A stretch of DNA of 64,000 nt from Marinoscillum pacificum. Its GTDB lineage: Bacteria > Bacteroidota > Bacteroidia > Cytophagales > Cyclobacteriaceae. The notes below the pieces were generated by a model. The model saw only the letters and a list, made by a program, of their open reading frames with translations. It was not told the DNA's origin and did no database searches. Positions 1 through 64,000 of the stretch are shown piece by piece (position 1 is the first letter of the stretch; every line of letters starts with the position of its first letter). Made by a program: the position numbers and the translations under genes. The stretch covers positions 1 to 64,000 of the forward strand of contig NZ_JAMZMJ010000003.1 in assembly GCF_024714495.1 (NCBI RefSeq), read 5' to 3'.

Positions 1-218
1 TCCAAGCCTGTATACTTCAATCAGGATTAAAGTAATCTCTGTAAAGTGCAAATAGGACTTTGTAGTATCATTGTAAACTACATCTAGTATTAAGTAATAA
101 TCTGTCAACTTATTTTAGGATGGGTCCCGTTTATATGATTCTCCATTACGTTTCCACCACTGCCTGAAGCGTTTTTATTGTTTTCGGGAGCGTTTCGGTG
201 ATTGGCTGAGCCGTTTAT

Positions 219-404
219 GCGATTGCCGCTAGAGTTTGATTGTTTGCCGGATGTGGAGTTATGACTTTTATATGTGGTTTTTCAAAACACTTAGGATGGG
301 GAGGAGAATTTGTTTGTTGGAGACAACTCCAACAAAGGCGGAGGTCTCTTAAGGAGGAAGACTTGGTTTGTTGGAGAAACCCGTCCTTTCCTCAGCGTAA
401 GTGT
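219..404 (+). repeat. Imperfect intergenic repeat, copy 1 (with perfect hairpin)
   Basis: Non-coding region left of the MGAWG gene. About 106 bases (219-325) align with 1380-1486, sharing landmarks such as GATTGCCG, CCGGATG, ATGACTTTTA, TTTTTCAAA and GATGGGGAGGAGA. The similarity resumes further on (CAGCGTAAGTG here, CAGCGTCAGTG in copy 2). Between the two blocks this copy carries a perfect hairpin at 313-336 with 10-base arms TTTGTTGGAG and CTCCAACAAA and loop ACAA, which copy 2 lacks. The 67-codon open frame through this region is not credible as a gene. Bases 1-218 show nothing else recognisable. Confidence 0.6.
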
Positions 405-448
405 ACTATAAGAAAGGCTAGTGATTTATACACTAATTTGTAACTCCT

Positions 449-1222
449 TTATTTTTCAAATTCCTTTTCTAAAAGCTCATCTAATTCTCTCCAAAATATT
501 ACAGAATAACCTGTGCACTTCTGTTGAGGACTGCTTCCTGTTTTTATCAGTTCGAAACATTCTTGCTTTGGTTTGTACTTAGCAATAGTCTCTGCTAACA
601 TGAACTGAGTTATCTCATTTTTTATTCTTCTAAATTTTAATTTCGAGATCTTTTTACTGTCAATTTTCTCTTTAGGCAAAAGCCCTTTGCTAACAGGTAA
701 GTCTTCCTCGAACCAATCTAGGAGTTCACAAACACTTGATCTACCCCCTTTATCTTGATGTATTCCGATTACTCTGAATAATGCTTTCTTTTCAAGCTTG
801 TTTTGATAACTAAAGATGTCACCGACATTGAAGGAAGACTCCTCTTTATATTTTTTTTGGAGCTTTTTTTCTTTAGGTTGATCGCTTAGAAGTTGTTCTT
901 TGAGTTTCTCAATAGCGGCTTCTCTCTTCTTTAAGTTTTCAGGATCGTCCTTCCATCTTTCCAAATCGATTTTACTCTCAATAATTTCAAGTGTTTTTAG
1001 TTTTACATGGTCGATAAGCCGTCCTGTTTTCCATTGAGTGTCCGCTAATGCAAACCAGAAAACTGAATTCTCTCCTTTATCATTCAATGAATCTCGATAT
1101 TCTTTCTCAAGTTTTTTGGTAGCTTGTTCAGACTCAAATCCGTCTCCAATTAATTCTTTGAAGTCGTCTCTGATATCACAAGCTAGATCATCTGAATATA
1201 TGGCTGGACCCCAAGCTCCCAT
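449..1222 (-). CDS. MGAWG-motif protein (DUF4259-like), function unknown
   Basis: 257-residue cytoplasmic protein with no signal peptide or membrane segment. The N-terminus begins MGAWG followed by a DD-containing acidic segment (SDDLACDIRDD), as in DUF4259-type proteins. A region near residues 55-70 (FWFALADTQWKTGRL) is also typical of this loosely defined group. Residues 95-130 are lysine- and glutamate-rich and probably coiled-coil. The ATG at 1222 directly encodes the conserved MGAWG start, which fixes the N-terminus. The gene is monocistronic and lies between two copies of an imperfect intergenic repeat. Relatives are often accessory genes, but no biochemical role can be assigned from the sequence. 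Confidence 0.7.
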   Translation of the reverse strand: MGAWGPAIYSDDLACDIRDDFKELIGDGFESEQATKKLEKEYRDSLNDKGENSVFWFALADTQWKTGRLIDHVKLKTLEIIESKIDLERWKDDPENLKKREAAIEKLKEQLLSDQPKEKKLQKKYKEESSFNVGDIFSYQNKLEKKALFRVIGIHQDKGGRSSVCELLDWFEEDLPVSKGLLPKEKIDSKKISKLKFRRIKNEITQFMLAETIAKYKPKQECFELIKTGSSPQQKCTGYSVIFWRELDELLEKEFEK

Positions 1223-1300
1223 TTTTTTAGTTTAAATGAATTACAACGCTCAAAAGACTAACTATTACCCACCTAAAGATAAGCCTTCAGTCTCATACCT

Positions 1301-1349
1301 CTCGTCATCAAAATAAATGACAAACCACCGGTGGTAGTTCATTGACGAG
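1301..1349. repeat. Long imperfect hairpin
   Basis: Outer arms CTCGTCA (1301-1307) and TGACGAG (1343-1349) bracket inner arms that meet in the perfect palindrome CCACCGGTGG (1325-1334). It lies upstream of the MGAWG gene and just before repeat copy 2. There is no T-tract, so it is not an obvious terminator. Confidence 0.5.
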
Positions 1350-1379
1350 CGTTGGTAGATGATTTTCTTCTGGTCGCTT

Positions 1380-1512
1380 GTGATTGCCGAGAGTGTTTTG
1401 GTGTTTCCCGGATGCGGAGAAATGACTTTTACCTAGAGTTTTTCAAACTTCTAAAGATGGGGAGGAGACTTTGTTTGTTGGTGACATCTGTCCTGACCGC
1501 AGCGTCAGTGAA
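1380..1512 (+). repeat. Imperfect intergenic repeat, copy 2
   Basis: This is the second copy of the repeat at 219-404, in direct orientation, so the two copies bracket the MGAWG gene. About 80 percent of the aligned positions match by eye over 106 bases. The hairpin seen in copy 1 is missing: the sequence diverges after TTTGTTGGTGACA. The 66-codon open frame here has no independent support as a gene. Confidence 0.55.
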
Positions 1513-1535
1513 TTTCAATAGAGGCAATGCTCAGA

Positions 1536-2285
1536 TTACCCACCGTTTTTAGGAATTTTATTGAAGTATTCTTTGTAATACTTCCCTGTTAGGTTTAAGA
1601 ATCTTGAAACAATCTCTTGAGCCCTCAGATTTAATATTTTCATTTCTTCCTCATATTTAGACCAAAGTTCTCTAAAGTCTTCGGTCTTTGATGTTGTCCC
1701 ATCAATTCTATGTCCTGAGAACTTAGGAGAAACTCTTAGCTCATGAAGTCTGTCGTCTTGCAAATATCCCCGATGAATAATGGTATTTCGCTTTGGTTTG
1801 ATATCATTAATTAAGCTCTTAAAATCTTTGATTGAGGAAATGAAATCATAATTCTTATATATTTTGTTGTTTAAGAGATGCTTTTCATTCAGGTCTGATT
1901 CTCGAATTCCAAGACGAAGTAAGTTGGATGAAACTACTAGTAGTAAATCATAAATTGTTGAAATTCTGATGTAATAGTTCTGTATAGTATAGTGAAAAAA
2001 GTCAATTCGTTCAAACCCTAGTGTTCTCAAGTATGTATCAGGAGCATCGTTCAATATTTGATTATGAATATTTAGTAACAATTCGCAAGTATCTACTAAA
2101 CGAATAGCGTTACTTTCAACGTCTCCTAAATATTCAAATCTATCATGGTATGTATCAATTCTTTCCAATCCTTTATCCACACCCAATTCGTTGTTAAAAA
2201 AGAAGCTGTAGGAAATGTGAGTTTGTTCGAATAATTCTGTGCTGAATAAATCCATCTCGGCTTTATGGTGGGTAACGACGCGCAT
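1536..2285 (-). CDS. HEPN-like domain protein, function unknown
   Basis: 249-residue, largely helical soluble protein without a signal peptide. The motif RNTIIHRG near residues 165-172 has the R-N-x3-H spacing of HEPN-fold proteins, which include RNases of toxin-antitoxin and defence systems and non-catalytic versions. The long helical stretch before it (residues 60-160) and the amphipathic C-terminal helix fit a HEPN dimer. No nucleotidyltransferase (MNT) or antitoxin partner is adjacent, so a classic HEPN/MNT toxin-antitoxin pair is not supported. The start is ATG at 2285; an in-frame ATG at 2255 is possible. The gene shares orientation with its neighbours but is separated from them by repeat-like spacers. 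Confidence 0.55.
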   Translation of the reverse strand: MRVVTHHKAEMDLFSTELFEQTHISYSFFFNNELGVDKGLERIDTYHDRFEYLGDVESNAIRLVDTCELLLNIHNQILNDAPDTYLRTLGFERIDFFHYTIQNYYIRISTIYDLLLVVSSNLLRLGIRESDLNEKHLLNNKIYKNYDFISSIKDFKSLINDIKPKRNTIIHRGYLQDDRLHELRVSPKFSGHRIDGTTSKTEDFRELWSKYEEEMKILNLRAQEIVSRFLNLTGKYYKEYFNKIPKNGG

Positions 2286-2318
2286 ATTAAAAGTTGCGCT
2301 TTTAACAATTTCTTAATT

Positions 2319-2409
2319 GTCTAACCGTTGTAAAGTAAAAATATAACTTTTGGGCTAAAGTTTAAACGTCACCGCGCAATTGTTTATATGCATTGTTGGC
2401 AATAGTAAT
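2319..2409. repeat. Candidate attC-like cassette junction
   Basis: Spacer between two unrelated leftward genes. It begins with GTCTAAC (2319-2325), which fits the integron inverse-core consensus RYYYAAC. It ends with GTTGGCA (2395-2401), which fits GTTRRRY except at one position. The last 15 bases (2395-2409) are repeated inverted, 14 of 15 matching, at 3166-3180 on the far side of the next gene. No integron integrase is in the window, so this is only a resemblance. Confidence 0.3.
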
Positions 2410-3167
2410 TATTGATAAAATCCAAAATCAATTAGAGGTAAACGAGATTTTATATCCTCTTTTAAGGACTGCTCTGTATACCATCCATTCAAAATTCCAT
2501 GTTCTTTAGGATATATTAAATCCTTAAAGTTATAAACCAAATCAACTAAATCATCGGAATTCTCCATTGGGCAATAAAGTAGATTCTCCTTACCGTCAGC
2601 CCACAATGGGAAAGCTCCATATGTAATTGCAAGCGAATCACAAAAACGTTTTAAAGGTGATTTATCTCTATTTGGGAACTGAACTTGAGTATAAAATTCT
2701 ACTCTATCCTTTATAGGGTAAATTTTATAATAGTTTTTATTTATTTCAATGAGTAAATCTCGGTCTGAGAATTCTGGAAATTCAAAGTCAATGTATCTAC
2801 TATTTAACATTTCATCGAAGGAGCATTCGAATACTAAATTTAATTTAGCTAATTCAGTCTTAATTTCAAGAATCTGGTTTAAATCTATTTTCTCTCCGCA
2901 AAACAATATACCAGAGGATGTCTCTCTTTGATATTTCCCCACATTTATAGAATTCGGTAATACTTCTGATAAAACAATATCTCCAAATAATTGGTAAAAA
3001 TAATCTTCAGAAATTTCAAGACTAGATATTAAATCTATCTCAACTTGATAAAGGCCCTCTAGTCTATGTTTATAATCATACTTTTTTGTTGAAGTCATAT
3101 TGCTCTTATTGTTATTTAAACAAGCCTGAATCAAAATAATGGTGAATATGATGGTGCAGTATCTCAT
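2409..3167 (-). CDS. Predicted lipoprotein, function unknown
   Basis: The protein starts MRYCTIIFTI and has a short hydrophobic signal ending in a plausible lipobox (LIQAC, Cys16), followed by N-rich residues, so it is probably a periplasmic or outer-membrane lipoprotein of 252 residues. The mature part is acidic and has no motif I recognise. The start is placed at ATG 3167; an upstream TTG at 3179 would add only four residues. An inverted repeat (2395-2409 and 3166-3180) brackets the gene exactly, with one arm covering the start codon. This supports its being an inserted cassette. Confidence 0.6.
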   Translation of the reverse strand: MRYCTIIFTIILIQACLNNNKSNMTSTKKYDYKHRLEGLYQVEIDLISSLEISEDYFYQLFGDIVLSEVLPNSINVGKYQRETSSGILFCGEKIDLNQILEIKTELAKLNLVFECSFDEMLNSRYIDFEFPEFSDRDLLIEINKNYYKIYPIKDRVEFYTQVQFPNRDKSPLKRFCDSLAITYGAFPLWADGKENLLYCPMENSDDLVDLVYNFKDLIYPKEHGILNGWYTEQSLKEDIKSRLPLIDFGFYQ

Positions 3168-3276
3168 TATTATTGCCAACTATAATGTAACGTGCACTGT
3201 GCACTTGAATCTACCTTTTTCTAAAATTAGTACCAAACAAAAACCGGTAGATACCAACCAAAATACCATAAACCGG

Positions 3277-3295
3277 GTAGAGGCAAAGCCTCTAC
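3277..3295. repeat. Hairpin immediately after the GH2 gene
   Basis: Perfect 8-base arms GTAGAGGC (3277-3284) and GCCTCTAC (3288-3295) with loop AAA. On the minus strand it follows the stop codon of the GH2 gene, overlapping its last base. There is no T-run after the hairpin, so it may protect the mRNA end rather than act as an intrinsic terminator. Confidence 0.45.
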
Positions 3296-6078
3296 TATAA
3301 AAGTTTCTCCAACTCTTCCTTACTCATCACTTGCTGCGGATCAAAAGCTTCCGACTGCATGTAGTTCACGATTGATCGGTAGAGGTAATTGGCTTCTGGT
3401 TCGTGTAGTAAGTCTTGAAGCTGAGCGGTGCAAATCAATAGTTTGCCAGTGCCTACTTTGAACTCAAAGAGCATTCCTAGCTTGTAATTGCGCTCTAGGT
3501 TGTCAATCACTTGTACCAATGGTCGGTAGTTGGCTGGCGTATCATCCAGGATGATCGAACGGCTGTTTTTGATGATGGAATACCACTGCCAGTTGGTGTG
3601 AAAGTCGGTTGGGAAATCTGCAAAGATCGGATGCTCTGGATCGAGTAGTAATCCTAAAGTACCTGGAGAAACGGGCTTCTTCACCCACTCGCTAATGCCT
3701 TTGAACATGCCATAGTTCCAGAACTCTGGTGGGAAGTGTCCAGCAAAGCTTTTGTCTTCAATGGCTTCCGTTTCAGGAAAGAGCAGCACACTTGCGCCGT
3801 TTGTTAGTTGGTCCATGACCTCTGTACTCAAGCTGTTCGTAACGACCATGTCCTCTACTGGTGGTAAGTCCGCTGCTGGATATACCCAGATCGGGTAGGA
3901 GTTGGAAAAATTCGTTCCTTCTAATAGGATAGTTAAAGTCAGTTTCTGAGCCTGATAAACGGATGCTAAATCAATGGTGATCTCTCCAAGACTGGTTAAT
4001 CCGCCATGGCTGATAGTAGGAGATTCAATCGATCCAGTGAAAAGCGATTGTCCAGCTTCATCATTCAAACTCCAGTTGACGGGTTGCTCAAGGTTTTTAT
4101 TGGAGTAGTTAGCAATTACTAGCTCCGCACTAAATGTCTCCAGGTTTGACCAGGTGTATTTTGGGAACTCTGCGAGCAGCACCACATCGTTGCAGGATTG
4201 CTTCCAAACTTCTGGTGATACCACACCTTTACTGTCCATAAAGGCATCGAGTATACCCACGAGTGCCGTTCCTTGTCCAGGGAAGTCTTGTAAGTCTAGT
4301 AACTGGAATCCAGCCATGCCTTTCGTTCGGATAGCAGCTTCCATTTCGGCTTTGTAGCACAGCGCTGACCAGGCGCCGGAAGCTTGTTGGAATACACTGT
4401 CCAGATCACCCATGCCTTTGGCTTGCAGGCGTTGTTGGAAGACTTCCAGATTCCATGGTTTCAGATTGCCGGTGTATTTCGTGATCTCGTCATAGTTGGG
4501 GTAGATCTGATACTGCCCAATCTCATGACTGACAATCGGCAAATCCATATGCGCCACCGCATAGTTAAAGTTGATTTGAGTGGAAGGTTTTAACGTGTTA
4601 AGTGCTCCACCATGATAGGCATCAGCGAAGGCATGCGTGAGACGAGTATGACCAGTGATCGTATCGCCTTTGTCTGGAATTCTCGCCCCTACAAAGAATT
4701 CGGCATAGTCCTGAGGAGGCAAGTAACCAATGTTGTTATTGGAGCCCATCGTGTAGAGTGGCCGACCGTCGTAAGCTTTAAGGGCTTTCATGTTGGACGC
4801 TACACGCTCATGGCCACCCCAGATTTCATTTCCCGGTGAGAACATGACAAAGGAAGGATGATTGCCATAGGCTTTCAGCAATCCGTACCCTTCATTTCTG
4901 AGCATCTGAGCGGTGGTGTCATTGTCCAGACCACCCCAAAATGGCAATTCTGCTTGCAGGTAGATTCCTTCCTGATCGGCGGCTATGAATGCTGCTTCCG
5001 GTGGACAGTAGGAGTGGAACCGGTAGTGGTTGATGCCATAGCTTTTCGCAATGCGGTACACCCGAGCCCACGATTCGACATCCATCGGCGCAGAGCCAGT
5101 GAGTGGAAATACCGCCGACTCGTGTTTGCCACGGAGGAAAGTGGTGCGTCCATTGATTTGAAACTGCGAGCCGGATACTGTGAAGTCTCGCATACCAAAC
5201 GTTGCAGACTGCTCATCAGAGAATCCTTCACCTTTCAGTACGGCTTTTACCGTGTAGATTGGTTGCTCGTACTCATCCCAAAGTGCAACTTCCTCAAAGT
5301 CATAAGTGAGCGTGATTACTGAGTCCAGTGCCACTTCATAGACTGTGGTTGGCAATTGTGTTGTTTCTCCGTTCAGGTTTAGATGAAGCTGTAGCTCAAT
5401 CGTTGCATTACTGACCTCAAGTTCATTGACCAATCCTAGTTGTACGTTGGCTTGTTGCTGATTAATGTCTGTAAATACCTGTAAATCAGCAATGAATGTC
5501 CGGTCTTTCGCTTCGATGTACATATCACCGAGAATACCGTTCCAGTTGGTTTGCGTGTCATCGGAGTAGATGTGCACATTGCCAAAAGGCGTCAGTTTCA
5601 GGTCGTTATTGATCAAAACCGTGAGGGTATGCACTCCGGGACTCAGTTTCTTGGATAGTTCAAATTGCTGTGGTGATTGCAAGAGCATGGAGGTGCCTAC
5701 CAACTCGCCATCTACCCAGACTTTACTGGGTTTGGTGCGCTCAAAGTACAACTCCAGATGCTTACCAGCGAAGCTCTCAGGAATGGTCACTTCCTTTTGA
5801 TACCACGCCGCACCTGCATAGGTATATTGCCGGTTGAGGTGCATGGTAGTGGTATCGGTATTTAGAAATCCTTTTTCGTTAGAGTCCGTCGTACCCGGTA
5901 GCACAATAGCATCTCCCAGCTTTTGATTGTACCACTGTTCCTGTTCTCCGATCGATCCCGTATCGAGCTGGAATTGCCACGTTCCAGCAAGTAACATACG
6001 CTCTCTTATTGGCTCATCAGTTTTGCTACATCCTAGTACAACAAAGAGTAATGCAATGAATGGTAAAGTAGAGCGCAT
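3295..6078 (-). CDS. Glycoside hydrolase family 2 lipoprotein
   Basis: 927-residue GH2-type exo-glycosidase, exported as a lipoprotein (signal ending VVLGC, Cys17). The order is an N-terminal jelly-roll sugar-binding domain (about 30-190), an Ig-like sandwich (about 190-300), a TIM barrel (about 300-620) and a long C-terminal extension. The likely acid/base is Glu418 in SPGNEIWGG and the nucleophile Glu519 in VSHEIGQY. The segment GFQLLDLQDFPGQGTALVG marks a GH2 branch different from the beta-galactosidase at 20370. Specificity (galactosidase, glucuronidase or other) cannot be read from the sequence. It lies 11 bases downstream of the fucosidase gene on the same strand, so the two are co-transcribed and divergent from the regulator. 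In the xyloglucan setting it could remove a side-chain sugar. Confidence 0.8.
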   Translation of the reverse strand: MRSTLPFIALLFVVLGCSKTDEPIRERMLLAGTWQFQLDTGSIGEQEQWYNQKLGDAIVLPGTTDSNEKGFLNTDTTTMHLNRQYTYAGAAWYQKEVTIPESFAGKHLELYFERTKPSKVWVDGELVGTSMLLQSPQQFELSKKLSPGVHTLTVLINNDLKLTPFGNVHIYSDDTQTNWNGILGDMYIEAKDRTFIADLQVFTDINQQQANVQLGLVNELEVSNATIELQLHLNLNGETTQLPTTVYEVALDSVITLTYDFEEVALWDEYEQPIYTVKAVLKGEGFSDEQSATFGMRDFTVSGSQFQINGRTTFLRGKHESAVFPLTGSAPMDVESWARVYRIAKSYGINHYRFHSYCPPEAAFIAADQEGIYLQAELPFWGGLDNDTTAQMLRNEGYGLLKAYGNHPSFVMFSPGNEIWGGHERVASNMKALKAYDGRPLYTMGSNNNIGYLPPQDYAEFFVGARIPDKGDTITGHTRLTHAFADAYHGGALNTLKPSTQINFNYAVAHMDLPIVSHEIGQYQIYPNYDEITKYTGNLKPWNLEVFQQRLQAKGMGDLDSVFQQASGAWSALCYKAEMEAAIRTKGMAGFQLLDLQDFPGQGTALVGILDAFMDSKGVVSPEVWKQSCNDVVLLAEFPKYTWSNLETFSAELVIANYSNKNLEQPVNWSLNDEAGQSLFTGSIESPTISHGGLTSLGEITIDLASVYQAQKLTLTILLEGTNFSNSYPIWVYPAADLPPVEDMVVTNSLSTEVMDQLTNGASVLLFPETEAIEDKSFAGHFPPEFWNYGMFKGISEWVKKPVSPGTLGLLLDPEHPIFADFPTDFHTNWQWYSIIKNSRSIILDDTPANYRPLVQVIDNLERNYKLGMLFEFKVGTGKLLICTAQLQDLLHEPEANYLYRSIVNYMQSEAFDPQQVMSKEELEKLL

Positions 6079-6089
6079 GCGTTATTCGT

Positions 6090-7580
6090 TTATTCCAAAG
6101 TAATTTTCAATACAACCGCCGTAGTACTTGGCGCCTCGGTAGGAGTTGTGTACGTGAGTCCAGTATCGCCCAACGTCCACTGAATGGTTTCGTTACTGCC
6201 CAGCATCTCCAGAGAAGCGATTTTTTGACCGCTCAGATTCTTTTGGTTGATAGAAGTGATTGTTTGCTCCACCGAATCTCCAGGCCAGCCCATTACGATA
6301 GCATACAGTACATTGCTTTTGGTGGTAAACCGGATGTCATTAGGTGTGTAGGCTTTCCATTCCAGGAAATGGCCGGATTCACCCAGTACCGTCGGTCCTT
6401 CACCATACACGGTCCAGGTGCGGGTGTCATAGATCGCTTCACCAAACTGGTTGAGCCAATCACCGATCTCGAGAAGTGCTGCTTGCTGTTTTTGAGGGAT
6501 CACTCCATTCGCTTTCGGTGAAATGTTGAGCATCATCACGCCATTCTTACTCACAATATCGATCAATACCTGAATGATCTCAGAAGCTGGCTTTACCTCC
6601 AGTGTTTCGGTATAGCTCCAGCTGCCATGGGCAATTGTCTCATCGGTGAGCCAGAAGTAGTCTGTTTTTTCGTCCATACGACCTTTTTCCAGATCCTTTA
6701 AGCTGACCTCTTTTGGTAGCTCTCCATTCTTATGGGTAATTACTACGCCTTTATCATTCGCTGCTGCGTGATTGAGGTAATGGGTCACAAATTGTAATTT
6801 GAGTGAGTCAGGAAGTTTGGACAGTTCACCATCAAAATAGATCAAATCGGGACTGTAGTTGTCAATGACTTCTTTCAGCTTGCCCAACCAATTCTCATAA
6901 AACTGCTCACGTGGAATGTTGCCATACAGGATTCGAATGAGTGAATCCGTAGAAGATGTTGGCATGTCAGGATGGTACGGGAAGTAGGACTTGTCATTGA
7001 GCCAGTTGGCTGAATCGTTCTGATAGATCTGTAAGTTTCTCGCCATGTGGAAAGTGGTCACAAACTTGAGATCTCTGGCTTTGATGGCCTTTTCCAGCTC
7101 ACCTACCAAATCCCGATGTGGTCCCATATCCATTGCATTCCATGGATTGATGTCACTATCCCAGTTGGACCAACCGTCATGGTGCTCTGCCACTACACCA
7201 GAGAATCGGGCACCGGATCGCACAAACAAATCAGCCCACGCATCGGCATTGAAACTGTCTGCTTTAAACATTGGTACAAAATCATGATACCCAAATTCAG
7301 ATGGGTGACCATAGGTCTCCACATGCTGGTTGTAATCATCACTGCCTACAATGTGTAATCCACGCGGATGCCAGTCATTGGCGTAAGCCGGAACAGACAA
7401 TAGTCCCCAGTGATAATAGATGCCAAACTTTGCATTTCTAAACCATTCTGGTGCTTCTTCATACGCCGCAAGGGAGTCCCAGTTTTCAGCATAGACTTTA
7501 AACTTTTTTTCAGTTTTCACTGGTTGACAAGCATAAGTAACCAGAAAGAGTAGGGTTATTGAATAGAATAGAATTCTCAT
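6090..7580 (-). CDS. Alpha-L-fucosidase, GH29
   Basis: 496-residue lipoprotein (MRILFYS start, lipobox VTYAC) that should hydrolyse terminal alpha-L-fucose. The GH29 barrel begins with WFRNAKFGIYYHWG and continues with AEHHDGW. The nucleophile is Asp250 in the strand LIYFDGEL. A C-terminal beta domain follows (about 400-496). The ATG at 7580 is preferred over an upstream start 45 bases earlier because it puts the signal peptide at the N-terminus. Fucose caps galactosyl side chains in many dicot xyloglucans, which fits the GH5, GH31 and GH2 enzymes across the regulator gene. It is the first gene of a two-gene leftward operon, with a 169-base divergent promoter region shared with the regulator. 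Confidence 0.88.
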   Translation of the reverse strand: MRILFYSITLLFLVTYACQPVKTEKKFKVYAENWDSLAAYEEAPEWFRNAKFGIYYHWGLLSVPAYANDWHPRGLHIVGSDDYNQHVETYGHPSEFGYHDFVPMFKADSFNADAWADLFVRSGARFSGVVAEHHDGWSNWDSDINPWNAMDMGPHRDLVGELEKAIKARDLKFVTTFHMARNLQIYQNDSANWLNDKSYFPYHPDMPTSSTDSLIRILYGNIPREQFYENWLGKLKEVIDNYSPDLIYFDGELSKLPDSLKLQFVTHYLNHAAANDKGVVITHKNGELPKEVSLKDLEKGRMDEKTDYFWLTDETIAHGSWSYTETLEVKPASEIIQVLIDIVSKNGVMMLNISPKANGVIPQKQQAALLEIGDWLNQFGEAIYDTRTWTVYGEGPTVLGESGHFLEWKAYTPNDIRFTTKSNVLYAIVMGWPGDSVEQTITSINQKNLSGQKIASLEMLGSNETIQWTLGDTGLTYTTPTEAPSTTAVVLKITLE

Positions 7581-7749
7581 ATCGTATAGGTATAAAAATG
7601 CAAGGTAGGTTGGTAACGAATTCAAAGAGTGGAATCATTGATTCCTATGTGGGTAATGAATGTCATATCTTAAAAATATTTAATTTTTTATCTATTAATT
7701 AGACATAATTAATAATTGAGTGTAAATCACAAGCTTGGATATTGGTGCA

Positions 7750-10700
7750 ATGGCAAGGATTCAGCAATACATTTGTTTCATTCTCTTCTCGGTTGGTCTT
7801 ACATTTTTTACCCACGGACAGGTAGAAGATGTTCGGTTCGAACAGTTGACCATTCGGCAGGGATTGACCAATGATCAGGTCAATTTTGTTTTTCAGGATC
7901 ATGATGGTTTTATCTGGATAGGAACTTTGTCCGGACTCAATCGATACGATGGTTATGAGGTGAAATCATTCTATCACGATGCTCATGATACGTTGAGTAT
8001 TGCCAGCAATACAGCCATGTGGATGAGCTACGGCCCTGATGGTAATCTTTGGGTGAAAAACTATGCGGGGATATCGGTATTTGATCCAGCTACAGAGATT
8101 TTTTCACACCCTCAATATTATTATGATTTATTGCAAACAGAACCTGCATATATCACCAAAATGGTGATGGATCACCATGGTACTTGTTGGTTCAATATAG
8201 AGAATCGTGGGCTCGTCGGTGTGGATAGCACCGATGCCTTGATTACCGCTTCCTATACAGAGGATGCGATAATTCCACTGATGTCATCGGCGGTTTCCGA
8301 TATGGCACTTGATGACTCTGGAAACTTGTGGATCATTCATCGATCTGGGATGGTAGAGGTTTTGAATACAGCGTCAAACAAGGTTATTCGGAAGTATGGC
8401 TTGTCACAGGAATTGCGAAAAATAGAGAATGCCTGGAAAATCGCTATTGATTCAGAATTTGATATGTGGGCATTTACCTCTGAAAATCCCATAGGAGTAT
8501 TTTACCTCAATACGAAAACAGGACAATCAAGAGTTTATGGCACTCCTGAACTCCAAAGCAATTTGGTGACCAGTGTGGTGCAGGCACAAGATGGTAAAAT
8601 ATGGGTTGGTGCGGATCATGGAGGTATCGTTATTATAAACAAGGTTACCGGCCAAAAGTCATATATTCTCAACGATTCTGATGATCCCAAATCATTGATC
8701 AATGACAATGTCAATACGTTGTTTCAGGATGTTAGTGGTGGGATTTGGGTTGGAACCATCAAAAGTGGATTGAGTTATTATCATCCAAATTCAAGCAGTT
8801 TTCATCATGTAAAATATGATCGGAAAGTCTCTGCATTCAACGATATGAGTTCCTTTGCAGAAACAAAGAAACATCATTTATGGATTGGTACTAATGGTAA
8901 AGGACTGCTGAAGTATGACCTGGCAGCCAATAAGTTTATTCCATTGGATACTGAGGTAAAGGCAAAACAACCATCCGTGGTGGTGAGTTTGTTGATGGAC
9001 TCTAACGACCGACTTTGGGTAGGTACTTATCTGGAAGGTCTTTATACCTATAAAAATGGTCGCTTAAGTAAGTTTGAATTCACAGATGATACAGGTGATT
9101 TAAGTATCTGGGAACTGTTTGAAGATTCTAATGGCAACATTTGGATTGGAACGTTGAACCGAGGTGTTTTTCGATATGACCCAGAGACAAAGGGCACCTT
9201 GCAAATCAGCATGGAAAATGGCTTGATGGCCAATTATGTAACCAGCATCGAGGAAGATATCGCTGGAAATATCTGGTTGGCTACTGGTAACGGATTGACA
9301 CAGTTTAATCCACGTAGCGGAGAATTAAACACATTCTTTGAAAGCAATTCCGACCTCACCAATAATTCGATTATTTCCTTAAAAGCACAGGGTAATGTGC
9401 TTTGGGTGGGTACCCTGGACGGCTTGAATAAACTTGATTTAAACAGCCAGGAAATCTCTGTTTTTAGGAAGTCAGATGGGATTTCTTCCAATATAGTGAT
9501 GTCAATCGAAGAAGATCGGTTAGGAAGTCTATGGTTGGGAACAGATCATGGAATCACTAAAGTGTCACTTTCGGAAGAGGAGCAATATTCTTTTCAAACC
9601 TTTGCGGTTTCTGATGGACTACAAGCAGAAAATTTTACAGAGGACGCCAGTTTTCAAACCTCTGACGGACAGTTGATTTTCGCTGGTCAGAATGGTTTCA
9701 ATAGTTTTGACCCGCAGGATATCTCCATTGACCGTACTCCGCCTAAAGTTCTTTTGACCAGTATCTCCGTCGACAATCAACCATTGATAGCAGGTGCCGA
9801 ATTAAACGGAAGAGTTGTTTTAAAAAAATCAATACAGCACACTGCTCGCCTGGAATTTGAACATGATGAAAACTCACTCTCGTTTGAGTACCTGGCGCTT
9901 TCTTTTTTCCAATCGGGTAACCTGCGCTATCAGTATATGCTGGAAGGTTTTGATCAGACCTGGTTAAATGCTTCTGCAGACTTACGAAAGGTTAACTACA
10001 CCAATCTGGATTATGGTAATTATTCCTTTAAAGTACGTGCCTCCACTGGCGCTAACTCCTGGACTGAGCCAACATCGTTGAGTATTACCATTCATCCTCC
10101 ATTTTGGGAAACACCATGGGCTTTTGCTATTTACATTGTATTGATAGTCTGTGTATTATTCATAACGAGAAGTTATATCGTAGAAAGAGAGCGTCTCAAA
10201 GCCAGGATTGAAAGTGAACGCAAAGAAGTGGAGCGTCAACATCAGATGGATATGATGAAAATTAAGTTTTTCACAAATATCAGCCACGAGTTCCGAACAC
10301 CACTTTCATTGATATTGACACCCATTGAGCGGATGATCAATGATCCCGAACGTGTGAAGCGCGGAGAGTTGACGATGGTTCAGCGCAATGCCAAGCGTTT
10401 GATGACTTTGGTGAATCAGTTGTTGGATTTTCGTAAAATGGAGGCCAATCAACACACCTTGAGTCAATCGAGTGGTGACATTGTCACTTTCTTACAGGAT
10501 GTGATTGATTCATTTAGTGATTGGTCCAAGGAAAAGGATATTCCGGTGGTGTTTAAAAGCGACTTAAAGAGCTTTTACACCTTTTTCGATAAGGATAAGA
10601 TGGAGAAGATCATGTTCAACTTGCTCTCCAATGCCTTTAAGTTCACCATGTCCGGCGGGAGAATTACCGTAGATTTTGAATTGCATCGTGATGCGAATGG

Positions 10701-11802
10701 CACTCATGCCTTGATAGCTGTAGCTGATACCGGAATTGGTATTCCAAATGAGAAGTTGGATTTGGTGTTCAATAGATTCTTTCAAAATGAGATTCCTGGC
10801 GATATGATCAATAATGGAACCGGTATCGGATTGTCGATAACTAAGGAATTTGTAGAACTACACAAGGGAACAATCACCGTCGACAGTAAAGAAAATATGG
10901 GAACGACGTTCACCATTGATTTGCCACTGAAAGAAATCAACTCTGATGAAGACCTGGCGGATGAGCTGGTGAAGGAGTTGGCAGAGTCATTTGCTAAACC
11001 GGAGGTAGAGGAGGTAGAAAATAGAGAGGAGTTGCCTACTGTTTTGTTGGTGGAAGATAACTTCGATTTCAGATTCTATTTGAAAGACAACCTGAAGCAG
11101 TATTACAATATCAAAGTAGCGTCCAATGGAAAGGAAGCCTGGAAATCATTGATGACCAAAGCGCCGGATATTGTAATTACTGATGTAATGATGCCTGTGA
11201 TGGATGGGTTGGAGCTTTGTGAAAAGATTAAATCCGATCCGCGCACGCTGCAGATTCCTGTAATCATGTTGACTGCACAAAGTAGCGACAGGCACCGTAT
11301 TCAGGGACTGGAAGCGGGTGCTATCGAGTATATATCCAAGCCTTTCAACTTTGAGATTCTCCTCAGCAGCATCAATAGTGCCTTGAAATTCCAGAAGCGG
11401 GTACAGGAATCTGGCAATCGGGTGGACCCAACTCCTAAAGAGGCAGAAGTCGTTTCTCTTGATGATCAGCTTATTGCCAAAGCAGTGTTGCTCGTAGAAG
11501 AGAATATGTCCAATTCGGAGTTCTCCGTTGAAGACTTGAGTCATGAATTGGGCTACAGCCGCGGACATTTCTACCAAAAGATCCTACGACTTACAGGTCA
11601 AACCCCAATTGATTTCATTCGAAATCTTCGAATGAAGCGTGCCGCAGATCTGTTGCAAAGAAGTCAGCTCAATGTTTCAGAAGTAGCCTATAAAGTAGGG
11701 TATAACAATCCGAAGCTCTTCAGTAGGTATTTCAAATCCATCTACAACATGTATCCGTCAGAGTTTAGGACACATTCTGACAAATCTGCCAACACAAATT
11801 AG
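7750..11802 (+). CDS. Hybrid two-component system sensor-regulator (HTCS)
   Basis: One-protein signalling system of about 1350 residues spanning the inner membrane. In order: signal peptide; about 700 residues of two-component-regulator propeller repeats (many xxIWIGT and LWVGT strands) and a Y_Y_Y domain in the periplasm; a membrane helix near 795-815; HisKA with phospho-acceptor His846 in ISHEFRTP; HATPase (N, G1 and G2 boxes, ADTGIGIP); a receiver domain with Asp1145 in ITDVMMP; and a C-terminal AraC-type DNA-binding domain. HTCS proteins bind oligosaccharide in the periplasm and switch on the adjacent PUL. Here the targets should be the SusC operon downstream and probably the divergent fucosidase operon. 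ATG 7750 is chosen over TTG 7735. Confidence 0.95.
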   Translation: MARIQQYICFILFSVGLTFFTHGQVEDVRFEQLTIRQGLTNDQVNFVFQDHDGFIWIGTLSGLNRYDGYEVKSFYHDAHDTLSIASNTAMWMSYGPDGNLWVKNYAGISVFDPATEIFSHPQYYYDLLQTEPAYITKMVMDHHGTCWFNIENRGLVGVDSTDALITASYTEDAIIPLMSSAVSDMALDDSGNLWIIHRSGMVEVLNTASNKVIRKYGLSQELRKIENAWKIAIDSEFDMWAFTSENPIGVFYLNTKTGQSRVYGTPELQSNLVTSVVQAQDGKIWVGADHGGIVIINKVTGQKSYILNDSDDPKSLINDNVNTLFQDVSGGIWVGTIKSGLSYYHPNSSSFHHVKYDRKVSAFNDMSSFAETKKHHLWIGTNGKGLLKYDLAANKFIPLDTEVKAKQPSVVVSLLMDSNDRLWVGTYLEGLYTYKNGRLSKFEFTDDTGDLSIWELFEDSNGNIWIGTLNRGVFRYDPETKGTLQISMENGLMANYVTSIEEDIAGNIWLATGNGLTQFNPRSGELNTFFESNSDLTNNSIISLKAQGNVLWVGTLDGLNKLDLNSQEISVFRKSDGISSNIVMSIEEDRLGSLWLGTDHGITKVSLSEEEQYSFQTFAVSDGLQAENFTEDASFQTSDGQLIFAGQNGFNSFDPQDISIDRTPPKVLLTSISVDNQPLIAGAELNGRVVLKKSIQHTARLEFEHDENSLSFEYLALSFFQSGNLRYQYMLEGFDQTWLNASADLRKVNYTNLDYGNYSFKVRASTGANSWTEPTSLSITIHPPFWETPWAFAIYIVLIVCVLFITRSYIVERERLKARIESERKEVERQHQMDMMKIKFFTNISHEFRTPLSLILTPIERMINDPERVKRGELTMVQRNAKRLMTLVNQLLDFRKMEANQHTLSQSSGDIVTFLQDVIDSFSDWSKEKDIPVVFKSDLKSFYTFFDKDKMEKIMFNLLSNAFKFTMSGGRITVDFELHRDANGTHALIAVADTGIGIPNEKLDLVFNRFFQNEIPGDMINNGTGIGLSITKEFVELHKGTITVDSKENMGTTFTIDLPLKEINSDEDLADELVKELAESFAKPEVEEVENREELPTVLLVEDNFDFRFYLKDNLKQYYNIKVASNGKEAWKSLMTKAPDIVITDVMMPVMDGLELCEKIKSDPRTLQIPVIMLTAQSSDRHRIQGLEAGAIEYISKPFNFEILLSSINSALKFQKRVQESGNRVDPTPKEAEVVSLDDQLIAKAVLLVEENMSNSEFSVEDLSHELGYSRGHFYQKILRLTGQTPIDFIRNLRMKRAADLLQRSQLNVSEVAYKVGYNNPKLFSRYFKSIYNMYPSEFRTHSDKSANTN

Positions 11803-11837
11803 ATAAAACATGCCCTCAGGTAACAAAAGTTACCTCT

Positions 11838-11872
11838 AAAAGGCCTTTAAAATACGTTTAAAGGCCTTTTTT
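11838..11872 (+). terminator. Intrinsic terminator after the HTCS gene
   Basis: Perfect 14-base stem (AAAAGGCCTTTAAA and its complement at 11857-11870) with a 5-base loop and a T-run. It isolates the regulator from the SusC operon. The palindromic A/T flanks could work in both directions. Confidence 0.9.
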
Positions 11873-12035
11873 ATGTCTCCTGACATTTTTGTACCCAAAT
11901 CAGACGAAATCTACACCACGGTGGAAAACGATTGCAAGTAACATTGAAAATCATTTAATGAAATCCCCTTTGGGAATCGCTTAATTGACAATCAATCAAA
12001 CAAGTACACCTAATTATGATAAAAATTCAAAAAGT

Positions 12036-15000
12036 ATGAAGAGAAATTACCTAATTGGAAAAGAACAGGGGCTTGCATTGTGGAATTCCACAATGAAGGC
12101 GCTGTTTGGCCTGATGGTTCTGTTCATGGGATATCATTCTCAAGCACAGGGTCAGGTGATCACGGGTAGGATCGTTGATTCGGAAACGAACGAGACTATA
12201 CCGGGTGCAACCATTCTGGTGAAAGGAACTCAGAATGGAGCCATTTCAGATATGGATGGAAACTTTAGACTGGAATTACAACCAGGTCAGGAAGAAGTGC
12301 TAGTCATCTCTTTTGTGGGTTACAAAACTGCTGAAGTACCAGTGGTTGGAAAGAGCACTGTGGAAGTGAGCCTTATGATGGATGTGGAAGCGCTGGAAGA
12401 GGTGGTAGTAGTCGGTTATGGTACGCAGAAGAAAGCGCTGAATACTGGTGCCAATTTGCAAGTATCAGGTGACGACATTCAAAAGTTAAGTACGACCAAC
12501 GCTTTGCAAGGTTTGCAAGGACAAACCCCAGGTGTACAGCTTTCCTCTACTTCAGGTCAACCGGGTTCTGGTATGCGAGTAGTTATTCGTGGAGCTGGAT
12601 CACTAAGTGGTTCTGGACCTCTCTATGTAGTAGATGGGGTTTTGACTGGAGATGTATCGTATCTGAACCCAGCGGATATTGCTTCTGTAGATATCTTAAA
12701 AGATGCAGCTTCAGCAGCAATCTACGGTTCGCAGGCAGCAAATGGAGTGGTTCTTATCACCACCAAAAAAGGTTCCGCAGGCAAGACAAGAATCACTTTT
12801 GACTCTTATTATGGTGTACAGAATGTCGCTAGAAAAGCGGATATGTTGAACTCAAGAGAGTACGCAACCATCATGAATGAAGCAGCGGTTAATGCTGGTA
12901 AGCTTCCATACTTCACCAACGCAGAGATTGATTCTTTAGCAAATGGCGCTAATACCAATTGGATGGATGAAATGTTTGTAGATAATGCAGTGACACAAAA
13001 CTATGCGCTGGGATTCTCTGGTGGGTCAGAAAACTCAACATTCTCAACCTCACTGTCATACACGGGTCAGGAAGGTATTGTTGGTGGTGCTGAATTGTCG
13101 AATTATGAGCGTTATGGTTTCCGTATCAATTCAGAAAGAACTTTATTGGATGGTTTCTTAACCATTGGTGAGAACCTGACATTTGCTTATACCAATAGCA
13201 ATGGTGTTGGGGTAGGAAATCAGTACAACAACTCGTTAAGATCTGCTTTCAATACCAGCCCATTCTTGCCGATGTATGACTCATTAGGCAACTTCTATGA
13301 CAACAGTTACTCTACCTGGTACAATGGGGAGTCTAACCCATATGCAGCCATGGTTTACAATAACCAAAATGAGAACAATGGTCAAAAGCTATTGGGAAAC
13401 ATTTACGCAGAGATCAAGCCTATGAAAGGGTTGAGCATCAAATCTCGTTTGGGTGTTGACTATTATGCAAATGAAGGGCATTCCTATTCTCCGGAATATA
13501 CATTGTCTATTTACTCATTTAGAAACTACACAGAAGTTGGTCAAAGCATGTCAAAAGGCAGATCGCTACTTTGGGACAACTGGGCAAGCTATGACCTGAA
13601 CCTTTCAGATCATGGAGTTTCCTTTATGTTGGGTTCTTCCATGTACCAGTTCCAGGGTTCCTCTATGTACACTGCCAATAGAGATGCGGTATTCAGTGAT
13701 TTGGAGCATGCTTACATCAACAATACGACGAACACTAATGGAGCGAATATTTCCATCAATGGAACAGGAGACAATCCAGATAATAGATTGTCATATTTCG
13801 CAAGAGTGAATTACAACTTCCAGGAGAAGTACTTATTGAATGCGACATTTAGAGCAGATGGATCTTCTCGATTTGCAGCTGGTAACCAATGGGGTTATTT
13901 CCCTTCAGTAAGCGCTGGATGGGTGGCAACAGAAGAAGGGTTCTTGAGATCCAATGATGTCATTCGTTTCTTAAAAGTAAGAGCGAGCTGGGGACAAGTA
14001 GGTAATCAGAATGTTGGTGCTTATCAATACCTCGCTCCAATCGCTACCATGAACACTAACTACGTGTTTGGAGTGGAAGAAGGTACCTTGACATCAGGTG
14101 CATATCCAAACCGATTAGCAAACCCTGATCTTCAGTGGGAGACAGCTGAGCAGTTAAACATAGGTTTTGATTCAAGACTGATCACTGGTGGCTTGAATTT
14201 AAGCATAGACTGGTACAGAAAAATCAATAAAGATTGGTTGATCGTTGCTCCAGTTTTAGCCACTGCAGGAGCCGATGCACCATACATTAATGGTGGTGAT
14301 GTGGTGAACACTGGTTTAGAAATGGCCTTGAGTTACAATGGCAACTATGGAGATGTGTTCTACTCTGTTGGAATCAATGGATCATACAATCAAAATGAAG
14401 TAGGAGAAATCCCAACAAGTGATGGAATTATTCATGGGGCTTCCAACCAGTTGTTCGACAACTCATTGGAATTCTATCGTGCACAGAGTGGTTTCCCAAT
14501 CGGATACTTCTGGGGATTAGAAACAGACGGTATTTTCCAAAACGAAGCTGAAGTGGCTGCACATTCTACAGGTGAAGGATTGATTCAGCCTGATGCCCGA
14601 CCTGGAGATGTACGGTATGTGGATCAAAATGGTGATGGCATCATCAATGACGAGGATAGAATTGAGGTAGGTAATCCAAACCCTGACTTCATCTTTGGGT
14701 TCAATGTTTCAGTGGACTACAAAGGTTTTGATTTCTCCGTGTTAGGTTCTGGTGTTGCTGGAAACCAGATTGTTCAGTCTTACAGAAACCATGCTAATCA
14801 ATATTCGAATTACACGTCTGAGATTTTAGATAGATGGCATGGTGAGGGAACTTCCAATAGCATGCCTCGTGTGACTGAAAATGGGTCTAACTGGACACAG
14901 TTCTCCGATTTATATATTAAAGATGGCGATTACTTGCGCATCAGTAATGTGACAGTAGGTTATGACTTTAAGAATCTATTGAACAACAGCGAGGCATTCG

Positions 15001-15182
15001 GAAAGTTAAGAGTGTATGCTTCTGCTTTGAACTTGTTCACTTTCACTAGTTACACAGGCATGGATCCGGAAATCGGATATGGAATAGACAATGGAGAAAC
15101 GGATAGATTTTCTTCTGGTGTAGATCTGGGATACTATCCAAGACCTAGAACCTTCATGGTCGGATTAAATGTGTCATTCTAA
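12036..15182 (+). CDS. susC: SusC/RagA-type TonB-dependent receptor
   Basis: Outer-membrane transporter that imports glycan fragments with its SusD partner using TonB energy. After a signal peptide ending near HSQAQ there is a carboxypeptidase-D-like domain (VITGRIVDSETNETIPGA). A TonB box region (EEVVVVGYGTQKK), a plug domain (GVQLSSTSGQPGSGMRVVIRG, YVVDGV) and a beta-barrel of about 800 residues follow, ending in aromatic F (MVGLNVSF). ATG 12036 gives a normal signal peptide; the TTG at 11985 would add 17 unlikely residues. It starts the main rightward operon, with SusD 13 bases downstream. The position after the HTCS implies xyloglucan oligosaccharides as cargo. Confidence 0.95.
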   Translation: MKRNYLIGKEQGLALWNSTMKALFGLMVLFMGYHSQAQGQVITGRIVDSETNETIPGATILVKGTQNGAISDMDGNFRLELQPGQEEVLVISFVGYKTAEVPVVGKSTVEVSLMMDVEALEEVVVVGYGTQKKALNTGANLQVSGDDIQKLSTTNALQGLQGQTPGVQLSSTSGQPGSGMRVVIRGAGSLSGSGPLYVVDGVLTGDVSYLNPADIASVDILKDAASAAIYGSQAANGVVLITTKKGSAGKTRITFDSYYGVQNVARKADMLNSREYATIMNEAAVNAGKLPYFTNAEIDSLANGANTNWMDEMFVDNAVTQNYALGFSGGSENSTFSTSLSYTGQEGIVGGAELSNYERYGFRINSERTLLDGFLTIGENLTFAYTNSNGVGVGNQYNNSLRSAFNTSPFLPMYDSLGNFYDNSYSTWYNGESNPYAAMVYNNQNENNGQKLLGNIYAEIKPMKGLSIKSRLGVDYYANEGHSYSPEYTLSIYSFRNYTEVGQSMSKGRSLLWDNWASYDLNLSDHGVSFMLGSSMYQFQGSSMYTANRDAVFSDLEHAYINNTTNTNGANISINGTGDNPDNRLSYFARVNYNFQEKYLLNATFRADGSSRFAAGNQWGYFPSVSAGWVATEEGFLRSNDVIRFLKVRASWGQVGNQNVGAYQYLAPIATMNTNYVFGVEEGTLTSGAYPNRLANPDLQWETAEQLNIGFDSRLITGGLNLSIDWYRKINKDWLIVAPVLATAGADAPYINGGDVVNTGLEMALSYNGNYGDVFYSVGINGSYNQNEVGEIPTSDGIIHGASNQLFDNSLEFYRAQSGFPIGYFWGLETDGIFQNEAEVAAHSTGEGLIQPDARPGDVRYVDQNGDGIINDEDRIEVGNPNPDFIFGFNVSVDYKGFDFSVLGSGVAGNQIVQSYRNHANQYSNYTSEILDRWHGEGTSNSMPRVTENGSNWTQFSDLYIKDGDYLRISNVTVGYDFKNLLNNSEAFGKLRVYASALNLFTFTSYTGMDPEIGYGIDNGETDRFSSGVDLGYYPRPRTFMVGLNVSF

Positions 15183-15195
15183 AACCAACTCAAAA

Positions 15196-16782
15196 ATGAA
15201 AACTATTAAGATATTAATCGTTGCGGTAGCTACTTTGGGTTTGGTAAGTTGTGAGGACTTCCTGACAACCGAACCATTGACTACAGTGACAGATGCTAAC
15301 TATTACAAAACGCCTGGTGATGCATACACTGCATTAGTAGGATGTTACGATGGTTTACAAACCATCTGGGCGGGAGGTATTGCACTTCCATTGGCTAGTG
15401 AAATCATGTCAGACAATTGCTACGGAGGCTTTGGTGCATCTGATGCTTATAATTTCCAGGCAATTGATGAGTTTGATTTGTCAAGAGCACCTTCTTATCA
15501 GAATTTGTATGGTGATAACTGGTCGGCTTATTATGAAGCCGTGTACAGATGTAACATTTTGTTATCAAAAATGGACCAGATTGAATGGGGAACGGAAGAA
15601 AATCTTCGTCCAATCTACGAAGCGGAAACGCGATTCATTAGAGCATATTTATACTTCGATATGGTTAGACTTTGGGGGAATATCCCATTGCTGACTGAAG
15701 CTTCTACTGAGAATTTACCACAGTCAGACCCAACTGCAGTCTATCAGTTGATCGCTGAAGATCTGGTTTTTGCAGCTCAGAATCTAGAAGGTACACCTTA
15801 TACTTCGCAAGCGCAAGCAACTTATGGACGAGTAACCAAATGGGCAGCTGAGGCATTGATCGGACGGGTGTATTTGTATTACACAGGTTATTATGGTCAG
15901 CCTGATTTAGCAGGAGTTGTTAGTCAGTCAGATGCCTTGGCTTTTTTGGAAGATGTGATTAGCAATGGTGGTTTTGGCCTGGTTGAAAACTTTGCTAACC
16001 TATGGCCAGCAGCTTCAGGATCTGATTATGTTGGAGAAGACAATCAAGAGACTGTTTTTGCCATCAAATACACTTATACAAGTGATTACAATGGCAACAC
16101 TGATGGAAACCATTGGTTGGTCATGTTCGGAATGCGTGAGCAGTCGTTCTTCCCTTATGGCAATGGCTGGGGTGGAGGTACGGTTAGTCCTAAGCTGTGG
16201 AATGCTTATGCTGACGAAGACAGCCGAAAAGTAGCTTCTATTATCTCTGTTGATGATGAAGGATTCGACTTTGACGTAGATCGTCAGAGAGAATATACTG
16301 GTTACTACAACAAAAAATATACACCTATGTCTGATGAAGATGGTAATAGTGTAGCTGTAGAGTTAGGTGGTACGAACTTCATGATTGGTCAGTTTCAGGA
16401 TTATGTGTCTATTCGTTATTCAGATGTATTGTTAATGGCAGCTGAGCTAGGTAGCGCCAATGCCCAATCATACTTTGATATGGTTCGTCAGCGCGCATTG
16501 GGTGATGCCTTTACAGCATTGTCACCAACTAAAGCTAATATCCTGCAAGAGCGTTACCTTGAATTTGCTCTGGAAGGCTTGCGTTACTACGATTTACTCC
16601 GTCAGGGATTGGATGTAACTGCTGCTGCTATTGCTGAGGAAACTACACTGTTAAGTGCAGGGAATGCAGAGACTAAATCAATTTCTTCTGCAGATTTTAT
16701 GGAAACTCAAGGACTTCAGCAGATACCTAATACACAGATTACATTATCCAGTGGGGTGCTTAAGCAAAATGCCGGCTGGTAA
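15196..16782 (+). CDS. susD: SusD/RagB-type surface glycan-binding lipoprotein
   Basis: 528-residue lipoprotein with lipobox LGLVSC, followed by EDFLTTEPLTTVTDANYY, the usual SusD opening. The helical TPR-like core includes ETRFIRAYLYFDMVRLWGNIPL and ends with the typical C-terminal ERYLEFALEGLRYYDLLRQG block. SusD proteins cap the extracellular face of SusC and bind the incoming glycan. ATG 15196 is chosen because it puts the lipoprotein signal first; an upstream start would overlap susC. It is co-transcribed with SusC and the binding protein downstream. Confidence 0.95.
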   Translation: MKTIKILIVAVATLGLVSCEDFLTTEPLTTVTDANYYKTPGDAYTALVGCYDGLQTIWAGGIALPLASEIMSDNCYGGFGASDAYNFQAIDEFDLSRAPSYQNLYGDNWSAYYEAVYRCNILLSKMDQIEWGTEENLRPIYEAETRFIRAYLYFDMVRLWGNIPLLTEASTENLPQSDPTAVYQLIAEDLVFAAQNLEGTPYTSQAQATYGRVTKWAAEALIGRVYLYYTGYYGQPDLAGVVSQSDALAFLEDVISNGGFGLVENFANLWPAASGSDYVGEDNQETVFAIKYTYTSDYNGNTDGNHWLVMFGMREQSFFPYGNGWGGGTVSPKLWNAYADEDSRKVASIISVDDEGFDFDVDRQREYTGYYNKKYTPMSDEDGNSVAVELGGTNFMIGQFQDYVSIRYSDVLLMAAELGSANAQSYFDMVRQRALGDAFTALSPTKANILQERYLEFALEGLRYYDLLRQGLDVTAAAIAEETTLLSAGNAETKSISSADFMETQGLQQIPNTQITLSSGVLKQNAGW

Positions 16783-16806
16783 TCAAAGACACAAAAAAGC
16801 ATTGAC

Positions 16807-18768
16807 ATGAAAAAAATACTGAATATACTTTCATTAACGCTGGCAGCTGTCTTGATCATGACTGGCTGTCAGATGGATGAGCCGGAGTTGGACAAAATGC
16901 TCCAATCTTCTACGCTACAATTTGAAATAACTCAAAATCCAGATGATCCGAATATGGTGATTTTGGAAAGCTTAACTCCAGACGTGATCCCGATGTGGGT
17001 GACACCAATGGGAAGATCAACCAAAGTAAAGGATACAGTAAGACTTCCATTTGCTGGTACATATAATTTCATTTATAATGTGTCTGCTGGTGGAGGATTC
17101 GTTGCTGGTGATACCACTACTTTAGAAATCACAACGATGAATCTGTCTTATGTAGATGATCCACTTTGGAATACATTAACAGGTGGAGTAGGAGAATCCA
17201 AAACATGGTTGTTGGATTTAGATGCCGAAGGTCAATCAAAGTATTTCCTGGGGCCGATGTATTTTTCTGGGGACGTTTGGAGATGGGACAATACTTGCTC
17301 GGAAGAGGGTGATAAATGTTGGATTTGGGAAGCTGACTGGCCGAGTAATGGTTGGATTGCTGCTGCCAACGATTATGGGACCATGACTTTCAGTCTGGAA
17401 GGTGGAGCATTTATTCATGTAGATCATCAGAATACACCGGGAAGAGGAGAAGAAAATGGTACATTCTTTTTAGATGCTGATGCAAAAACGCTTTCATTGA
17501 CTGATGCCGCGCCACTTATGAATGATTGGGTGGACGGTGCGAATATCGCAGACTGGAGTAAAGGGTACTTGATTTCCTTAACTGATGAAGCAATGCAAAT
17601 CGGCTATAAGGATAAGGGTAAAGAAGAGTTTATCATCTTTAATTATATCAGCAAAGAGTACAGTGATAATTGGGTGCCTGCGGATACCCCTGATCCTGTA
17701 CCTCCTTATGATGGTGATGGCAATGGAGACTTAACCACAAATACCTCTACTTCTAAAACCTGGTCAGTGGATATTGCCTACCCGTACAACTGGCATGATC
17801 TAGGTGGAGTTGCATTGAATGAAGTAGCAACATACGGTACAGATCCAGCAGGTTTTGCATTTACCACATGGGCTCCTCCATATGACGCTGATGCATTTGG
17901 TGCGATATCAATGGCTCTTACTAAAACAGGAGATGCTGAAGGGACTTACGCTATTACTACAGCTACCGATTCTTATGAAGGGACATACACAGTTAACGAA
18001 AACAATGAGATTGATTTTGGACAGTCGATTACTTTCTTCTCTGGTGTTGGTGGTTGGTTGACATTTGGTACTACAGCTGAAAATACGTTGAGAATACTTA
18101 TGGCAGAAGAAACTGCTGGTGCAGTAACCGGTATTTGGTTAGGACAAAAGGCTGCTGATAAGCCAGAGTACCTATCTATTCACTTGAAAGCAACCGGAGG
18201 AGGTAGCGGAGGTTCTGATCCAGAAGACGCCTTGAAAGAGATTTTGATGGCAAATCCTTGGAAATTGGATAGTGATAGAACCTATGATATAGAGACTACC
18301 TGGGGAAATGAGCAAGGTCCGGTTATCTTCTCAGATTTTGCTACATGGTCTTGGAACCCACTTCCAGGAGAGCACTATGCAGCAGGTGAAACAGATGTGG
18401 ATTATGGAAGTATGACGTTCCTTGCAAATGGGACAGTCGAAATCCAACAACGTAAGCGAATCTACACTTATGAAGAAGGTGGAGAAACGCTGGTGCGTGA
18501 TGGTATGCCAGATGCTGCTGATGTTTTGAGTAGTGATGAAGTAGTGACCCTAACCGGAATTTGGGCTTTAGATGTAGACAATAACAAGCTTCGAATCTCG
18601 GTTCCAATGCTGCATCCATGGACATGTGATTATGCAGTTGTAGATTGGGGAGATCTGACAATACAGAGAGCAGAAGATGGTGTTCTAATTTTGAAAGCCT
18701 TACGTGATGCCGATTTATCAGGAGAAGATGAATTCCTAATGGCCTATGTATTTGTGCCCGGCGAATAA
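16807..18768 (+). CDS. Three-module surface glycan-binding lipoprotein candidate
   Basis: 653-residue lipoprotein (lipobox IMTGC, Cys21) at the position usually held by SusE/SusF or SGBP proteins. Residues 25-112 look like a PKD/Ig-type spacer. Three related modules follow. Module 1 starts near 128 with ESKTWLLD, module 2 near 315 with SKTWSVD and module 3 near 483 with NPWKLD. Modules 1 and 3 share a YG-[TS]-MTF strand. A GGGSGGSDPED linker separates modules 2 and 3. Tryptophans are abundant, as in carbohydrate-binding sites. No named CBM family could be assigned. It follows susD by 24 bases and is followed by a strong terminator, so it is made with SusC/D. It probably holds xyloglucan at the cell surface. 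Confidence 0.7.
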   Translation: MKKILNILSLTLAAVLIMTGCQMDEPELDKMLQSSTLQFEITQNPDDPNMVILESLTPDVIPMWVTPMGRSTKVKDTVRLPFAGTYNFIYNVSAGGGFVAGDTTTLEITTMNLSYVDDPLWNTLTGGVGESKTWLLDLDAEGQSKYFLGPMYFSGDVWRWDNTCSEEGDKCWIWEADWPSNGWIAAANDYGTMTFSLEGGAFIHVDHQNTPGRGEENGTFFLDADAKTLSLTDAAPLMNDWVDGANIADWSKGYLISLTDEAMQIGYKDKGKEEFIIFNYISKEYSDNWVPADTPDPVPPYDGDGNGDLTTNTSTSKTWSVDIAYPYNWHDLGGVALNEVATYGTDPAGFAFTTWAPPYDADAFGAISMALTKTGDAEGTYAITTATDSYEGTYTVNENNEIDFGQSITFFSGVGGWLTFGTTAENTLRILMAEETAGAVTGIWLGQKAADKPEYLSIHLKATGGGSGGSDPEDALKEILMANPWKLDSDRTYDIETTWGNEQGPVIFSDFATWSWNPLPGEHYAAGETDVDYGSMTFLANGTVEIQQRKRIYTYEEGGETLVRDGMPDAADVLSSDEVVTLTGIWALDVDNNKLRISVPMLHPWTCDYAVVDWGDLTIQRAEDGVLILKALRDADLSGEDEFLMAYVFVPGE

Positions 18769-18784
18769 TTAGTATGTATTCTAT

Positions 18785-18823
18785 GAAGACCAGAATCAAT
18801 AGTCTGATTCTGGTCTTCTTTTA
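18785..18823 (+). terminator. Internal terminator between binding proteins and enzymes
   Basis: Perfect 14-base stem GAAGACCAGAATCA / TGATTCTGGTCTTC (18785-18798 and 18805-18818), loop ATAGTC, followed by TTTTA. It lies between the SusC/SusD/binding-protein genes and the GH5-GH2-GH31 genes on the same strand. It may lower enzyme expression relative to the transporter or separate two transcripts. Confidence 0.85.
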
Positions 18824-18843
18824 CACTGAATCAGAATCAAGGA

Positions 18844-20361
18844 ATGACCAATCAATTGAAATATGTACTGCTATTTGCAGTTTTTCTGTTGCTTATGCAA
18901 TTGACAGCATGCAACAAAGGAGACGAACCTTCTCCAGATCCTGAAGAGGAAGTTATTTTATCTGTAGACAACTCTAGTTTATCATTTGTAGCCGAAGGAG
19001 GCACTCAGGAAATTGCGATCAGTAGTAATGTTATTTGGAAATTGCAATATGAGGCAGACTCCTGGGCAAAGCCTTCTTTACAGTCAACTAAAGGCAATGC
19101 AACAGTTACGATAACCGCAACAGAGAATGAAACTACAGCGGAGCGTCAAACAACATTTCAACTAACCGCAGCAGACGCTGAAGCCATAACAATTACCATA
19201 AATCAAGAAGCTGGTGAGGAGGCTGTAGTTGTTGAAGAACCTGAATTGGAGGATTTTATCGAACCAGACAACACTGACATGCGCTCCATTACGTCGATGG
19301 AATTATCTGCTGAAATGGGAATAGGGTGGAACATGGGCAATTCTTTGGAGGCTATCATTCTCAATGACGGAATCCTTTCGGGAAACGAAACTTCTTGGGG
19401 AAACGCCATAATTACCAAACAATTGGTTGATTCCATTAAAAAAGCAGGCTTTAACACCATTAGACTGCCTGTCTCCTGGTCGCATCAGTTTGATGATGAG
19501 GCTACTTATGATATTAGTTACGAATGGAAACTCCGTGTAGAAGAGGTTGTTAACTACATTCTGGACAATGACATGTATGTAATCATGAACATTCATTGGG
19601 ATGGTGGATGGTTGGATCATCCATTCTACGAAAATCAGGATGAACTTAATGAACGACAGGAGATCATGTGGAAACAGATTGCCAAATTCTTTAGAGATTA
19701 TGACGATCATTTACTCTTCGCAGGAACTAATGAAGTGCACGTTGATGGAGACTATAGTGATCCTTCTTTGGAAAATGTAGAGGTTCAGAATTCCTTTAAT
19801 CAGACATTTGTCAATACGGTGAGAGCCACCGGAGGGCGCAATTCATACCGTCATTTAGTGGTGCAAACATTCAATACAAACATTACTCAAGGAATTAATT
19901 ATTTTGAAGTTCCAGAAGATAATATTGAAGACCGCTTGCATGTTGAGGTGCATTTTTATGATCCGTATCAGTTTACTTTAGATGCCAATTCTGGAGTCTA
20001 TCTCTGGGGTGAATCCAATGCAGGGTCTACAGCTCATTCAGGATGGGGCGATGAAGAATGGATAGATGATATTTTTGGTCAGGTAAAAACTCATTTTGTT
20101 GATCAGGGATATCCGATCATTTTGGGGGAATATGCAGCAAGTCTGCGTTCTAATTTATCTGGAGCCGCTTATGATCAGCACATTGAGTCCAGAAATCATT
20201 ATCTTAACTACGTAACAAAAACAGCCCTCAAAAATGATATGGTACCTGTCTATTGGGACAACGGACACACAGGTGACACTGGTTCTGGTCTGTTCAATCG
20301 TGCTGACGGTTCTGTAGCGCACCCTGATGCATTGGAGGCAATCATTTCTGCAAAAGAGTAA
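18844..20361 (+). CDS. BACON-GH5 endo-beta-1,4-glucanase, probably endo-xyloglucanase
   Basis: 505-residue lipoprotein (lipobox QLTAC, Cys23). Residues 38-122 form a BACON domain, a spacer module that holds PUL enzymes away from the membrane. The GH5 barrel (about 150-500) shows GWNMGNSLE, NTIRLPVSW and NIHWDGGW. The acid/base is Glu297 in GTNEVH and the nucleophile is Glu429 in ILGEYAA. This is the BACON plus GH5 layout of the surface endo-xyloglucanase of the Bacteroides ovatus xyloglucan locus, and the neighbours (GH31, GH2, GH29) match that pathway. It should make the first backbone cuts outside the cell. An AAGGA sequence precedes the ATG. The next gene starts 8 bases after its stop. Confidence 0.87.
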   Translation: MTNQLKYVLLFAVFLLLMQLTACNKGDEPSPDPEEEVILSVDNSSLSFVAEGGTQEIAISSNVIWKLQYEADSWAKPSLQSTKGNATVTITATENETTAERQTTFQLTAADAEAITITINQEAGEEAVVVEEPELEDFIEPDNTDMRSITSMELSAEMGIGWNMGNSLEAIILNDGILSGNETSWGNAIITKQLVDSIKKAGFNTIRLPVSWSHQFDDEATYDISYEWKLRVEEVVNYILDNDMYVIMNIHWDGGWLDHPFYENQDELNERQEIMWKQIAKFFRDYDDHLLFAGTNEVHVDGDYSDPSLENVEVQNSFNQTFVNTVRATGGRNSYRHLVVQTFNTNITQGINYFEVPEDNIEDRLHVEVHFYDPYQFTLDANSGVYLWGESNAGSTAHSGWGDEEWIDDIFGQVKTHFVDQGYPIILGEYAASLRSNLSGAAYDQHIESRNHYLNYVTKTALKNDMVPVYWDNGHTGDTGSGLFNRADGSVAHPDALEAIISAKE

Positions 20362-20369
20362 GTAACTGA

Positions 20370-22781
20370 ATGAAAAACAGATTCAAATACCTGGCGTTTA
20401 TTGCTATGGTTGTGTTGTTGGCTTCTTGTCAGCAAATAGATAAAAGTCGTGTCGTAATTGATTTTACAGATGACTGGCAGTTTCAGTTGTCAAAAGAAAA
20501 ACCAACCGCCGATTCTCAATGGAGAACTTTGGATGTTCCGCATGATTGGAGCATTGAAGGAGATTTTAGTCCCGATCATCCTGCCGGAGTAGGAGGAGGA
20601 GCTTTGCCTGGAGGAATAGGATGGTACAGGAAAACCTTTGAAAAGCCTGCTGATTACAGCAAGGTATTCATCCAGTTAGATGGAGTCTATCAAAACAGCA
20701 TTATTTGGGTTAATGGAGACTCTGTGGGCAATCGCCCAAATGGTTACATTTCCTTTGAATATGATTTGACACCTTTCTTGAAGGAAGGTGCCAACGAAAT
20801 TCTAGTGAAAGTAGCGAATGATCCACAGCCCAACTCTAGATGGTATTCCGGATCTGGAATTTACAGAGATGTTCGTCTGGTGTATACCAATAATGTATAC
20901 ATTCCAAATTGGGGAGTTTATGTGAATCCACGAGTGAATGGCAATAACGGTGATGTTTCAACAGAGACAATGATTACCAACGCCAATAATAATGCCCAGA
21001 AGATCTTATTGAAACAAGAGGTTCTTGATGCGTCGGGAAAAGTGGTCGCAGCACAGGAAACAGAAGCGACTATCTTGCCAAATAGCACCGAAGCAATCAA
21101 CGAAGAATTAGTAGTAAGCAATCCAGCCCTTTGGGACGTACAGTCCCCATCTCTTTACAGTTTAAAAAATACGGTCCTTATAAATAATGAAATCATTGAT
21201 GTAAGTACCACATCATTTGGTTTTAGAACCATTCGATTTGATGTGGCTGATGGGTTTTTCCTAAATGGAGAATCTGTCAAAATCAAAGGAGTTTGTTTGC
21301 ACCATGATTTAGGTGCATTAGGTGCTGCTTTCAACAGAAGAGCAGCTCAACGTCAGATAGAAATCATGCAGGGAATGGGAGTGAACGCCATTCGGACTGC
21401 CCACAATCCTCCAGCTCCTCAGCTACTAGAGCTATGTGATGAAATGGGCATCCTGGTCATGGATGAGATGTTTGATATGTGGGCTAAAAGCAAAACCGAG
21501 TTCGATTACAGCCAATATTGGGATGAATGGCATGAGCAAGACTTGAAAGACTTCATCAAGAGAGACCGTAACCATCCCAGTATCATCGTTTGGAGTGTTG
21601 GTAATGAGATTATTGAACAGTATAACCATGAAGACTCCATTGGAGGTTTGATCGCAGCAGAATTGGCTGGAATTGTTCGTCAGCTTGACAATAATAGACC
21701 AATCACTACAGCGAACAATGACATTAGTCCTGATAATCCATTGATCAAATATGGAGGGTTGGATCTAGTAGGTTACAACTACCATCACGAGAACTTTTTG
21801 GAGGTGCCAAAGGATCATCCTGGTAAGCCTTTTATTGCTACCGAAATAAACTCTTCTTTAGCGACACGAGGATATTACGACATGCCTTCAGATAGTGTGC
21901 GTGCCTGGCCAATTGCCTGGGACAAACTGTTCACCGAAGGAAATCCAGACAATACCGTTTCGGCTTATGACCATGTGCGAGCGCCGTGGGGATCCACTCA
22001 GGAGGACACCTGGAGAATCGTGAAAAACAATGATTTTATCAGTGGTATTTTCATCTGGACAGGATTCGATTATTTGGGTGAACCGACTCCCTATGTATGG
22101 CCTAGTAGAAGCTCTTATTTCGGGATAGTGGACTTAGCAGGTTTTCCAAAAGACACTTATTACATGTACCAGAGTGAGTGGACGGAAGACACTGTGCTTC
22201 ATGCGTTTCCGCATTGGAACCTGCCTGCAGGTCAAGAGGATGGACAGCTAATAGACATTTGGGCATACTATAATCATGCCGACGAAGTAGAGTTATTCCT
22301 AAACGGAGAATCGCAGGGAGTGAAACAAAAAGGAGAAGATGATTTTCATGTGATGTGGAGACTTGAATACACACCCGGTACAGTAGAAGTGATTTCTCGT
22401 AAAGACGGTCAGGAAGTCTTGAAAAAGACCATGAAAACAGCCAGCGAACCAGCTAAATTGGAGTTGGTTGCTGATCGAGATGTGATAACCGCAGATGGAG
22501 ATGACTTGTCATACGTCACAGTGAATGTGTTGGATGCAGATGGGAATATTGTTCCGTATGCGACCGATTTGGTGCAGTTTGAATTGTCTGGTCCAGGTAA
22601 AATTGTAGGTGTAGATAATGGTGATCCAACCAGTCACTTATCACTCAAAGGAAATAAAATGAACGCCATGGCAGGAAAGTGTCTGGCCATTATTCAGAGT
22701 TCTAAAAAGACTGGTGCAATAGAGCTGACTGCAAGTGCCGACGGACTCCCAACTCAGAAAATAGTAATTAACTCGAAATAG
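20370..22781 (+). CDS. Beta-galactosidase-type GH2 enzyme
   Basis: 803-residue lipoprotein (lipobox LLASC) with the full GH2 plan: sugar-binding jelly roll with WYRKTFEKP and RWYSGSGIYRDV, Ig-like domain, TIM barrel, a DUF4982-like sandwich (near 640-690, VELFLNGESQG) and a C-terminal Ig-like domain. The acid/base is Glu413 in SVGNEIIEQ and the nucleophile Glu492 in IATEINSS. In this family beta-galactosidases are the commonest activity. Beside an alpha-xylosidase and endo-xyloglucanase it would remove galactose from xyloglucan side chains. It is translationally close-coupled to the GH5 gene (8-base gap). Confidence 0.88.
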   Translation: MKNRFKYLAFIAMVVLLASCQQIDKSRVVIDFTDDWQFQLSKEKPTADSQWRTLDVPHDWSIEGDFSPDHPAGVGGGALPGGIGWYRKTFEKPADYSKVFIQLDGVYQNSIIWVNGDSVGNRPNGYISFEYDLTPFLKEGANEILVKVANDPQPNSRWYSGSGIYRDVRLVYTNNVYIPNWGVYVNPRVNGNNGDVSTETMITNANNNAQKILLKQEVLDASGKVVAAQETEATILPNSTEAINEELVVSNPALWDVQSPSLYSLKNTVLINNEIIDVSTTSFGFRTIRFDVADGFFLNGESVKIKGVCLHHDLGALGAAFNRRAAQRQIEIMQGMGVNAIRTAHNPPAPQLLELCDEMGILVMDEMFDMWAKSKTEFDYSQYWDEWHEQDLKDFIKRDRNHPSIIVWSVGNEIIEQYNHEDSIGGLIAAELAGIVRQLDNNRPITTANNDISPDNPLIKYGGLDLVGYNYHHENFLEVPKDHPGKPFIATEINSSLATRGYYDMPSDSVRAWPIAWDKLFTEGNPDNTVSAYDHVRAPWGSTQEDTWRIVKNNDFISGIFIWTGFDYLGEPTPYVWPSRSSYFGIVDLAGFPKDTYYMYQSEWTEDTVLHAFPHWNLPAGQEDGQLIDIWAYYNHADEVELFLNGESQGVKQKGEDDFHVMWRLEYTPGTVEVISRKDGQEVLKKTMKTASEPAKLELVADRDVITADGDDLSYVTVNVLDADGNIVPYATDLVQFELSGPGKIVGVDNGDPTSHLSLKGNKMNAMAGKCLAIIQSSKKTGAIELTASADGLPTQKIVINSK

Positions 22782-22807
22782 ATTGACCTTAGAAAGTAAC
22801 GAATAAG

Positions 22808-25651
22808 ATGATTGAGAATATGAAATCCACCAGAAGGGCATTCATGAAGTTGGTTTTGTTGGTAATGGTACTAACATCCATTTCATGTGAGCAAAAACCG
22901 AGTTATACGGCCGTAGACAATGGAGTAGAATTGGTGCTGCCAAATCAGCAAGCAGTTCGCGTAACATTTGTTGAAGATGATATTGTGAAGGTAGAAGCCA
23001 GTGCAGACGCTGAGTTTGATGCAGGCGAAAGTCTCATTGATGCTTATAAAGTCGAGAAGGTCGACTTCTCAGTTTCAGAATCGGTACAAGGAGTAGAATT
23101 AAAGTCTGCAGCTCTGACGGTTTTGATTGATGCGACTTCTGGTCAGATCTCCTATAAGGATGCGGATGGCAATGCAATCATTAGTGAGGACAAGCGATCA
23201 TTTAGTCCAATTACGGTAGAAGGTAAGTCCGGTTTTACAATGAGACAGTCATTTGACTCTCCGGACGATGAGGCCATTTACGGTTTAGGCCAGCATCAAG
23301 CAAATGAAATCAATTACAAAGGAAAAAACGAGGAGCTGTTCCAATACAACACCAAGGTGTCTATTCCATTTATTGTGTCAACAGCTAATTACGGTTTGCT
23401 TTGGGATAACTATTCATTGACTCGTTTTGGTGATGAAAGACCGTACAGCAACCTGGATCAGTTTACACTATATGACAAAGCAGGTAATCCAGGTGGTTTG
23501 ACAGCTACCTATTACGATGATAAAAATTCAGATCACGTCTTCATCGAGCAAGTAGAGTCTACTATTGACTATGAAAATCTGGAAACCGTGGAGAAATTCC
23601 CAGAAGGGTTTCCTTTTGCCAATGCTAAAATCGTGTGGGAAGGTCAACTTGCCGCTGATGAGTCAGGAACGTTTAGATTTCTATGTTACTATGCTGGTTA
23701 CACCAAGGTTTGGGTCAATGGAGATTTGAAGTTTGATCAGTGGCGAACCGCATGGAACCCATCAGTAGCGAAGTTTAATGTGGACATGAACGCAGGGGAG
23801 AAGTATGATGTGAAACTGGAGTGGATTCCAGATGGAGGCGTTTCTTACATTGGCTTGAAGGCCTTATCTCCGAGAACTGAAAAACAACAAAATCAAGTGA
23901 CGTTCAACTCAGAAATGGGTCAGGATATTCGCTATTATTTCATGGCTGGTAACTCCATCGATGATGTGATCAGTGGCTACCGGACCGTAACCGGAAAAGC
24001 TCAGGTGATGCCAAAATGGGCGATGGGATTCTGGCAAAGTAGAGAGCGTTACAAAACTCAAGATGAGTTATTGGATGTATTGGATGAATTCCGTGAAAGA
24101 CACATTCCAATTGACAACATAGTGGTGGACTGGTCTTATTGGCCTAAAGATGCATGGGGAAGTCATGATTTTGATTTAGATAGATTCCCGGATACGGAAG
24201 GGATGATTGACAAAATTCATGAGCAAAATGCACGTGTGATGATCTCGGTTTGGCCGAAATTCTATTATACCACAGATCACTACAAAGCTTTTGATGAAAA
24301 GGGTTGGATGTATACTCAGGCTGTCGAAGACAGTGTGAGAGATTGGATTTATCCAGGTTACATTGGCTCCTTCTATGATGCATATTCACAAGGTGCTAGA
24401 GACTTGTTCTGGGATCAGATCAAAACCAAGTTGTACGACAAAGGCTTTGACGCTTGGTGGATGGACGCTTCTGAACCAGATATTTTATCCAATGCCAGCA
24501 TGGATTACCGAAAGGAATTGAGCACTCCAACAGCATTAGGTCCATCTACAGAGTATTTCAATGCCTATGCACTAATGAACGCTAAAGGTATATATGAAGG
24601 CCAGCGATCCGAAGATAACGATACTCGCGTATTCATTTTAACGAGATCTGGTTTTGCTGGAATTCAAAAATATGGTGCGGCTACCTGGAGTGGTGATATT
24701 GGTACACGTTGGGAAGACATGCGAGCACAAGTTTCTGCTGGGATCAACTTTGCTATGTCAGGACTTCCATACTGGACTCAGGATATCGGTGGTTTCTGTG
24801 TGGAGAAACGTTATGAAAATGCAGTAGAAGGAAGCGAAGACATGAAAGAATGGCGTGAGTTGAATGCGCGTTGGTTCCAGTTTGGAGCGTTTGTTCCATT
24901 GTTTAGAGTTCACGGACAGTTTCCTTACCGTGAGGTGTTTAACCTGGCACCAGAGAATCATCCGATGTACAAATCACAGGTTTATTACAACAAACTGCGG
25001 TATCAGTTGATGCCATACATCTACTCGTTGGCAGGCTGGACTTATACCAAAGATTACACCATCATGCGTGGATTGGCTATGGACTTTGCTTCTGATAAGA
25101 ACGTATTCAATATTGGTGACCAATATATGTTTGGTCCATCGTTGATGGCGTGCCCAGTAACAGCATATGGTGCAAGAAGCCGTTCGGTTTACTTACCAAA
25201 GTCTGCAGGATGGTATGATGTGAATACAGGAAAATACCTGGCTGGAGGACAAACCATAGAAGCAGATGCTCCTTATGAGCGCATGCCAATGTTTGCTAAG
25301 GCTGGATCCATTCTTCTGCATGGACCAGAAATTGAATACACCGATGAAAAACCAGCCGATCCAATTACGATCATGGTGTTTGCGGGTGCTGATGCATCGT
25401 TTGATTTGTATGAAGATGAGGGCACTAACTACGACTATGAAAAAGGTCAATATGCCACTATTCCAATTGATTGGGATGACACTGCTAGAAAATTAACTAT
25501 CGGTGATAGCAAAGGAAGCTTTGATGGCATGTTGGAAAGCAGAACTTTCAGAGTGATTGTGGTGGACAAAGACCATCCAAATACGATAGATAACTTAAGT
25601 AACTATAAGGAGGTGAGCTATGATGGTAGCTCCCAGGTAGTGGATTTATAA
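22808..25651 (+). CDS. GH31 alpha-xylosidase with PA14 insert
   Basis: 947-residue lipoprotein (signal ending SISC). The N-terminal beta-sandwich is interrupted by a PA14-like module (about 235-355: LTATYYDD, GTFRFLCYYAGYTKVWVNG). Then comes the GH31 barrel with nucleophile Asp553 in WWMDASEPD and acid/base Asp630 in WSGDIGTRW, followed by C-terminal sandwiches. PA14 insertion in GH31 is known from xyloglucan-specific alpha-xylosidases such as those of Cellvibrio japonicus and Bacteroides ovatus, where it helps recognise longer oligosaccharides. It removes the non-reducing-end xylose from xyloglucan oligosaccharides. ATG 22808 is used; ATG 22820 (MKSTRR) is equally plausible. It is the last gene of the operon. 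Confidence 0.92.
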   Translation: MIENMKSTRRAFMKLVLLVMVLTSISCEQKPSYTAVDNGVELVLPNQQAVRVTFVEDDIVKVEASADAEFDAGESLIDAYKVEKVDFSVSESVQGVELKSAALTVLIDATSGQISYKDADGNAIISEDKRSFSPITVEGKSGFTMRQSFDSPDDEAIYGLGQHQANEINYKGKNEELFQYNTKVSIPFIVSTANYGLLWDNYSLTRFGDERPYSNLDQFTLYDKAGNPGGLTATYYDDKNSDHVFIEQVESTIDYENLETVEKFPEGFPFANAKIVWEGQLAADESGTFRFLCYYAGYTKVWVNGDLKFDQWRTAWNPSVAKFNVDMNAGEKYDVKLEWIPDGGVSYIGLKALSPRTEKQQNQVTFNSEMGQDIRYYFMAGNSIDDVISGYRTVTGKAQVMPKWAMGFWQSRERYKTQDELLDVLDEFRERHIPIDNIVVDWSYWPKDAWGSHDFDLDRFPDTEGMIDKIHEQNARVMISVWPKFYYTTDHYKAFDEKGWMYTQAVEDSVRDWIYPGYIGSFYDAYSQGARDLFWDQIKTKLYDKGFDAWWMDASEPDILSNASMDYRKELSTPTALGPSTEYFNAYALMNAKGIYEGQRSEDNDTRVFILTRSGFAGIQKYGAATWSGDIGTRWEDMRAQVSAGINFAMSGLPYWTQDIGGFCVEKRYENAVEGSEDMKEWRELNARWFQFGAFVPLFRVHGQFPYREVFNLAPENHPMYKSQVYYNKLRYQLMPYIYSLAGWTYTKDYTIMRGLAMDFASDKNVFNIGDQYMFGPSLMACPVTAYGARSRSVYLPKSAGWYDVNTGKYLAGGQTIEADAPYERMPMFAKAGSILLHGPEIEYTDEKPADPITIMVFAGADASFDLYEDEGTNYDYEKGQYATIPIDWDDTARKLTIGDSKGSFDGMLESRTFRVIVVDKDHPNTIDNLSNYKEVSYDGSSQVVDL

Positions 25652-25657
25652 GAGATT

Positions 25658-25732
25658 GAGAGCGATTAAGCTCTCTTATTTTGGATAATTGTTAGGAATG
25701 AAAGCCAACTGCTGAAAAGTGGTTGGCTTTTT
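25658..25732 (+). terminator. Tandem terminators after the GH31 gene
   Basis: A short hairpin GAGAGC/GCTCTC (25658-25675) followed by TTATTTT is backed up by a second hairpin with arms AAAGCCAAC (25701-25709) and GTTGGCTTT (25722-25730) and a T-run. They mark the right end of the xyloglucan operon. Confidence 0.75.
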
Positions 25733-25816
25733 AAATACAGGCACTTGCTGTTTGATGGAGGCATGTAAACAATGTTGCGTTGTGTGGGTTATATAATTAA
25801 ACATTGAAACATAGAT

Positions 25817-26014
25817 ATGAAAATAATAGGAGGTATACTTACAATATTAGGGCTAATAGGATCAGTTATTTTTGGAATGCAGGCTGCGCAGGATTCTGAG
25901 AGTTTTAGTTTTCTTGGAATAGATGTAGCGGTAAGCAGTGCCAACTGGACTCCTGTAATAGTGAGTGTAGTAATACTTATTGTAGGAGTCGTGATGCTGG
26001 TCAAAAAGAAATAG
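25817..26014 (+). CDS. Small two-helix membrane protein (DUF3185-like)
   Basis: 65-residue protein with two membrane segments (about 3-20 and 45-61) separated by a short polar stretch, and a basic C-terminus (VKKK). Size and pattern (MKIIGGILTILG at the start, ILIVGVVMLVKKK at the end) resemble the small DUF3185-type inner-membrane proteins widespread in Bacteroidota. Function is unknown. A terminator follows, so it is a single-gene unit. Confidence 0.7.
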   Translation: MKIIGGILTILGLIGSVIFGMQAAQDSESFSFLGIDVAVSSANWTPVIVSVVILIVGVVMLVKKK

Positions 26015-26043
26015 CATTCTAAACCTGTATTGAAATAAAGTCT

Positions 26044-26084
26044 AGCCGATTGTGATTGCTTAGGGCAACTCAATCGGTTTTTTT
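26044..26084 (+). terminator. Terminator after the small membrane protein
   Basis: Arms CCGATTG (26046-26052) and CAATCGG (26071-26077) followed by seven T. The 18-base interior can pair further (TTGC with GCAA). Confidence 0.75.
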
Positions 26085-26238
26085 ATGTCCATAATACTAA
26101 TGTTAATTAGAGATTTAATATTTGCTTCATTCCATTTCTAGCCTCAAATCGAGAATGGAGTCATTTTTATTCACCGGGCAATTAAACAACTAAGTCATGC
26201 TATAGCGTACAAATTGGTAAGGCCAAAATTGTTCCTCT

Positions 26239-26275
26239 AAAAAACAAAATTTGCCGCGTTTCAAGCTTTAAACGC
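26239..26275 (-). terminator. Possible terminator of the acetyltransferase gene
   Basis: Stem GCGTTT/AAACGC (26256-26261 and 26270-26275) just after the stop codon on the minus strand, followed within about ten bases by a T-rich run. The stem is short, so confidence is limited. The rest of 26085-26280 holds nothing else recognisable. Confidence 0.4.
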
Positions 26276-26280
26276 AAAAC

Positions 26281-26736
26281 TTAGTAACCCAAAACCTTCT
26301 CAAAACATACACTATAGGGCATATTCGCATATTGGCCATAATTAGGGATTCTGCTGTAATTCAGTTTGGTGTAGAGTCCAATGGCTTCATGTTGCTTAGT
26401 TCCCGTTTCTAAAACTGTTTTCTTATAACCCAATTCAAGAGTCCATTTTTCTAGCTCTTGGAGTACAAGTTTTGAAATTCCTTTACCCCGGGAAGATGGA
26501 TGAACGAACATCCTTTTAATTTCTACTGAATCTGCATCAAACGTTTTAAAACAACCGCATCCCACCGCTCGATCTTCTTCATCATAAACAACTACTACAT
26601 GATCTATCGTATCCACTTTGTTGTATTGATCATAGTCATCCTGATCATCAGGATACCTTCCTCTTAGATCCAGGTCAAGTAGCTTGATGAGTGCCTGGAA
26701 ATCTATGGAATTGTGATCTGTGCGTTTAATAATCAT
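26281..26736 (-). CDS. GNAT-family N-acetyltransferase
   Basis: 151-residue cytoplasmic acetyltransferase. The acetyl-CoA binding motif is the segment VHPSSRGKGISKLVLQELE (about residues 80-98), preceded by the beta-strand with IKRMFV. It ends with the usual GLYTKLNYSRIPNYGQY block. The substrate cannot be predicted; the pattern resembles small stand-alone GNATs acting on amino groups of metabolites or antibiotics. ATG 26736 is preferred to a GTG 18 bases upstream. It is monocistronic and unrelated to the flanking PULs. Confidence 0.85.
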   Translation of the reverse strand: MIIKRTDHNSIDFQALIKLLDLDLRGRYPDDQDDYDQYNKVDTIDHVVVVYDEEDRAVGCGCFKTFDADSVEIKRMFVHPSSRGKGISKLVLQELEKWTLELGYKKTVLETGTKQHEAIGLYTKLNYSRIPNYGQYANMPYSVCFEKVLGY

Positions 26737-26754
26737 AATGATAGTAAATATCAC

Positions 26755-27138
26755 CTATGAAATGAATATTGGCCAATGGATTGAAAGGAAAGTTGATTGT
26801 CCTTTTAAAATGCAGTTGATAATAGCTGAGTGCCATTCATTGAAGAATTTGGATGATTCATCGATACTTTAAACCTAAAGCAGATACCTATCCGTATATA
26901 AAAATGTACTCTGTATAAAATTGTACAAGTATGTTTCAATAAAAAGCCCCCCTCAAGACGTGAGGAGGGCTTTTTGCGTTTGATAGGTTTATTGCGAAAT
27001 ATTTAGCTCTTTCTGATGACATAAAACCTAATGGATTAATCAACTTCAACGGATTGTTTTCTGTATCAATTAAGTTATGCGCTATGCACTTTAGAAATTT
27101 TACGTAGCTTGATGGCCACATAATAACAACTAATAAAA
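26755..27138. other. 384-base intergenic region with an orphan terminator
   Basis: Non-coding stretch between two divergent genes. The only clear element is the strong hairpin at 26941-26975. A 61-codon leftward frame (27121-26936) ends in the hairpin and contains VKFLKCIAHNL, which faintly resembles transposase C-termini. It lacks other support. Confidence 0.5.
26941..26975. terminator. Orphan bidirectional terminator
   Basis: AAAAAGCCC pairs with GGGCTTTTT, and CCTCA with TGAGG, around loop AGACG, with five A before and five T after. It belongs to neither flanking gene, since both are transcribed away from it. It may end an unannotated small RNA or mark a lost gene. Confidence 0.7.
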
Positions 27139-28332
27139 ATGTCTATGAGAAAGATGTTAATGACAATGATCGGAGTGATCATTGTTTCAACTTTAATTGC
27201 CCAGAAAAAAGCAGTAAAGCCATGGGTTATCAATTATCAAATACAGCCCAAATCGGGATTGAAGACTTCCGGTGGTAACTATATAGCTTCGATATATACG
27301 GACCTGTATCCATTCACTTATGAGCAAATGGAAAGATATAGCCCAATGTATTATGATCTTGATAAAGAAAAGGCAAAAGCTGCGTATGAAAGGGATAAAT
27401 ACTTTGCATACAAGCCGATAGCAAGTGCTAATTTGAAAATTAATGGACAGTATATTGAGGAGGTTGATGGTAACCCATCCTTTCTCGAAGAATTGTCCAA
27501 AAGTCCTCATTTCATGATAAACCTTAATATTGATGATGTCCGGTTTATCAAGGTTCCTGAACCGTCAGACAAATTGTCGCAAATGAATGCTGATGAAATT
27601 CTGTACACATATGCATTGGACTCTCGTGTGGAGATCACAGATATGCAAGGACGAGTGATCTGGAGTACAGAAATTGACCATGAGTTGACAACTTATAACG
27701 TTACCAAGGGGCAATTAATGGCTGATCTTGGTTATAAAACGTCCATAGCTATGGCTAAATCAGAGCAAGAAATGAAGGATGTCCTTATCCGCAGAATGAT
27801 GGGAGAATGGAAGCCAACTATTCGGAATATTGCGATTTATGCGAATTGGGCCTTAAATGCAGAGTTTGGTAAGCGACTTGAATATATTGGTATGGGTCTT
27901 TTTGGTGTTAAAGGAAAAGACTACAAGGAGTTAATAGAACTTCAGGATGAGTTTTTTACGGTCTATGCTAAATTTCATACCTTGAGTGCCAAAAAGCGAG
28001 CTCCAAAATCAGATGTCGATGCCTTCTTTATAAAAGCGATACCCGTATGGGAAAAATATCTTGATGAAAGAGGTTCTGAAATGGAGGAGAACGCAGTTGA
28101 AGGTTTAAGAATGAATATCATCGCTGGAGCAGTATGGGTAGGTGATTTAGAAAAGGCTGGTCAATACCTGGAGTATTTTCCTAAGGCTACCCTGGATTTT
28201 GAAGGTGGCATTGTTGAGAACGATCAGTTTTTACCTCCAACTCTTATGAATAATTTAGGATATGCTGAAAGCTGTCTGCAGTTTTATACTCATATGAAGG
28301 CGGCTGGAGATCGATTAGATATTATTCAATAG
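27139..28332 (+). CDS. Exported protein of unknown function
   Basis: 397-residue protein with a Sec signal peptide (hydrophobic MLMTMIGVIIVSTLIAQ) and no lipobox, so probably periplasmic. The N-terminal half is beta-rich (YQIQPKSGLKTSGGNYIASIYTD, with a repeated pattern of D and Y). The C-terminal part (about 225-390) is helical with TPR-like spacing (AIYANWALNAEFG, AVEGLRMNIIAGAVWVGDLEKAGQYLEYFP). I do not recognise the family. It is a single gene with its own terminator and sits between the two PULs without an obvious role in either. Confidence 0.65.
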   Translation: MSMRKMLMTMIGVIIVSTLIAQKKAVKPWVINYQIQPKSGLKTSGGNYIASIYTDLYPFTYEQMERYSPMYYDLDKEKAKAAYERDKYFAYKPIASANLKINGQYIEEVDGNPSFLEELSKSPHFMINLNIDDVRFIKVPEPSDKLSQMNADEILYTYALDSRVEITDMQGRVIWSTEIDHELTTYNVTKGQLMADLGYKTSIAMAKSEQEMKDVLIRRMMGEWKPTIRNIAIYANWALNAEFGKRLEYIGMGLFGVKGKDYKELIELQDEFFTVYAKFHTLSAKKRAPKSDVDAFFIKAIPVWEKYLDERGSEMEENAVEGLRMNIIAGAVWVGDLEKAGQYLEYFPKATLDFEGGIVENDQFLPPTLMNNLGYAESCLQFYTHMKAAGDRLDIIQ

Positions 28333-28352
28333 GTCAGAACTAACTATAATGG

Positions 28353-28381
28353 AAGCCGGGACGAAAATCTCGGCTTTTTTG
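28353..28381 (+). terminator. Terminator after the exported protein
   Basis: AAGCCGGGA pairs with TCTCGGCTT (one G-T pair) around CGAAAA, followed by six T. Confidence 0.85.
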
Positions 28382-28582
28382 TTGGTAAATAGTACATTCA
28401 AAACCTTGACAAGCTGAGAGGTTGTATAGTGAAATAGCTTTCAGAATGATCAGCTCTTCAAATTCTTCATGTTTTGGGGTACATCATCTTGAAATACCCA
28501 AGGTGTTCTGTAGTGTCAGGTCTACCTGTTTAAAAGTTTGATAGATAAAGGATTAATAAATGGATCATTTTTTAATTAAACA

Positions 28583-28592
28583 CAATCGATTG
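28583..28592. promoter_or_regulatory. LacI-type operator 1 (GH43-GH51 unit)
   Basis: Perfect palindrome CAATCGATTG inside ACACAATCGATTGCGTAAAT, 90 bases before the GH43 start. It matches five other sites in this locus. A hairpin CCTTCTT/AAGAAGG (28615-28638) follows in the leader. The rest of the 349-base gap holds no other recognised feature apart from the preceding gene's terminator. Confidence 0.8.
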
Positions 28593-28681
28593 CGTAAATT
28601 AGCCTAAGTAGGTTCCTTCTTCTGAAATAGCAAGAAGGAGAAGCTAGACTAACAATTTGATGTAGTTAAGTTGATTCAATA

Positions 28682-30415
28682 ATGATGAAAAAAATGATAC
28701 TAAAATCGTGGCTCACCTCACTTGCCGCGAGTTGTTTACTATTGACTGCTACTGGTCAAAAGAACGCACCAGTATTTTCCAAAGTAGTCTACGAAGGAAA
28801 CGATCAGGTATATAATGATTACCCTTTAAAAGAAGGTGAGTTTTATAATCCTATTTTGCAGGGATGCTATCCGGATCCAGCTGTCACACGCAAGGGAGAT
28901 GATTATTACATGGTGGTGTCTTCCTTTGCTATGTTTCCGGGAGTTCCCATTTTTCACTCCAAAGACCTGGTCAATTGGACTCAAGTCGGTCATGTGTTGG
29001 ATCGTGTGTCTCAACTAGATCTGCATGATACAGGCATCAGTGAAGGCGTTTATGCTCCAGGTATCACCTACAATGAGTACAATGATACATTCTACATGAT
29101 TACTACGGCTTTTGCTGGTGGTTTGGGAAATATCATTGTAAAAACCAAAGACCCCTGGAAGGGGTGGGGCGAGCCTATCAAGTTGGACTTTCAGGGAATA
29201 GATCCATGCATCTTTTTTGACGATGATGGCAAAGCGTATGTGGTTCATAATGATGCTCCAGAAAAGGCGAAAGAACGCTATAATGGACACCGAGTTATCA
29301 AAATTTGGGAGTATGATGTAGACAAAGATCAGGTGATTGCTGGTACAGATCACATCATTATAGATGGCGGGGTTGATATAGCTAAAAAGCCTATTTGGAT
29401 TGAGGCTCCTCATCTCTATAAAAAGGGTGAGAAGTATTATTTAATGAGTGCCGAAGGTGGTACTGGAGGCTGGCATAGTGAGGTGGTTTTCATCAGTGAC
29501 AGCCCAAAAGGACCTTATGTTCCTGCTCCGAGTAACCCTATTCTTACGCAAAGGCATTTTCCAAAAGACCGACCAAACATGGTGGATTGGGCTGGGCATG
29601 CTGATATCATCAAGGGGCCTAATGATCAGTATTACGGAGTGTTTTTGGCTGTTAGGCCGAATAAGTCGGGTAGAGTGAATACAGGACGTGAGACGTTTAT
29701 ACTGCCGGTTGACTGGTCAGGCATATTTCCGGTTTTTGAAAATGGACTAGTGCCACTGGAGCCCAAACTAAAAATGCCTGAAGGAGTGGTTAACGAAACG
29801 CATAGCGGGAAGTATTTTCAGAATGGCAATTTTACGATCATCGAAGATTTTACTTCTGATAAGCTACACCCACGCTGGATTGGGTTGAGAGGCCCGAGAG
29901 AAGCTTTCATAGAAATCACCAGAAAAGGACTAAAAATCAATCCATTTGACGCACATATTCGAGAACTGAAACCAACTTCCACGCTTTTTCACAGACAACA
30001 ACATGATGTATTCACATTTACTACGAGCATGATCTATCAGCCGGATTCTAAAAATGATCTTGCTGGAATCACTTGTCTGCAAAATGAAGGGTCCAATTAT
30101 GTGTTTGGAGTCACCAAAATAGATGGAGAATATGTGCTTTTGCTAGAGCGCAACTGGTGGCCAGGTCGGCAGGGAGAGAAATTTTCCAAGATTGTGGCTA
30201 TGGCCAAAATTGATGTTAAGAAACCGATACGACTTCAAGTTGCCGCTGAAGGGGATGATTATCAATTTAATTATTCTACTGATGGAAAGACTTTTAAGAA
30301 TTTAGGAGGTATCGTTTCGGGAGATATCTTGTCAACCAATGTAGCTGGTGGTTTTACCGGAACTCTCATTGGTTTATATGCTACTTCTAATAATGCATCA
30401 CTTCCAGAGAATTAA
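28682..30415 (+). CDS. GH43 beta-xylosidase/alpha-L-arabinofuranosidase
   Basis: 577-residue exported enzyme (signal MKKMILKSWLTSLAASCLLL, cleavage near TATGQ). It is an N-terminal five-bladed GH43 propeller with the three expected acidic residues: Asp65 in CYPDPAV (base), the Asp in QGIDPCIF (pKa modulator) and the Glu in WIEAPHLYKKG (acid). A C-terminal beta-sandwich of about 200 residues follows, typical of XynB-like beta-xylosidases. It would release xylose or arabinose from xylo-oligosaccharides in the periplasm. It lies downstream of a predicted LacI operator and is followed by the GH51 gene, together forming an arabinoxylan side-chain and end-trimming pair. Confidence 0.88.
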   Translation: MMKKMILKSWLTSLAASCLLLTATGQKNAPVFSKVVYEGNDQVYNDYPLKEGEFYNPILQGCYPDPAVTRKGDDYYMVVSSFAMFPGVPIFHSKDLVNWTQVGHVLDRVSQLDLHDTGISEGVYAPGITYNEYNDTFYMITTAFAGGLGNIIVKTKDPWKGWGEPIKLDFQGIDPCIFFDDDGKAYVVHNDAPEKAKERYNGHRVIKIWEYDVDKDQVIAGTDHIIIDGGVDIAKKPIWIEAPHLYKKGEKYYLMSAEGGTGGWHSEVVFISDSPKGPYVPAPSNPILTQRHFPKDRPNMVDWAGHADIIKGPNDQYYGVFLAVRPNKSGRVNTGRETFILPVDWSGIFPVFENGLVPLEPKLKMPEGVVNETHSGKYFQNGNFTIIEDFTSDKLHPRWIGLRGPREAFIEITRKGLKINPFDAHIRELKPTSTLFHRQQHDVFTFTTSMIYQPDSKNDLAGITCLQNEGSNYVFGVTKIDGEYVLLLERNWWPGRQGEKFSKIVAMAKIDVKKPIRLQVAAEGDDYQFNYSTDGKTFKNLGGIVSGDILSTNVAGGFTGTLIGLYATSNNASLPEN

Positions 30416-30568
30416 CACAGGTATAGTTTATTGATTGGTTAAGAAAGAAGCTTTCCTGAGGTGTGCTAGGCATCCTAAACGTAATTCAATTCACCTGTAT
30501 TGAAGAGTTTGTGGGTGTTATCTCAGGGACTTCTTTTTTCATTTGAATCCTACTAATAATCCAAAAAA

Positions 30569-32107
30569 ATGAAAAAGTCTTATATGTTAGCAATTTGGTT
30601 GAGCAGCACCTCCTTGCTATTATCCGCACAGAATGTGCAAGTAAAAGTCCATACGGACCAACCTGCAAATCAGATCAATAAACATATTTACGGTCACTTT
30701 GCTGAACACTTGGGTAGAGGAGTTTACGGTGGACTATATGTAGGTGATACCAGCAGCATTCCTAACACAGATGGTGTTCGTAATGATGTGATCGATGCAT
30801 TGAAAGATTTGAAGATTCCTAACTTGAGATGGCCAGGAGGATGCTTTGCTGATTCTTATCATTGGAAGGACGCTGTTGGTCCTAAAGATCAACGTTTAGC
30901 CACAGAAAACATGGCGTGGGGTAATGTGTGTGAAGACAATGGTTTTGGTACACATGAGTTTTTGGATTTATGTGAGCAACTAGGAGCTGAAGCATACCTG
31001 GCGACCAACATGAATTCTGGAACTGTGCGTGAAGCAGTGGATTGGGTACAATATGTGAATCATGCCAATGGCACCAGTTATCTCACCACTGATCTCAGAG
31101 AAGAAAATGGAAGAGCTACACCCTGGAATGTGAAGTTCTGGGGAATTGGCAACGAATCATGGGACTGTGGCGGCAACATGGACGTAGATCACTACACTGA
31201 TTTATACAAGCAGTATGCTACAGCTATGACCTCTTACAGTAATACGGAAGGGTTGTTTCGAGTAGCAGTCGGACCTGGCTGGGACGATTATCACTGGACT
31301 GTGGAGGTAATGAAGCAGATCCCATTGAAACGACTGGAAGGGTTATCCATTCATCACTATGCAGTGTTAGAGTGGAGCAACAAAGGTTCTTCTTATGACT
31401 TTACCGATGATCAGTATTTCAGCACCATGAAAAAAGCCTGGTTCATGGATGAATTCATTACAGAAAACTCCAAAATCATGGATCAATACGACCCTGAGAA
31501 CAAGGTTGCTTTGGTGGTAGATGAATGGGGTGGGTGGTATGCTCCAATTCCAGAGAAGGGACAGCTTTATCAACAAAATACCATGCGAGACGCCATGATT
31601 GCAGGGTTAACACTCAATGTATTTAATAATCATTCAGATAGAGTGAGGATGGCTAATTTGGCACAAACGGTTAATGTATTGCAAGCGGTAATTCTCACAG
31701 AAGAAGAAAAAATGATTCTTACGCCGACATACCACGTGATGAAAATGTATGCAGTACATCAGGACGCTACTTTGATTCCTGTTTCATTTGACAGCCCAGA
31801 GTATCATAAAGGTGAAGATCAAATTCCTGCATTGTCTATTTCTGCATCAGAGACTGATGGGAAGTTAAGCGTTTCTATGGTTAATATGGATCTTGATAAG
31901 GGGTATGCTCTTAAGTTGGATTTGTCTGGCTATGAGTTTGATACTATAAAAGGTCAAATAATTGAATCAGAAGATATTAGAGATCATAATACGTTTGATC
32001 AACCACGGAAAGTAATAACAACGGAGTTCAAAGATTTCAAGAGTAAAAAGGGAAGTACGATAGTAAGCCTTCCTGCATTTTCCGTTATGATGCTGCAGTT
32101 TGATTAG
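30569..32107 (+). CDS. abfA: Alpha-L-arabinofuranosidase, GH51
   Basis: 512-residue GH51 enzyme with a signal peptide (ending LLLSAQ), so periplasmic rather than cytoplasmic as in many Firmicutes. The barrel carries IYGHFAEHLGRGVYGG, LRWPGGCFADSYHW, acid/base Glu196 in GIGNESWD and nucleophile Glu319 in VVDEWGGWY. A C-terminal jelly roll ends the protein. It removes arabinofuranose from arabinoxylan oligosaccharides. The 153-base gap after the GH43 gene contains a long-range inverted repeat (CCTGAG 30455-30460 with CTCAGG 30522-30527), but no operator, so the two genes are probably one unit. Confidence 0.93.
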   Translation: MKKSYMLAIWLSSTSLLLSAQNVQVKVHTDQPANQINKHIYGHFAEHLGRGVYGGLYVGDTSSIPNTDGVRNDVIDALKDLKIPNLRWPGGCFADSYHWKDAVGPKDQRLATENMAWGNVCEDNGFGTHEFLDLCEQLGAEAYLATNMNSGTVREAVDWVQYVNHANGTSYLTTDLREENGRATPWNVKFWGIGNESWDCGGNMDVDHYTDLYKQYATAMTSYSNTEGLFRVAVGPGWDDYHWTVEVMKQIPLKRLEGLSIHHYAVLEWSNKGSSYDFTDDQYFSTMKKAWFMDEFITENSKIMDQYDPENKVALVVDEWGGWYAPIPEKGQLYQQNTMRDAMIAGLTLNVFNNHSDRVRMANLAQTVNVLQAVILTEEEKMILTPTYHVMKMYAVHQDATLIPVSFDSPEYHKGEDQIPALSISASETDGKLSVSMVNMDLDKGYALKLDLSGYEFDTIKGQIIESEDIRDHNTFDQPRKVITTEFKDFKSKKGSTIVSLPAFSVMMLQFD

Positions 32108-32141
32108 TAGAGCTTGTTCCTAAAATTTTCAGTAACCCGTT

Positions 32142-32173
32142 AAGCCTTGCAAGTTCATTGCAGGGCTTTTTTA
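32142..32173 (+). terminator. Terminator after the GH51 gene
   Basis: AAGCCTTGCAA pairs with TTGCAGGGCTT (one G-T pair) around GTTCA, followed by a T-run. Confidence 0.85.
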
Positions 32174-32288
32174 TTTATGGTGCTGAGTTAACTTTCATAG
32201 GAATGATCGTTTGGTTAATTATAAGCCTTAACGCTAGGCTTGTAGGTGTTATTTTAACCTACTCCATAAGACCTATTCCAGGTAAGGC

Positions 32289-32325
32289 AAAAAAAGAAGC
32301 CGCTCAAATTGCTTTGTAGCGGCCT
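32289..32325 (-). terminator. Terminator of the leftward SusC/SusD operon
   Basis: Stem GCCGCT/AGCGGC (32299-32304 and 32318-32323), followed on the minus strand by TTCTTTTTTT. It faces the GH51 terminator, closing two convergent units in a 248-base gap. Confidence 0.8.
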
Positions 32326-32355
32326 CTATCTAAATGAAGAGAATTATGTGTACTC

Positions 32356-34221
32356 TTAATTGTACCCCGGGTTTTGAGGGTAACCACCCACTGTGGCATC
32401 TATTTCACTTTGTGGGATAGGTCTTAATAAATGGAATTCCTGAGGAGCTGGAGGCGTATACCCTGCAGCAGGAGCACCTCCATTAAACTGAAGGTTATAC
32501 TGTGCAGCAGCACTTGAGCCTTGATAGTGTACTCTTTCAAGTAATCTGCCAGTGCGCTTCAAGTCTAGCCATCTGAAATGTTCACCTGCTAGTTCTCTAG
32601 TTCTTTCATCAAGAATAAAGTCTATCTCATCACCATGTGCTCCAGTAAGGTCTGCCACCGAAATAGGAAGGGCTCCAGCTCTGTTTCTGATCACATTGAT
32701 GTAGTCTACAGCTTCGCTATTTCTGCCTAATTGAATTGCCGCTTCTGCCGCTACGAGATAAGTCTCCGCAAAACGATGTACATAGAATGGTCTAGTAGAA
32801 GCAATGTTAGGATCTTCCTCATATCCTTCTGGTCTTGCCACTCGGTTAAACTTACTCAAACTAGGGAAGTGCTTGTTTTGCTGGTTTCTTGGAAGTTCAT
32901 CCAACGCAGTTGGGCTATTTGCCGTAGGGAAATAGACCACATATCCTTTGCTATTTACCCAGGCACGTCTGTCCGCATCAGATGCAAATGAGTTCTGGAA
33001 CGATAAAGGAGCATGCCACATAGCAGTATCTCCTACCGCAAACTTAGGTTGTCCCACTTGAGATGCGTCTACATAACCAGCATCTGCTTCTGCTTGAGAC
33101 CAGGAGGGAATACTCGCTTCATCATTAGCATACCACACGGTTTGGAATGAACCATTGTATCGTTGGTCATTCACTTTGTCTTCAAAGGCCACATCAATCA
33201 TCCACGGAGTAGGGCTGAACCTAATCCAAGGTCTACCATTCTCTACATCTCTTACCATTCCTGGTACATCCTGTACGTAGAATTCGCGGAAAAGGAAGTT
33301 GTTGATATTGTCTTCAAAACCTCCAGGACTTTGAATTCCAGGGTTAAACTGTTGCTGCAAGTTCCATTCAATCGTCCACATGACCTCAGACGGCCATTCA
33401 TTACTTTCATCCCAGATATCAGCATAGTTAGATTCTAGTTCCACACCATAAGTCCCTCTGTTGGTAATCAAGTCATTCGCGAAGTAGAGTGCTGAGTCAT
33501 AATCATTCGCTCCTGCATAGGATCTATACCCTCTGAATAGGTACGCCTTGGATAGCAAATGCAATGCAGATGCCTTCCAAACTCTACCTCTCTGTGTAAG
33601 GTCAGGTCTTTGATCTGGTAAGTTGGTCGCTGCAGCCCTTAAATCAGCGATTACTCCATCCATTACTTCCTCTTCTGTAGCTCTGGTAAGAACGTTTGTT
33701 GGATTGGTATTGAATGCATAAGGTCCAGACCCCAAATCGATGGTTGCTCCACCGTATTGGCGAGCCAAAAGGAAATACCATGCGCCTCTTAAGAATTTAG
33801 CTTCAGCAATTAACTGGTCTAATTCTTCTGTGGTTAGTCCTGTGGCATCCGGTCCTATTTGGATAATACCATTACACGTGTTGATTGCGGGGTACGCATT
33901 GTTATGTGCAAAGGTGATTCTACCATTAGATGGGTTTAGTGTAGTATAAATGGCTAATGGTGTGTCGGAAATTTGTTGTCCTTCCATGTATTCATCAGAG
34001 AATACTGCCATCATTGCACCAGCTTCATAGCCATAATATGGCCGGAACCGGGCGTAAGCTGCAATTAGCCCATTTCTTAATCCGTCCGCTGAAGCAAACG
34101 TTTCAGGAGTTAGACTTCCTCTTGGTGTCTCTTCCAGAATGTCTTCACATCCAGAGAGTATCGCTAACATCATTAATGATGCACAACTAATTTTTAATAA
34201 CTTTTTCACTGTGTCAAACAT
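32356..34221 (-). CDS. susD: SusD/RagB-type lipoprotein (xylan locus)
   Basis: 621-residue surface lipoprotein (lipobox LAILSGC), longer than the SusD at 15196. It opens with EDILEETPRGSLTPETFAS and carries the helical SusD core (AEAKFLRGAWYFLLARQYGGA). Its C-terminal block reads FILDERTRELAGEHFRWLDLKRTGRL. The C-terminus PQNPGYN is also typical. It binds xylan fragments and caps the partner SusC. ATG 34221 lies just past the susC stop codon; an earlier in-frame ATG at 34236 would overlap susC by 14 bases. Either way the two genes are translationally coupled. Confidence 0.95.
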   Translation of the reverse strand: MFDTVKKLLKISCASLMMLAILSGCEDILEETPRGSLTPETFASADGLRNGLIAAYARFRPYYGYEAGAMMAVFSDEYMEGQQISDTPLAIYTTLNPSNGRITFAHNNAYPAINTCNGIIQIGPDATGLTTEELDQLIAEAKFLRGAWYFLLARQYGGATIDLGSGPYAFNTNPTNVLTRATEEEVMDGVIADLRAAATNLPDQRPDLTQRGRVWKASALHLLSKAYLFRGYRSYAGANDYDSALYFANDLITNRGTYGVELESNYADIWDESNEWPSEVMWTIEWNLQQQFNPGIQSPGGFEDNINNFLFREFYVQDVPGMVRDVENGRPWIRFSPTPWMIDVAFEDKVNDQRYNGSFQTVWYANDEASIPSWSQAEADAGYVDASQVGQPKFAVGDTAMWHAPLSFQNSFASDADRRAWVNSKGYVVYFPTANSPTALDELPRNQQNKHFPSLSKFNRVARPEGYEEDPNIASTRPFYVHRFAETYLVAAEAAIQLGRNSEAVDYINVIRNRAGALPISVADLTGAHGDEIDFILDERTRELAGEHFRWLDLKRTGRLLERVHYQGSSAAAQYNLQFNGGAPAAGYTPPAPQEFHLLRPIPQSEIDATVGGYPQNPGYN

Positions 34222-34222
34222 T

Positions 34223-37200
34223 TTAGAATTGAACATTGATTCCGAAAATGAAACTTTTCATTATTGGCGAATCTGGAGTTACTACCAAACGCTGGCTACC
34301 ATCACCGAATCCTGAAGTTGAAGTACTTCCTGTTCCATTTGGTTCTGGATCTACAGCACCAGCTTTAACCAGGTCAGAGAAGAAGGCTTTGAAAGGATTG
34401 TTTGCTGTAACATATACCCTGGCTGATTTAAGACCTACTTTATCCAATACCACAGGAGGTAGGGTATAGCCTAGGTTGATGCTTCTGATTTTTGCGAATG
34501 TCGCATTGAAATAACCCAACGTAGACCCGTATTGTGGGCTTTGAAGTCCTGGTCTTGGATAAGCGTTTGTAGGATTGTCTGGAGTCCAGTAGTCTACATC
34601 TGCCTGGTTTCTTCTTCCTTCCATCGTAGCAATTGGGAAACTTACGTTTCCTTGATGGAATCTACTGATAGTCATACCACCAACTCTTGCAAATGCTACT
34701 ACAGACAAATCAAATCCTTTATATCCGAAACGTGTAGTGATTCCTCCAATCCAGTCAGGGTTTAATTTTCCGATGATTGTACGGTCTTCATCATCTCTGA
34801 TGCCATTCCCGTTAACATCTTCTACTTTGATATCACCAGGTACTCTACCATCGAATGTGCTTGCTTCATCAGCTTCATCGGATTGCCAGATACCAATTTT
34901 TCGGTAATCATAAATCACATCCATTGGCTCACCTACAAACCACCCATTGCTGATATTTCTTTTTAAAGTATCCACTAGCTGAGTGATTTCCTCTTGCCAA
35001 CTTGTAAAGTTTACATCTACTTCAAAACTGAAATCCCCTGGAGATTTTGGCTCTACAATAAGGGCATTCATTGCAAGCTCAATACCTCTGTTTCTTGTTT
35101 GACCAATATTCACACGATAGCTTCCAGCTACACCAGACATGATTGGAAGATCCTGGGATTGAAGGATGTCTTCAGTGTCTTGTTGATACACTTCGATACT
35201 ACCTTTGATCCGGTTGGTTAAGAAACCAAAGTCAACTCCGATGTTGGCCGTTTTGGTAAACTCCCACGATAAATTGTTATTGGCAAGGTTGCTCACCTCA
35301 TAGCCAATCACACCGCCATCAGGTCCGATGTTGTATAGTCTCTCACCTAGTGAACCTAAAGAGGCATATGGTGCAATCGCCTGGTTGGATGTAAGTCCAT
35401 ATCCAGCTCTTAGTTTAAGCTCTGAAACTGGTGTTACTCCGCCCATGAAAGACTCATTTTTGATGTTCCAACCAAGTGCAACCGCAGGATATACGAAGTA
35501 TTGACTTCCTTTAGCTAGTCTTGACGATCCATCTACTCGTCCTGTTAATGTCAATAAGTAGCGATTATCATAGGCATAGTTCGCTCTGGCCATATAGGAG
35601 ATGATACCCCATTCTGAATAAGTTGGGCTATCAGCTACTGTGGTTCCTGACTGTGAGAAATCATAGAACTGTAATTGATCGTTGACGATGCTATTGGTTC
35701 CGAAGGACTCCTGAGTGAATTTGTCTTTTTGTACACTGAAAAGACCTGTTAGGTTTAAGCTATGCTTTTGTGCAATTACCTTGTCATAAACCAATAGGTT
35801 TTCAATGGTGTAATTATAACCGTGGTTGTTTAAGCTATTGGCCGTGTTGGGTTGGTTGCTTCTCAGAATGGCACTCGTGAAATTACCTCTTTTGGTAAAG
35901 CTTCCATCAAGTCCTACGTTGATTCTGTATTTAAGACCATCCAATATTTTCACCTCACCGTAGAAACTGTTGAAAGCTCTCATTTGTCTTCTCTCAGATA
36001 CCCAAAGATCCGAGTTGTAAAGTAGGAGAGGGTTTACTCTGTTGTCATCAATGTGGCCTATAGCAGGCAATCGGTTTACTTCTCCATCTTCAGTGTATGG
36101 TTTGAACAATGGACTCATTGTCAGGATATTGAAGTAAGGGTTTTGACTTTCTCCTAAAGAAACATTGTATGAAAGCTGAGAGCTGATTCCTAATTTAATC
36201 CGATCATTCACCTGATGATCCAATGTCAACCTCATAGAGTTTCTATTGAAAGATTGTCCAGGTAAAGCATTGGTTTCTTTGAAGTAGTTTCCGGAGAAAA
36301 GGAATTGAGTCTTATCTGTACCACCAGTAAAACTTAATTCATGATTTGTGATTATACCCTGCTTTAGCATCAAATCTTGCCAATCAACTGATCTTGCCAA
36401 GTCTATTGATTCACGTTCATCTGCTGTTAACTCATACTGACCAGCGTCTTGTACGAACTTAGCATACTCTTCACCATTGAATACATCGTAGTTGCCAAGT
36501 GGTTGAGAAATACCATGGTAGCCATTATAGCTTACATTCGATTCTCCTGCTCGACCTCTTTTGGTCGTAATTAGAATTACACCATTAGCACCTCTGGAAC
36601 CATAAATCGCAGTAGAAGAGGCATCTTTCAAGATGTTTATAGATTTAATGTCTCCTTGGTTGATACTATTAAGTCCACCTAGATAAGGAATACCATCCAA
36701 TACTACCAAAGGCTCGTTAGCAGAGTTACCTCCAAGAGATCTGTTCCCTCTAATTCGGATTCTCATTTCAGCTCCAGGTCTGGAACTGGTTCTCTGCAGC
36801 TGAACACCGGCAATGCGACCTTGGAGTGCCTGAGTAACATTAGGGGCAGGTACTTCTGTGATAGCCTTGGCGTTGACAGTGGTAATTGCTCCTGTAACAT
36901 CACTTTTCTTTTGAGTTCCATAACCGACAACTACCACTTCAGACAACTGCTCGATATCTGTGGATAAGGAAATGTCTATTTTGGATTGGTTACCAACTTT
37001 TACTTCTTGTGTTTTGAAGCCTATAAAACTATAGCTTAGAGTCTGTCCGGATTCCACTTCTATAGAATAGTTACCAGACATGTCTGTTGTAGTTCCTTTT
37101 GCGGAACCTTTGATTAAAACAGTTACTCCTGGTAGTTCAGCACCTGTATCATCTGTTACAGTACCAGATACGGTTTGCTGAGCGTACAACTGGTTTGGAA

Positions 37201-37309
37201 TGGCCAAATAGAAGCATACAAGCATAGATAACGCAAGTAACCTCTTGTGCCAACTTCCGCAATGGCGTATGAAGGCCATCTCGCGTGTGTTTTGTAAGAT
37301 TTGGTACAT
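34223..37309 (-). CDS. susC: SusC/RagA-type TonB-dependent receptor (xylan locus)
   Basis: 1028-residue outer-membrane receptor. Signal peptide, then the N-terminal extension TVSGTVTDDTGAELPGVTVLIKG, TonB box region (SEVVVVGYGTQKKSDVTG), plug domain (RIAGVQLQRTSSRPGAEMRIRIRG, LVVLDGIPY), barrel, and terminal aromatic residue (FIFGINVQF). It imports xylo-oligosaccharides together with SusD. ATG 37309 is chosen; a TTG 60 bases upstream adds an implausible leader, and ATG 37279 is another possibility. A LacI-type operator lies 58 bases upstream, suggesting its own regulated promoter separate from that of the binding protein upstream. Confidence 0.95.
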   Translation of the reverse strand: MYQILQNTREMAFIRHCGSWHKRLLALSMLVCFYLAIPNQLYAQQTVSGTVTDDTGAELPGVTVLIKGSAKGTTTDMSGNYSIEVESGQTLSYSFIGFKTQEVKVGNQSKIDISLSTDIEQLSEVVVVGYGTQKKSDVTGAITTVNAKAITEVPAPNVTQALQGRIAGVQLQRTSSRPGAEMRIRIRGNRSLGGNSANEPLVVLDGIPYLGGLNSINQGDIKSINILKDASSTAIYGSRGANGVILITTKRGRAGESNVSYNGYHGISQPLGNYDVFNGEEYAKFVQDAGQYELTADERESIDLARSVDWQDLMLKQGIITNHELSFTGGTDKTQFLFSGNYFKETNALPGQSFNRNSMRLTLDHQVNDRIKLGISSQLSYNVSLGESQNPYFNILTMSPLFKPYTEDGEVNRLPAIGHIDDNRVNPLLLYNSDLWVSERRQMRAFNSFYGEVKILDGLKYRINVGLDGSFTKRGNFTSAILRSNQPNTANSLNNHGYNYTIENLLVYDKVIAQKHSLNLTGLFSVQKDKFTQESFGTNSIVNDQLQFYDFSQSGTTVADSPTYSEWGIISYMARANYAYDNRYLLTLTGRVDGSSRLAKGSQYFVYPAVALGWNIKNESFMGGVTPVSELKLRAGYGLTSNQAIAPYASLGSLGERLYNIGPDGGVIGYEVSNLANNNLSWEFTKTANIGVDFGFLTNRIKGSIEVYQQDTEDILQSQDLPIMSGVAGSYRVNIGQTRNRGIELAMNALIVEPKSPGDFSFEVDVNFTSWQEEITQLVDTLKRNISNGWFVGEPMDVIYDYRKIGIWQSDEADEASTFDGRVPGDIKVEDVNGNGIRDDEDRTIIGKLNPDWIGGITTRFGYKGFDLSVVAFARVGGMTISRFHQGNVSFPIATMEGRRNQADVDYWTPDNPTNAYPRPGLQSPQYGSTLGYFNATFAKIRSINLGYTLPPVVLDKVGLKSARVYVTANNPFKAFFSDLVKAGAVDPEPNGTGSTSTSGFGDGSQRLVVTPDSPIMKSFIFGINVQF

Positions 37310-37366
37310 AGATTTATTGTGTTTGAGTACTAGATCCTGATCGGCTCGGATGTAGTACAGGTTAAG

Positions 37367-37376
37367 CAATCGATTG
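37367..37376. promoter_or_regulatory. LacI-type operator 2 (SusC/SusD unit)
   Basis: Perfect CAATCGATTG 58 bases upstream of the susC start. Read toward susC it is TTTAAACAATCGATTGCTTAA, matching the extended consensus of the other sites. Confidence 0.8.
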
Positions 37377-37408
37377 TTTAAATAGGGTAAAAAAAAGCAC
37401 CAGCTTTA

Positions 37409-38563
37409 TTAATTCACTTTGACGACTCTTAGGTTGTCCAAATAAATGGTTCCTCCTATGTTGTCAGCATAGCTTAAGCTGATTGCAAATCTGGTGCTCT
37501 CATCTCCGCCACTACTTGTTGCTTCAGATGACGGGCTAACTTCCCATGAGATCTCAGTCCAATCTGCATATTGCACTTCCACTTCACCAGGACTTTGGCC
37601 ATCATATCTTCCATAACCAGGAGATCCACCTTCATCAGTTGCAAAGTCAGCACTTACTATTCCGGTACCTTTTGCCATGATACTTACTCGATAAGTAGCA
37701 GTAGGATCTACAGGAAATGAAGTGAATGGCTGAATATTCCAAGGATTTGCACCGATATCATTCACAGTAATTTTTACACAATTGAATCCATCATATGGAT
37801 CTTTATCTGTAATTTCTCCAGTAGCCAGCGAGCCATTTAGGCCTCCCCATCCATTTACTCCATCGGCTGCACCTAAAGCACTTTCTTCAAAGCTTCCGTT
37901 AGTATTGACTACAGTTAAGCATTCGTAACTTCCTGCATCAGCTGTACAAGCGATAATTTCAGACTCACTTTCTATGGTGGAGCCACTAGATGTTGTCATG
38001 ACAATTGCTCCAGAAGAGGCACCTGACGGCATTGTAAAGGATAATTGGCTATCCGTAACTGAGTTGATTGTTGCATCAGTTCCTCCAACTGAAATGGCTG
38101 ATACAAATGAAAGGTTGTTTCCAAGAACAGTAACTTCTTGTCCATCAGACGCAGCTTTTGGAGTGTAATAAGTGATAGATGGATTTGGGATTACTTCAAA
38201 TGTTACATCTGCTCGATCATTACCGGGGAAGATGAGTTTGAGATCATTCATCCCTATTGGTGCAAAGGATGGCACCACTAATTCTATTGAGCTATCTGTT
38301 GCCTCATAGTCAGAAATCCAGGTTGATTCACCCAGTCTGATAAGCTCTACATCTCCGAGGTTTGAGCCAGTTAGTGTAATAGTAGATCCGCCACCTACGG
38401 ATTCAGGACTAACTCCTGTAATTCGGTTACTCACGTCTACAGCGTTTCCAGCAGGATTAGAACCGGTTAGCTTGTCGCTCCCATCATCTTCACAGCTGTA
38501 AAGCGAAAAAATCGCTACCGCTGCCAGGACAGGCATCATTTTAGTTTTGATTAATTGTTTCAT
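37409..38563 (-). CDS. TIG-domain glycan-binding surface lipoprotein
   Basis: 384-residue lipoprotein (lipobox SLYSC, Cys24). Two IPT/TIG Ig-like domains follow (about 45-125, ITGVSPESVGGGSTITLTGSNLGD; about 128-205, YYTPKAASDGQEVTVLGNNL). The C-terminal domain (about 215-384) resembles a CBM4/CBM22-type jelly roll (NGSFEES at its start, GTIYLDNLRVVKVN at its end). This is the usual build of Bacteroidota SGBPs encoded next to SusC/D: Ig spacers carrying a terminal xylan-binding module. It lies upstream of susC in the same direction, with operators both before it and between the two genes. Confidence 0.82.
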   Translation of the reverse strand: MKQLIKTKMMPVLAAVAIFSLYSCEDDGSDKLTGSNPAGNAVDVSNRITGVSPESVGGGSTITLTGSNLGDVELIRLGESTWISDYEATDSSIELVVPSFAPIGMNDLKLIFPGNDRADVTFEVIPNPSITYYTPKAASDGQEVTVLGNNLSFVSAISVGGTDATINSVTDSQLSFTMPSGASSGAIVMTTSSGSTIESESEIIACTADAGSYECLTVVNTNGSFEESALGAADGVNGWGGLNGSLATGEITDKDPYDGFNCVKITVNDIGANPWNIQPFTSFPVDPTATYRVSIMAKGTGIVSADFATDEGGSPGYGRYDGQSPGEVEVQYADWTEISWEVSPSSEATSSGGDESTRFAISLSYADNIGGTIYLDNLRVVKVN

Positions 38564-38618
38564 TTTAACGTCTATTTTCTATTAGATACTGACAGTTCAG
38601 GATACTAAATGTGTCTAA

Positions 38619-38649
38619 CAAAAGTATTTACGAGACATAATATAAACAA
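38619..38649 (-). promoter_or_regulatory. Predicted promoter of the TIG lipoprotein gene, overlapping the operator
   Basis: On the minus strand, TTG (the end of the operator palindrome) is separated by exactly 20 bases from TACTTTTG (38619-38626). This agrees with the Bacteroidota -33 TTTG and -7 TAnnTTTG elements. Regulator binding would cover the -33 element, which fits repression. Confidence 0.5.
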
Positions 38650-38656
38650 TCGATTG
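38647..38656. promoter_or_regulatory. LacI-type operator 3 (TIG lipoprotein unit)
   Basis: Perfect CAATCGATTG within AAACAATCGATTGCGTAAA, 84 bases upstream of the start codon of the TIG lipoprotein gene and downstream of the GH30 stop. Confidence 0.8.
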
Positions 38657-38754
38657 CGTAAAAAAATCATAAAATATTTAATTAATAGGATTTGTGTATT
38701 GAATGAATAATAATGGAAACGATTGAAAAATGTGAATAACATAATTCAATTGCA

Positions 38755-40065
38755 TCAATCGATGACAAGTGTTAAAACACTTGAGCTGTTTATTGAAAAT
38801 GTGATAAGATCGTTTTCCTGAGTTATTTCAGTCATTTCACAGTCAATGTTTAAGGATGTTTTGTACAATTTCATGGCACTAGGTGTTTCATTATTTAATG
38901 TGAGGCTGATATTTGACACAGGAGTAGTACTATCATTGATAATAACGATTATCGTTTTTCCATCACCCTGATAAGCAGTTACTTTCAAATCTCTTGGTGA
39001 TGTGAATTGGGTTTCAACTCGTTGATACCCTGGTCTGATGAATCTGGAATAGTGTGAATAGGCGTATCCTCTTTTTAAGATTGTATTAGTGGTAGTCCCT
39101 TCTGTTCCATCACCCAGGAATGAATAATATCTCTTGGTATACCACCAGATATAAGCGTGCCAGTTATAGGTCATAGCTTCATGGATGTCACTAAGCATTT
39201 GCATGGTTTCATCCCATTTGTCTTCATCGCTTCGTTGTTCCCAGGGAATAGCCCCACTTTGACCAGTGTTTAGGTTATACAAGTGCTCCGTCATCCAGAT
39301 TTCTTTCCCTTTTTCTTCTGCTAAAGGAAATGGTTCTAATCCTCCGCCGTAAATATGCCCGGCTACTATATCAAAATTTTGGACTGCATCATCATCAGTA
39401 AGTAGTGCTCTGGTATAAGTCTGATCAAATTGAAAGCATTCTGGAGCTGCGATTTTGGCATTAATATTTGAGCCACCTTGTTCCTTAATGAAGTCTCTCA
39501 TAGCAGTTGAGGACCAATCACATGATTCATAATTTACTTCATAGTCCGGTTCATTCTGAGGAGAAATGGCGTAGACATTTACACCTTCAGTGGACATGAA
39601 ATTGATAAAACTGTTGATATGGTCTGCGTAAGCTGAATAGTTTTCTCTTAATAAGTGGCCACTGGTTCCATTTCCATTACTTTTTAATGCCGGTGGCGGA
39701 GACCAGGGAGATGCAAGGATTTTCACATCGCCATGAGCAAGAGCATTATTGGCATGATTAGCAATTAGTGGCCAATCGTTTTGATCGTATGGCAGTTTTA
39801 CTCTGAAAATACTGAGACCTAATTGTCCGTCCCCTGTTCCAAAAGCTATTTCTGTTTCAGTATCATTTAGATATGCCGTAGGGGTGAAAATTCCATCTGC
39901 ACCACCAAATCCGGCTATCTTTTGGAAAGTGTTGGAGGTATTGATGTTGAGAATGCTGGTTGGGGTTGTGGGATTTTCTGGATCAGGTTTCGGGTCTCCA
40001 CCTCCGCCACAAGCAAGTAACAAGATGAAAGGAAGTGTTAGGAAAATTCTAAAATGATTCATCAT
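38755..40065 (-). CDS. GH30 glucuronoxylanase-like endo-xylanase
   Basis: 436-residue lipoprotein (lipobox LLLAC followed by GGGG) with a GH30 barrel plus side beta-structure. The barrel shows QKIAGFGGADG, KILASPWSPPPALKSNG, acid/base Glu172 in SPQNEPDY and nucleophile Glu260 in IWMTEHLY. The sequence RGYAYSHYSRFIRPGYQRV after the last strand resembles GH30 subfamily 8 enzymes, which need a glucuronate side chain on the xylan and use an Arg/Tyr cluster in this region to hold it. That would fit the alpha-glucuronidases nearby. ATG 40065 (MMNHFRIF) is chosen for the signal peptide. It is divergent from the esterase gene, with one operator between them. Confidence 0.87.
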   Translation of the reverse strand: MMNHFRIFLTLPFILLLACGGGGDPKPDPENPTTPTSILNINTSNTFQKIAGFGGADGIFTPTAYLNDTETEIAFGTGDGQLGLSIFRVKLPYDQNDWPLIANHANNALAHGDVKILASPWSPPPALKSNGNGTSGHLLRENYSAYADHINSFINFMSTEGVNVYAISPQNEPDYEVNYESCDWSSTAMRDFIKEQGGSNINAKIAAPECFQFDQTYTRALLTDDDAVQNFDIVAGHIYGGGLEPFPLAEEKGKEIWMTEHLYNLNTGQSGAIPWEQRSDEDKWDETMQMLSDIHEAMTYNWHAYIWWYTKRYYSFLGDGTEGTTTNTILKRGYAYSHYSRFIRPGYQRVETQFTSPRDLKVTAYQGDGKTIIVIINDSTTPVSNISLTLNNETPSAMKLYKTSLNIDCEMTEITQENDLITFSINSSSVLTLVID

Positions 40066-40095
40066 GAATGTGTTTGTTATATTTACTAATTTACA

Positions 40096-40105
40096 CAATC
40101 GATTG
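40096..40105. promoter_or_regulatory. LacI-type operator 4 (divergent GH30/esterase promoter)
   Basis: Perfect CAATCGATTG within TTTACACAATCGATTGCGTTA in the centre of the 66-base divergent spacer. A protein bound here would block both the leftward GH30 and the rightward esterase operon. Confidence 0.82.
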
Positions 40106-40131
40106 CGTTATGTTGTGAATTTTACTCAATT

Positions 40132-42810
40132 ATGATGATTTCAAAAGATTACAAACCCCTTTTAATAGTGTTATTCTGTTTGATGGCAACTATTGCCAGA
40201 TCAGAAATAAAGTTGCCTCAGTTAATTCAGTCTGGTATGGTGTTGCAACGAGAGTCCATCGTTACCATTTGGGGATGGGCTGATCCAGGAGAAGAGATTG
40301 TCATACAGTTTCAGAGGAAAAAGCATCGGACTTCTACTGATAAAGGAGGTAAATGGAGTTTACAGCTAGAGACAGGAAAGTCTGGAGGACCTTATACCAT
40401 GGAGCTAACAGGAGATGGTTCAAGGATTACCTTGAATAATATTCTACTGGGAGATGTTTGGTTGTGCTCAGGTCAGTCTAATATGGTGCATAATCTTGGT
40501 CGGCACCAGGATCGATATCGGTATGAAATAGACAATGCTACGAATCCCGAAATTCGTCAGATTATTATTCCAGACCATCCGGTTTTGTCTGGTCCAGAGG
40601 ATGAATTGAAGAATACTTCATGGAAGGAGGCAAATCCGGAAAATGTACTGGATTTCACAGTGGTAGGGTATTTTTTTGCAAATCATCTATATGATCAATA
40701 TCAAGTGCCAATTGGAATCATTAAGTCGGCCGTTGGTGGTACACCCATACAGGCATGGATCAGTGAGGATGGGCTCAAAGATTTTCCAGATCTAACAGCT
40801 ACTATCCAACAGAATAAGGATACAGCATACTTAAATGACATAAAAAAACGTGTAAGCGAAGCTAGAAAATCAGCATCGCCACCATCTGCAGATCAGGGAC
40901 TTGTAGCTGAGATACCATGGTATTCGTTGGATTATCAACCTAAAGGATGGGATCGCATGAATATTCCAGGTTACTGGGAAGATCAGGGAGTCCGTGATTT
41001 GAATGGTACTGTTTGGTTCCGCAAAGAAATAGAGGTTCCGCAGACTATGGTAGGCCAGCCAGCTAGAATTGATATGGGAAGAATCATCGATTCAGATAAT
41101 GTCTATATCAATGGTGAACGAATAGGAGGAACTGGATATCAATATCCGCAAAGGAGGTACGAGATCAAAGACGGTATTCTTAAGGAAGGCAAGAACCTGA
41201 TCGTTGTTCAAGTAACCAACAATGGAGGAAAGGGAGGTTTTGTTCCTGATAAACCTTATCGATTATTTGCAGGCACCGATACTATTGATTTGAAAGGGTA
41301 TTGGCAGTATAAGGTTGGTAATGTATTCAAGCCAATAAAAGGAGGCTACATTGGAGGAATTTCTGCTCAGAACCAACCTTCAGCGCTTTTTAATGGCATG
41401 ATTGCACCTTTTACACCATATAAAATTAAAGGTGTGCTATGGTATCAGGGAGAAAGCAATACCTGGAGAGGTCAAGCTTACGACAAACTGATGAAAGCCT
41501 TGATTAGTGATTGGAGAAAGCAATGGAATGACCCAGAGCTTCCTGTATTCTATGCACAGTTACCCAATTATATGGATGTTAATTACTTGCCAGAAGAAAG
41601 TAGCTGGGCTGAACTTCGTTTTTCACAGTTTCAGGCTTTAGAAGTGCCAAATACCGCTATGGCAGTTACACTCAATCTGGGGGAATGGAATGACATTCAT
41701 CCCGGTAATAAAAAGCCCATTGGAGATCGTTTAGCCTTAGCAGCCAGAAATATGGTCTATGAAGAACAAGATCTTGTCTATTCAGGACCTTTATATAAAT
41801 CTGCTACCAGGGAAGGTAATAAGATTTATCTCTCATTTAATCACATAGGAGACGGCTTGGTATCAGATGATGGAGAATCGCTTAGGTGGTTTGCAATTGC
41901 CGGAGCGGACAAGGAGTTTGTGTGGGCTGAGGCCGAAATAGAAGGAGATCAAGTCATAGTTTGGAGTGAAGAAATCAACGATCCGGAATTTGTACGTTAT
42001 GCGTGGATGGACAACCCTGCTCATGCCAATTTCTTCAATAAAAATGGTTTGCCAGCCTCTCCTTTTGAGGCGTCACTTCTAGTGAAGGAAAAAGGTCTTT
42101 GGAATGGTAAAAAAGCTGCGGTGGTCCTCACTTATGATGATGCTTTGGAAGTTCATTTGGATAATGTCATTCCTGAGTTGGATCGTAAAGGATTCAAAGG
42201 ATCATTTTACCTCACAGCATCATCTCCTGGTAGCCAAGCCCGACTAAATGATTGGAAACGAGCAGCAGAAAGTGGACATGAATTGGGGAATCATACACTC
42301 TATCACCCATGCAACGGAGAGGGTAGAGACTGGATATCTCCAGCCAATGATCTGAGTCAATATACAACTGAGCAGATAGTGAGAGAAGTGAAGATGACTA
42401 ATGTCTTTTTACAAGCACTTGATGGTCAAACCGAACGAACCTTTGCCTACACCTGTGGAGATACGCAGACAAAGGAGGGCTCATTTGTAAATGCCATAAA
42501 AGATGAGTTTGTAGCACTAAGAGGTGTTGATGGTGCAATCAACAAGATAGGGACAATGGACCTGAACAACCTCAATTGTTTTGTGGCTGATGGCAAAGGT
42601 GCTGATGATTTCATAGACTGGGTGGAACAAGCTAAAACTGAAAACGGTCTGGTTGTGATACTTTTTCATGGAGTAGGAGGAGGTCACAGCGGTAATGTGG
42701 ATTTGGAAGAACACAATCGCTTTTTAACCTACCTGAAAGAACATCAGGAAGAGTTATGGATCACTACCACTCTCGAAGCTTCAAAACATATCAAAACATA
42801 TCAAAAATAG
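40132..42810 (+). CDS. SGNH acetyl-esterase (SIAE/CE20-like) fused to a polysaccharide deacetylase domain
   Basis: 892-residue exported two-enzyme protein. Residues 25-650 form a sialate-O-acetylesterase-like SGNH hydrolase: nucleophile Ser in LCSGQSNM (about 118), WYQGESNTWRGQ, and catalytic Asp/His in EWNDIHPGNK. A GH2-like jelly roll is inserted between the blocks (about 255-400, GTVWFRKEIEVP, DNVYINGERIGG). Residues 660-892 are a NodB-type deacetylase with metal-site residues in LTYDDALEVH and HELGNHTLYH and a late LFHGVGGGH motif. Both halves should remove O-acetyl groups, here from xylan. It is the first gene of a three-gene operon with CE15 and GH43-CBM6. The 3' end carries two copies of a 10-base unit (TCAAAACATA). 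Confidence 0.85.
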   Translation: MMISKDYKPLLIVLFCLMATIARSEIKLPQLIQSGMVLQRESIVTIWGWADPGEEIVIQFQRKKHRTSTDKGGKWSLQLETGKSGGPYTMELTGDGSRITLNNILLGDVWLCSGQSNMVHNLGRHQDRYRYEIDNATNPEIRQIIIPDHPVLSGPEDELKNTSWKEANPENVLDFTVVGYFFANHLYDQYQVPIGIIKSAVGGTPIQAWISEDGLKDFPDLTATIQQNKDTAYLNDIKKRVSEARKSASPPSADQGLVAEIPWYSLDYQPKGWDRMNIPGYWEDQGVRDLNGTVWFRKEIEVPQTMVGQPARIDMGRIIDSDNVYINGERIGGTGYQYPQRRYEIKDGILKEGKNLIVVQVTNNGGKGGFVPDKPYRLFAGTDTIDLKGYWQYKVGNVFKPIKGGYIGGISAQNQPSALFNGMIAPFTPYKIKGVLWYQGESNTWRGQAYDKLMKALISDWRKQWNDPELPVFYAQLPNYMDVNYLPEESSWAELRFSQFQALEVPNTAMAVTLNLGEWNDIHPGNKKPIGDRLALAARNMVYEEQDLVYSGPLYKSATREGNKIYLSFNHIGDGLVSDDGESLRWFAIAGADKEFVWAEAEIEGDQVIVWSEEINDPEFVRYAWMDNPAHANFFNKNGLPASPFEASLLVKEKGLWNGKKAAVVLTYDDALEVHLDNVIPELDRKGFKGSFYLTASSPGSQARLNDWKRAAESGHELGNHTLYHPCNGEGRDWISPANDLSQYTTEQIVREVKMTNVFLQALDGQTERTFAYTCGDTQTKEGSFVNAIKDEFVALRGVDGAINKIGTMDLNNLNCFVADGKGADDFIDWVEQAKTENGLVVILFHGVGGGHSGNVDLEEHNRFLTYLKEHQEELWITTTLEASKHIKTYQK

Positions 42811-42818
42811 AACCTACT

Positions 42819-44111
42819 ATGTCTAAACCTACTAATGATGGGCTGCTAAAACCCCTTATGCAGCTGTTGATTTTAATTGTTTTGGGATTTATTCCCTGGA
42901 GTTGCAAAAGTCAAAACGAACCTGCTCCTGAGCAAGAGGAGAAATTGCGTGAATCTATTGAAATTCCTTTGGTTTTTAGCGACGAGTTTACAGGAAGCAA
43001 ATGTACTGAGCCACCTCTTCCTTCCTTCGGTAATTTGGCATCTGTAGAAAATTTGACAAATCCATTTGAGTGGTCCGATGGATCCGGAATAGTGAATAGC
43101 TATGACGAGTGGAAGTGCCGTAGAGCTGAGATCAAAGCCGAGTTGGAACAATATGAGGTTGGTGTAAAACCTGGACGTCCAGAGGATATTAATGCAAGAT
43201 ATGCCAATGGAATTTTAACTGTAGATGTAACTGTCAATGGAAACACCTTAACACTGACCTCAGAAATCAGCCTTCCTAGTGGTAATGGCCCTTTTCCTGC
43301 CATCATAGGAATGGGAGGGCCATCAGGAAGTTTGCCAACGGATATTTTTTCATCCAGAGATATAGCCATGATCACTTTCAATTTTAGCCAGGTGATGCAG
43401 CACACTCAGAAAAGGGGTACTGAGCCGATTAATGCACTTTATCCAGATTTAACGTACATTGGATCTTATAGTGCCTGGTCCTGGGGCGTAAGTAGAATCA
43501 TTGATGGATTGGAATTAGTAGTAGAAGACCTTCCAATCGATTTGGAGCACTTGGGTGTTTCTGGATGTTCCTTTGCAGGAAAAATGGCACTTTGGGCAGG
43601 AGCATTGGATGAACGAATTGCTTTAACCATAGCTCAGGAACCAGGTGGAGGAGGAGCTGCAGCATGGCGCGTTTCGGAGACGTTTGGCAATGTGGAAAAG
43701 ATAGGAAATACCAATTATGCATGGTTCATTGAAGCGATGCGACAGTTTTCGGGAGCCAATGCTTCCAAACTTCCAATGGATCATCACGAGTTAGTGGCTA
43801 TGGTAGCGCCACGTGCAGTGTTGATTTTAGGTAATCCAGATTATGAATGGCTGGCCGATGAGTCGGCCTATGTTTCATGTGAGGCTGCTCGTCGGGTATG
43901 GGTTTCCATGGATATTGCTGACCGATTTGGATATTCTATAGTAGGTGGACATGGCCATTGTCAATTGCCAAACAATCAGTTTCCGGAAGTTGAAGCCTTT
44001 GTCGACAAGTTTATGCTAGGTGATGAATCAGTCAATACTTCATTTGCGATTTCTCCGTTCGAAACGAATACCTCTGAATGGATCGACTGGGGAATACCAG
44101 ATTTGAAATAA
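42819..44111 (+). CDS. Glucuronoyl esterase, CE15
   Basis: 430-residue lipoprotein (signal ending IPWSC). CE15 enzymes cut the ester bond between lignin alcohols and the 4-O-methyl-glucuronate of xylan. The alpha/beta hydrolase signature GCSFAGK holds nucleophile Ser251 (family pattern GCSxxGK). An acid candidate is Glu274 in IAQEPGG, and the catalytic His is in GGHGHCQLP (His380). ATG 42819 is chosen because it puts the signal peptide first; an upstream start would overlap the previous gene by 55 bases. It lies 8 bases after the esterase/deacetylase gene and 10 bases before GH43-CBM6, so all three are one unit. Confidence 0.92.
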   Translation: MSKPTNDGLLKPLMQLLILIVLGFIPWSCKSQNEPAPEQEEKLRESIEIPLVFSDEFTGSKCTEPPLPSFGNLASVENLTNPFEWSDGSGIVNSYDEWKCRRAEIKAELEQYEVGVKPGRPEDINARYANGILTVDVTVNGNTLTLTSEISLPSGNGPFPAIIGMGGPSGSLPTDIFSSRDIAMITFNFSQVMQHTQKRGTEPINALYPDLTYIGSYSAWSWGVSRIIDGLELVVEDLPIDLEHLGVSGCSFAGKMALWAGALDERIALTIAQEPGGGGAAAWRVSETFGNVEKIGNTNYAWFIEAMRQFSGANASKLPMDHHELVAMVAPRAVLILGNPDYEWLADESAYVSCEAARRVWVSMDIADRFGYSIVGGHGHCQLPNNQFPEVEAFVDKFMLGDESVNTSFAISPFETNTSEWIDWGIPDLK

Positions 44112-44121
44112 GAAAAGGATA

Positions 44122-45759
44122 ATGATCTATAAAATGAAAAGACTCATTGCACTTATTTTGTCAATATTTTTGATTGGATTGACGCAAAATTTAAAGGCTG
44201 ATTATCCGGTCGTTTCTCATAGATACCTTGCTGATCCTGCATCGCTCGTTTACAATGGGCGAGTGTATCTTTTCTGTTCCAATGACAATGACAATAGTGC
44301 CACTGGTAATGGAGATTACCGGATGTCTTCTATTGTCTGTGTGTCCAGTAGCGATTTGAAAAATTGGACAGATCATGGAGAGGTGTTCCGGGTTCCCAGA
44401 GATGCCTCTTGGGCCAACCTCAGTTGGGCGCCTTCTGCCGTTGAACGTGATGGGAAGTTTTATCTCTATTTCCCCAATGGTGCGAGCAATATTGGTGTTG
44501 CCGTGTCGGATAGACCTACAGGGCCTTATCAAGATCCTATTGGTAAGCCGCTTATTGATGCTGATACCCCTGGTGTTCAGCCTGCCGATAATATCTGGAT
44601 TTTTGATCCAATGACTTTTGTGGATGATGATGGTAGGGCTTATCTGTATTTTGGTGGTAATGGCGAGAATAACATGCGGATTATCGAGTTGAATGAGGAC
44701 CTGATCAGTACAAAAGGTGAGGCTACAACCTTTTTCGTGCCCAAATTTTTCGAAGCTGCCTGGATGCACAAACGTAACGGTATTTACTATTTTTCATATT
44801 CTACTTTGCCCGAAACAGGCCTGCGCATTGATTATATGACTAGTGATAATCCGACTACTGGATTCACTTATCAGGGAGTAATGTCTGGGCAACCACCTGA
44901 AAACAATAACAACAACCATCATGCAGTTTTTGAATTTCAAGGTAAATGGTATCAAGCCTATCACAACAGAATTGTGGCTCGAGAAGCTGGAATCTCGCCG
45001 AATTACCGCCGAAATATTTGCCTGGATGAAATATTGTACAATACTGATGGCACCATTCAGCAAATGGTCAACACGGAGGATGGAGTTTCACAAGTTGGGT
45101 ATTTGAATCCCTACACCAAAGTAGAGGCAGAAACCATGAATGATCAAAGTGGTATAGAAACCGCATATTTTAATGATATAGGAATGGCAGTAACGAATGG
45201 AGGTGATGGTGATTGGATCAAAGTGAGAGGTTTGGATTTTGATGGGGAGATAACCAGTTCTTTTACTGGTTATTTTGCTGGTCTCAATGAAGGGTCTTCG
45301 TTGGAATTGCGGCTTGATACTGAAACAGGACCACTTATTGGAACGGTAGAGGTGGAGGCCACAGGAAGTGCTCAAACATGGCAGGAGCAGACCATTGAGA
45401 TCAGCCAAAATGTGGAAGGTGTTCATGATCTGTATTTTATCTTTCGGGGTGGAGATGCAGAGACGCTGTTTACTATTGATTATTGGTATTTCAATACCAA
45501 ACCGACGGTACTTTCAGCATCATTGAAACAGGGAGTTTCGGTTTACCCAAATCCTGCAAGAGATCATGTCAATTTGATTTTTGGTGATGATGCCAGACCT
45601 GTAGAGTGGATCATTCGTGACCTTAGCGGAAAGGTTTTGCTCCGGGGAGTTAAAGCTGGTGAAGAATCAATTAATGTGAGTTCTTTACAGCATGGAATTT
45701 ATATGCTATCTGTGCGACAGGATGGACTATGGAACACTGAGCGATTGAGGATCGAATAG
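44122..45759 (+). CDS. GH43-CBM6 arabinofuranosidase/xylosidase with T9SS sorting domain
   Basis: 545-residue secreted enzyme. A signal peptide is followed by a GH43 propeller (about 28-325) with Asp in HRYLADPAS, Asp in WIFDPMTF and Glu in FFEAAWMHK. Next comes a CBM6 jelly roll (about 330-460, KVEAETMNDQSGIE) and a type IX secretion C-terminal domain (about 470-545, VYPNPARDHVN, HGIYMLSVRQ). The CBM6 fusion is common in arabinoxylan arabinofuranohydrolases. The sorting domain predicts export across the outer membrane and anchoring or release outside, unlike the periplasmic GH43 at 28682. The start is ATG 44122 after AAAAGGA; ATG 44134 is an alternative. Confidence 0.88.
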   Translation: MIYKMKRLIALILSIFLIGLTQNLKADYPVVSHRYLADPASLVYNGRVYLFCSNDNDNSATGNGDYRMSSIVCVSSSDLKNWTDHGEVFRVPRDASWANLSWAPSAVERDGKFYLYFPNGASNIGVAVSDRPTGPYQDPIGKPLIDADTPGVQPADNIWIFDPMTFVDDDGRAYLYFGGNGENNMRIIELNEDLISTKGEATTFFVPKFFEAAWMHKRNGIYYFSYSTLPETGLRIDYMTSDNPTTGFTYQGVMSGQPPENNNNNHHAVFEFQGKWYQAYHNRIVAREAGISPNYRRNICLDEILYNTDGTIQQMVNTEDGVSQVGYLNPYTKVEAETMNDQSGIETAYFNDIGMAVTNGGDGDWIKVRGLDFDGEITSSFTGYFAGLNEGSSLELRLDTETGPLIGTVEVEATGSAQTWQEQTIEISQNVEGVHDLYFIFRGGDAETLFTIDYWYFNTKPTVLSASLKQGVSVYPNPARDHVNLIFGDDARPVEWIIRDLSGKVLLRGVKAGEESINVSSLQHGIYMLSVRQDGLWNTERLRIE

Positions 45760-45764
45760 TCCGT

Positions 45765-45802
45765 AAAAACCTCCATGATTCAGATAGAACTATGGAGGTA
45801 TT
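45765..45802. terminator. Bidirectional terminator between convergent genes
   Basis: Arms ACCTCCAT (45769-45776) and ATGGAGGT (45792-45799). On the minus strand five T follow, making it the better terminator for uxuA. It also closes the esterase operon. Confidence 0.75.
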
Positions 45803-45807
45803 GTTAA

Positions 45808-46980
45808 CTATTTCATGGAGTGAAGGATTCCTACTTCCAGACCTCTCAACTCTGCCAACGCCTTCAATCTGCCAATCGCTGAATATCCGGGATATGTCGT
45901 TTTATTTAAATCATCGAGCATTTGAAATCCGTGATCCGGTCTCATGGGTAAAGAAAGCTGTCTGCGATCCATGATATTGAGCACTTCTTTCACAATTGCT
46001 GGCATGTCTGCATCACCATTCAGATGTTCGGCTTCTTGAAAATTACCATATTCATCCATTTTGGTATTTCTCAAGTGTAGAAAATGTACCTGATTACCGA
46101 AGCGTTGTAGCATTTTTAGCAATTCATTATCCTTCCTGGCACCTAGAGAGCCGCTGCAAAAGCAAAGGCCATTAGCAGGTGAGTCAATGAAGGAAATGAT
46201 GTCTTCAAGGTCTTGCTCTGTGCTGACAATTCTCGGTAATCCTAAAACAGAAACGGGAGGATCATCAGGATGAATTGCAAAGCAAATGCCATGTTTCTCC
46301 GCAATAGGAATGATTTCATTGAGAAAATCAGATAGGTGTTTTTTCAATAATTGCGTGTCTATATGAGCATATTTTGCCAGTTCGCTTAACACCAACTCTG
46401 GAGTAAATTTCTCATCACTTCCTGGCAATCCCAACATCATGTCATCAAACAATTTCTTGCGTTCATCATCTGATAGTTTGTTGAAATAGGTAGTAGCAGC
46501 TACAAGTTCTTCTTGGCTGTAATGGCTTTCTGCACCAGGTCTTTTCAGTAAGTAAACATCAAATGTTACAAAAGCATCTTTCTCAAATCGCAAGGTGCGA
46601 GAACCATCTGGTAACGTGAAATTTGGATGTGTCCTCAACCAATCTAGCACTGGCATGAAGTTGTAAGTTATCACCTTGATTCCCTCTGCTGCCAGATTAA
46701 CTATGGAAGTCTTATAGTTCTCAATGAACCGTTTATAGTCTCCAGTTTGTCGCTTGATGTCATCATGAACCGGCAAACTCTCCACAACTTTCCACTCCAG
46801 TCCATGAGCTTCTATCATTTGTTTACGCTCTTGTATGGCTTCTCTTGTCCATACTTCGCCCACTGGTATCTGATGCAAGGCACTCACCACACCCGAGCAT
46901 CCTGCCTGACGGATGTCAGAGAGGCTCACCACATCATTGGGACCATACCAACGCATGGTCTGGGTCATTCTAAATTTCAT
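45808..46980 (-). CDS. uxuA: Mannonate dehydratase
   Basis: 390-residue cytoplasmic enzyme of hexuronate catabolism that converts D-mannonate to 2-keto-3-deoxygluconate. Full-length UxuA fold (metal-dependent TIM barrel) with RWYGPNDVVSLSDIRQAG at the N-terminus. Metal-site residues are in FAIHPDDPP, LCFCSGS, HFLHLRN and MRPDHG. It lies 12 bases downstream of the GH67 alpha-glucuronidase gene on the same strand, so glucuronate released from xylan is directly linked to its breakdown. The preceding step in this locus is the SDR oxidoreductase at 54593. Glucuronate isomerase (UxaC) and KDG kinase/aldolase are not in this window. Confidence 0.95.
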   Translation of the reverse strand: MKFRMTQTMRWYGPNDVVSLSDIRQAGCSGVVSALHQIPVGEVWTREAIQERKQMIEAHGLEWKVVESLPVHDDIKRQTGDYKRFIENYKTSIVNLAAEGIKVITYNFMPVLDWLRTHPNFTLPDGSRTLRFEKDAFVTFDVYLLKRPGAESHYSQEELVAATTYFNKLSDDERKKLFDDMMLGLPGSDEKFTPELVLSELAKYAHIDTQLLKKHLSDFLNEIIPIAEKHGICFAIHPDDPPVSVLGLPRIVSTEQDLEDIISFIDSPANGLCFCSGSLGARKDNELLKMLQRFGNQVHFLHLRNTKMDEYGNFQEAEHLNGDADMPAIVKEVLNIMDRRQLSLPMRPDHGFQMLDDLNKTTYPGYSAIGRLKALAELRGLEVGILHSMK

Positions 46981-46992
46981 ATTTTAATCAAT

Positions 46993-49137
46993 TTACCACC
47001 TTGGTTTGATGCCTGGTGCGTACGGAAAAGTTAATTTTTTGTAATGATCAAGATCTTTCGGTGCAGGCTCCAGCATCGCAGGCCAGTCCTTTTTAGAATA
47101 CGTCTGGAAATATAGCATGGAAGCATTTTTCCACCACTTGGCTTCATCCAGTTGAATGTTTAGCAGTTGCTCTACTTCCGCAAATAGATCTGGATCGATT
47201 TTAGACTTTAAGGAATGCCAGTCTTTTTGCATGTTTTTCACCGAATTGATTCCGGATTGGTACTTGAATCCAAGCTCATTCCATAGTGTTCTTCCAGATT
47301 TCATTTCATAATCCCATGGAACATGATGAAACCATAAGATGTATTTCTCAGGGCAACTTTTTAGATTTCCATATTTTCTGTTGAGTTCGCCGCTGTATTG
47401 TGCTACAGCGTTGCTTCCTGTTTTTGTACGATCAAAACCAATTCCGTTAGCATCTGATTTGTGATAGTAATATGGAGTCCAGTCTGCTCGCGAAAGATTG
47501 TCTACCCACGGAGCAGGGCCATAATGGTGACCAGTTCCCATGAGGTGGTGAAGTCCAAGTGGAGTCATATAATTGATTGACGCTTCCCATGAACTCATGA
47601 GCATTTTTGTGATAGTTGAGACAACTTGCGCATCATTTCCATATGAAGATTTGACCCATTCCTGAGCGATGTTTTCTGAGGATAACTGTGGGTCCCAGCT
47701 TAGCCTTCCAAAAGCAAACCAGTTGGACTGAGCCATAGGATGTCCGGTCCAGTTCAAGTCATTACCAATATTGGCTACTCCAGCGATACCAGTCATTTTA
47801 TAGTCATGCAGACTTCCGTCAACCACTTTAGAAACTGTAGAGCCTTTTCCCTCTGTATAGGTGTCCGTGTCTAGTACTTCCTTGTACATCGGAGCCAGAT
47901 AAACCAACTGAGTAGCTTGTCCAAGGTATTCTTGAGTAATTTGAAACTCCATCATCAGTGGAGTCTTCGGCATAGCCCCAAACAACGGATGAATCGGTTC
48001 TCTTGGTTGAAAATCGATAGGTCCGTTCTTTACTTGCACTAACACATTGTCTTCAAATTGACCGTCCAAAGGCTTAAATTCGGTGTACGCTTGCTTGGCG
48101 CGATCATCAGGCTCGTCCTCACTATAGACAAATGCACGCCACATGACTATACCACCATGTGGTTTCACGGCTTTGGCCAACATATTGGCGCCATCTACAT
48201 GCGATCGGCCATAGTTTTGAGGGCCTGGTTGACCTTCAGAGTTAGCTTTTACCAGGAATCCACCAAAGTCCGGAATGATTTTGTAAACTTCTGCTGCTTT
48301 GTCATTCCACCATTTTTGCACTTCTTCATTGAGAGGATCTGCTGTTTTTAGTCCTCCAATTTCTATGGGAGCACTAAATCGTGCTGTTAGGTAAACTTTG
48401 ATCCCGTAAGGACGAAACAGGTCGGCTAGTGCCTTGGTCTTTTCGATATAAGGTTTGGTTAAGATAAGTGCATTGGAGTTTACGTTCGTTAAAACCGTTC
48501 CATTGATTCCGATGGATGCATTGGCTCTGGCATAGTCACGGTATCTGGCGGGCAAATACCCAGGGAGTCGGTGCCAGTCCCAGATGGAAAACCCTGCATA
48601 ACCTCTTTCAGATGACCGATCCAGATTGTCCCAATGGTTAAGTATGCGCACATCTATCGCAGGATTGCTGGTGATTTTGAGATCGTCTATAGAAGAGGAG
48701 GTCTGTAGCAAACGGATGAATTGAAAAGTCCCATAAAGTAGTCCGGAGGAGGAAGGGCTTGTGATCACAATTTGTTTATTGACCTTTTGGATAACAAAAC
48801 CTTCCTGTTTAAGACTGGCTGTTTCGATGGCTTTTTTAAGGTCAGGTGAGAGTTTCGATGCAGGTAGGATAACCACATCAGCATTTTTTTGATCATATAC
48901 TTGCTGGATGTCCTGATTGAGCAGCTTGGGAAGTGCATTGTCCAATTCGGTTGTAATAATATTACGCGTATCAGAAGCTTCAGCTATGAAATACGATTGA
49001 ATGGAAGATTGATAAGAAGTTATTGCTGCACCATTTTCCAATTGATCGTAACCGAGCCATAAGTCATAGCCTGTTTGTGAATGTAAGGTGTTGAGTAGAA
49101 TGGAGGAAAATAAGAAGGTATATAGGACTTTCATCAT
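46993..49137 (-). CDS. aguA: Alpha-glucuronidase, GH67
   Basis: 714-residue exported enzyme (signal ending TLHSQ) that removes (4-O-methyl-)glucuronate from the non-reducing end of xylo-oligosaccharides. Three GH67 domains are present: N-terminal beta-alpha (about 25-150), TIM barrel (150-480) and helical C-terminus. Catalytic signatures include FLVKANSEGQPGPQNYGRSH and the stretch DGQFEDNVLVQVKNGPIDFQ with REP, which holds the paired acidic bases. It is the first gene of the GH67-uxuA operon, with operator and promoter just upstream. Start ATG 49137 (MM); ATG 49134 is equivalent. Confidence 0.95.
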   Translation of the reverse strand: MMKVLYTFLFSSILLNTLHSQTGYDLWLGYDQLENGAAITSYQSSIQSYFIAEASDTRNIITTELDNALPKLLNQDIQQVYDQKNADVVILPASKLSPDLKKAIETASLKQEGFVIQKVNKQIVITSPSSSGLLYGTFQFIRLLQTSSSIDDLKITSNPAIDVRILNHWDNLDRSSERGYAGFSIWDWHRLPGYLPARYRDYARANASIGINGTVLTNVNSNALILTKPYIEKTKALADLFRPYGIKVYLTARFSAPIEIGGLKTADPLNEEVQKWWNDKAAEVYKIIPDFGGFLVKANSEGQPGPQNYGRSHVDGANMLAKAVKPHGGIVMWRAFVYSEDEPDDRAKQAYTEFKPLDGQFEDNVLVQVKNGPIDFQPREPIHPLFGAMPKTPLMMEFQITQEYLGQATQLVYLAPMYKEVLDTDTYTEGKGSTVSKVVDGSLHDYKMTGIAGVANIGNDLNWTGHPMAQSNWFAFGRLSWDPQLSSENIAQEWVKSSYGNDAQVVSTITKMLMSSWEASINYMTPLGLHHLMGTGHHYGPAPWVDNLSRADWTPYYYHKSDANGIGFDRTKTGSNAVAQYSGELNRKYGNLKSCPEKYILWFHHVPWDYEMKSGRTLWNELGFKYQSGINSVKNMQKDWHSLKSKIDPDLFAEVEQLLNIQLDEAKWWKNASMLYFQTYSKKDWPAMLEPAPKDLDHYKKLTFPYAPGIKPRW

Positions 49138-49162
49138 TGGGGAATCATCAATTGTTGTAGTG

Positions 49163-49193
49163 CAAGTTTAGTATTTATATAATATTTACACAA
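49163..49193 (-). promoter_or_regulatory. Predicted GH67-uxuA promoter overlapping the operator
   Basis: On the minus strand, TTG at the end of the palindrome is followed after exactly 20 bases by TAAACTTG (49163-49170), one mismatch from TAnnTTTG. This is the same geometry as at 38619-38649, again placing the -33 element inside the operator. Confidence 0.5.
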
Positions 49194-49200
49194 TCGATTG
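49191..49200. promoter_or_regulatory. LacI-type operator 5 (GH67-uxuA unit)
   Basis: Perfect CAATCGATTG within TTTACACAATCGATTGTTTAA, 54 bases upstream of the GH67 start codon. It is 336 bases from the divergent GH10 gene, so its effect there is uncertain. Confidence 0.82.
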
Positions 49201-49535
49201 TTTAAGTTTCTATTGTGTCGTAATTTTCCGCTCATGAAATCGAAATTCTTTAAGAGATTCGCTTTAATTCCATTAAAAAATAAGGTGACGTTCAATGTCT
49301 GCTTAGGACTGGCTTTGTTTTTTGAAGAATTATCAAAATCTCTAAAAATGAATTCATTAGTGTTGCTGAATGGCAATTGTCAGAGCAATAAATTCTTGAT
49401 GTCATTGAAGGTTGCTATTGCAATTAGGCAAATTGTAAATCCAGTTTACAGATGGGAACATTGCTCAACTGGAACAAATCAACAGAATGCTTTCGATTTC
49501 ATTCCATTTGCAAAACTCATTAATGTCTGATAAGA

Positions 49536-50810
49536 ATGATGAAATCGATACAACTCTTACGATATAGGATTGGCCTTTTGATGATACTCAGTCTATGCTG
49601 GTCCATCACTTTTGGACAAAGCCCTATTGCTCAGGGAAAGCCTAAATGGTTAGGAAATATTTACAGCAGTGCACAGGTGACAGATTTCACTGAATATTGG
49701 AATCAGGTGACTCCCGAGAATGCCGGCAAGTGGGGTAGTGTGGAAGGTACCAGAGATGTGTTTAACTGGGGGCAATTGGACGCGGCCTATGCTTTAGCGA
49801 AAGACAATGGTTTTCCTTTTAGATTTCATGTGCTTTTTTGGGGTTCTCAGCAGCCGGGTTGGATTGCTACGCTAAGCAATGAAGAGCAGTTGGAGGAGAT
49901 CAATGAGTGGATGGATGCCGTAGCAGAGCGTTATCCAGAAATTGATTATTTGGAGGTGGTCAATGAACCACTTCATGCACCACCTTCAGGCCTAACATCG
50001 GGTAATTATAGTAAGGCTCTTGGCGGTGGTGGAGTTACTGGTTGGGATTGGATCCTGGAAGCATTTAGATTGTCAAGGGAGAAATTTCCGAATGCCCAGT
50101 TAATGATCAATGATTACAACATAGTAGGAAGTACAAGTGAGACTACACGATATCTAAGAATCATTGAACTGCTACAAGAACAGAACTTGATTGATGCTAT
50201 CGGAGTGCAAGCACATGCATTTTCGACAACTGGAGATGAGGAGGTAATCAAATCAAACCTGGATGCATTGGCTGCTACAGGATTGCCAATTATTGCCACC
50301 GAAATGGATATAGATGGGGGTACCAATGCTAGTAATGATGATCAACTGCAGCTAGAAGAGTACCAACGCATATTTCCAGTTTTTTGGGAACATCCATCCG
50401 TCATTGGAGCGACCTTGTGGGGGTGGAGACCAGGCCTTTGGAGGAATGATGAAGCAGCATATTTAGTACGAAGTAATGGTAGTGAAAGACCTGCTTTGGA
50501 ATGGCTTAGATCGTATGTTGAGAATAAAACTGTCTTTGAGTTTGGAACAGTATTGTCGGCAGCAAACAAATCTCAAATTAAAGTATATCCAAACCCAATT
50601 ACTACCCATTCATTTGAGTTGATCACCGATCAATCTTTTATTCGACTAGATCTATTGAATTTATTTGGTCAACAAGTATATACACAGGGTTCTGTGAATA
50701 GCGGTTCACAAACAATTGTGTTGGATAAGTCACTTTCATCAGGAGTTTACCTCCTACGATTACAGTCGGAGCAAGATGATGTATTCATAAAACGTTTGAT
50801 CATTAAATAG
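49536..50810 (+). CDS. GH10 endo-beta-1,4-xylanase with T9SS sorting domain
   Basis: 424-residue secreted xylanase. Signal peptide (ending ITFGQ), GH10 barrel (about 30-335) with NQVTPENAGKWGSVEG, acid/base Glu144 in EVVNEPLHAP and nucleophile Glu256 in IIATEMDID, then a type IX secretion C-terminal domain (about 350-424, VYPNPITTHSFEL, SSGVYLLRLQ). The usual WHSQ motif after strand 3 reads WGSQQPGW here, so it belongs to a divergent GH10 branch compared with its neighbour. It should cut xylan outside the cell. It is the first gene of the GH10-GH10-transporter-GH43 series, 16 bases before the next gene. Confidence 0.9.
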   Translation: MMKSIQLLRYRIGLLMILSLCWSITFGQSPIAQGKPKWLGNIYSSAQVTDFTEYWNQVTPENAGKWGSVEGTRDVFNWGQLDAAYALAKDNGFPFRFHVLFWGSQQPGWIATLSNEEQLEEINEWMDAVAERYPEIDYLEVVNEPLHAPPSGLTSGNYSKALGGGGVTGWDWILEAFRLSREKFPNAQLMINDYNIVGSTSETTRYLRIIELLQEQNLIDAIGVQAHAFSTTGDEEVIKSNLDALAATGLPIIATEMDIDGGTNASNDDQLQLEEYQRIFPVFWEHPSVIGATLWGWRPGLWRNDEAAYLVRSNGSERPALEWLRSYVENKTVFEFGTVLSAANKSQIKVYPNPITTHSFELITDQSFIRLDLLNLFGQQVYTQGSVNSGSQTIVLDKSLSSGVYLLRLQSEQDDVFIKRLIIK

Positions 50811-50826
50811 CTTTTAAGCATATCTC

Positions 50827-51972
50827 ATGAAAATGATAAAGACCTACATAGTTACGGTATTCCTTGGAGCATTGATGTGGTCCTGTCAATCTGATCAGGG
50901 GCAACACGAAGATGAAACACCTCAAAGCTTGAGAGAAGCATATGCTGATGATTTTCTCATCGGAACAGCACTGGGGTACAGTCAATTGATCGCTTCAAGT
51001 GAGAAGGAACAAGCATTAATTGCAGCTCAATTCAGTGTAGTTACACCTGAGAACATGATGAAGTGGGAGCGCATTCATCCAGAGCCTTATACGTTCAATT
51101 TTGGTTTGCCGGACAGTCTAATTGAACTGGCAAGCAGGAATAATCAAAAGGTATTTGGACATACCCTTGCCTGGCATAGTCAGACGCCGGATTGGCTGTT
51201 TGAAGATTCTCTTGGCAACCTGATCGATACTGCCACCTTATTTGCAAGGATGGAACACCACATCAATAACGTTGCTGGACGGTACAAAGGAAAGATTCTT
51301 GGTTGGGATGTGGTTAATGAAGCCTTAAATAATGACGGTTCTTACCGAAATTCCAAATACTATCAAATAGCTGGTGAGGAGTTCATTTTTAAAGCTTTTG
51401 AATATGCCGCCAAAGCCGATCCAAATGCAGAGCTGTACTACAATGATTACAGTATGAATGTACAGTCTAAGGTTGATGGAGCAGTTGAGATAGCGACTAA
51501 GGTTCGTGATAAGGGTCTTCGAATTGATGGGATTGGAATGCAAGGACATTGGGGGATAGACAGACCTTCTATTGACTTGATAGAACAAAGTATTCTAAAA
51601 ATCCACGATGCAGGATTTAAAGTGGCGATAACGGAATTGGATATTGATGTTTTGCCAAACCCATATCGAATAGAAGGAGCCAACATTTCTGACAGTTTTG
51701 AGAACAATGCGGAGGCAAATCCATATGCTGATGGTTTGCCAGATTCAGTCAATCAAGCACATGCTCAGCGATATGAAGAGCTCTTCAAATTATTCTTAAA
51801 ACACAAAGATAAAATTGATAGGGTTACTTTCTGGGGAGTACATGATGGGCATTCATGGAAGAATGACTGGCCTGCTAGAGGCCGCACCAATTACTGTTTG
51901 GTATTTGATAGAAATCTTGACCCGAAGTTGGCATATGATAAGATCATGACCTTAAAATCGGAAACACACTAA
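50827..51972 (+). CDS. GH10 endo-beta-1,4-xylanase lipoprotein
   Basis: 381-residue lipoprotein (signal ending LMWSC) with a canonical GH10 barrel: VTPENMMKWERIHPEP, GHTLAWHSQTPDW, acid/base Glu165 in DVVNEALN and nucleophile Glu270 in AITELDID. It has no accessory domain and no T9SS tail, so it is held in a membrane, on the surface or facing the periplasm. Paired with the secreted GH10 just upstream it probably shortens imported or surface-bound xylo-oligosaccharides. The transporter gene starts 11 bases after its stop. Confidence 0.94.
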   Translation: MKMIKTYIVTVFLGALMWSCQSDQGQHEDETPQSLREAYADDFLIGTALGYSQLIASSEKEQALIAAQFSVVTPENMMKWERIHPEPYTFNFGLPDSLIELASRNNQKVFGHTLAWHSQTPDWLFEDSLGNLIDTATLFARMEHHINNVAGRYKGKILGWDVVNEALNNDGSYRNSKYYQIAGEEFIFKAFEYAAKADPNAELYYNDYSMNVQSKVDGAVEIATKVRDKGLRIDGIGMQGHWGIDRPSIDLIEQSILKIHDAGFKVAITELDIDVLPNPYRIEGANISDSFENNAEANPYADGLPDSVNQAHAQRYEELFKLFLKHKDKIDRVTFWGVHDGHSWKNDWPARGRTNYCLVFDRNLDPKLAYDKIMTLKSETH

Positions 51973-51983
51973 CAAGTAAAAAA

Positions 51984-53435
51984 ATGAGCAACGAATCCGG
52001 AAAACTCTCTGTCATAGAGAAGGTTGGTTACAGTTTAGGTGACCTGGCAGCTAATCTTGTTTTCCAAACACTGGTAACCTACCTGGCTTACTTTTATACC
52101 GATATTTATGGTCTGAAGACAGGTGACTCCTCAGCCATTATACTAACAGTGGGATTGATCGCAGCTTTCGCTTTTAACCCTATTGTGGGAGCAATAGCCG
52201 ACAGAACCCGGTCCAGATGGGGGAAATTTCGTCCATGGATATTGTGGACAGCAGTACCTCTTGGTGTCATAGCTTTGTTGGCTTTTAGTACTCCAGATTT
52301 CTCATACAAAGGCAAGTTGATCTATGCAGCTGCCACTTATACCTTGCTTTTGTTGCTCTATGCAGCCAATAATCTTCCTTATTCTGCTCTGAGTGGTGTA
52401 ATCACCGGTGACATGGGTGAGCGAAATAGTGTGTCTTCTTACCGGTTTGTGGCAGTAATGTTTGCTCAGTTTTTTGTGCAAGTCTTCATGTATCCATTGA
52501 TCCTCAGCGCAGGCAATGGTGATAAATCTGCCGGAATTGAGATTGTGATGACTTATCTGGCAATCATCGGTACAGTGATGTTGTTGATCACCTTTTTCAC
52601 TACCAAAGAGCGAATCGTTCCTAAAAGAGAGCAGGAATCTAGCGTGATGGAGGATTTGAAGGATTTAATGAAAAACAAACCCTGGCTGATCATGCTTACG
52701 TCTACTTTTCTGGTATTTGTCACACTAGCCATGAAAGGTGGTTCTTATGTGTATTATTTTGAGAACTATGTAGACAAGACTGCTTTGGCAGATTTCTTAA
52801 GCCCTGTTTTAGGCTTTCTCGGATCAATCGGGATGAATTTTTTCAGTGATGATCCTATATCGGCTGGTTTTGGAATTTTCAATGCTGGAGGAATTATCTT
52901 CATGATTGTGGGGATAACTCTTTCCAAAACACTAGCGGATAAATACGGCAAGAGAGACGTGTTCATGGCAGCACTTTTTGTGTCTACATTGTTTATTCTG
53001 TTTTTCGTGTTCTTTTCTCCAGATTCAATTGTCCTGATTTTCGGTTCGCAGATTCTACACGGATTTTTTTACGGAATCACCATTCCATTACTATGGGCAA
53101 TGATTGCGGATGTGGCTGATTTTTCTGAATGGAAGAACAACCGAAGAGCAACAGCGATCATTTTTTCAGCCATGATGATTGGTTTGAAGGGAGGACTTAG
53201 TGTAGGAGGAGCTTTAGTTGCCTGGATTCTGGGTGTTTATCAATACATACCAAAAGAGGATATTACTGAATCATTTGTTGGACAGCCCGAAACGGCGGTT
53301 GAAGGGACTCGACTGCTGGTAAGTATATATCCATCAATTCCATTTTTCTTATGTATAGGATTACTATTCTTCTATGAGATCAATAAGAAAATGGAATCCA
53401 AAATTGAGGCTGATTTAAAACTTAAAAGAGTTTAA
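51984..53435 (+). CDS. GPH-family sugar:cation symporter (xyloside transporter)
   Basis: 483-residue inner-membrane transporter with about twelve membrane segments. The glycoside-pentoside-hexuronide (MelB/XynP-type) signature appears at the start (GYSLGDLAANLVFQTLVTY) and in the cytoplasmic loop IADRTRSRWGKFRPW. A longer loop near residues 265-290 separates helices 7 and 8. It should carry xylobiose or other short xylosides with Na+ or H+ into the cytoplasm. It is tightly packed: 11 bases after the GH10 gene and 2 bases before the cytoplasmic GH43 gene, which implies uptake coupled to intracellular hydrolysis. Confidence 0.92.
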   Translation: MSNESGKLSVIEKVGYSLGDLAANLVFQTLVTYLAYFYTDIYGLKTGDSSAIILTVGLIAAFAFNPIVGAIADRTRSRWGKFRPWILWTAVPLGVIALLAFSTPDFSYKGKLIYAAATYTLLLLLYAANNLPYSALSGVITGDMGERNSVSSYRFVAVMFAQFFVQVFMYPLILSAGNGDKSAGIEIVMTYLAIIGTVMLLITFFTTKERIVPKREQESSVMEDLKDLMKNKPWLIMLTSTFLVFVTLAMKGGSYVYYFENYVDKTALADFLSPVLGFLGSIGMNFFSDDPISAGFGIFNAGGIIFMIVGITLSKTLADKYGKRDVFMAALFVSTLFILFFVFFSPDSIVLIFGSQILHGFFYGITIPLLWAMIADVADFSEWKNNRRATAIIFSAMMIGLKGGLSVGGALVAWILGVYQYIPKEDITESFVGQPETAVEGTRLLVSIYPSIPFFLCIGLLFFYEINKKMESKIEADLKLKRV

Positions 53436-53437
53436 TT

Positions 53438-54493
53438 ATGGCGGATGAATTTGATCATATAGATTTTGAAGAATTAAATACTAAGGCAATTTCTCAGCCC
53501 TTGGTAACTCATATATATACTGCAGATCCCTCTGCGCATTATTTCAATGGCAAGATTTACATATATCCGAGTCATGATATTGATGGAGGGGAGGCATTTG
53601 ATGATTTGGGAAGTCACTTTAAAATGAGGGATTACCATGTCTTTTCTATGGATTCTGTGGATGGAGATGTGACGGATCATGGTGTTGCGCTGGATGTGGA
53701 TAATGTGAAATGGGCTGCAAAACAAATGTGGGCTCCTGATGCGCATGAAAAGGATGGTAAATACTATCTATATTTTCCAGCTAAAGATCATGAGGGCATT
53801 TTTAGAATTGGAGTGGCCGTGAGTGATCACCCAACAGGGCCTTTTGTGGCACAACCTGAGGCAATTAAAGAGAGTTTTTCGATAGATCCTGCAGTATTTA
53901 AAGACGATGACGGAAGTTACTATCTGTACTTTGGCGGACTATGGGGCGGTCAGCTTCAACGTTGGAGAAACGGATTTTATAATTCTGAGCAGGCGGAAAG
54001 TCCAACGGCTCATTTGCCTGAAGATCATGAGCCAGCCTTAACAGCGATGGTAGCTAAACTGAAAGAGGATATGCTGGAGTTTGATGAGACTCCTGTTAAT
54101 GCTCTGATTCTTGATGAAAATGGTGAGCCTCTATTAGCTGGTGATAATGAACGAAGGTTTTTTGAAGGAGCCTGGATGCATAAGTATAAGGGGAAGTATT
54201 ATTTGTCTTATTCTACAGGAGATACACATTTTCTATGTTATGCTACTGGTGATAGTCCATACGGTCCATTTACTTACAGAGGACAGATTCTTGGGCCGGT
54301 AGTGGGGTGGACCACCCATCATTCCATTTGTGAGATTAAAAATAAGTGGTATCTGTTTTATCATGATTCGATACTCTCTGAAGGGAAGACGCATTTACGA
54401 TGCATCAAGGTAACTGAATTGGAGTATGAAGAGGATGGAACTATCAGAATGATTGATCCTTATCCGGGATTTGATTCTGATAAATTGATTTAA
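53438..54493 (+). CDS. Cytoplasmic GH43 beta-xylosidase
   Basis: 351-residue single-domain GH43 enzyme without a signal peptide, so cytoplasmic, unlike the other two GH43 proteins here. Propeller acidic residues are Asp in YTADPSAH, Asp in SIDPAVF and Glu in FFEGAWMHKYKG. The architecture matches GH43 subfamily 1 enzymes commonly encoded beside XynP/XynT-type transporters in Bacteroidota. The expected role is splitting imported xylobiose or arabinosyl-xylosides. The start codon lies 2 bases after the transporter stop, indicating translational coupling. It is the last gene of this unit. Confidence 0.92.
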   Translation: MADEFDHIDFEELNTKAISQPLVTHIYTADPSAHYFNGKIYIYPSHDIDGGEAFDDLGSHFKMRDYHVFSMDSVDGDVTDHGVALDVDNVKWAAKQMWAPDAHEKDGKYYLYFPAKDHEGIFRIGVAVSDHPTGPFVAQPEAIKESFSIDPAVFKDDDGSYYLYFGGLWGGQLQRWRNGFYNSEQAESPTAHLPEDHEPALTAMVAKLKEDMLEFDETPVNALILDENGEPLLAGDNERRFFEGAWMHKYKGKYYLSYSTGDTHFLCYATGDSPYGPFTYRGQILGPVVGWTTHHSICEIKNKWYLFYHDSILSEGKTHLRCIKVTELEYEEDGTIRMIDPYPGFDSDKLI

Positions 54494-54533
54494 ATAATTC
54501 TTGACCGATTGATATTTTTTTATTCGCGCAAAT

Positions 54534-54543
54534 CAATCGATTG
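54534..54543. promoter_or_regulatory. LacI-type operator 6 (mannonate oxidoreductase-GH115 unit)
   Basis: Perfect CAATCGATTG extended to the 16-base palindrome AATCAATCGATTGATT (54531-54546), 50 bases before the oxidoreductase start. Its flanks differ slightly from the other five sites. Confidence 0.8.
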
Positions 54544-54592
54544 ATTAAGGAGAATTATTGTAATTTATTACACGATAACAAATTTGAAAATA

Positions 54593-55390
54593 ATGAATTT
54601 TTATAAAGATAAGGTAGTAGTTGTGACCGGTGGAGCTGGTGTTTTGGGCAGTAGCATGGCGAGATGTTTTTATGAGCTGGAAGCTCAAGTGGTGTTGATA
54701 GATCGCAATGAGGACGCTCTCAACGATTTACTGAAAGAGTTACCGAATGCAAAAAGTTTCATTGGTGATGTTCTTAATCAAGAAAGCATCACTGGTATTA
54801 AAGATCAGGTAATTAAGGAGTTTGGTCGGGTAGATGTGTTGCTCAATGTAGCAGGTGGAAACGTAGAAGGTGCAACGCAGAGAGAAGACCAAACGGTGTT
54901 TGATATTGATAGTGGCCTGATTGATAAAGCAATACAACTAAACCTTCATGGGACCATTTATCCTTCACTGGTTTTTGGTGAAATGATTGCTAAAAATGAA
55001 AATGGAGGATCTATTATCAATATTTCGTCTATGGCTACATACAGTGCCATTACACGGGTCATGGGTTATTCTATAGCCAAATCGGGTGTGAACTCACTGA
55101 CACAATGGATGGCTTGTGAATTGGCTAGAAATTATGGAGATAAAGTGCGTGTCAATGCGATTGCACCTGGATTTTTTATTGGAAACCAAAACAGAAAACT
55201 GTTGCTCAATCCTGATGGAAGTCTCACTTCCAGAAGTGAAAAGGTGATTAATAAAACCCCAATGGGTCGATTTGGAAGTATAGATGAATTGAACGGGGCT
55301 GTAAAGTTCCTATGCGGAAATGAAGCCACTTTCATCACCGGTGTTGTTCTTCCAATAGATGGTGGTTTCAGTGCATTTAGTGGGGTATAA
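54593..55390 (+). CDS. uxuB: SDR-family D-mannonate oxidoreductase (fructuronate reductase)
   Basis: 265-residue NAD(P)-dependent short-chain dehydrogenase. The Rossmann glycine motif is TGGAGVLG, with NVAGGNVEG, the catalytic Ser in NISSMA and YSIAK (Tyr-x3-Lys). The C-terminal GRFGSIDELNGAVKFLCG and PIDGGFSAFSGV are typical of SDR proteins annotated as mannonate oxidoreductases in Bacteroidota. It is unrelated in fold to the long-chain UxuB of Escherichia coli, so the assignment rests on subfamily pattern and context (uxuA, GH67, GH115). It would interconvert fructuronate and mannonate. ATG 54593 is chosen over a TTG nine bases upstream. GH115 follows 10 bases later. Confidence 0.85.
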   Translation: MNFYKDKVVVVTGGAGVLGSSMARCFYELEAQVVLIDRNEDALNDLLKELPNAKSFIGDVLNQESITGIKDQVIKEFGRVDVLLNVAGGNVEGATQREDQTVFDIDSGLIDKAIQLNLHGTIYPSLVFGEMIAKNENGGSIINISSMATYSAITRVMGYSIAKSGVNSLTQWMACELARNYGDKVRVNAIAPGFFIGNQNRKLLLNPDGSLTSRSEKVINKTPMGRFGSIDELNGAVKFLCGNEATFITGVVLPIDGGFSAFSGV

Positions 55391-55400
55391 ACTGATTGTT

Positions 55401-58262
55401 ATGAAACACCTTTCACTTGTTGCTTTGTTCATGATTTCTATGAGTAGTTTGTTTGCACAGGAATTTGTGTCGTTCTCGCCTTTAAAAAATGCTTTTACGC
55501 TTTCTGAACCCGGACAGCAGATCTCTATTCTTGTTGCTGCTGAAGATTACAAAGGAGTGCACAGAATAGTTGAAATGTTCAAAAAAGATCTGGAAGAAGT
55601 TACTGGTAACACTGTTAAAGTAATTCAGAAAGTTTCGGACGTTTCTGGTCAAGTGATAATTGTTGGAAGTACAGATAAAAGCTCGTTCATCCATCAGCTA
55701 AGGGACTCTAAGAAGTTCAAAACGGATGATTTAGAAGGAAAGTGGGAAAAGTTTATCGTGACCAGTGTTTCCCAGCCATTTGAAGGAATAAGGAATGCTT
55801 TGGTTATTGCCGGGAGTGATAAGCGAGGTGCTATTTTCGGAATGTTCGAGCTTTCTCGTCAAATTGGTGTTTCACCTTGGTATTGGTGGGCGGATGCACC
55901 TATTGTCAAAAACTCCAGTATTTACATTAAGCCAGGTAGACATACTAAAGGTGAGCCGGATGTGAAGTATCGAGGTATTTTCATCAACGATGAAGCGCCC
56001 GCCTTGACAGGTTGGGTAGGAGAGAAGTTCGGTGAATTTGGTGCAGCGTTTTATTCACAAGTATTCGAATTAATTCTAAGATCTGGCGGCAACTATCTAT
56101 GGCCTGCCATGTGGAGACCAAGAGCTTTCTCCGCTGATGATCCAGAAAATGCTCGATTGGCTGACGAGCTGGGAGTAGTTATCTCCACAAGCCATCATGA
56201 ACCACTCATGAGAGCACATGATGAGTGGGGACGAGAGGATAATGGAGCCTGGAATTTTCAGACCAATAAGGAAAAGCTAAACGAGTTTTGGAAAGGCGGT
56301 ATTGAGCGCATGGGAAAATACGAAAGTGTGGTTACTGTGGGCATGCGTGGCGATGGAGATGAGGCCATGTCTGAGGATGCTGCTGTGCCTTTGCTACAAG
56401 AAATCATTGCTGAACAAAGAGATATTATTGAAGAAGTGACGGGGAAGCCCGCAGCTGAGACGCCACAGGTTTGGGCGATTTACAAAGAAGTGCAGGATTA
56501 TTATGATCAGGGCATGAGAGTGCCTGAAGATATCATGGTGCTGTTCTGTGACGACAATTGGGGGAACGTGAGAATATTGCCAAAGAAGGAGGATTTGGGA
56601 CGTTCAGGTGGGTTTGGCATGTATTATCATTTCGACTATGTAGGAGGTCCGGTTTCTTACCGCTGGCTCAATGTCACGCAGATTGAGCGGACGTGGGAGC
56701 AAATGAATCTGGCTTACGATTGGGGAGTGAAGGACCTGTGGATTGTCAATGTTGGGGATATCAAGCCTATGGAGCTTCCGATCAGCTTTTTTCTTGATTT
56801 TGCGTGGGATGCATCCACGATGGAGGCAAAGGACTTACCAGTATATTACTCCAAATGGGCAAAGCTTCAGTTTGGAGGGGAATATGCTGAAGAAATTGGG
56901 GAGATACTATCTCTGTATACCAAATACAATGCGCGCCGAACACCAGAAATGCTGAAGCCAGATACATACAGTTTATTCTATTATCGAGAAGCGGACCGTG
57001 TGCTTGCTGAATATCAGGACTTGCTAAAGCGAAGTGAAAGTATCTATGAAAAACTACCTGCCAGCCATCAATCAGCATTCTATCAGTTGGTCCTTTCGCC
57101 AGTAGCTCTATGCGCTAATCTGAACGAAATGTATATCGCTGCAGGAAAGAATCAGGCTTATTCCAGGCAAGGAAGGGCTTCGGCCAATTTTTATGCGGAT
57201 AAGACCAAAGAGCTTTTCTTTAAAGATGATGAACTCACTGAAGCTTATCATCAGAATAATGATGGTAAGTGGAATCACTTCATGGATCAGGTACACATTG
57301 GCTATGAAAGCTGGAACAATCCTTCAAATGATAAAATGCCTGCCGTTTCCTACATTCAAGTAGATGAAAATCCTTCGCTGGGATATGTGGTAGAGCATGG
57401 AGCAGAATCTAGATGGTCAAAAGGTGGATTGTTTAGCAACGGCTTCTCTTCTTTTGATCCGATCAATGATCAGCACTATTACCTGGAAGTGTTTAATAGA
57501 GGAGGAGGCGAACTAAGCTATGAATTGAGTGCCTCGGAAGATTGGATTCTGTTATCCAAAACGAGTGGCAAGGTAAAGTATGAGGAGAGAATTGAGGTAA
57601 GCATAAAGTGGGACAAGGTTCCTGCTGATGTAGAAAAAGGTCAAATTTCATTGAAGCAAAATGGATCAGATAGGACTTATACGATCGAGGTTCCTGTTCG
57701 TCAGAGTTTGCCAGAGACGAAAGGGTTTGTGGAAAACAATGGAGTGGTTTCCATTCCAGCGACAGCTTACTCTTTCAAACAAAGCGCAAAAGAGATTCAA
57801 TGGGTGAAAGTGTCTAATATGGGTAGAACAGGTTCTTCCATGACCATAGAGCCAGCCAATGCTCTTCAGCAGTCAATTGGTAAGAATACGCCATTACTCG
57901 AGTATGAATTTACCTTGCTTGATGGTGGGGATTTAAAACTGAAAACCTATGTTTCGCCAACATTGAACTATAAGAAAAATGAGGGTTTGAAATTTGCCAT
58001 ATCTATTGATGATGAAGAACCACAAATCATCAATATACATGCGGGTGAAACCCAGCCGGATTGGGAGTATCCAAAATGGTGGAATGATTCCGTGACGGAC
58101 CACATTAAAAAAATGACATCAGACCATTCCAATATTTCTGCGGGTGTTCATACGCTCAAAGTTTGGATGATTGATCCTGGAGTTGTTTTTCAGCAATTTG
58201 TTATTGACGCAGGTGGATTAAAATCAAGTTACCTCGGGCCACCAACGAGTAAAATGAAATAA
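55401..58262 (+). CDS. Alpha-glucuronidase, GH115
   Basis: 953-residue exported enzyme (signal ending SSLFAQ) removing (4-O-methyl-)glucuronate from internal xylose residues of polymeric or long xylan, a target GH67 cannot reach. The N-terminal domain (about 20-170) contains ILVAAEDYKGVHRIVEMF. The large barrel includes YRGIFINDEAPALTGWVGEK, GGNYLWPAMWRPRAF, VGMRGDGDEAM and CDDNWGNVRILP. A helical domain and a C-terminal beta-sandwich complete the architecture of the Bacteroides GH115 enzymes. ATG 55401 is chosen for the signal peptide and because earlier starts overlap the oxidoreductase gene. It shares an operon with that gene. Confidence 0.95.
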   Translation: MKHLSLVALFMISMSSLFAQEFVSFSPLKNAFTLSEPGQQISILVAAEDYKGVHRIVEMFKKDLEEVTGNTVKVIQKVSDVSGQVIIVGSTDKSSFIHQLRDSKKFKTDDLEGKWEKFIVTSVSQPFEGIRNALVIAGSDKRGAIFGMFELSRQIGVSPWYWWADAPIVKNSSIYIKPGRHTKGEPDVKYRGIFINDEAPALTGWVGEKFGEFGAAFYSQVFELILRSGGNYLWPAMWRPRAFSADDPENARLADELGVVISTSHHEPLMRAHDEWGREDNGAWNFQTNKEKLNEFWKGGIERMGKYESVVTVGMRGDGDEAMSEDAAVPLLQEIIAEQRDIIEEVTGKPAAETPQVWAIYKEVQDYYDQGMRVPEDIMVLFCDDNWGNVRILPKKEDLGRSGGFGMYYHFDYVGGPVSYRWLNVTQIERTWEQMNLAYDWGVKDLWIVNVGDIKPMELPISFFLDFAWDASTMEAKDLPVYYSKWAKLQFGGEYAEEIGEILSLYTKYNARRTPEMLKPDTYSLFYYREADRVLAEYQDLLKRSESIYEKLPASHQSAFYQLVLSPVALCANLNEMYIAAGKNQAYSRQGRASANFYADKTKELFFKDDELTEAYHQNNDGKWNHFMDQVHIGYESWNNPSNDKMPAVSYIQVDENPSLGYVVEHGAESRWSKGGLFSNGFSSFDPINDQHYYLEVFNRGGGELSYELSASEDWILLSKTSGKVKYEERIEVSIKWDKVPADVEKGQISLKQNGSDRTYTIEVPVRQSLPETKGFVENNGVVSIPATAYSFKQSAKEIQWVKVSNMGRTGSSMTIEPANALQQSIGKNTPLLEYEFTLLDGGDLKLKTYVSPTLNYKKNEGLKFAISIDDEEPQIINIHAGETQPDWEYPKWWNDSVTDHIKKMTSDHSNISAGVHTLKVWMIDPGVVFQQFVIDAGGLKSSYLGPPTSKMK

Positions 58263-58298
58263 AAAATATTCAGCGTGAGATTAGGCGACCATGTTTTG

Positions 58299-58337
58299 AG
58301 GCTGTATTAAAAGGGGCTTTTAATGCAGCCTCTATTA
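58299..58337. terminator. Bidirectional terminator between GH115 and the LacI gene
   Basis: 15-base stem GAGGCTGTATTAAAA / TTTTAATGCAGCCTC with one G-T pair and loop GGGGC. It lies between the two convergent genes. Confidence 0.75.
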
Positions 58338-58349
58338 TGTTCTAGTTGC

Positions 58350-59360
58350 TTAGTTTGAGGTTTTAACTGATGAACCTCTTATGATTAATTCGGTGTCCAA
58401 CGTGATGACTTCAGGTGCATGTTCGGTGATGTTAAGTACATGCTCGGCAGCTATTTTTCCCATCATCACAGGAGGTTGTGATATCGTGGTAAGTGGTGGG
58501 TCCACAACGGATGCGATTGGATCATTGTTAAAACCAACAACTGCCAATTGTTCTGGAACCTTAATTCCCATCTCTTTTGCCAACAAAATAGTGCTTACGG
58601 CTGTAGAGTCAATAGCAGCAAAAATAGCATCAGGACGATTCTTTTTGGTTAGTAATGTTCTTGCCATGTCGATACTATTTTCCTCGTTCAATGAAGGAGC
58701 ACTTACAATCAATTCCTCTTCCACAGTCAAGCCATATTTTTCTAAAGCAGCCAGATAACCAGCCTTTCTTTGTTGGAAAATGAATTTTCCTTTACCAGTA
58801 ATATGACCTATTCGTTTGTTGCCTTGCTGAATGAGGTGTTCTGTAGCTTTAAAGGCAGACTCAAAGTTGTCTATTATGACCTTGTCTCCAACCAAATCCG
58901 TAGGTACTCGATCTACAAAAACAATAGGGATGCCTCTCTTTTTAAAAGGCTCAAAATGGCTAAAATCTTCTGTTTCAATTGCTAAAGAAATGATTAGCCC
59001 TTCCACACGACTATTCAGCATGTTATGAACAATCTCTTTTTCCAAATCCTGTTTGTCATGCGTTTGGGAGATGATTACATTGTAACCCTTAGATCGGGCA
59101 ATGGATTCAATTCCTGATATCATAGAAGAGAAGAAAGGCTGATTGATCCAGGTAACCACGACACCCAGAGTGAAGGTGTTTTGCTGACGTAATTTGGCAG
59201 CAAATGAATTGACCTGATAGCCCATTTCTTCCGCATACTTTTTAATTTCTGCGGTTCTCTTTTTGCCGATACTCTTATGACCTTTTAGCGCCCTGGAAAC
59301 GGTAGAAGCGGAAACACCAAACTCCTTTGCTATGTCATAAATAGTGATGTCTTTCTTCAT
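58350..59360 (-). CDS. LacI/GalR-family transcriptional regulator
   Basis: 336-residue repressor-type protein. Residues 4-58 form the LacI helix-turn-helix and hinge (TIYDIAKEFGVSASTVSRALKG; hinge FAAKLRQQ). Residues 60-330 form the periplasmic-binding-protein-like sugar-sensing domain (TFTLGVVVTWINQPFFSSMISGI, AIDSTAVSTILLAKEMG, TTISQPPVMMGKIAAEHVL). The effector is not predictable, but position and the six CAATCGATTG sites make it the likely regulator of the whole xylan locus. The central CG of those palindromes is typical of LacI-family operators. No copy of the operator was found in its own upstream region, so autoregulation is not indicated. Confidence 0.92.
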   Translation of the reverse strand: MKKDITIYDIAKEFGVSASTVSRALKGHKSIGKKRTAEIKKYAEEMGYQVNSFAAKLRQQNTFTLGVVVTWINQPFFSSMISGIESIARSKGYNVIISQTHDKQDLEKEIVHNMLNSRVEGLIISLAIETEDFSHFEPFKKRGIPIVFVDRVPTDLVGDKVIIDNFESAFKATEHLIQQGNKRIGHITGKGKFIFQQRKAGYLAALEKYGLTVEEELIVSAPSLNEENSIDMARTLLTKKNRPDAIFAAIDSTAVSTILLAKEMGIKVPEQLAVVGFNNDPIASVVDPPLTTISQPPVMMGKIAAEHVLNITEHAPEVITLDTELIIRGSSVKTSN

Positions 59361-59594
59361 TAAATCTTTCGGATTCTCGTTATCTCAGCACTTATAGGTG
59401 AAGATGTGAAATTGAATTATTGATTGTTCTGTGCGCAAATTTGGCCTTTTTTATGAGAATTTAATGAATTTAGTCGTTCACAATACCAGTGACTAGTTGG
59501 AACCAGGCAATTTTTTTAATCTTATTCTAATATTGGTACACTGAAAAAGTGGATCGCATTATTTTCAAATACTCGATCTTCAGCCATGTTAATA

Positions 59595-59626
59595 TTTGAT
59601 AAGTCAATTTGCTAAGCATATTTTTG
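59595..59626 (+). promoter_or_regulatory. Predicted promoter of the deoxyhypusine-synthase-like gene
   Basis: TTTG (59595-59598), a 20-base spacer and TATTTTTG (59619-59626) fit the Bacteroidota -33/-7 consensus, about 23 bases before the start codon. Confidence 0.5.
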
Positions 59627-59649
59627 TACACATATTAAAACATTGAATT

Positions 59650-60624
59650 ATGGCTGATAAACCAATCACCTCGTTTATTGAGAAACACTTTCTTCACTTC
59701 AACTCCGCGGCATTAGTAGATGCAGCCAAAGGCTATAAGAGCCATTTGGAAAGTGGTAAGAAGATGTTGATTTCCCTTGCTGGTGCTATGAGTACTGGAG
59801 AACTGGGAATTTCTCTGGCTGAGATGATTCGCAATGACAAAGTTCAGATCATATCTTGTACAGGTGCCAACTTGGAGGAAGATTTGATGAATTTGGTCGC
59901 TCATACACATTATAAAAGAATTCCTAATTACCGTGATTTAACACCAGAGCAAGAGCGTGAGTTGTTAGATCAAGGATTGAATAGAGTAACTGATACGTGT
60001 ATTCCTGAAGAAGAAGCGTTCAGAAGACTTCAAGAGCATATCTTCAAGATATGGAAGGATGCTGAAGATGCTGGTGAGCGTTTCTTCCCTCATGAGTTCA
60101 TGTACAAATTGTTGAAATCTGGGGTTTTGGAGCAGTATTATGAAATTGATCCAAAAAACAGCTGGATGCTTGCCGCAATGGAGAAGAACTTGCCAATGGT
60201 AGTTCCAGGTTGGGAAGATTCTACCATGGGTAACATATTCGCTTCGTATTGTATCAAAGGTGAGTTGAAGCCAAGCACCATGAAGTCCGGTATCGAATAC
60301 ATGACTTTCTTAGCTGACTGGTATTTGAAAGAAGCAGGTTCTGAAGGTATTGGATTCTTCCAAATTGGTGGAGGTATTGCCGGTGATTTCCCAATTTGTG
60401 TAGTGCCAATGCTGTATCAGGATTTAGAGAAAGAAGATGTGCCTTTCTGGAGTTACTTCTGCCAGATTTCTGACTCAACTACGAGTTATGGTTCTTACAG
60501 TGGAGCTGTTCCAAATGAGAAAATTACCTGGGGTAAACTGGATGCCGATACACCTAAATTTATTGTAGAATCAGATGCGACCATTGTGGCACCGTTGATT
60601 TTTGCTTACGTTTTAGGTTGGTAA
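59650..60624 (+). CDS. Deoxyhypusine-synthase-like protein
   Basis: 324-residue cytoplasmic NAD-binding protein of the deoxyhypusine synthase family. The segment GSYSGAVPNEKITWGKL near the C-terminus matches the active-site region of the eukaryotic enzyme; the Lys296 of WGK corresponds to its catalytic lysine. An N-terminal SLAGAMSTGELG and a central EDLMNLVAHTHY are also characteristic. Bacteria lack eIF5A, the substrate of true deoxyhypusine synthase, so the bacterial members probably work on polyamines (for example homospermidine formation) or another acceptor. It is monocistronic, with its own promoter and terminator. Confidence 0.9.
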   Translation: MADKPITSFIEKHFLHFNSAALVDAAKGYKSHLESGKKMLISLAGAMSTGELGISLAEMIRNDKVQIISCTGANLEEDLMNLVAHTHYKRIPNYRDLTPEQERELLDQGLNRVTDTCIPEEEAFRRLQEHIFKIWKDAEDAGERFFPHEFMYKLLKSGVLEQYYEIDPKNSWMLAAMEKNLPMVVPGWEDSTMGNIFASYCIKGELKPSTMKSGIEYMTFLADWYLKEAGSEGIGFFQIGGGIAGDFPICVVPMLYQDLEKEDVPFWSYFCQISDSTTSYGSYSGAVPNEKITWGKLDADTPKFIVESDATIVAPLIFAYVLGW

Positions 60625-60650
60625 TTCTCAACTATAGAATATTGATACGA

Positions 60651-60681
60651 GTCTCCTTGAGGTATTAAGGAGACTTTTTTT
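60651..60681 (+). terminator. Terminator after the deoxyhypusine-synthase-like gene
   Basis: Arms GTCTCCTT (60651-60658) and AAGGAGAC (60667-60674) followed by seven T. Confidence 0.88.
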
Positions 60682-60686
60682 ATGCC

Positions 60687-61265
60687 TTAGTTTTTAATCT
60701 TAGGCTCCATTTCGCCACGCATGAACTGGTTATATTCTTCACATGTGATGTAGGGTTCGCCTGCAGAGTAAGGACATGTTTGATAGAGCGTTTCGAATGC
60801 TCCTTTTTTGAAAACCACTCCCTCACCTTTACATACAGGACAAATGATTTTGTCCATGCCTCCACAGTCAAATTCTCCACTGGTCAAACTTTCCATCATC
60901 GCTTCGCTACTTGCTTTAGCTTTCTTAATATAAGCTTCTTCGGCCAGATTAAGTGTGGAAACAGCTTCATCATAAAAGCGTCCTTGTGTTCCTTTTAGTT
61001 GGATGTATTTGTTCAGCCAGTTGATACTTTGCTTGTATTTGCTCAGGTGATAACTGTTTTTCCCGAAGTAAAAAGCTAAGTCTGTTGGAACTGCAGTAAT
61101 ATTTTTGAGAATATCTGTAAACTCGTCATTTGCTTTTTCATATTCACCCATGTTCATCATGTCCACAGCCTGGTCTATTCTTTTAGAAAAGTAACCATCC
61201 ACAGGAGTTTGACTAAAGAGGACTGAAGAAATAAGAATGAAAAGTACGGATTGAATTGATTTCAT
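60687..61265 (-). CDS. Exported TPR-like protein with a cysteine-rich tail
   Basis: 192-residue protein with a Sec signal peptide (ending SVLFSQ). Residues 25-130 are helical with TPR-like repeats (AVDMMNMGEYEKANDEFTDIL, YHLSKYKQSINWLNKYIQLKG). The C-terminal 50 residues carry five cysteines, CGG, CPVCKGEG, CPYS and TCEEY. The CPVCKGEG element resembles a DnaJ-type CxxCxGxG half-motif and suggests zinc binding or disulfides in the periplasm. I do not know the family's function. It is monocistronic and convergent with the gene to its left. Confidence 0.65.
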   Translation of the reverse strand: MKSIQSVLFILISSVLFSQTPVDGYFSKRIDQAVDMMNMGEYEKANDEFTDILKNITAVPTDLAFYFGKNSYHLSKYKQSINWLNKYIQLKGTQGRFYDEAVSTLNLAEEAYIKKAKASSEAMMESLTSGEFDCGGMDKIICPVCKGEGVVFKKGAFETLYQTCPYSAGEPYITCEEYNQFMRGEMEPKIKN

Positions 61266-61390
61266 GAACTACTGTTAAAAACACACGGGTTGCAAAAATA
61301 AGCACCTCAAAGCTAAACGTAACAAAAGCTATGGCTGGTATCTTTTGTCAGGCAATCTATTCACTTTAAATTCGTAAAAAACATTAAAAT

Positions 61391-62521
61391 ATGGAAAAAG
61401 CGTTAACCCAGGATCAACTCACCCCCGCTTCAGTTGATTTTTTGCCTATCAATGGTACGGACTACTTAGAAATTTATGTAGGTAATTGCAAACAGGCTGC
61501 CCACTTCTATAAAACAGCCTTTGGTTTTCAGGATTTAGCTTATGCAGGTTTGGAAACAGGTTTGAAAGACCGGGAATCTTACGTTTTGGTTCAGGATAAG
61601 ATCAGGCTAATCTTGACATCTCCACTGAAGTCTGGTACAGCAATTGGTGAACATATCGATAAGCATGGAGACGGTATTAAAGTAGTTGCTCTTTGGGTCG
61701 ATGATGCTCGTCAGGCTTACGAAGAAACGATCAAGAGAGGAGCCAAGTCATACATGGAGCCAGTAGTAGAGACGGACGATACAGGCGAAGTGGTAAAGGC
61801 TGGTATTTATACTTATGGAGAGACGGTGCATATTTTTATTGAGCGTAAAAACTATCATGGCATTTTCTTACCAGGTTATAGAGAATTGAAGACGAGTTAC
61901 CATCCATCTATTGTTGGGTTGAAATATGTCGATCATATGGTAGGTAATGTCGGCTGGGGTGAAATGAAAACCTGGGTCAATTTCTATGCTGACGTGATGG
62001 GCTTCACACAGTTGGTTTCGTTTGATGATAAGGATATTTCTACTGAATATACTGCGCTCATGAGTAAGGTGATGAGTAATGGAAATGGCCGAATCAAATT
62101 CCCTATTAATGAGCCAGCAGAAGGTAAAAAGAAGTCTCAGATAGAAGAATATTTGGATTTTTACGAAGGTGCAGGAGTGCAGCATATTGCGGTAGCAACT
62201 GATAATATTGTAGAGACGGTTACAGCACTGAGAGATAGAGGTATTGAGTTTTTAAGAGTTCCAAGCACTTATTATGATGATTTGCTCGACAGAGTAGGTG
62301 AAATTGATGAAGACTTAGAGCCGTTAAAAGAACTGGGAATTTTGGTGGATCGTGATGATGAGGGATACCTGTTGCAGATCTTCACTAAACCAATTGAGCC
62401 AAGGCCTACACTTTTCTTTGAGATTATTCAACGAAAAGGAGCTAAGTCTTTTGGGAAAGGAAACTTCAAAGCGTTATTTGAAGCGATAGAAAGAGAACAA
62501 GAAATTCGTGGAACCCTATAA
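61391..62521 (+). CDS. hppD: 4-hydroxyphenylpyruvate dioxygenase
   Basis: 376-residue cytoplasmic Fe(II) enzyme of tyrosine degradation, converting 4-hydroxyphenylpyruvate to homogentisate. Two vicinal-oxygen-chelate domains. The iron ligands His182 (KYVDHMVGNV), His265 (GVQHIAVATDN) and Glu344 (LFFEIIQRKG) are all present. The C-terminal helix FGKGNFKALFEAIEREQ closes the active site as in the family. No other tyrosine-pathway gene is seen nearby in the window. Confidence 0.96.
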   Translation: MEKALTQDQLTPASVDFLPINGTDYLEIYVGNCKQAAHFYKTAFGFQDLAYAGLETGLKDRESYVLVQDKIRLILTSPLKSGTAIGEHIDKHGDGIKVVALWVDDARQAYEETIKRGAKSYMEPVVETDDTGEVVKAGIYTYGETVHIFIERKNYHGIFLPGYRELKTSYHPSIVGLKYVDHMVGNVGWGEMKTWVNFYADVMGFTQLVSFDDKDISTEYTALMSKVMSNGNGRIKFPINEPAEGKKKSQIEEYLDFYEGAGVQHIAVATDNIVETVTALRDRGIEFLRVPSTYYDDLLDRVGEIDEDLEPLKELGILVDRDDEGYLLQIFTKPIEPRPTLFFEIIQRKGAKSFGKGNFKALFEAIEREQEIRGTL

Positions 62522-62536
62522 TATTTAGGGTTTCTT
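62511..62536 (+). terminator. Possible terminator overlapping the hppD stop
   Basis: Arms AACCCTA (62512-62518) and TAGGGTT (62526-62532) followed by TCTT. The T-run is weak. Confidence 0.5.
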
Positions 62537-62588
62537 ACGTTTGAGGATTAGGTAAATGAGGTTTTAGAATCTCGAAAAATTTGTGTGT

Positions 62589-62960
62589 ATGAATAGGAAG
62601 TATGTTTTAATACTGTTCTTCTTGATGGGAGTGGTGATAGTTGGCTATGGGCAGTCTACACGCGATGTAAATACTCCAAAAGCTCCTGCTCCAAGATATC
62701 AGGCTTTCAAAAAAGAGAAGAAAGGTTTTATGTTTGGTCTGTTTAAGAAGAAGCAAAAACCACAGTTTAAAACATATCAAGAGGAATCTGAAGATTTTCG
62801 AGAGCGAGTTTCAGCAGTGCTGGAGCAAAAAGCCAAAGAAGAGCGAAAAATGAATAAAGCTCGCTACACTAATCCTTTATATTTTGGTCATAAAAAGCCT
62901 CCCAAGAAGAGGAAGAATGGAAAGAAAAAGTTCTGTAAAGAATGTGGTCTTTGGCATTAA
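62589..62960 (+). CDS. Small basic exported protein, function unknown
   Basis: 123-residue protein with an N-terminal hydrophobic segment (YVLILFFLMGVVIVGYGQ), which is probably a signal peptide. The remainder is very basic and rich in lysine, with KKEKKGFMFGLFKKKQK and a C-terminal CKECGLWH. ATG 62589 is preferred over a GTG six bases earlier. The deoC gene starts 3 bases after its stop, so it is probably the first gene of a small operon with deoC and acyP. No family is recognised. Confidence 0.6.
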   Translation: MNRKYVLILFFLMGVVIVGYGQSTRDVNTPKAPAPRYQAFKKEKKGFMFGLFKKKQKPQFKTYQEESEDFRERVSAVLEQKAKEERKMNKARYTNPLYFGHKKPPKKRKNGKKKFCKECGLWH

Positions 62961-62963
62961 CCT

Positions 62964-63611
62964 ATGAATATCAGACGATTTATTGAATCAACAAATCTTC
63001 AAACTACCATTACTGGTAATGATGTAGATGCTCTGATAGCAGAAGCAAAAGCATTGGAAGTATTTGGTGTTTGTGTACCTCCATTCTGGGTAAAAAGAGC
63101 TTCCAGAGAAATTGGTGATGCTGATTTATCATTGGTGACTGTTATTGGTTTTCCATTAGGGTATCAAATGACAGAAACCAAGGTTGAGGAAGCAAAGCTG
63201 GCCTTACGTGATGGAGCCAATGAACTTGACGTGGTAATGAATGTATCTGCATTCAAAGATGGCATGCCATGGCCTAAAATTGAATTTGCTAAACTCTCTA
63301 AGCTCGCTCATGAATATGATGCCATGCTGAAAGTGATCATAGAAGTTGCATACCTTACAGATGAGGAAATTGTAAGAGCTGCTAGACTGTGCTCAGATGC
63401 AGGAGTAGACTTTGTGAAAACCTCTACAGGAATGGTGACCAATGGAGGAGCTACTGTACATCATATAAAATTGCTGAGAGAAGTGCTTCCTTCAAGTGTA
63501 GGCATTAAAGCCTCTGGAGGGATCAAAACAAGAAAACAAGCAATTCAGCTTATAGAGGCAGGTGCAGATAGAATCGGCACATCAAGTGCTGCACAAATTG
63601 TAAACGGGTAA
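62964..63611 (+). CDS. deoC: Deoxyribose-phosphate aldolase
   Basis: 215-residue cytoplasmic class I aldolase cleaving 2-deoxyribose-5-phosphate into glyceraldehyde-3-phosphate and acetaldehyde. The Schiff-base lysine is Lys152 in DFVKTSTGM. The Asp and second Lys positions are in ELDVVMNVS and GIKASGGIKT. Length and C-terminal GADRIGTSSA match the DeoC family. It is tightly packed with acyP (2-base gap). Confidence 0.96.
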   Translation: MNIRRFIESTNLQTTITGNDVDALIAEAKALEVFGVCVPPFWVKRASREIGDADLSLVTVIGFPLGYQMTETKVEEAKLALRDGANELDVVMNVSAFKDGMPWPKIEFAKLSKLAHEYDAMLKVIIEVAYLTDEEIVRAARLCSDAGVDFVKTSTGMVTNGGATVHHIKLLREVLPSSVGIKASGGIKTRKQAIQLIEAGADRIGTSSAAQIVNG

Positions 63612-63613
63612 TC

Positions 63614-63874
63614 ATGGCGGTAAAAATAAGAGTATTCGGAAAGGTTCAGGGTGTGTTTTATCGTGCTACCACCAAAAGCGTAGCTGACGATCTCAGGTTA
63701 ACTGGCTGGGTTAGAAATGAAGCAGATGGATCAGTATCTATTTTCGCTCAGGGAGAGCGAGTAAACGAATTAGTTGAATGGACTAAGACAGGACCTCAAT
63801 TTGCTAGAGTTGATCGTCAGGAAGTGGAGGAAGTTGCTGATGAAGCCTTTGATTCCTTTGAGATCAGAAGGTGA
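63614..63874 (+). CDS. acyP: Acylphosphatase
   Basis: 86-residue enzyme hydrolysing acyl phosphates. The phosphate-binding loop is GKVQGVFYRATTK with the catalytic Arg, and the catalytic Asn is in GWVRNEADGSV. It has the usual family length and ferredoxin-like pattern. It is the last gene of the deoC unit and is convergent with the partial gene at the window's right edge, whose stop codon begins at the next base. Confidence 0.95.
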   Translation: MAVKIRVFGKVQGVFYRATTKSVADDLRLTGWVRNEADGSVSIFAQGERVNELVEWTKTGPQFARVDRQEVEEVADEAFDSFEIRR

Positions 63875-64000
63875 TTAAGCTGCCTTCAGCATCTTAGTTC
63901 GAGTGATTTTCAGGTTGAAGTGTCCCAAGATCACCCTTCTAATGGCGTAATACAAAAACTTGTTGTTCATGCCCTGGCGTAGGATACAAGCTTTCAGAAT
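63875..64000 (-). CDS. C-terminal end of an unidentified gene (partial)
   Basis: The minus strand is open from the window edge to a TAA at 63875-63877, giving 41 residues that end KITRTKMLKAA. The peptide is basic with aromatic residues (NNKFLYYAIRRVI). The reading frame abuts the acyP stop exactly, as expected for a real convergent gene. The family cannot be told from this fragment. Confidence 0.5.
   Translation of the reverse strand: MLKACILRQGMNNKFLYYAIRRVILGHFNLKITRTKMLKAA

What the first reader, a model, noticed from the sequence alone, without database searches (positions are those of the whole stretch)
28583..54543. Six-site palindromic operator regulon covering the xylan locus
CAATCGATTG occurs perfectly at 28583, 37367, 38647, 40096, 49191 and 54534. 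All six sites are intergenic and 50-90 bases (30 in the divergent spacer) upstream of xylan or glucuronate genes. A 10-base word is expected about 0.06 times in 64 kb with even base use. The flanks extend to TTTACnCAATCGATTGnGTAAA. LacI-family operators typically have a central CG, and a LacI-family gene closes the locus. Xylan PULs of studied Bacteroides and Prevotella are run by hybrid two-component systems, so LacI control of a SusC/D xylan locus is unusual.
Basis: partly seen in the sequence, partly recalled or inferred. Interest (0 to 1): 0.85.

Follow-up and report, generated by a model that had tools for sequence, protein, structure and literature searches.

The report
LacI operator regulon of xylan genes
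Six identical DNA switch sites sit in front of the xylan-digestion genes of a Bacteroidota bacterium, and the same switch recurs beside LacI-type regulator genes and xylan genes in many relatives, so this looks like a real control circuit of a familiar kind that our searches did not find described.

Summary
Confirmed: CAATCGATTG occurs six times in the window (shuffles: mean 0.14), each at a gene front. The genome holds 12 more copies, eight inside genes and four at gene fronts: a LacI paralogue, a second xylan SusC, two pectin genes. A motif model built only from other organisms puts five of the six window sites on top genome-wide. The neighbouring HTCS locus has no exact copy.

In 50 relatives' loci with the same LacI clade, a site of the family precedes GH67 in 33 of 39 and LacI in 34 of 50 cases; the A/T-swapped control gives 0 and 0. 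Its sister clade shows it before SusC in 12 of 13.

So a LacI-controlled, probably repressed, xylan/glucuronate regulon is well supported by sequence. Binding, effector and sign of control are untested. LacI control of xylan loci is known in Xanthomonas. Solid, moderate novelty.

The parts
28583..28592 (.). operator 1, 89 bases before ATG of GH43 (28682-30415), likely also GH51 downstream
   Evidence: (21.0 bits)
37367..37376 (.). operator 2, 57 bases before likely ATG of SusC (minus strand)
   Evidence: (17.2 bits)
38647..38656 (.). operator 3, 83 bases before the TIG-domain protein gene (minus strand)
   Evidence: (20.1 bits)
40096..40105 (.). operator 4, in the divergent spacer of GH30 (minus, 30 bases) and the SASA/deacetylase gene (plus, 26 bases)
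   Evidence: (21.4 bits)
49191..49200 (.). operator 5, 53 bases before GH67 (minus), 335 bases before GH10 (plus)
   Evidence: (18.3 bits)
54534..54543 (.). operator 6, perfect core but poor flanks, 49 bases before likely ATG of the UxuB-like dehydrogenase
   Evidence: 8.4 bits, E 0.26 in the window; not in the genome-wide list
28682..30415 (+). GH43 with GH43_C2
30569..32107 (+). alpha-L-arabinofuranosidase (GH51-type by domain)
32356..34236 (-). SusD
34223..37369 (-). SusC (longest ORF; likely ATG at 37309)
37409..38563 (-). IPT/TIG-domain protein, likely surface glycan binder
   Evidence: role inferred
38755..40098 (-). GH30 (longest ORF; likely ATG at 40065)
40132..42810 (+). SASA esterase plus polysaccharide deacetylase
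42756..44111 (+). glucuronyl esterase
44122..45759 (+). GH43-CBM6
45808..46980 (-). UxuA mannonate dehydratase
   Evidence: over cut-off
46993..49137 (-). GH67 alpha-glucuronidase
49536..51972 (+). two GH10 xylanases (49536-50810, 50827-51972)
51984..53435 (+). GPH-type sugar symporter
   Evidence: over cut-off for TIGR00792
53438..54493 (+). GH43 without an obvious signal peptide
   Evidence: signal judged by eye
54584..55390 (+). UxuB-like D-mannonate oxidoreductase (SDR)
   Evidence: over cut-off for NF006132
55359..58262 (+). GH115 alpha-glucuronidase
58350..59360 (-). LacI-family regulator, diverged paralogue of the conserved C5 regulator

Best explanation
The six sites are operators of a LacI-family regulator clade that controls glucuronoxylan use in Bacteroidota. 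Shown by sequence: clustering at xylan transcription units, conservation of core and flanks before GH67 and LacI itself in relatives, and a shift in operator preference between two LacI clades. Inferred: a LacI dimer sits on CAATC|GATTG close to or over the start of transcription and blocks the xylan genes until a xylan-derived sugar (xylo-oligosaccharide, aldouronate or glucuronate) lowers its affinity. Two paralogues are candidates in this genome. The conserved orthologue on contig C5 (C5:44864-45877), with the site in its own promoter, is the more likely main repressor; the window LacI probably shares the operators with altered ligand response, or is being lost.
For: Six sites against 0.14 expected. 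A model from relatives' sites only gives five window sites as the best five places of the genome, then the C5 LacI promoter, two pectin-locus sites and the SusC front of a second xylan locus (150 of 2685 first-look candidates scored). In the first 49 LacI loci CAATCGATTG is first of 1024 palindromes (36 loci; runner-up 17), in the other 31 it ranks 57th. A site of the seven-word family lies before GH67 in 33 of 39, LacI in 34 of 50, other genes in 39 of 450; A/T-swapped words 0, 0 and 3. Sister clade: LacI 24 of 36, SusC 12 of 13. In both same-genus genomes a site precedes GH67. Both own paralogues fall in one supported clade, 99/93.
Against: No binding, expression or mutant data. No promoter box at a fixed distance: TAnnTTTG 22 seen, 20.6 in shuffles, so repression rests on short operator-to-ATG gaps. 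Operator 6 has poor flanks. Beyond GH67 and LacI the window's targets are weakly conserved in the same clade: GH43 4 of 12, GH10b 2 of 9, SusC 1 of 4, GH115 1 of 8, SASA 1 of 15, UxuA 0 of 34, SDR 0 of 11. In 14 of 48 clade loci no listed site word lies within 450 bases before LacI, and none before LacI in the same-genus genome G007. The CAACCGATTG form is also common in the first clade (22 of 50 loci). The window LacI breaks 20 of 118 clade-conserved columns (median 3). Relatives are not independent.
Confidence: 0.82

Rival explanations
1. The window LacI alone is the local repressor; the C5 paralogue serves another regulon with the same core.
For: It lies at the end of the xylan locus, falls in the operator-linked clade, and keeps the STVSRAL stretch and nearby residues of the clade.
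Confidence: 0.15
2. The sites are bound by a broader hexuronate/pectin regulator (UxuR/KdgR-like LacI), and the xylan genes are only part of a uronate regulon.
For: Two of the four outside gene-front sites lie at pectin genes near two other LacI genes; in G044 sites stand at the front of an altronate-dehydratase-family gene and of a LacI gene (42% to the window's) followed by a UxaC gene. LacI-type UxuR, KdgR, UxaR, UxmR are predicted in Bacteroides (PMC3878776, passages seen).
Against: All four half-sites at the pectin genes read GT[AG]CAATC, whereas all twelve window half-sites have A at that third outer place, which suggests a different regulator with the same core; but the C5 site has one half with G there and the C4 site one with C. 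GH43-GH51 and SusC units also carry sites.
Confidence: 0.25
3. The sites mark an activator or a global factor (for instance a Crp-like protein) and not a LacI repressor.
For: No promoter geometry could be fixed; a Crp-like palindrome is predicted before sugar operons in Bacteroides (PMC3878776, passage seen); LacI genes near xylan clusters of Roseithermus rise on xylan and are read there as activators (PMC7409140, passage seen).
Against: That Crp-like consensus (TATGTTnTAnAACATA) is different. The core AAnCGnTT with central CG is LacI-like (recalled), and operator preference changes with the LacI clade.
Confidence: 0.05
4. Chance or a generally common word.
For: CAATCGATTG is commoner than its reversed word in about 108 of 118 family genomes (my count), also in genomes without a close LacI, and 8 of 12 outside copies are inside genes.
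Against: Clustering P 1.8e-11, place at gene fronts, extended flanks, conservation at orthologous genes against controls.
Confidence: 0.01

Closest known systems
Xanthomonas XylR (LacI family) and xylan CUT loci
   Same: LacI-type repressor over TonB-linked xylan loci, induced by xylose or xylo-oligosaccharides (PMC13282271, passage seen)
   Different: Proteobacteria; operator and orthology with the clade here not compared
Bacteroides UxuR / KdgR / UxaR / UxmR (LacI family, predicted)
   Same: LacI-type control of glucuronate and related catabolism in the same phylum (PMC3878776, table passage; PMC4052901, passages seen)
   Different: Listed there for monosaccharide/uronate pathways, while the polysaccharide loci of that study are assigned to HTCS and SusR-like regulators; motifs and sequences not available here
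Gramella flava JLT2011 xylan PULs
   Same: SusC/D, GH10, GH43, GH67 loci; lacI named in the PUL figure legend (PMC5306329, passages seen)
   Different: No operator or regulatory test in the passages seen
Hybrid two-component systems of Bacteroides xylan PULs
   Same: Same type of target locus (PMC10766802, passages seen)
   Different: Membrane sensor with AraC-type domain and direct-repeat sites (PMC3878776, passages seen); here a soluble LacI and a palindrome

Membership tests
LacI-family repressor and operator | LacI HTH plus periplasmic-binding-type effector domain | tested here: met
   PF00356 40 bits (cut-off 27) and Peripla_BP_3 113 bits in the window protein; C5 paralogue 53.9 bits for PF00356
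LacI-family repressor and operator | palindromic operator with central CG near targets and the regulator's own gene | tested here: met
   palindrome before targets and before C5 LacI; not before the window LacI
LacI-family repressor and operator | regulator and operator co-vary | tested here: met
   exact word anywhere in 36 of 50 loci of one clade and 2 of 30 of the other set, Fisher P 5.9e-9; outside genes 30 of 50 and 2 of 30; relatives not independent, one of the 30 (L135) not on the tree
LacI-family repressor and operator | DNA binding relieved by a sugar; repression | not testable with these tools
   needs EMSA and mutants
HTCS-controlled PUL | HTCS gene within the locus | tested here: not met
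   none of the 20 ORFs scanned between 27139 and 60624 is an HTCS; the HTCS at 7735-11802 is followed by SusC, SusD, GH5, GH2 and GH31 genes, without an exact site
Xanthomonas XylR | orthology of regulator and same operator | not tested
   XylR sequence not fetched
Bacteroides UxuR/KdgR | orthology of regulator and same operator | not tested

The most novel reading that the evidence does not exclude
A phylum-wide xylan switch with a two-repressor layer: a conserved autoregulated LacI sets the xylan regulon in Bacteroidota through CAAYCGATTG operators, and in this genome a second, fast-diverged LacI without self-control, changed at two places of the effector domain (N250I, H295Q; pocket role recalled from E. 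coli LacI), competes for the same operators so that two different xylan fragments are read by one set of sites.
Probability: 0.3. Interest if true: 0.65.

Novelty: new member of a known kind. Interest (0 to 1): 0.5.

Why it matters
Hemicellulose loci are commonly said to be run by HTCS, ECF or catabolite control (PMC10766802, passages seen). A LacI/operator pair conserved at GH67 and lacI in flavobacterial, cytophagal and saprospiral genomes, and at SusC with the sister clade, gives a readable and testable regulatory code: the operator predicts xylan genes, and the two LacI clades with slightly different operators are a natural specificity series.

Tried and rejected
Fixed promoter geometry: TAnnTTTG around operators in 134 site-gene pairs, not above shuffles. 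By eye the GH67 fronts of flavobacteria suggest TTTTG about 19 bases after the operator start and a TAATTTTC-like box; not tested. Paired operators: 24 of 70 relatives' sites have a second degenerate site within 160 bases (30 seen, 4.2 in shuffles), but in the window only 38647 has such neighbours, so looping is not claimed. The residue before TVSR (S against A/T) tracks CAATCGATTG against CAACCGATTG only in part: three AT and one PA regulators of the first clade keep CAATCGATTG. Genome-wide copy number of the word does not separate genomes with and without the LacI: G012, G025 and G091 have a clade-type LacI match but one exact copy each; their LacI loci have the one-letter variant upstream. 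Of 14 best family LacI loci (L139-L152; four are the same contigs as named loci) I read a family site or a near one before LacI in 11 and none in L142, L145, L147. No AlphaFold job was run.

The first swapped-word control had one letter wrong; it was repeated correctly with two rougher controls, whose numbers are used here (one search gave 1 of 39 for GH67). In one search the rougher words gave 0 of 39 and 0 of 50 for GH67 and LacI in the first clade.

Papers: the motif string was searched (20 papers hold it, 18 listed, titles and abstract starts seen, none of these titles concerns a LacI operator). Searches gave no listing that describes this operator. Passages of PMC12915301 were also seen and held nothing on it.

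Rows dropped: 10 of 29 family LacI loci (L139-L167) and L135 did not enter the tree, because my script's pattern or ORF choice missed them.
Full report
Observation. CAATCGATTG is at all six places named (shuffles mean 0.14). It is the commonest 10-base palindrome of the window, 6 against at most 2. Operator-to-ATG gaps are 89, 57, 83, 30 and 26 (divergent), 53 and 49 bases. The genome of 6.40 Mb has 18 copies, six of them here. Of the 12 others, eight are inside genes and four at gene fronts: before the SusC-type gene of a second xylan locus with two GH10, GH3, GH26 and an HTCS (C4:145994), before a LacI gene (C5:44743), before SusC of a pectin locus (C28:183261) and in the first bases of the longest ORF of a GH28 gene (C28:199315). 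With the outside copies as background, six in 26 kb has P 1.8e-11; four or more gene-front copies among 12 has P 0.009 at the window's non-coding fraction.

The locus. Pfam and NCBIfam support GH43, an arabinofuranosidase, SusD, SusC, TIG protein, GH30, SASA/deacetylase, glucuronyl esterase, GH43-CBM6, UxuA, GH67, two GH10, GPH symporter, GH43, UxuB-like dehydrogenase, GH115 and LacI: a glucurono(arabino)xylan locus with uronate steps. The six operators stand before the likely units GH43-GH51, SusC-SusD, TIG, GH30 and SASA onward, GH67-UxuA (perhaps GH10 onward), and UxuB-GH115; unit boundaries are inferred. The neighbouring stretch 7735-25651 has an HTCS, SusC, SusD, GH5, GH2 and GH31 (a fucosidase gene is at 6090-7625), a xyloglucan-type locus by inference, and no exact site. 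Words with one mismatch do occur in and beside it, at 10465, 18849, 25464 and 26774.

Relatives. One scan of genome contigs with the two own LacI paralogues gave 80 loci kept of 193. A tree of 105 LacI rows shows a supported clade of 64 rows (99/93) with both own paralogues, and a sister clade of 32 rows (100/100). Fifty of the 80 loci (L058-L106 and L113) fall in the first clade; of the other 30, 29 are in the sister clade and L135 was not on the tree. In the first 49 loci of the list the word is first of 1024 palindromes (36 loci, 52 copies; next 17 loci), in the other 31 it is 57th with 2 copies. By clade the exact word is in 36 of 50 against 2 of 30 loci, and outside genes in 30 of 50 against 2 of 30. 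Within 450 bases before LacI, the second list of 30 loci (L113 included, L135 not) has CAACCGATTG, either strand, in 18 and CAATCGATTG in 2. The CAACCGATTG form also occurs in the first clade: outside genes in 22 of 50 loci against 20 of 30. So this is a shift of preference, not a clean split.

With the seven-word site family, a site lies before GH67 in 33 of 39 first-clade cases, LacI in 34 of 50, other genes without a window homologue in 39 of 450; A/T-swapped words give 0, 0 and 3. The rest of the window's target list is less conserved there: GH43 4 of 12, GH10b 2 of 9, SusC 1 of 4, GH115 1 of 8, SASA 1 of 15, GH43c 1 of 10, UxuA 0 of 34, SDR 0 of 11. In the sister set: LacI 24 of 36, SusC 12 of 13, GH67 2 of 14, others 6 of 185, swapped words 0. 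Of three family genomes asked, loci came back for 5 of 7, 5 of 11 and 5 of 9 sites: of these 15, eight are well inside genes, three in the first 30 bases of an ORF, four between genes. Both same-genus genomes have one before a GH67 gene 64% identical to that of the window.

Independent motif model. A sequence-only model from 33 relatives' sites (plus nine reverse complements; none from this genome) finds nine places in the own genome at E up to 10: five of the six window sites on top (17.2-21.4 bits on the better strand), then the C5 LacI promoter (13.3), the two pectin sites (12.5 each) and the C4 SusC front (12.0). None of the eight intragenic copies appears, and neither does 54534 (150 of 2685 first-look candidates scored). 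In the window alone, every position scored, 54534 is the sixth place at 8.4 bits, E 0.26.

Which LacI? The genome has seven LacI-family genes. The C5 gene is 83% identical to that of Marinoscillum, 71% to that of a same-genus genome, and has the operator about 112 bases upstream. The window gene is 51% identical to it, at most 54% to any relative found, has a long branch, no site upstream, and differs at 20 of 118 clade-conserved columns; the median is 3, C5 has 3, and only L105 with 29 has more among 61 rows. Two of these, N250I and H295Q, fall where E. coli LacI contacts its inducer (recalled, not computed). Both keep the STVSRAL stretch. I read C5 as the main regulator and the window copy as a diverged second one.

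Flank classes. Three places outside the core the twelve window half-sites have A; the four pectin half-sites read GT[AG]CAATC. The C5 site has one half with G there, the C4 site one with C. So another LacI, perhaps one of the two near the pectin genes, may use the same core with different flanks. This is a lead only; n is small.

Mechanism. Shown by sequence: operator, targets, conservation, shift with LacI clade. Inferred: repression, relief by a xylan fragment, autoregulation through C5. Short distances, above all 26 and 30 bases to two divergent ATGs at 40096, fit blocking of transcription better than activation, but promoters are not mapped and the box search was negative.

Known work. LacI-type XylR represses xylan loci of Xanthomonas (PMC13282271, passage). 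Beta-1,4-xylan systems are said to be run by LacI-family or HTCS regulators (PMC12125979, passage). LacI-type uronate regulators are predicted in Bacteroides (PMC3878776, PMC4052901, passages). A review names HTCS, ECF and catabolite repression as the common controls of hemicellulase genes (PMC10766802, passages). lacI is in the figure legend of the Gramella flava PULs (PMC5306329, passages). Roseithermus lacI genes near GH clusters go up on xylan, read there as activation (PMC7409140, passage). None of the passages seen gives this operator. The circuit is a new member of a known kind, with broad conservation as the main gain.

Noticed in passing
G000 C28:183261 and C28:199315 (L022, L023, L050, L051): Two copies of the same core at pectin genes (SusC; GH28) with GT[AG] flanks, near two further LacI genes: a possible sister pectin regulon with the same core.
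   Followed up: partly
window 3295-25651: HTCS with SusC, SusD, GH5, GH2, GH31 and a fucosidase gene: a xyloglucan-type locus (by inference) directly beside the xylan locus, free of the exact operator.
   Followed up: partly
L059, L063, L067, L100 and others: Paired operators 57-153 bases apart in relatives (24 of 70 sites), possible looping.
   Followed up: partly
L107-L137: Sister LacI clade often has the slightly asymmetric CAACCGATTG before LacI, and a site of the family before SusC in 12 of 13.
   Followed up: partly
window 59650-60624: Deoxyhypusine-synthase-family protein (PF01916) beside the xylan locus in a bacterium.
   Followed up: no
118 family genomes: CAATCGATTG is commoner than its reversed word in about 108 of 118 genomes of the family (my count), whatever their LacI content; a few genomes have almost none.
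   Followed up: no
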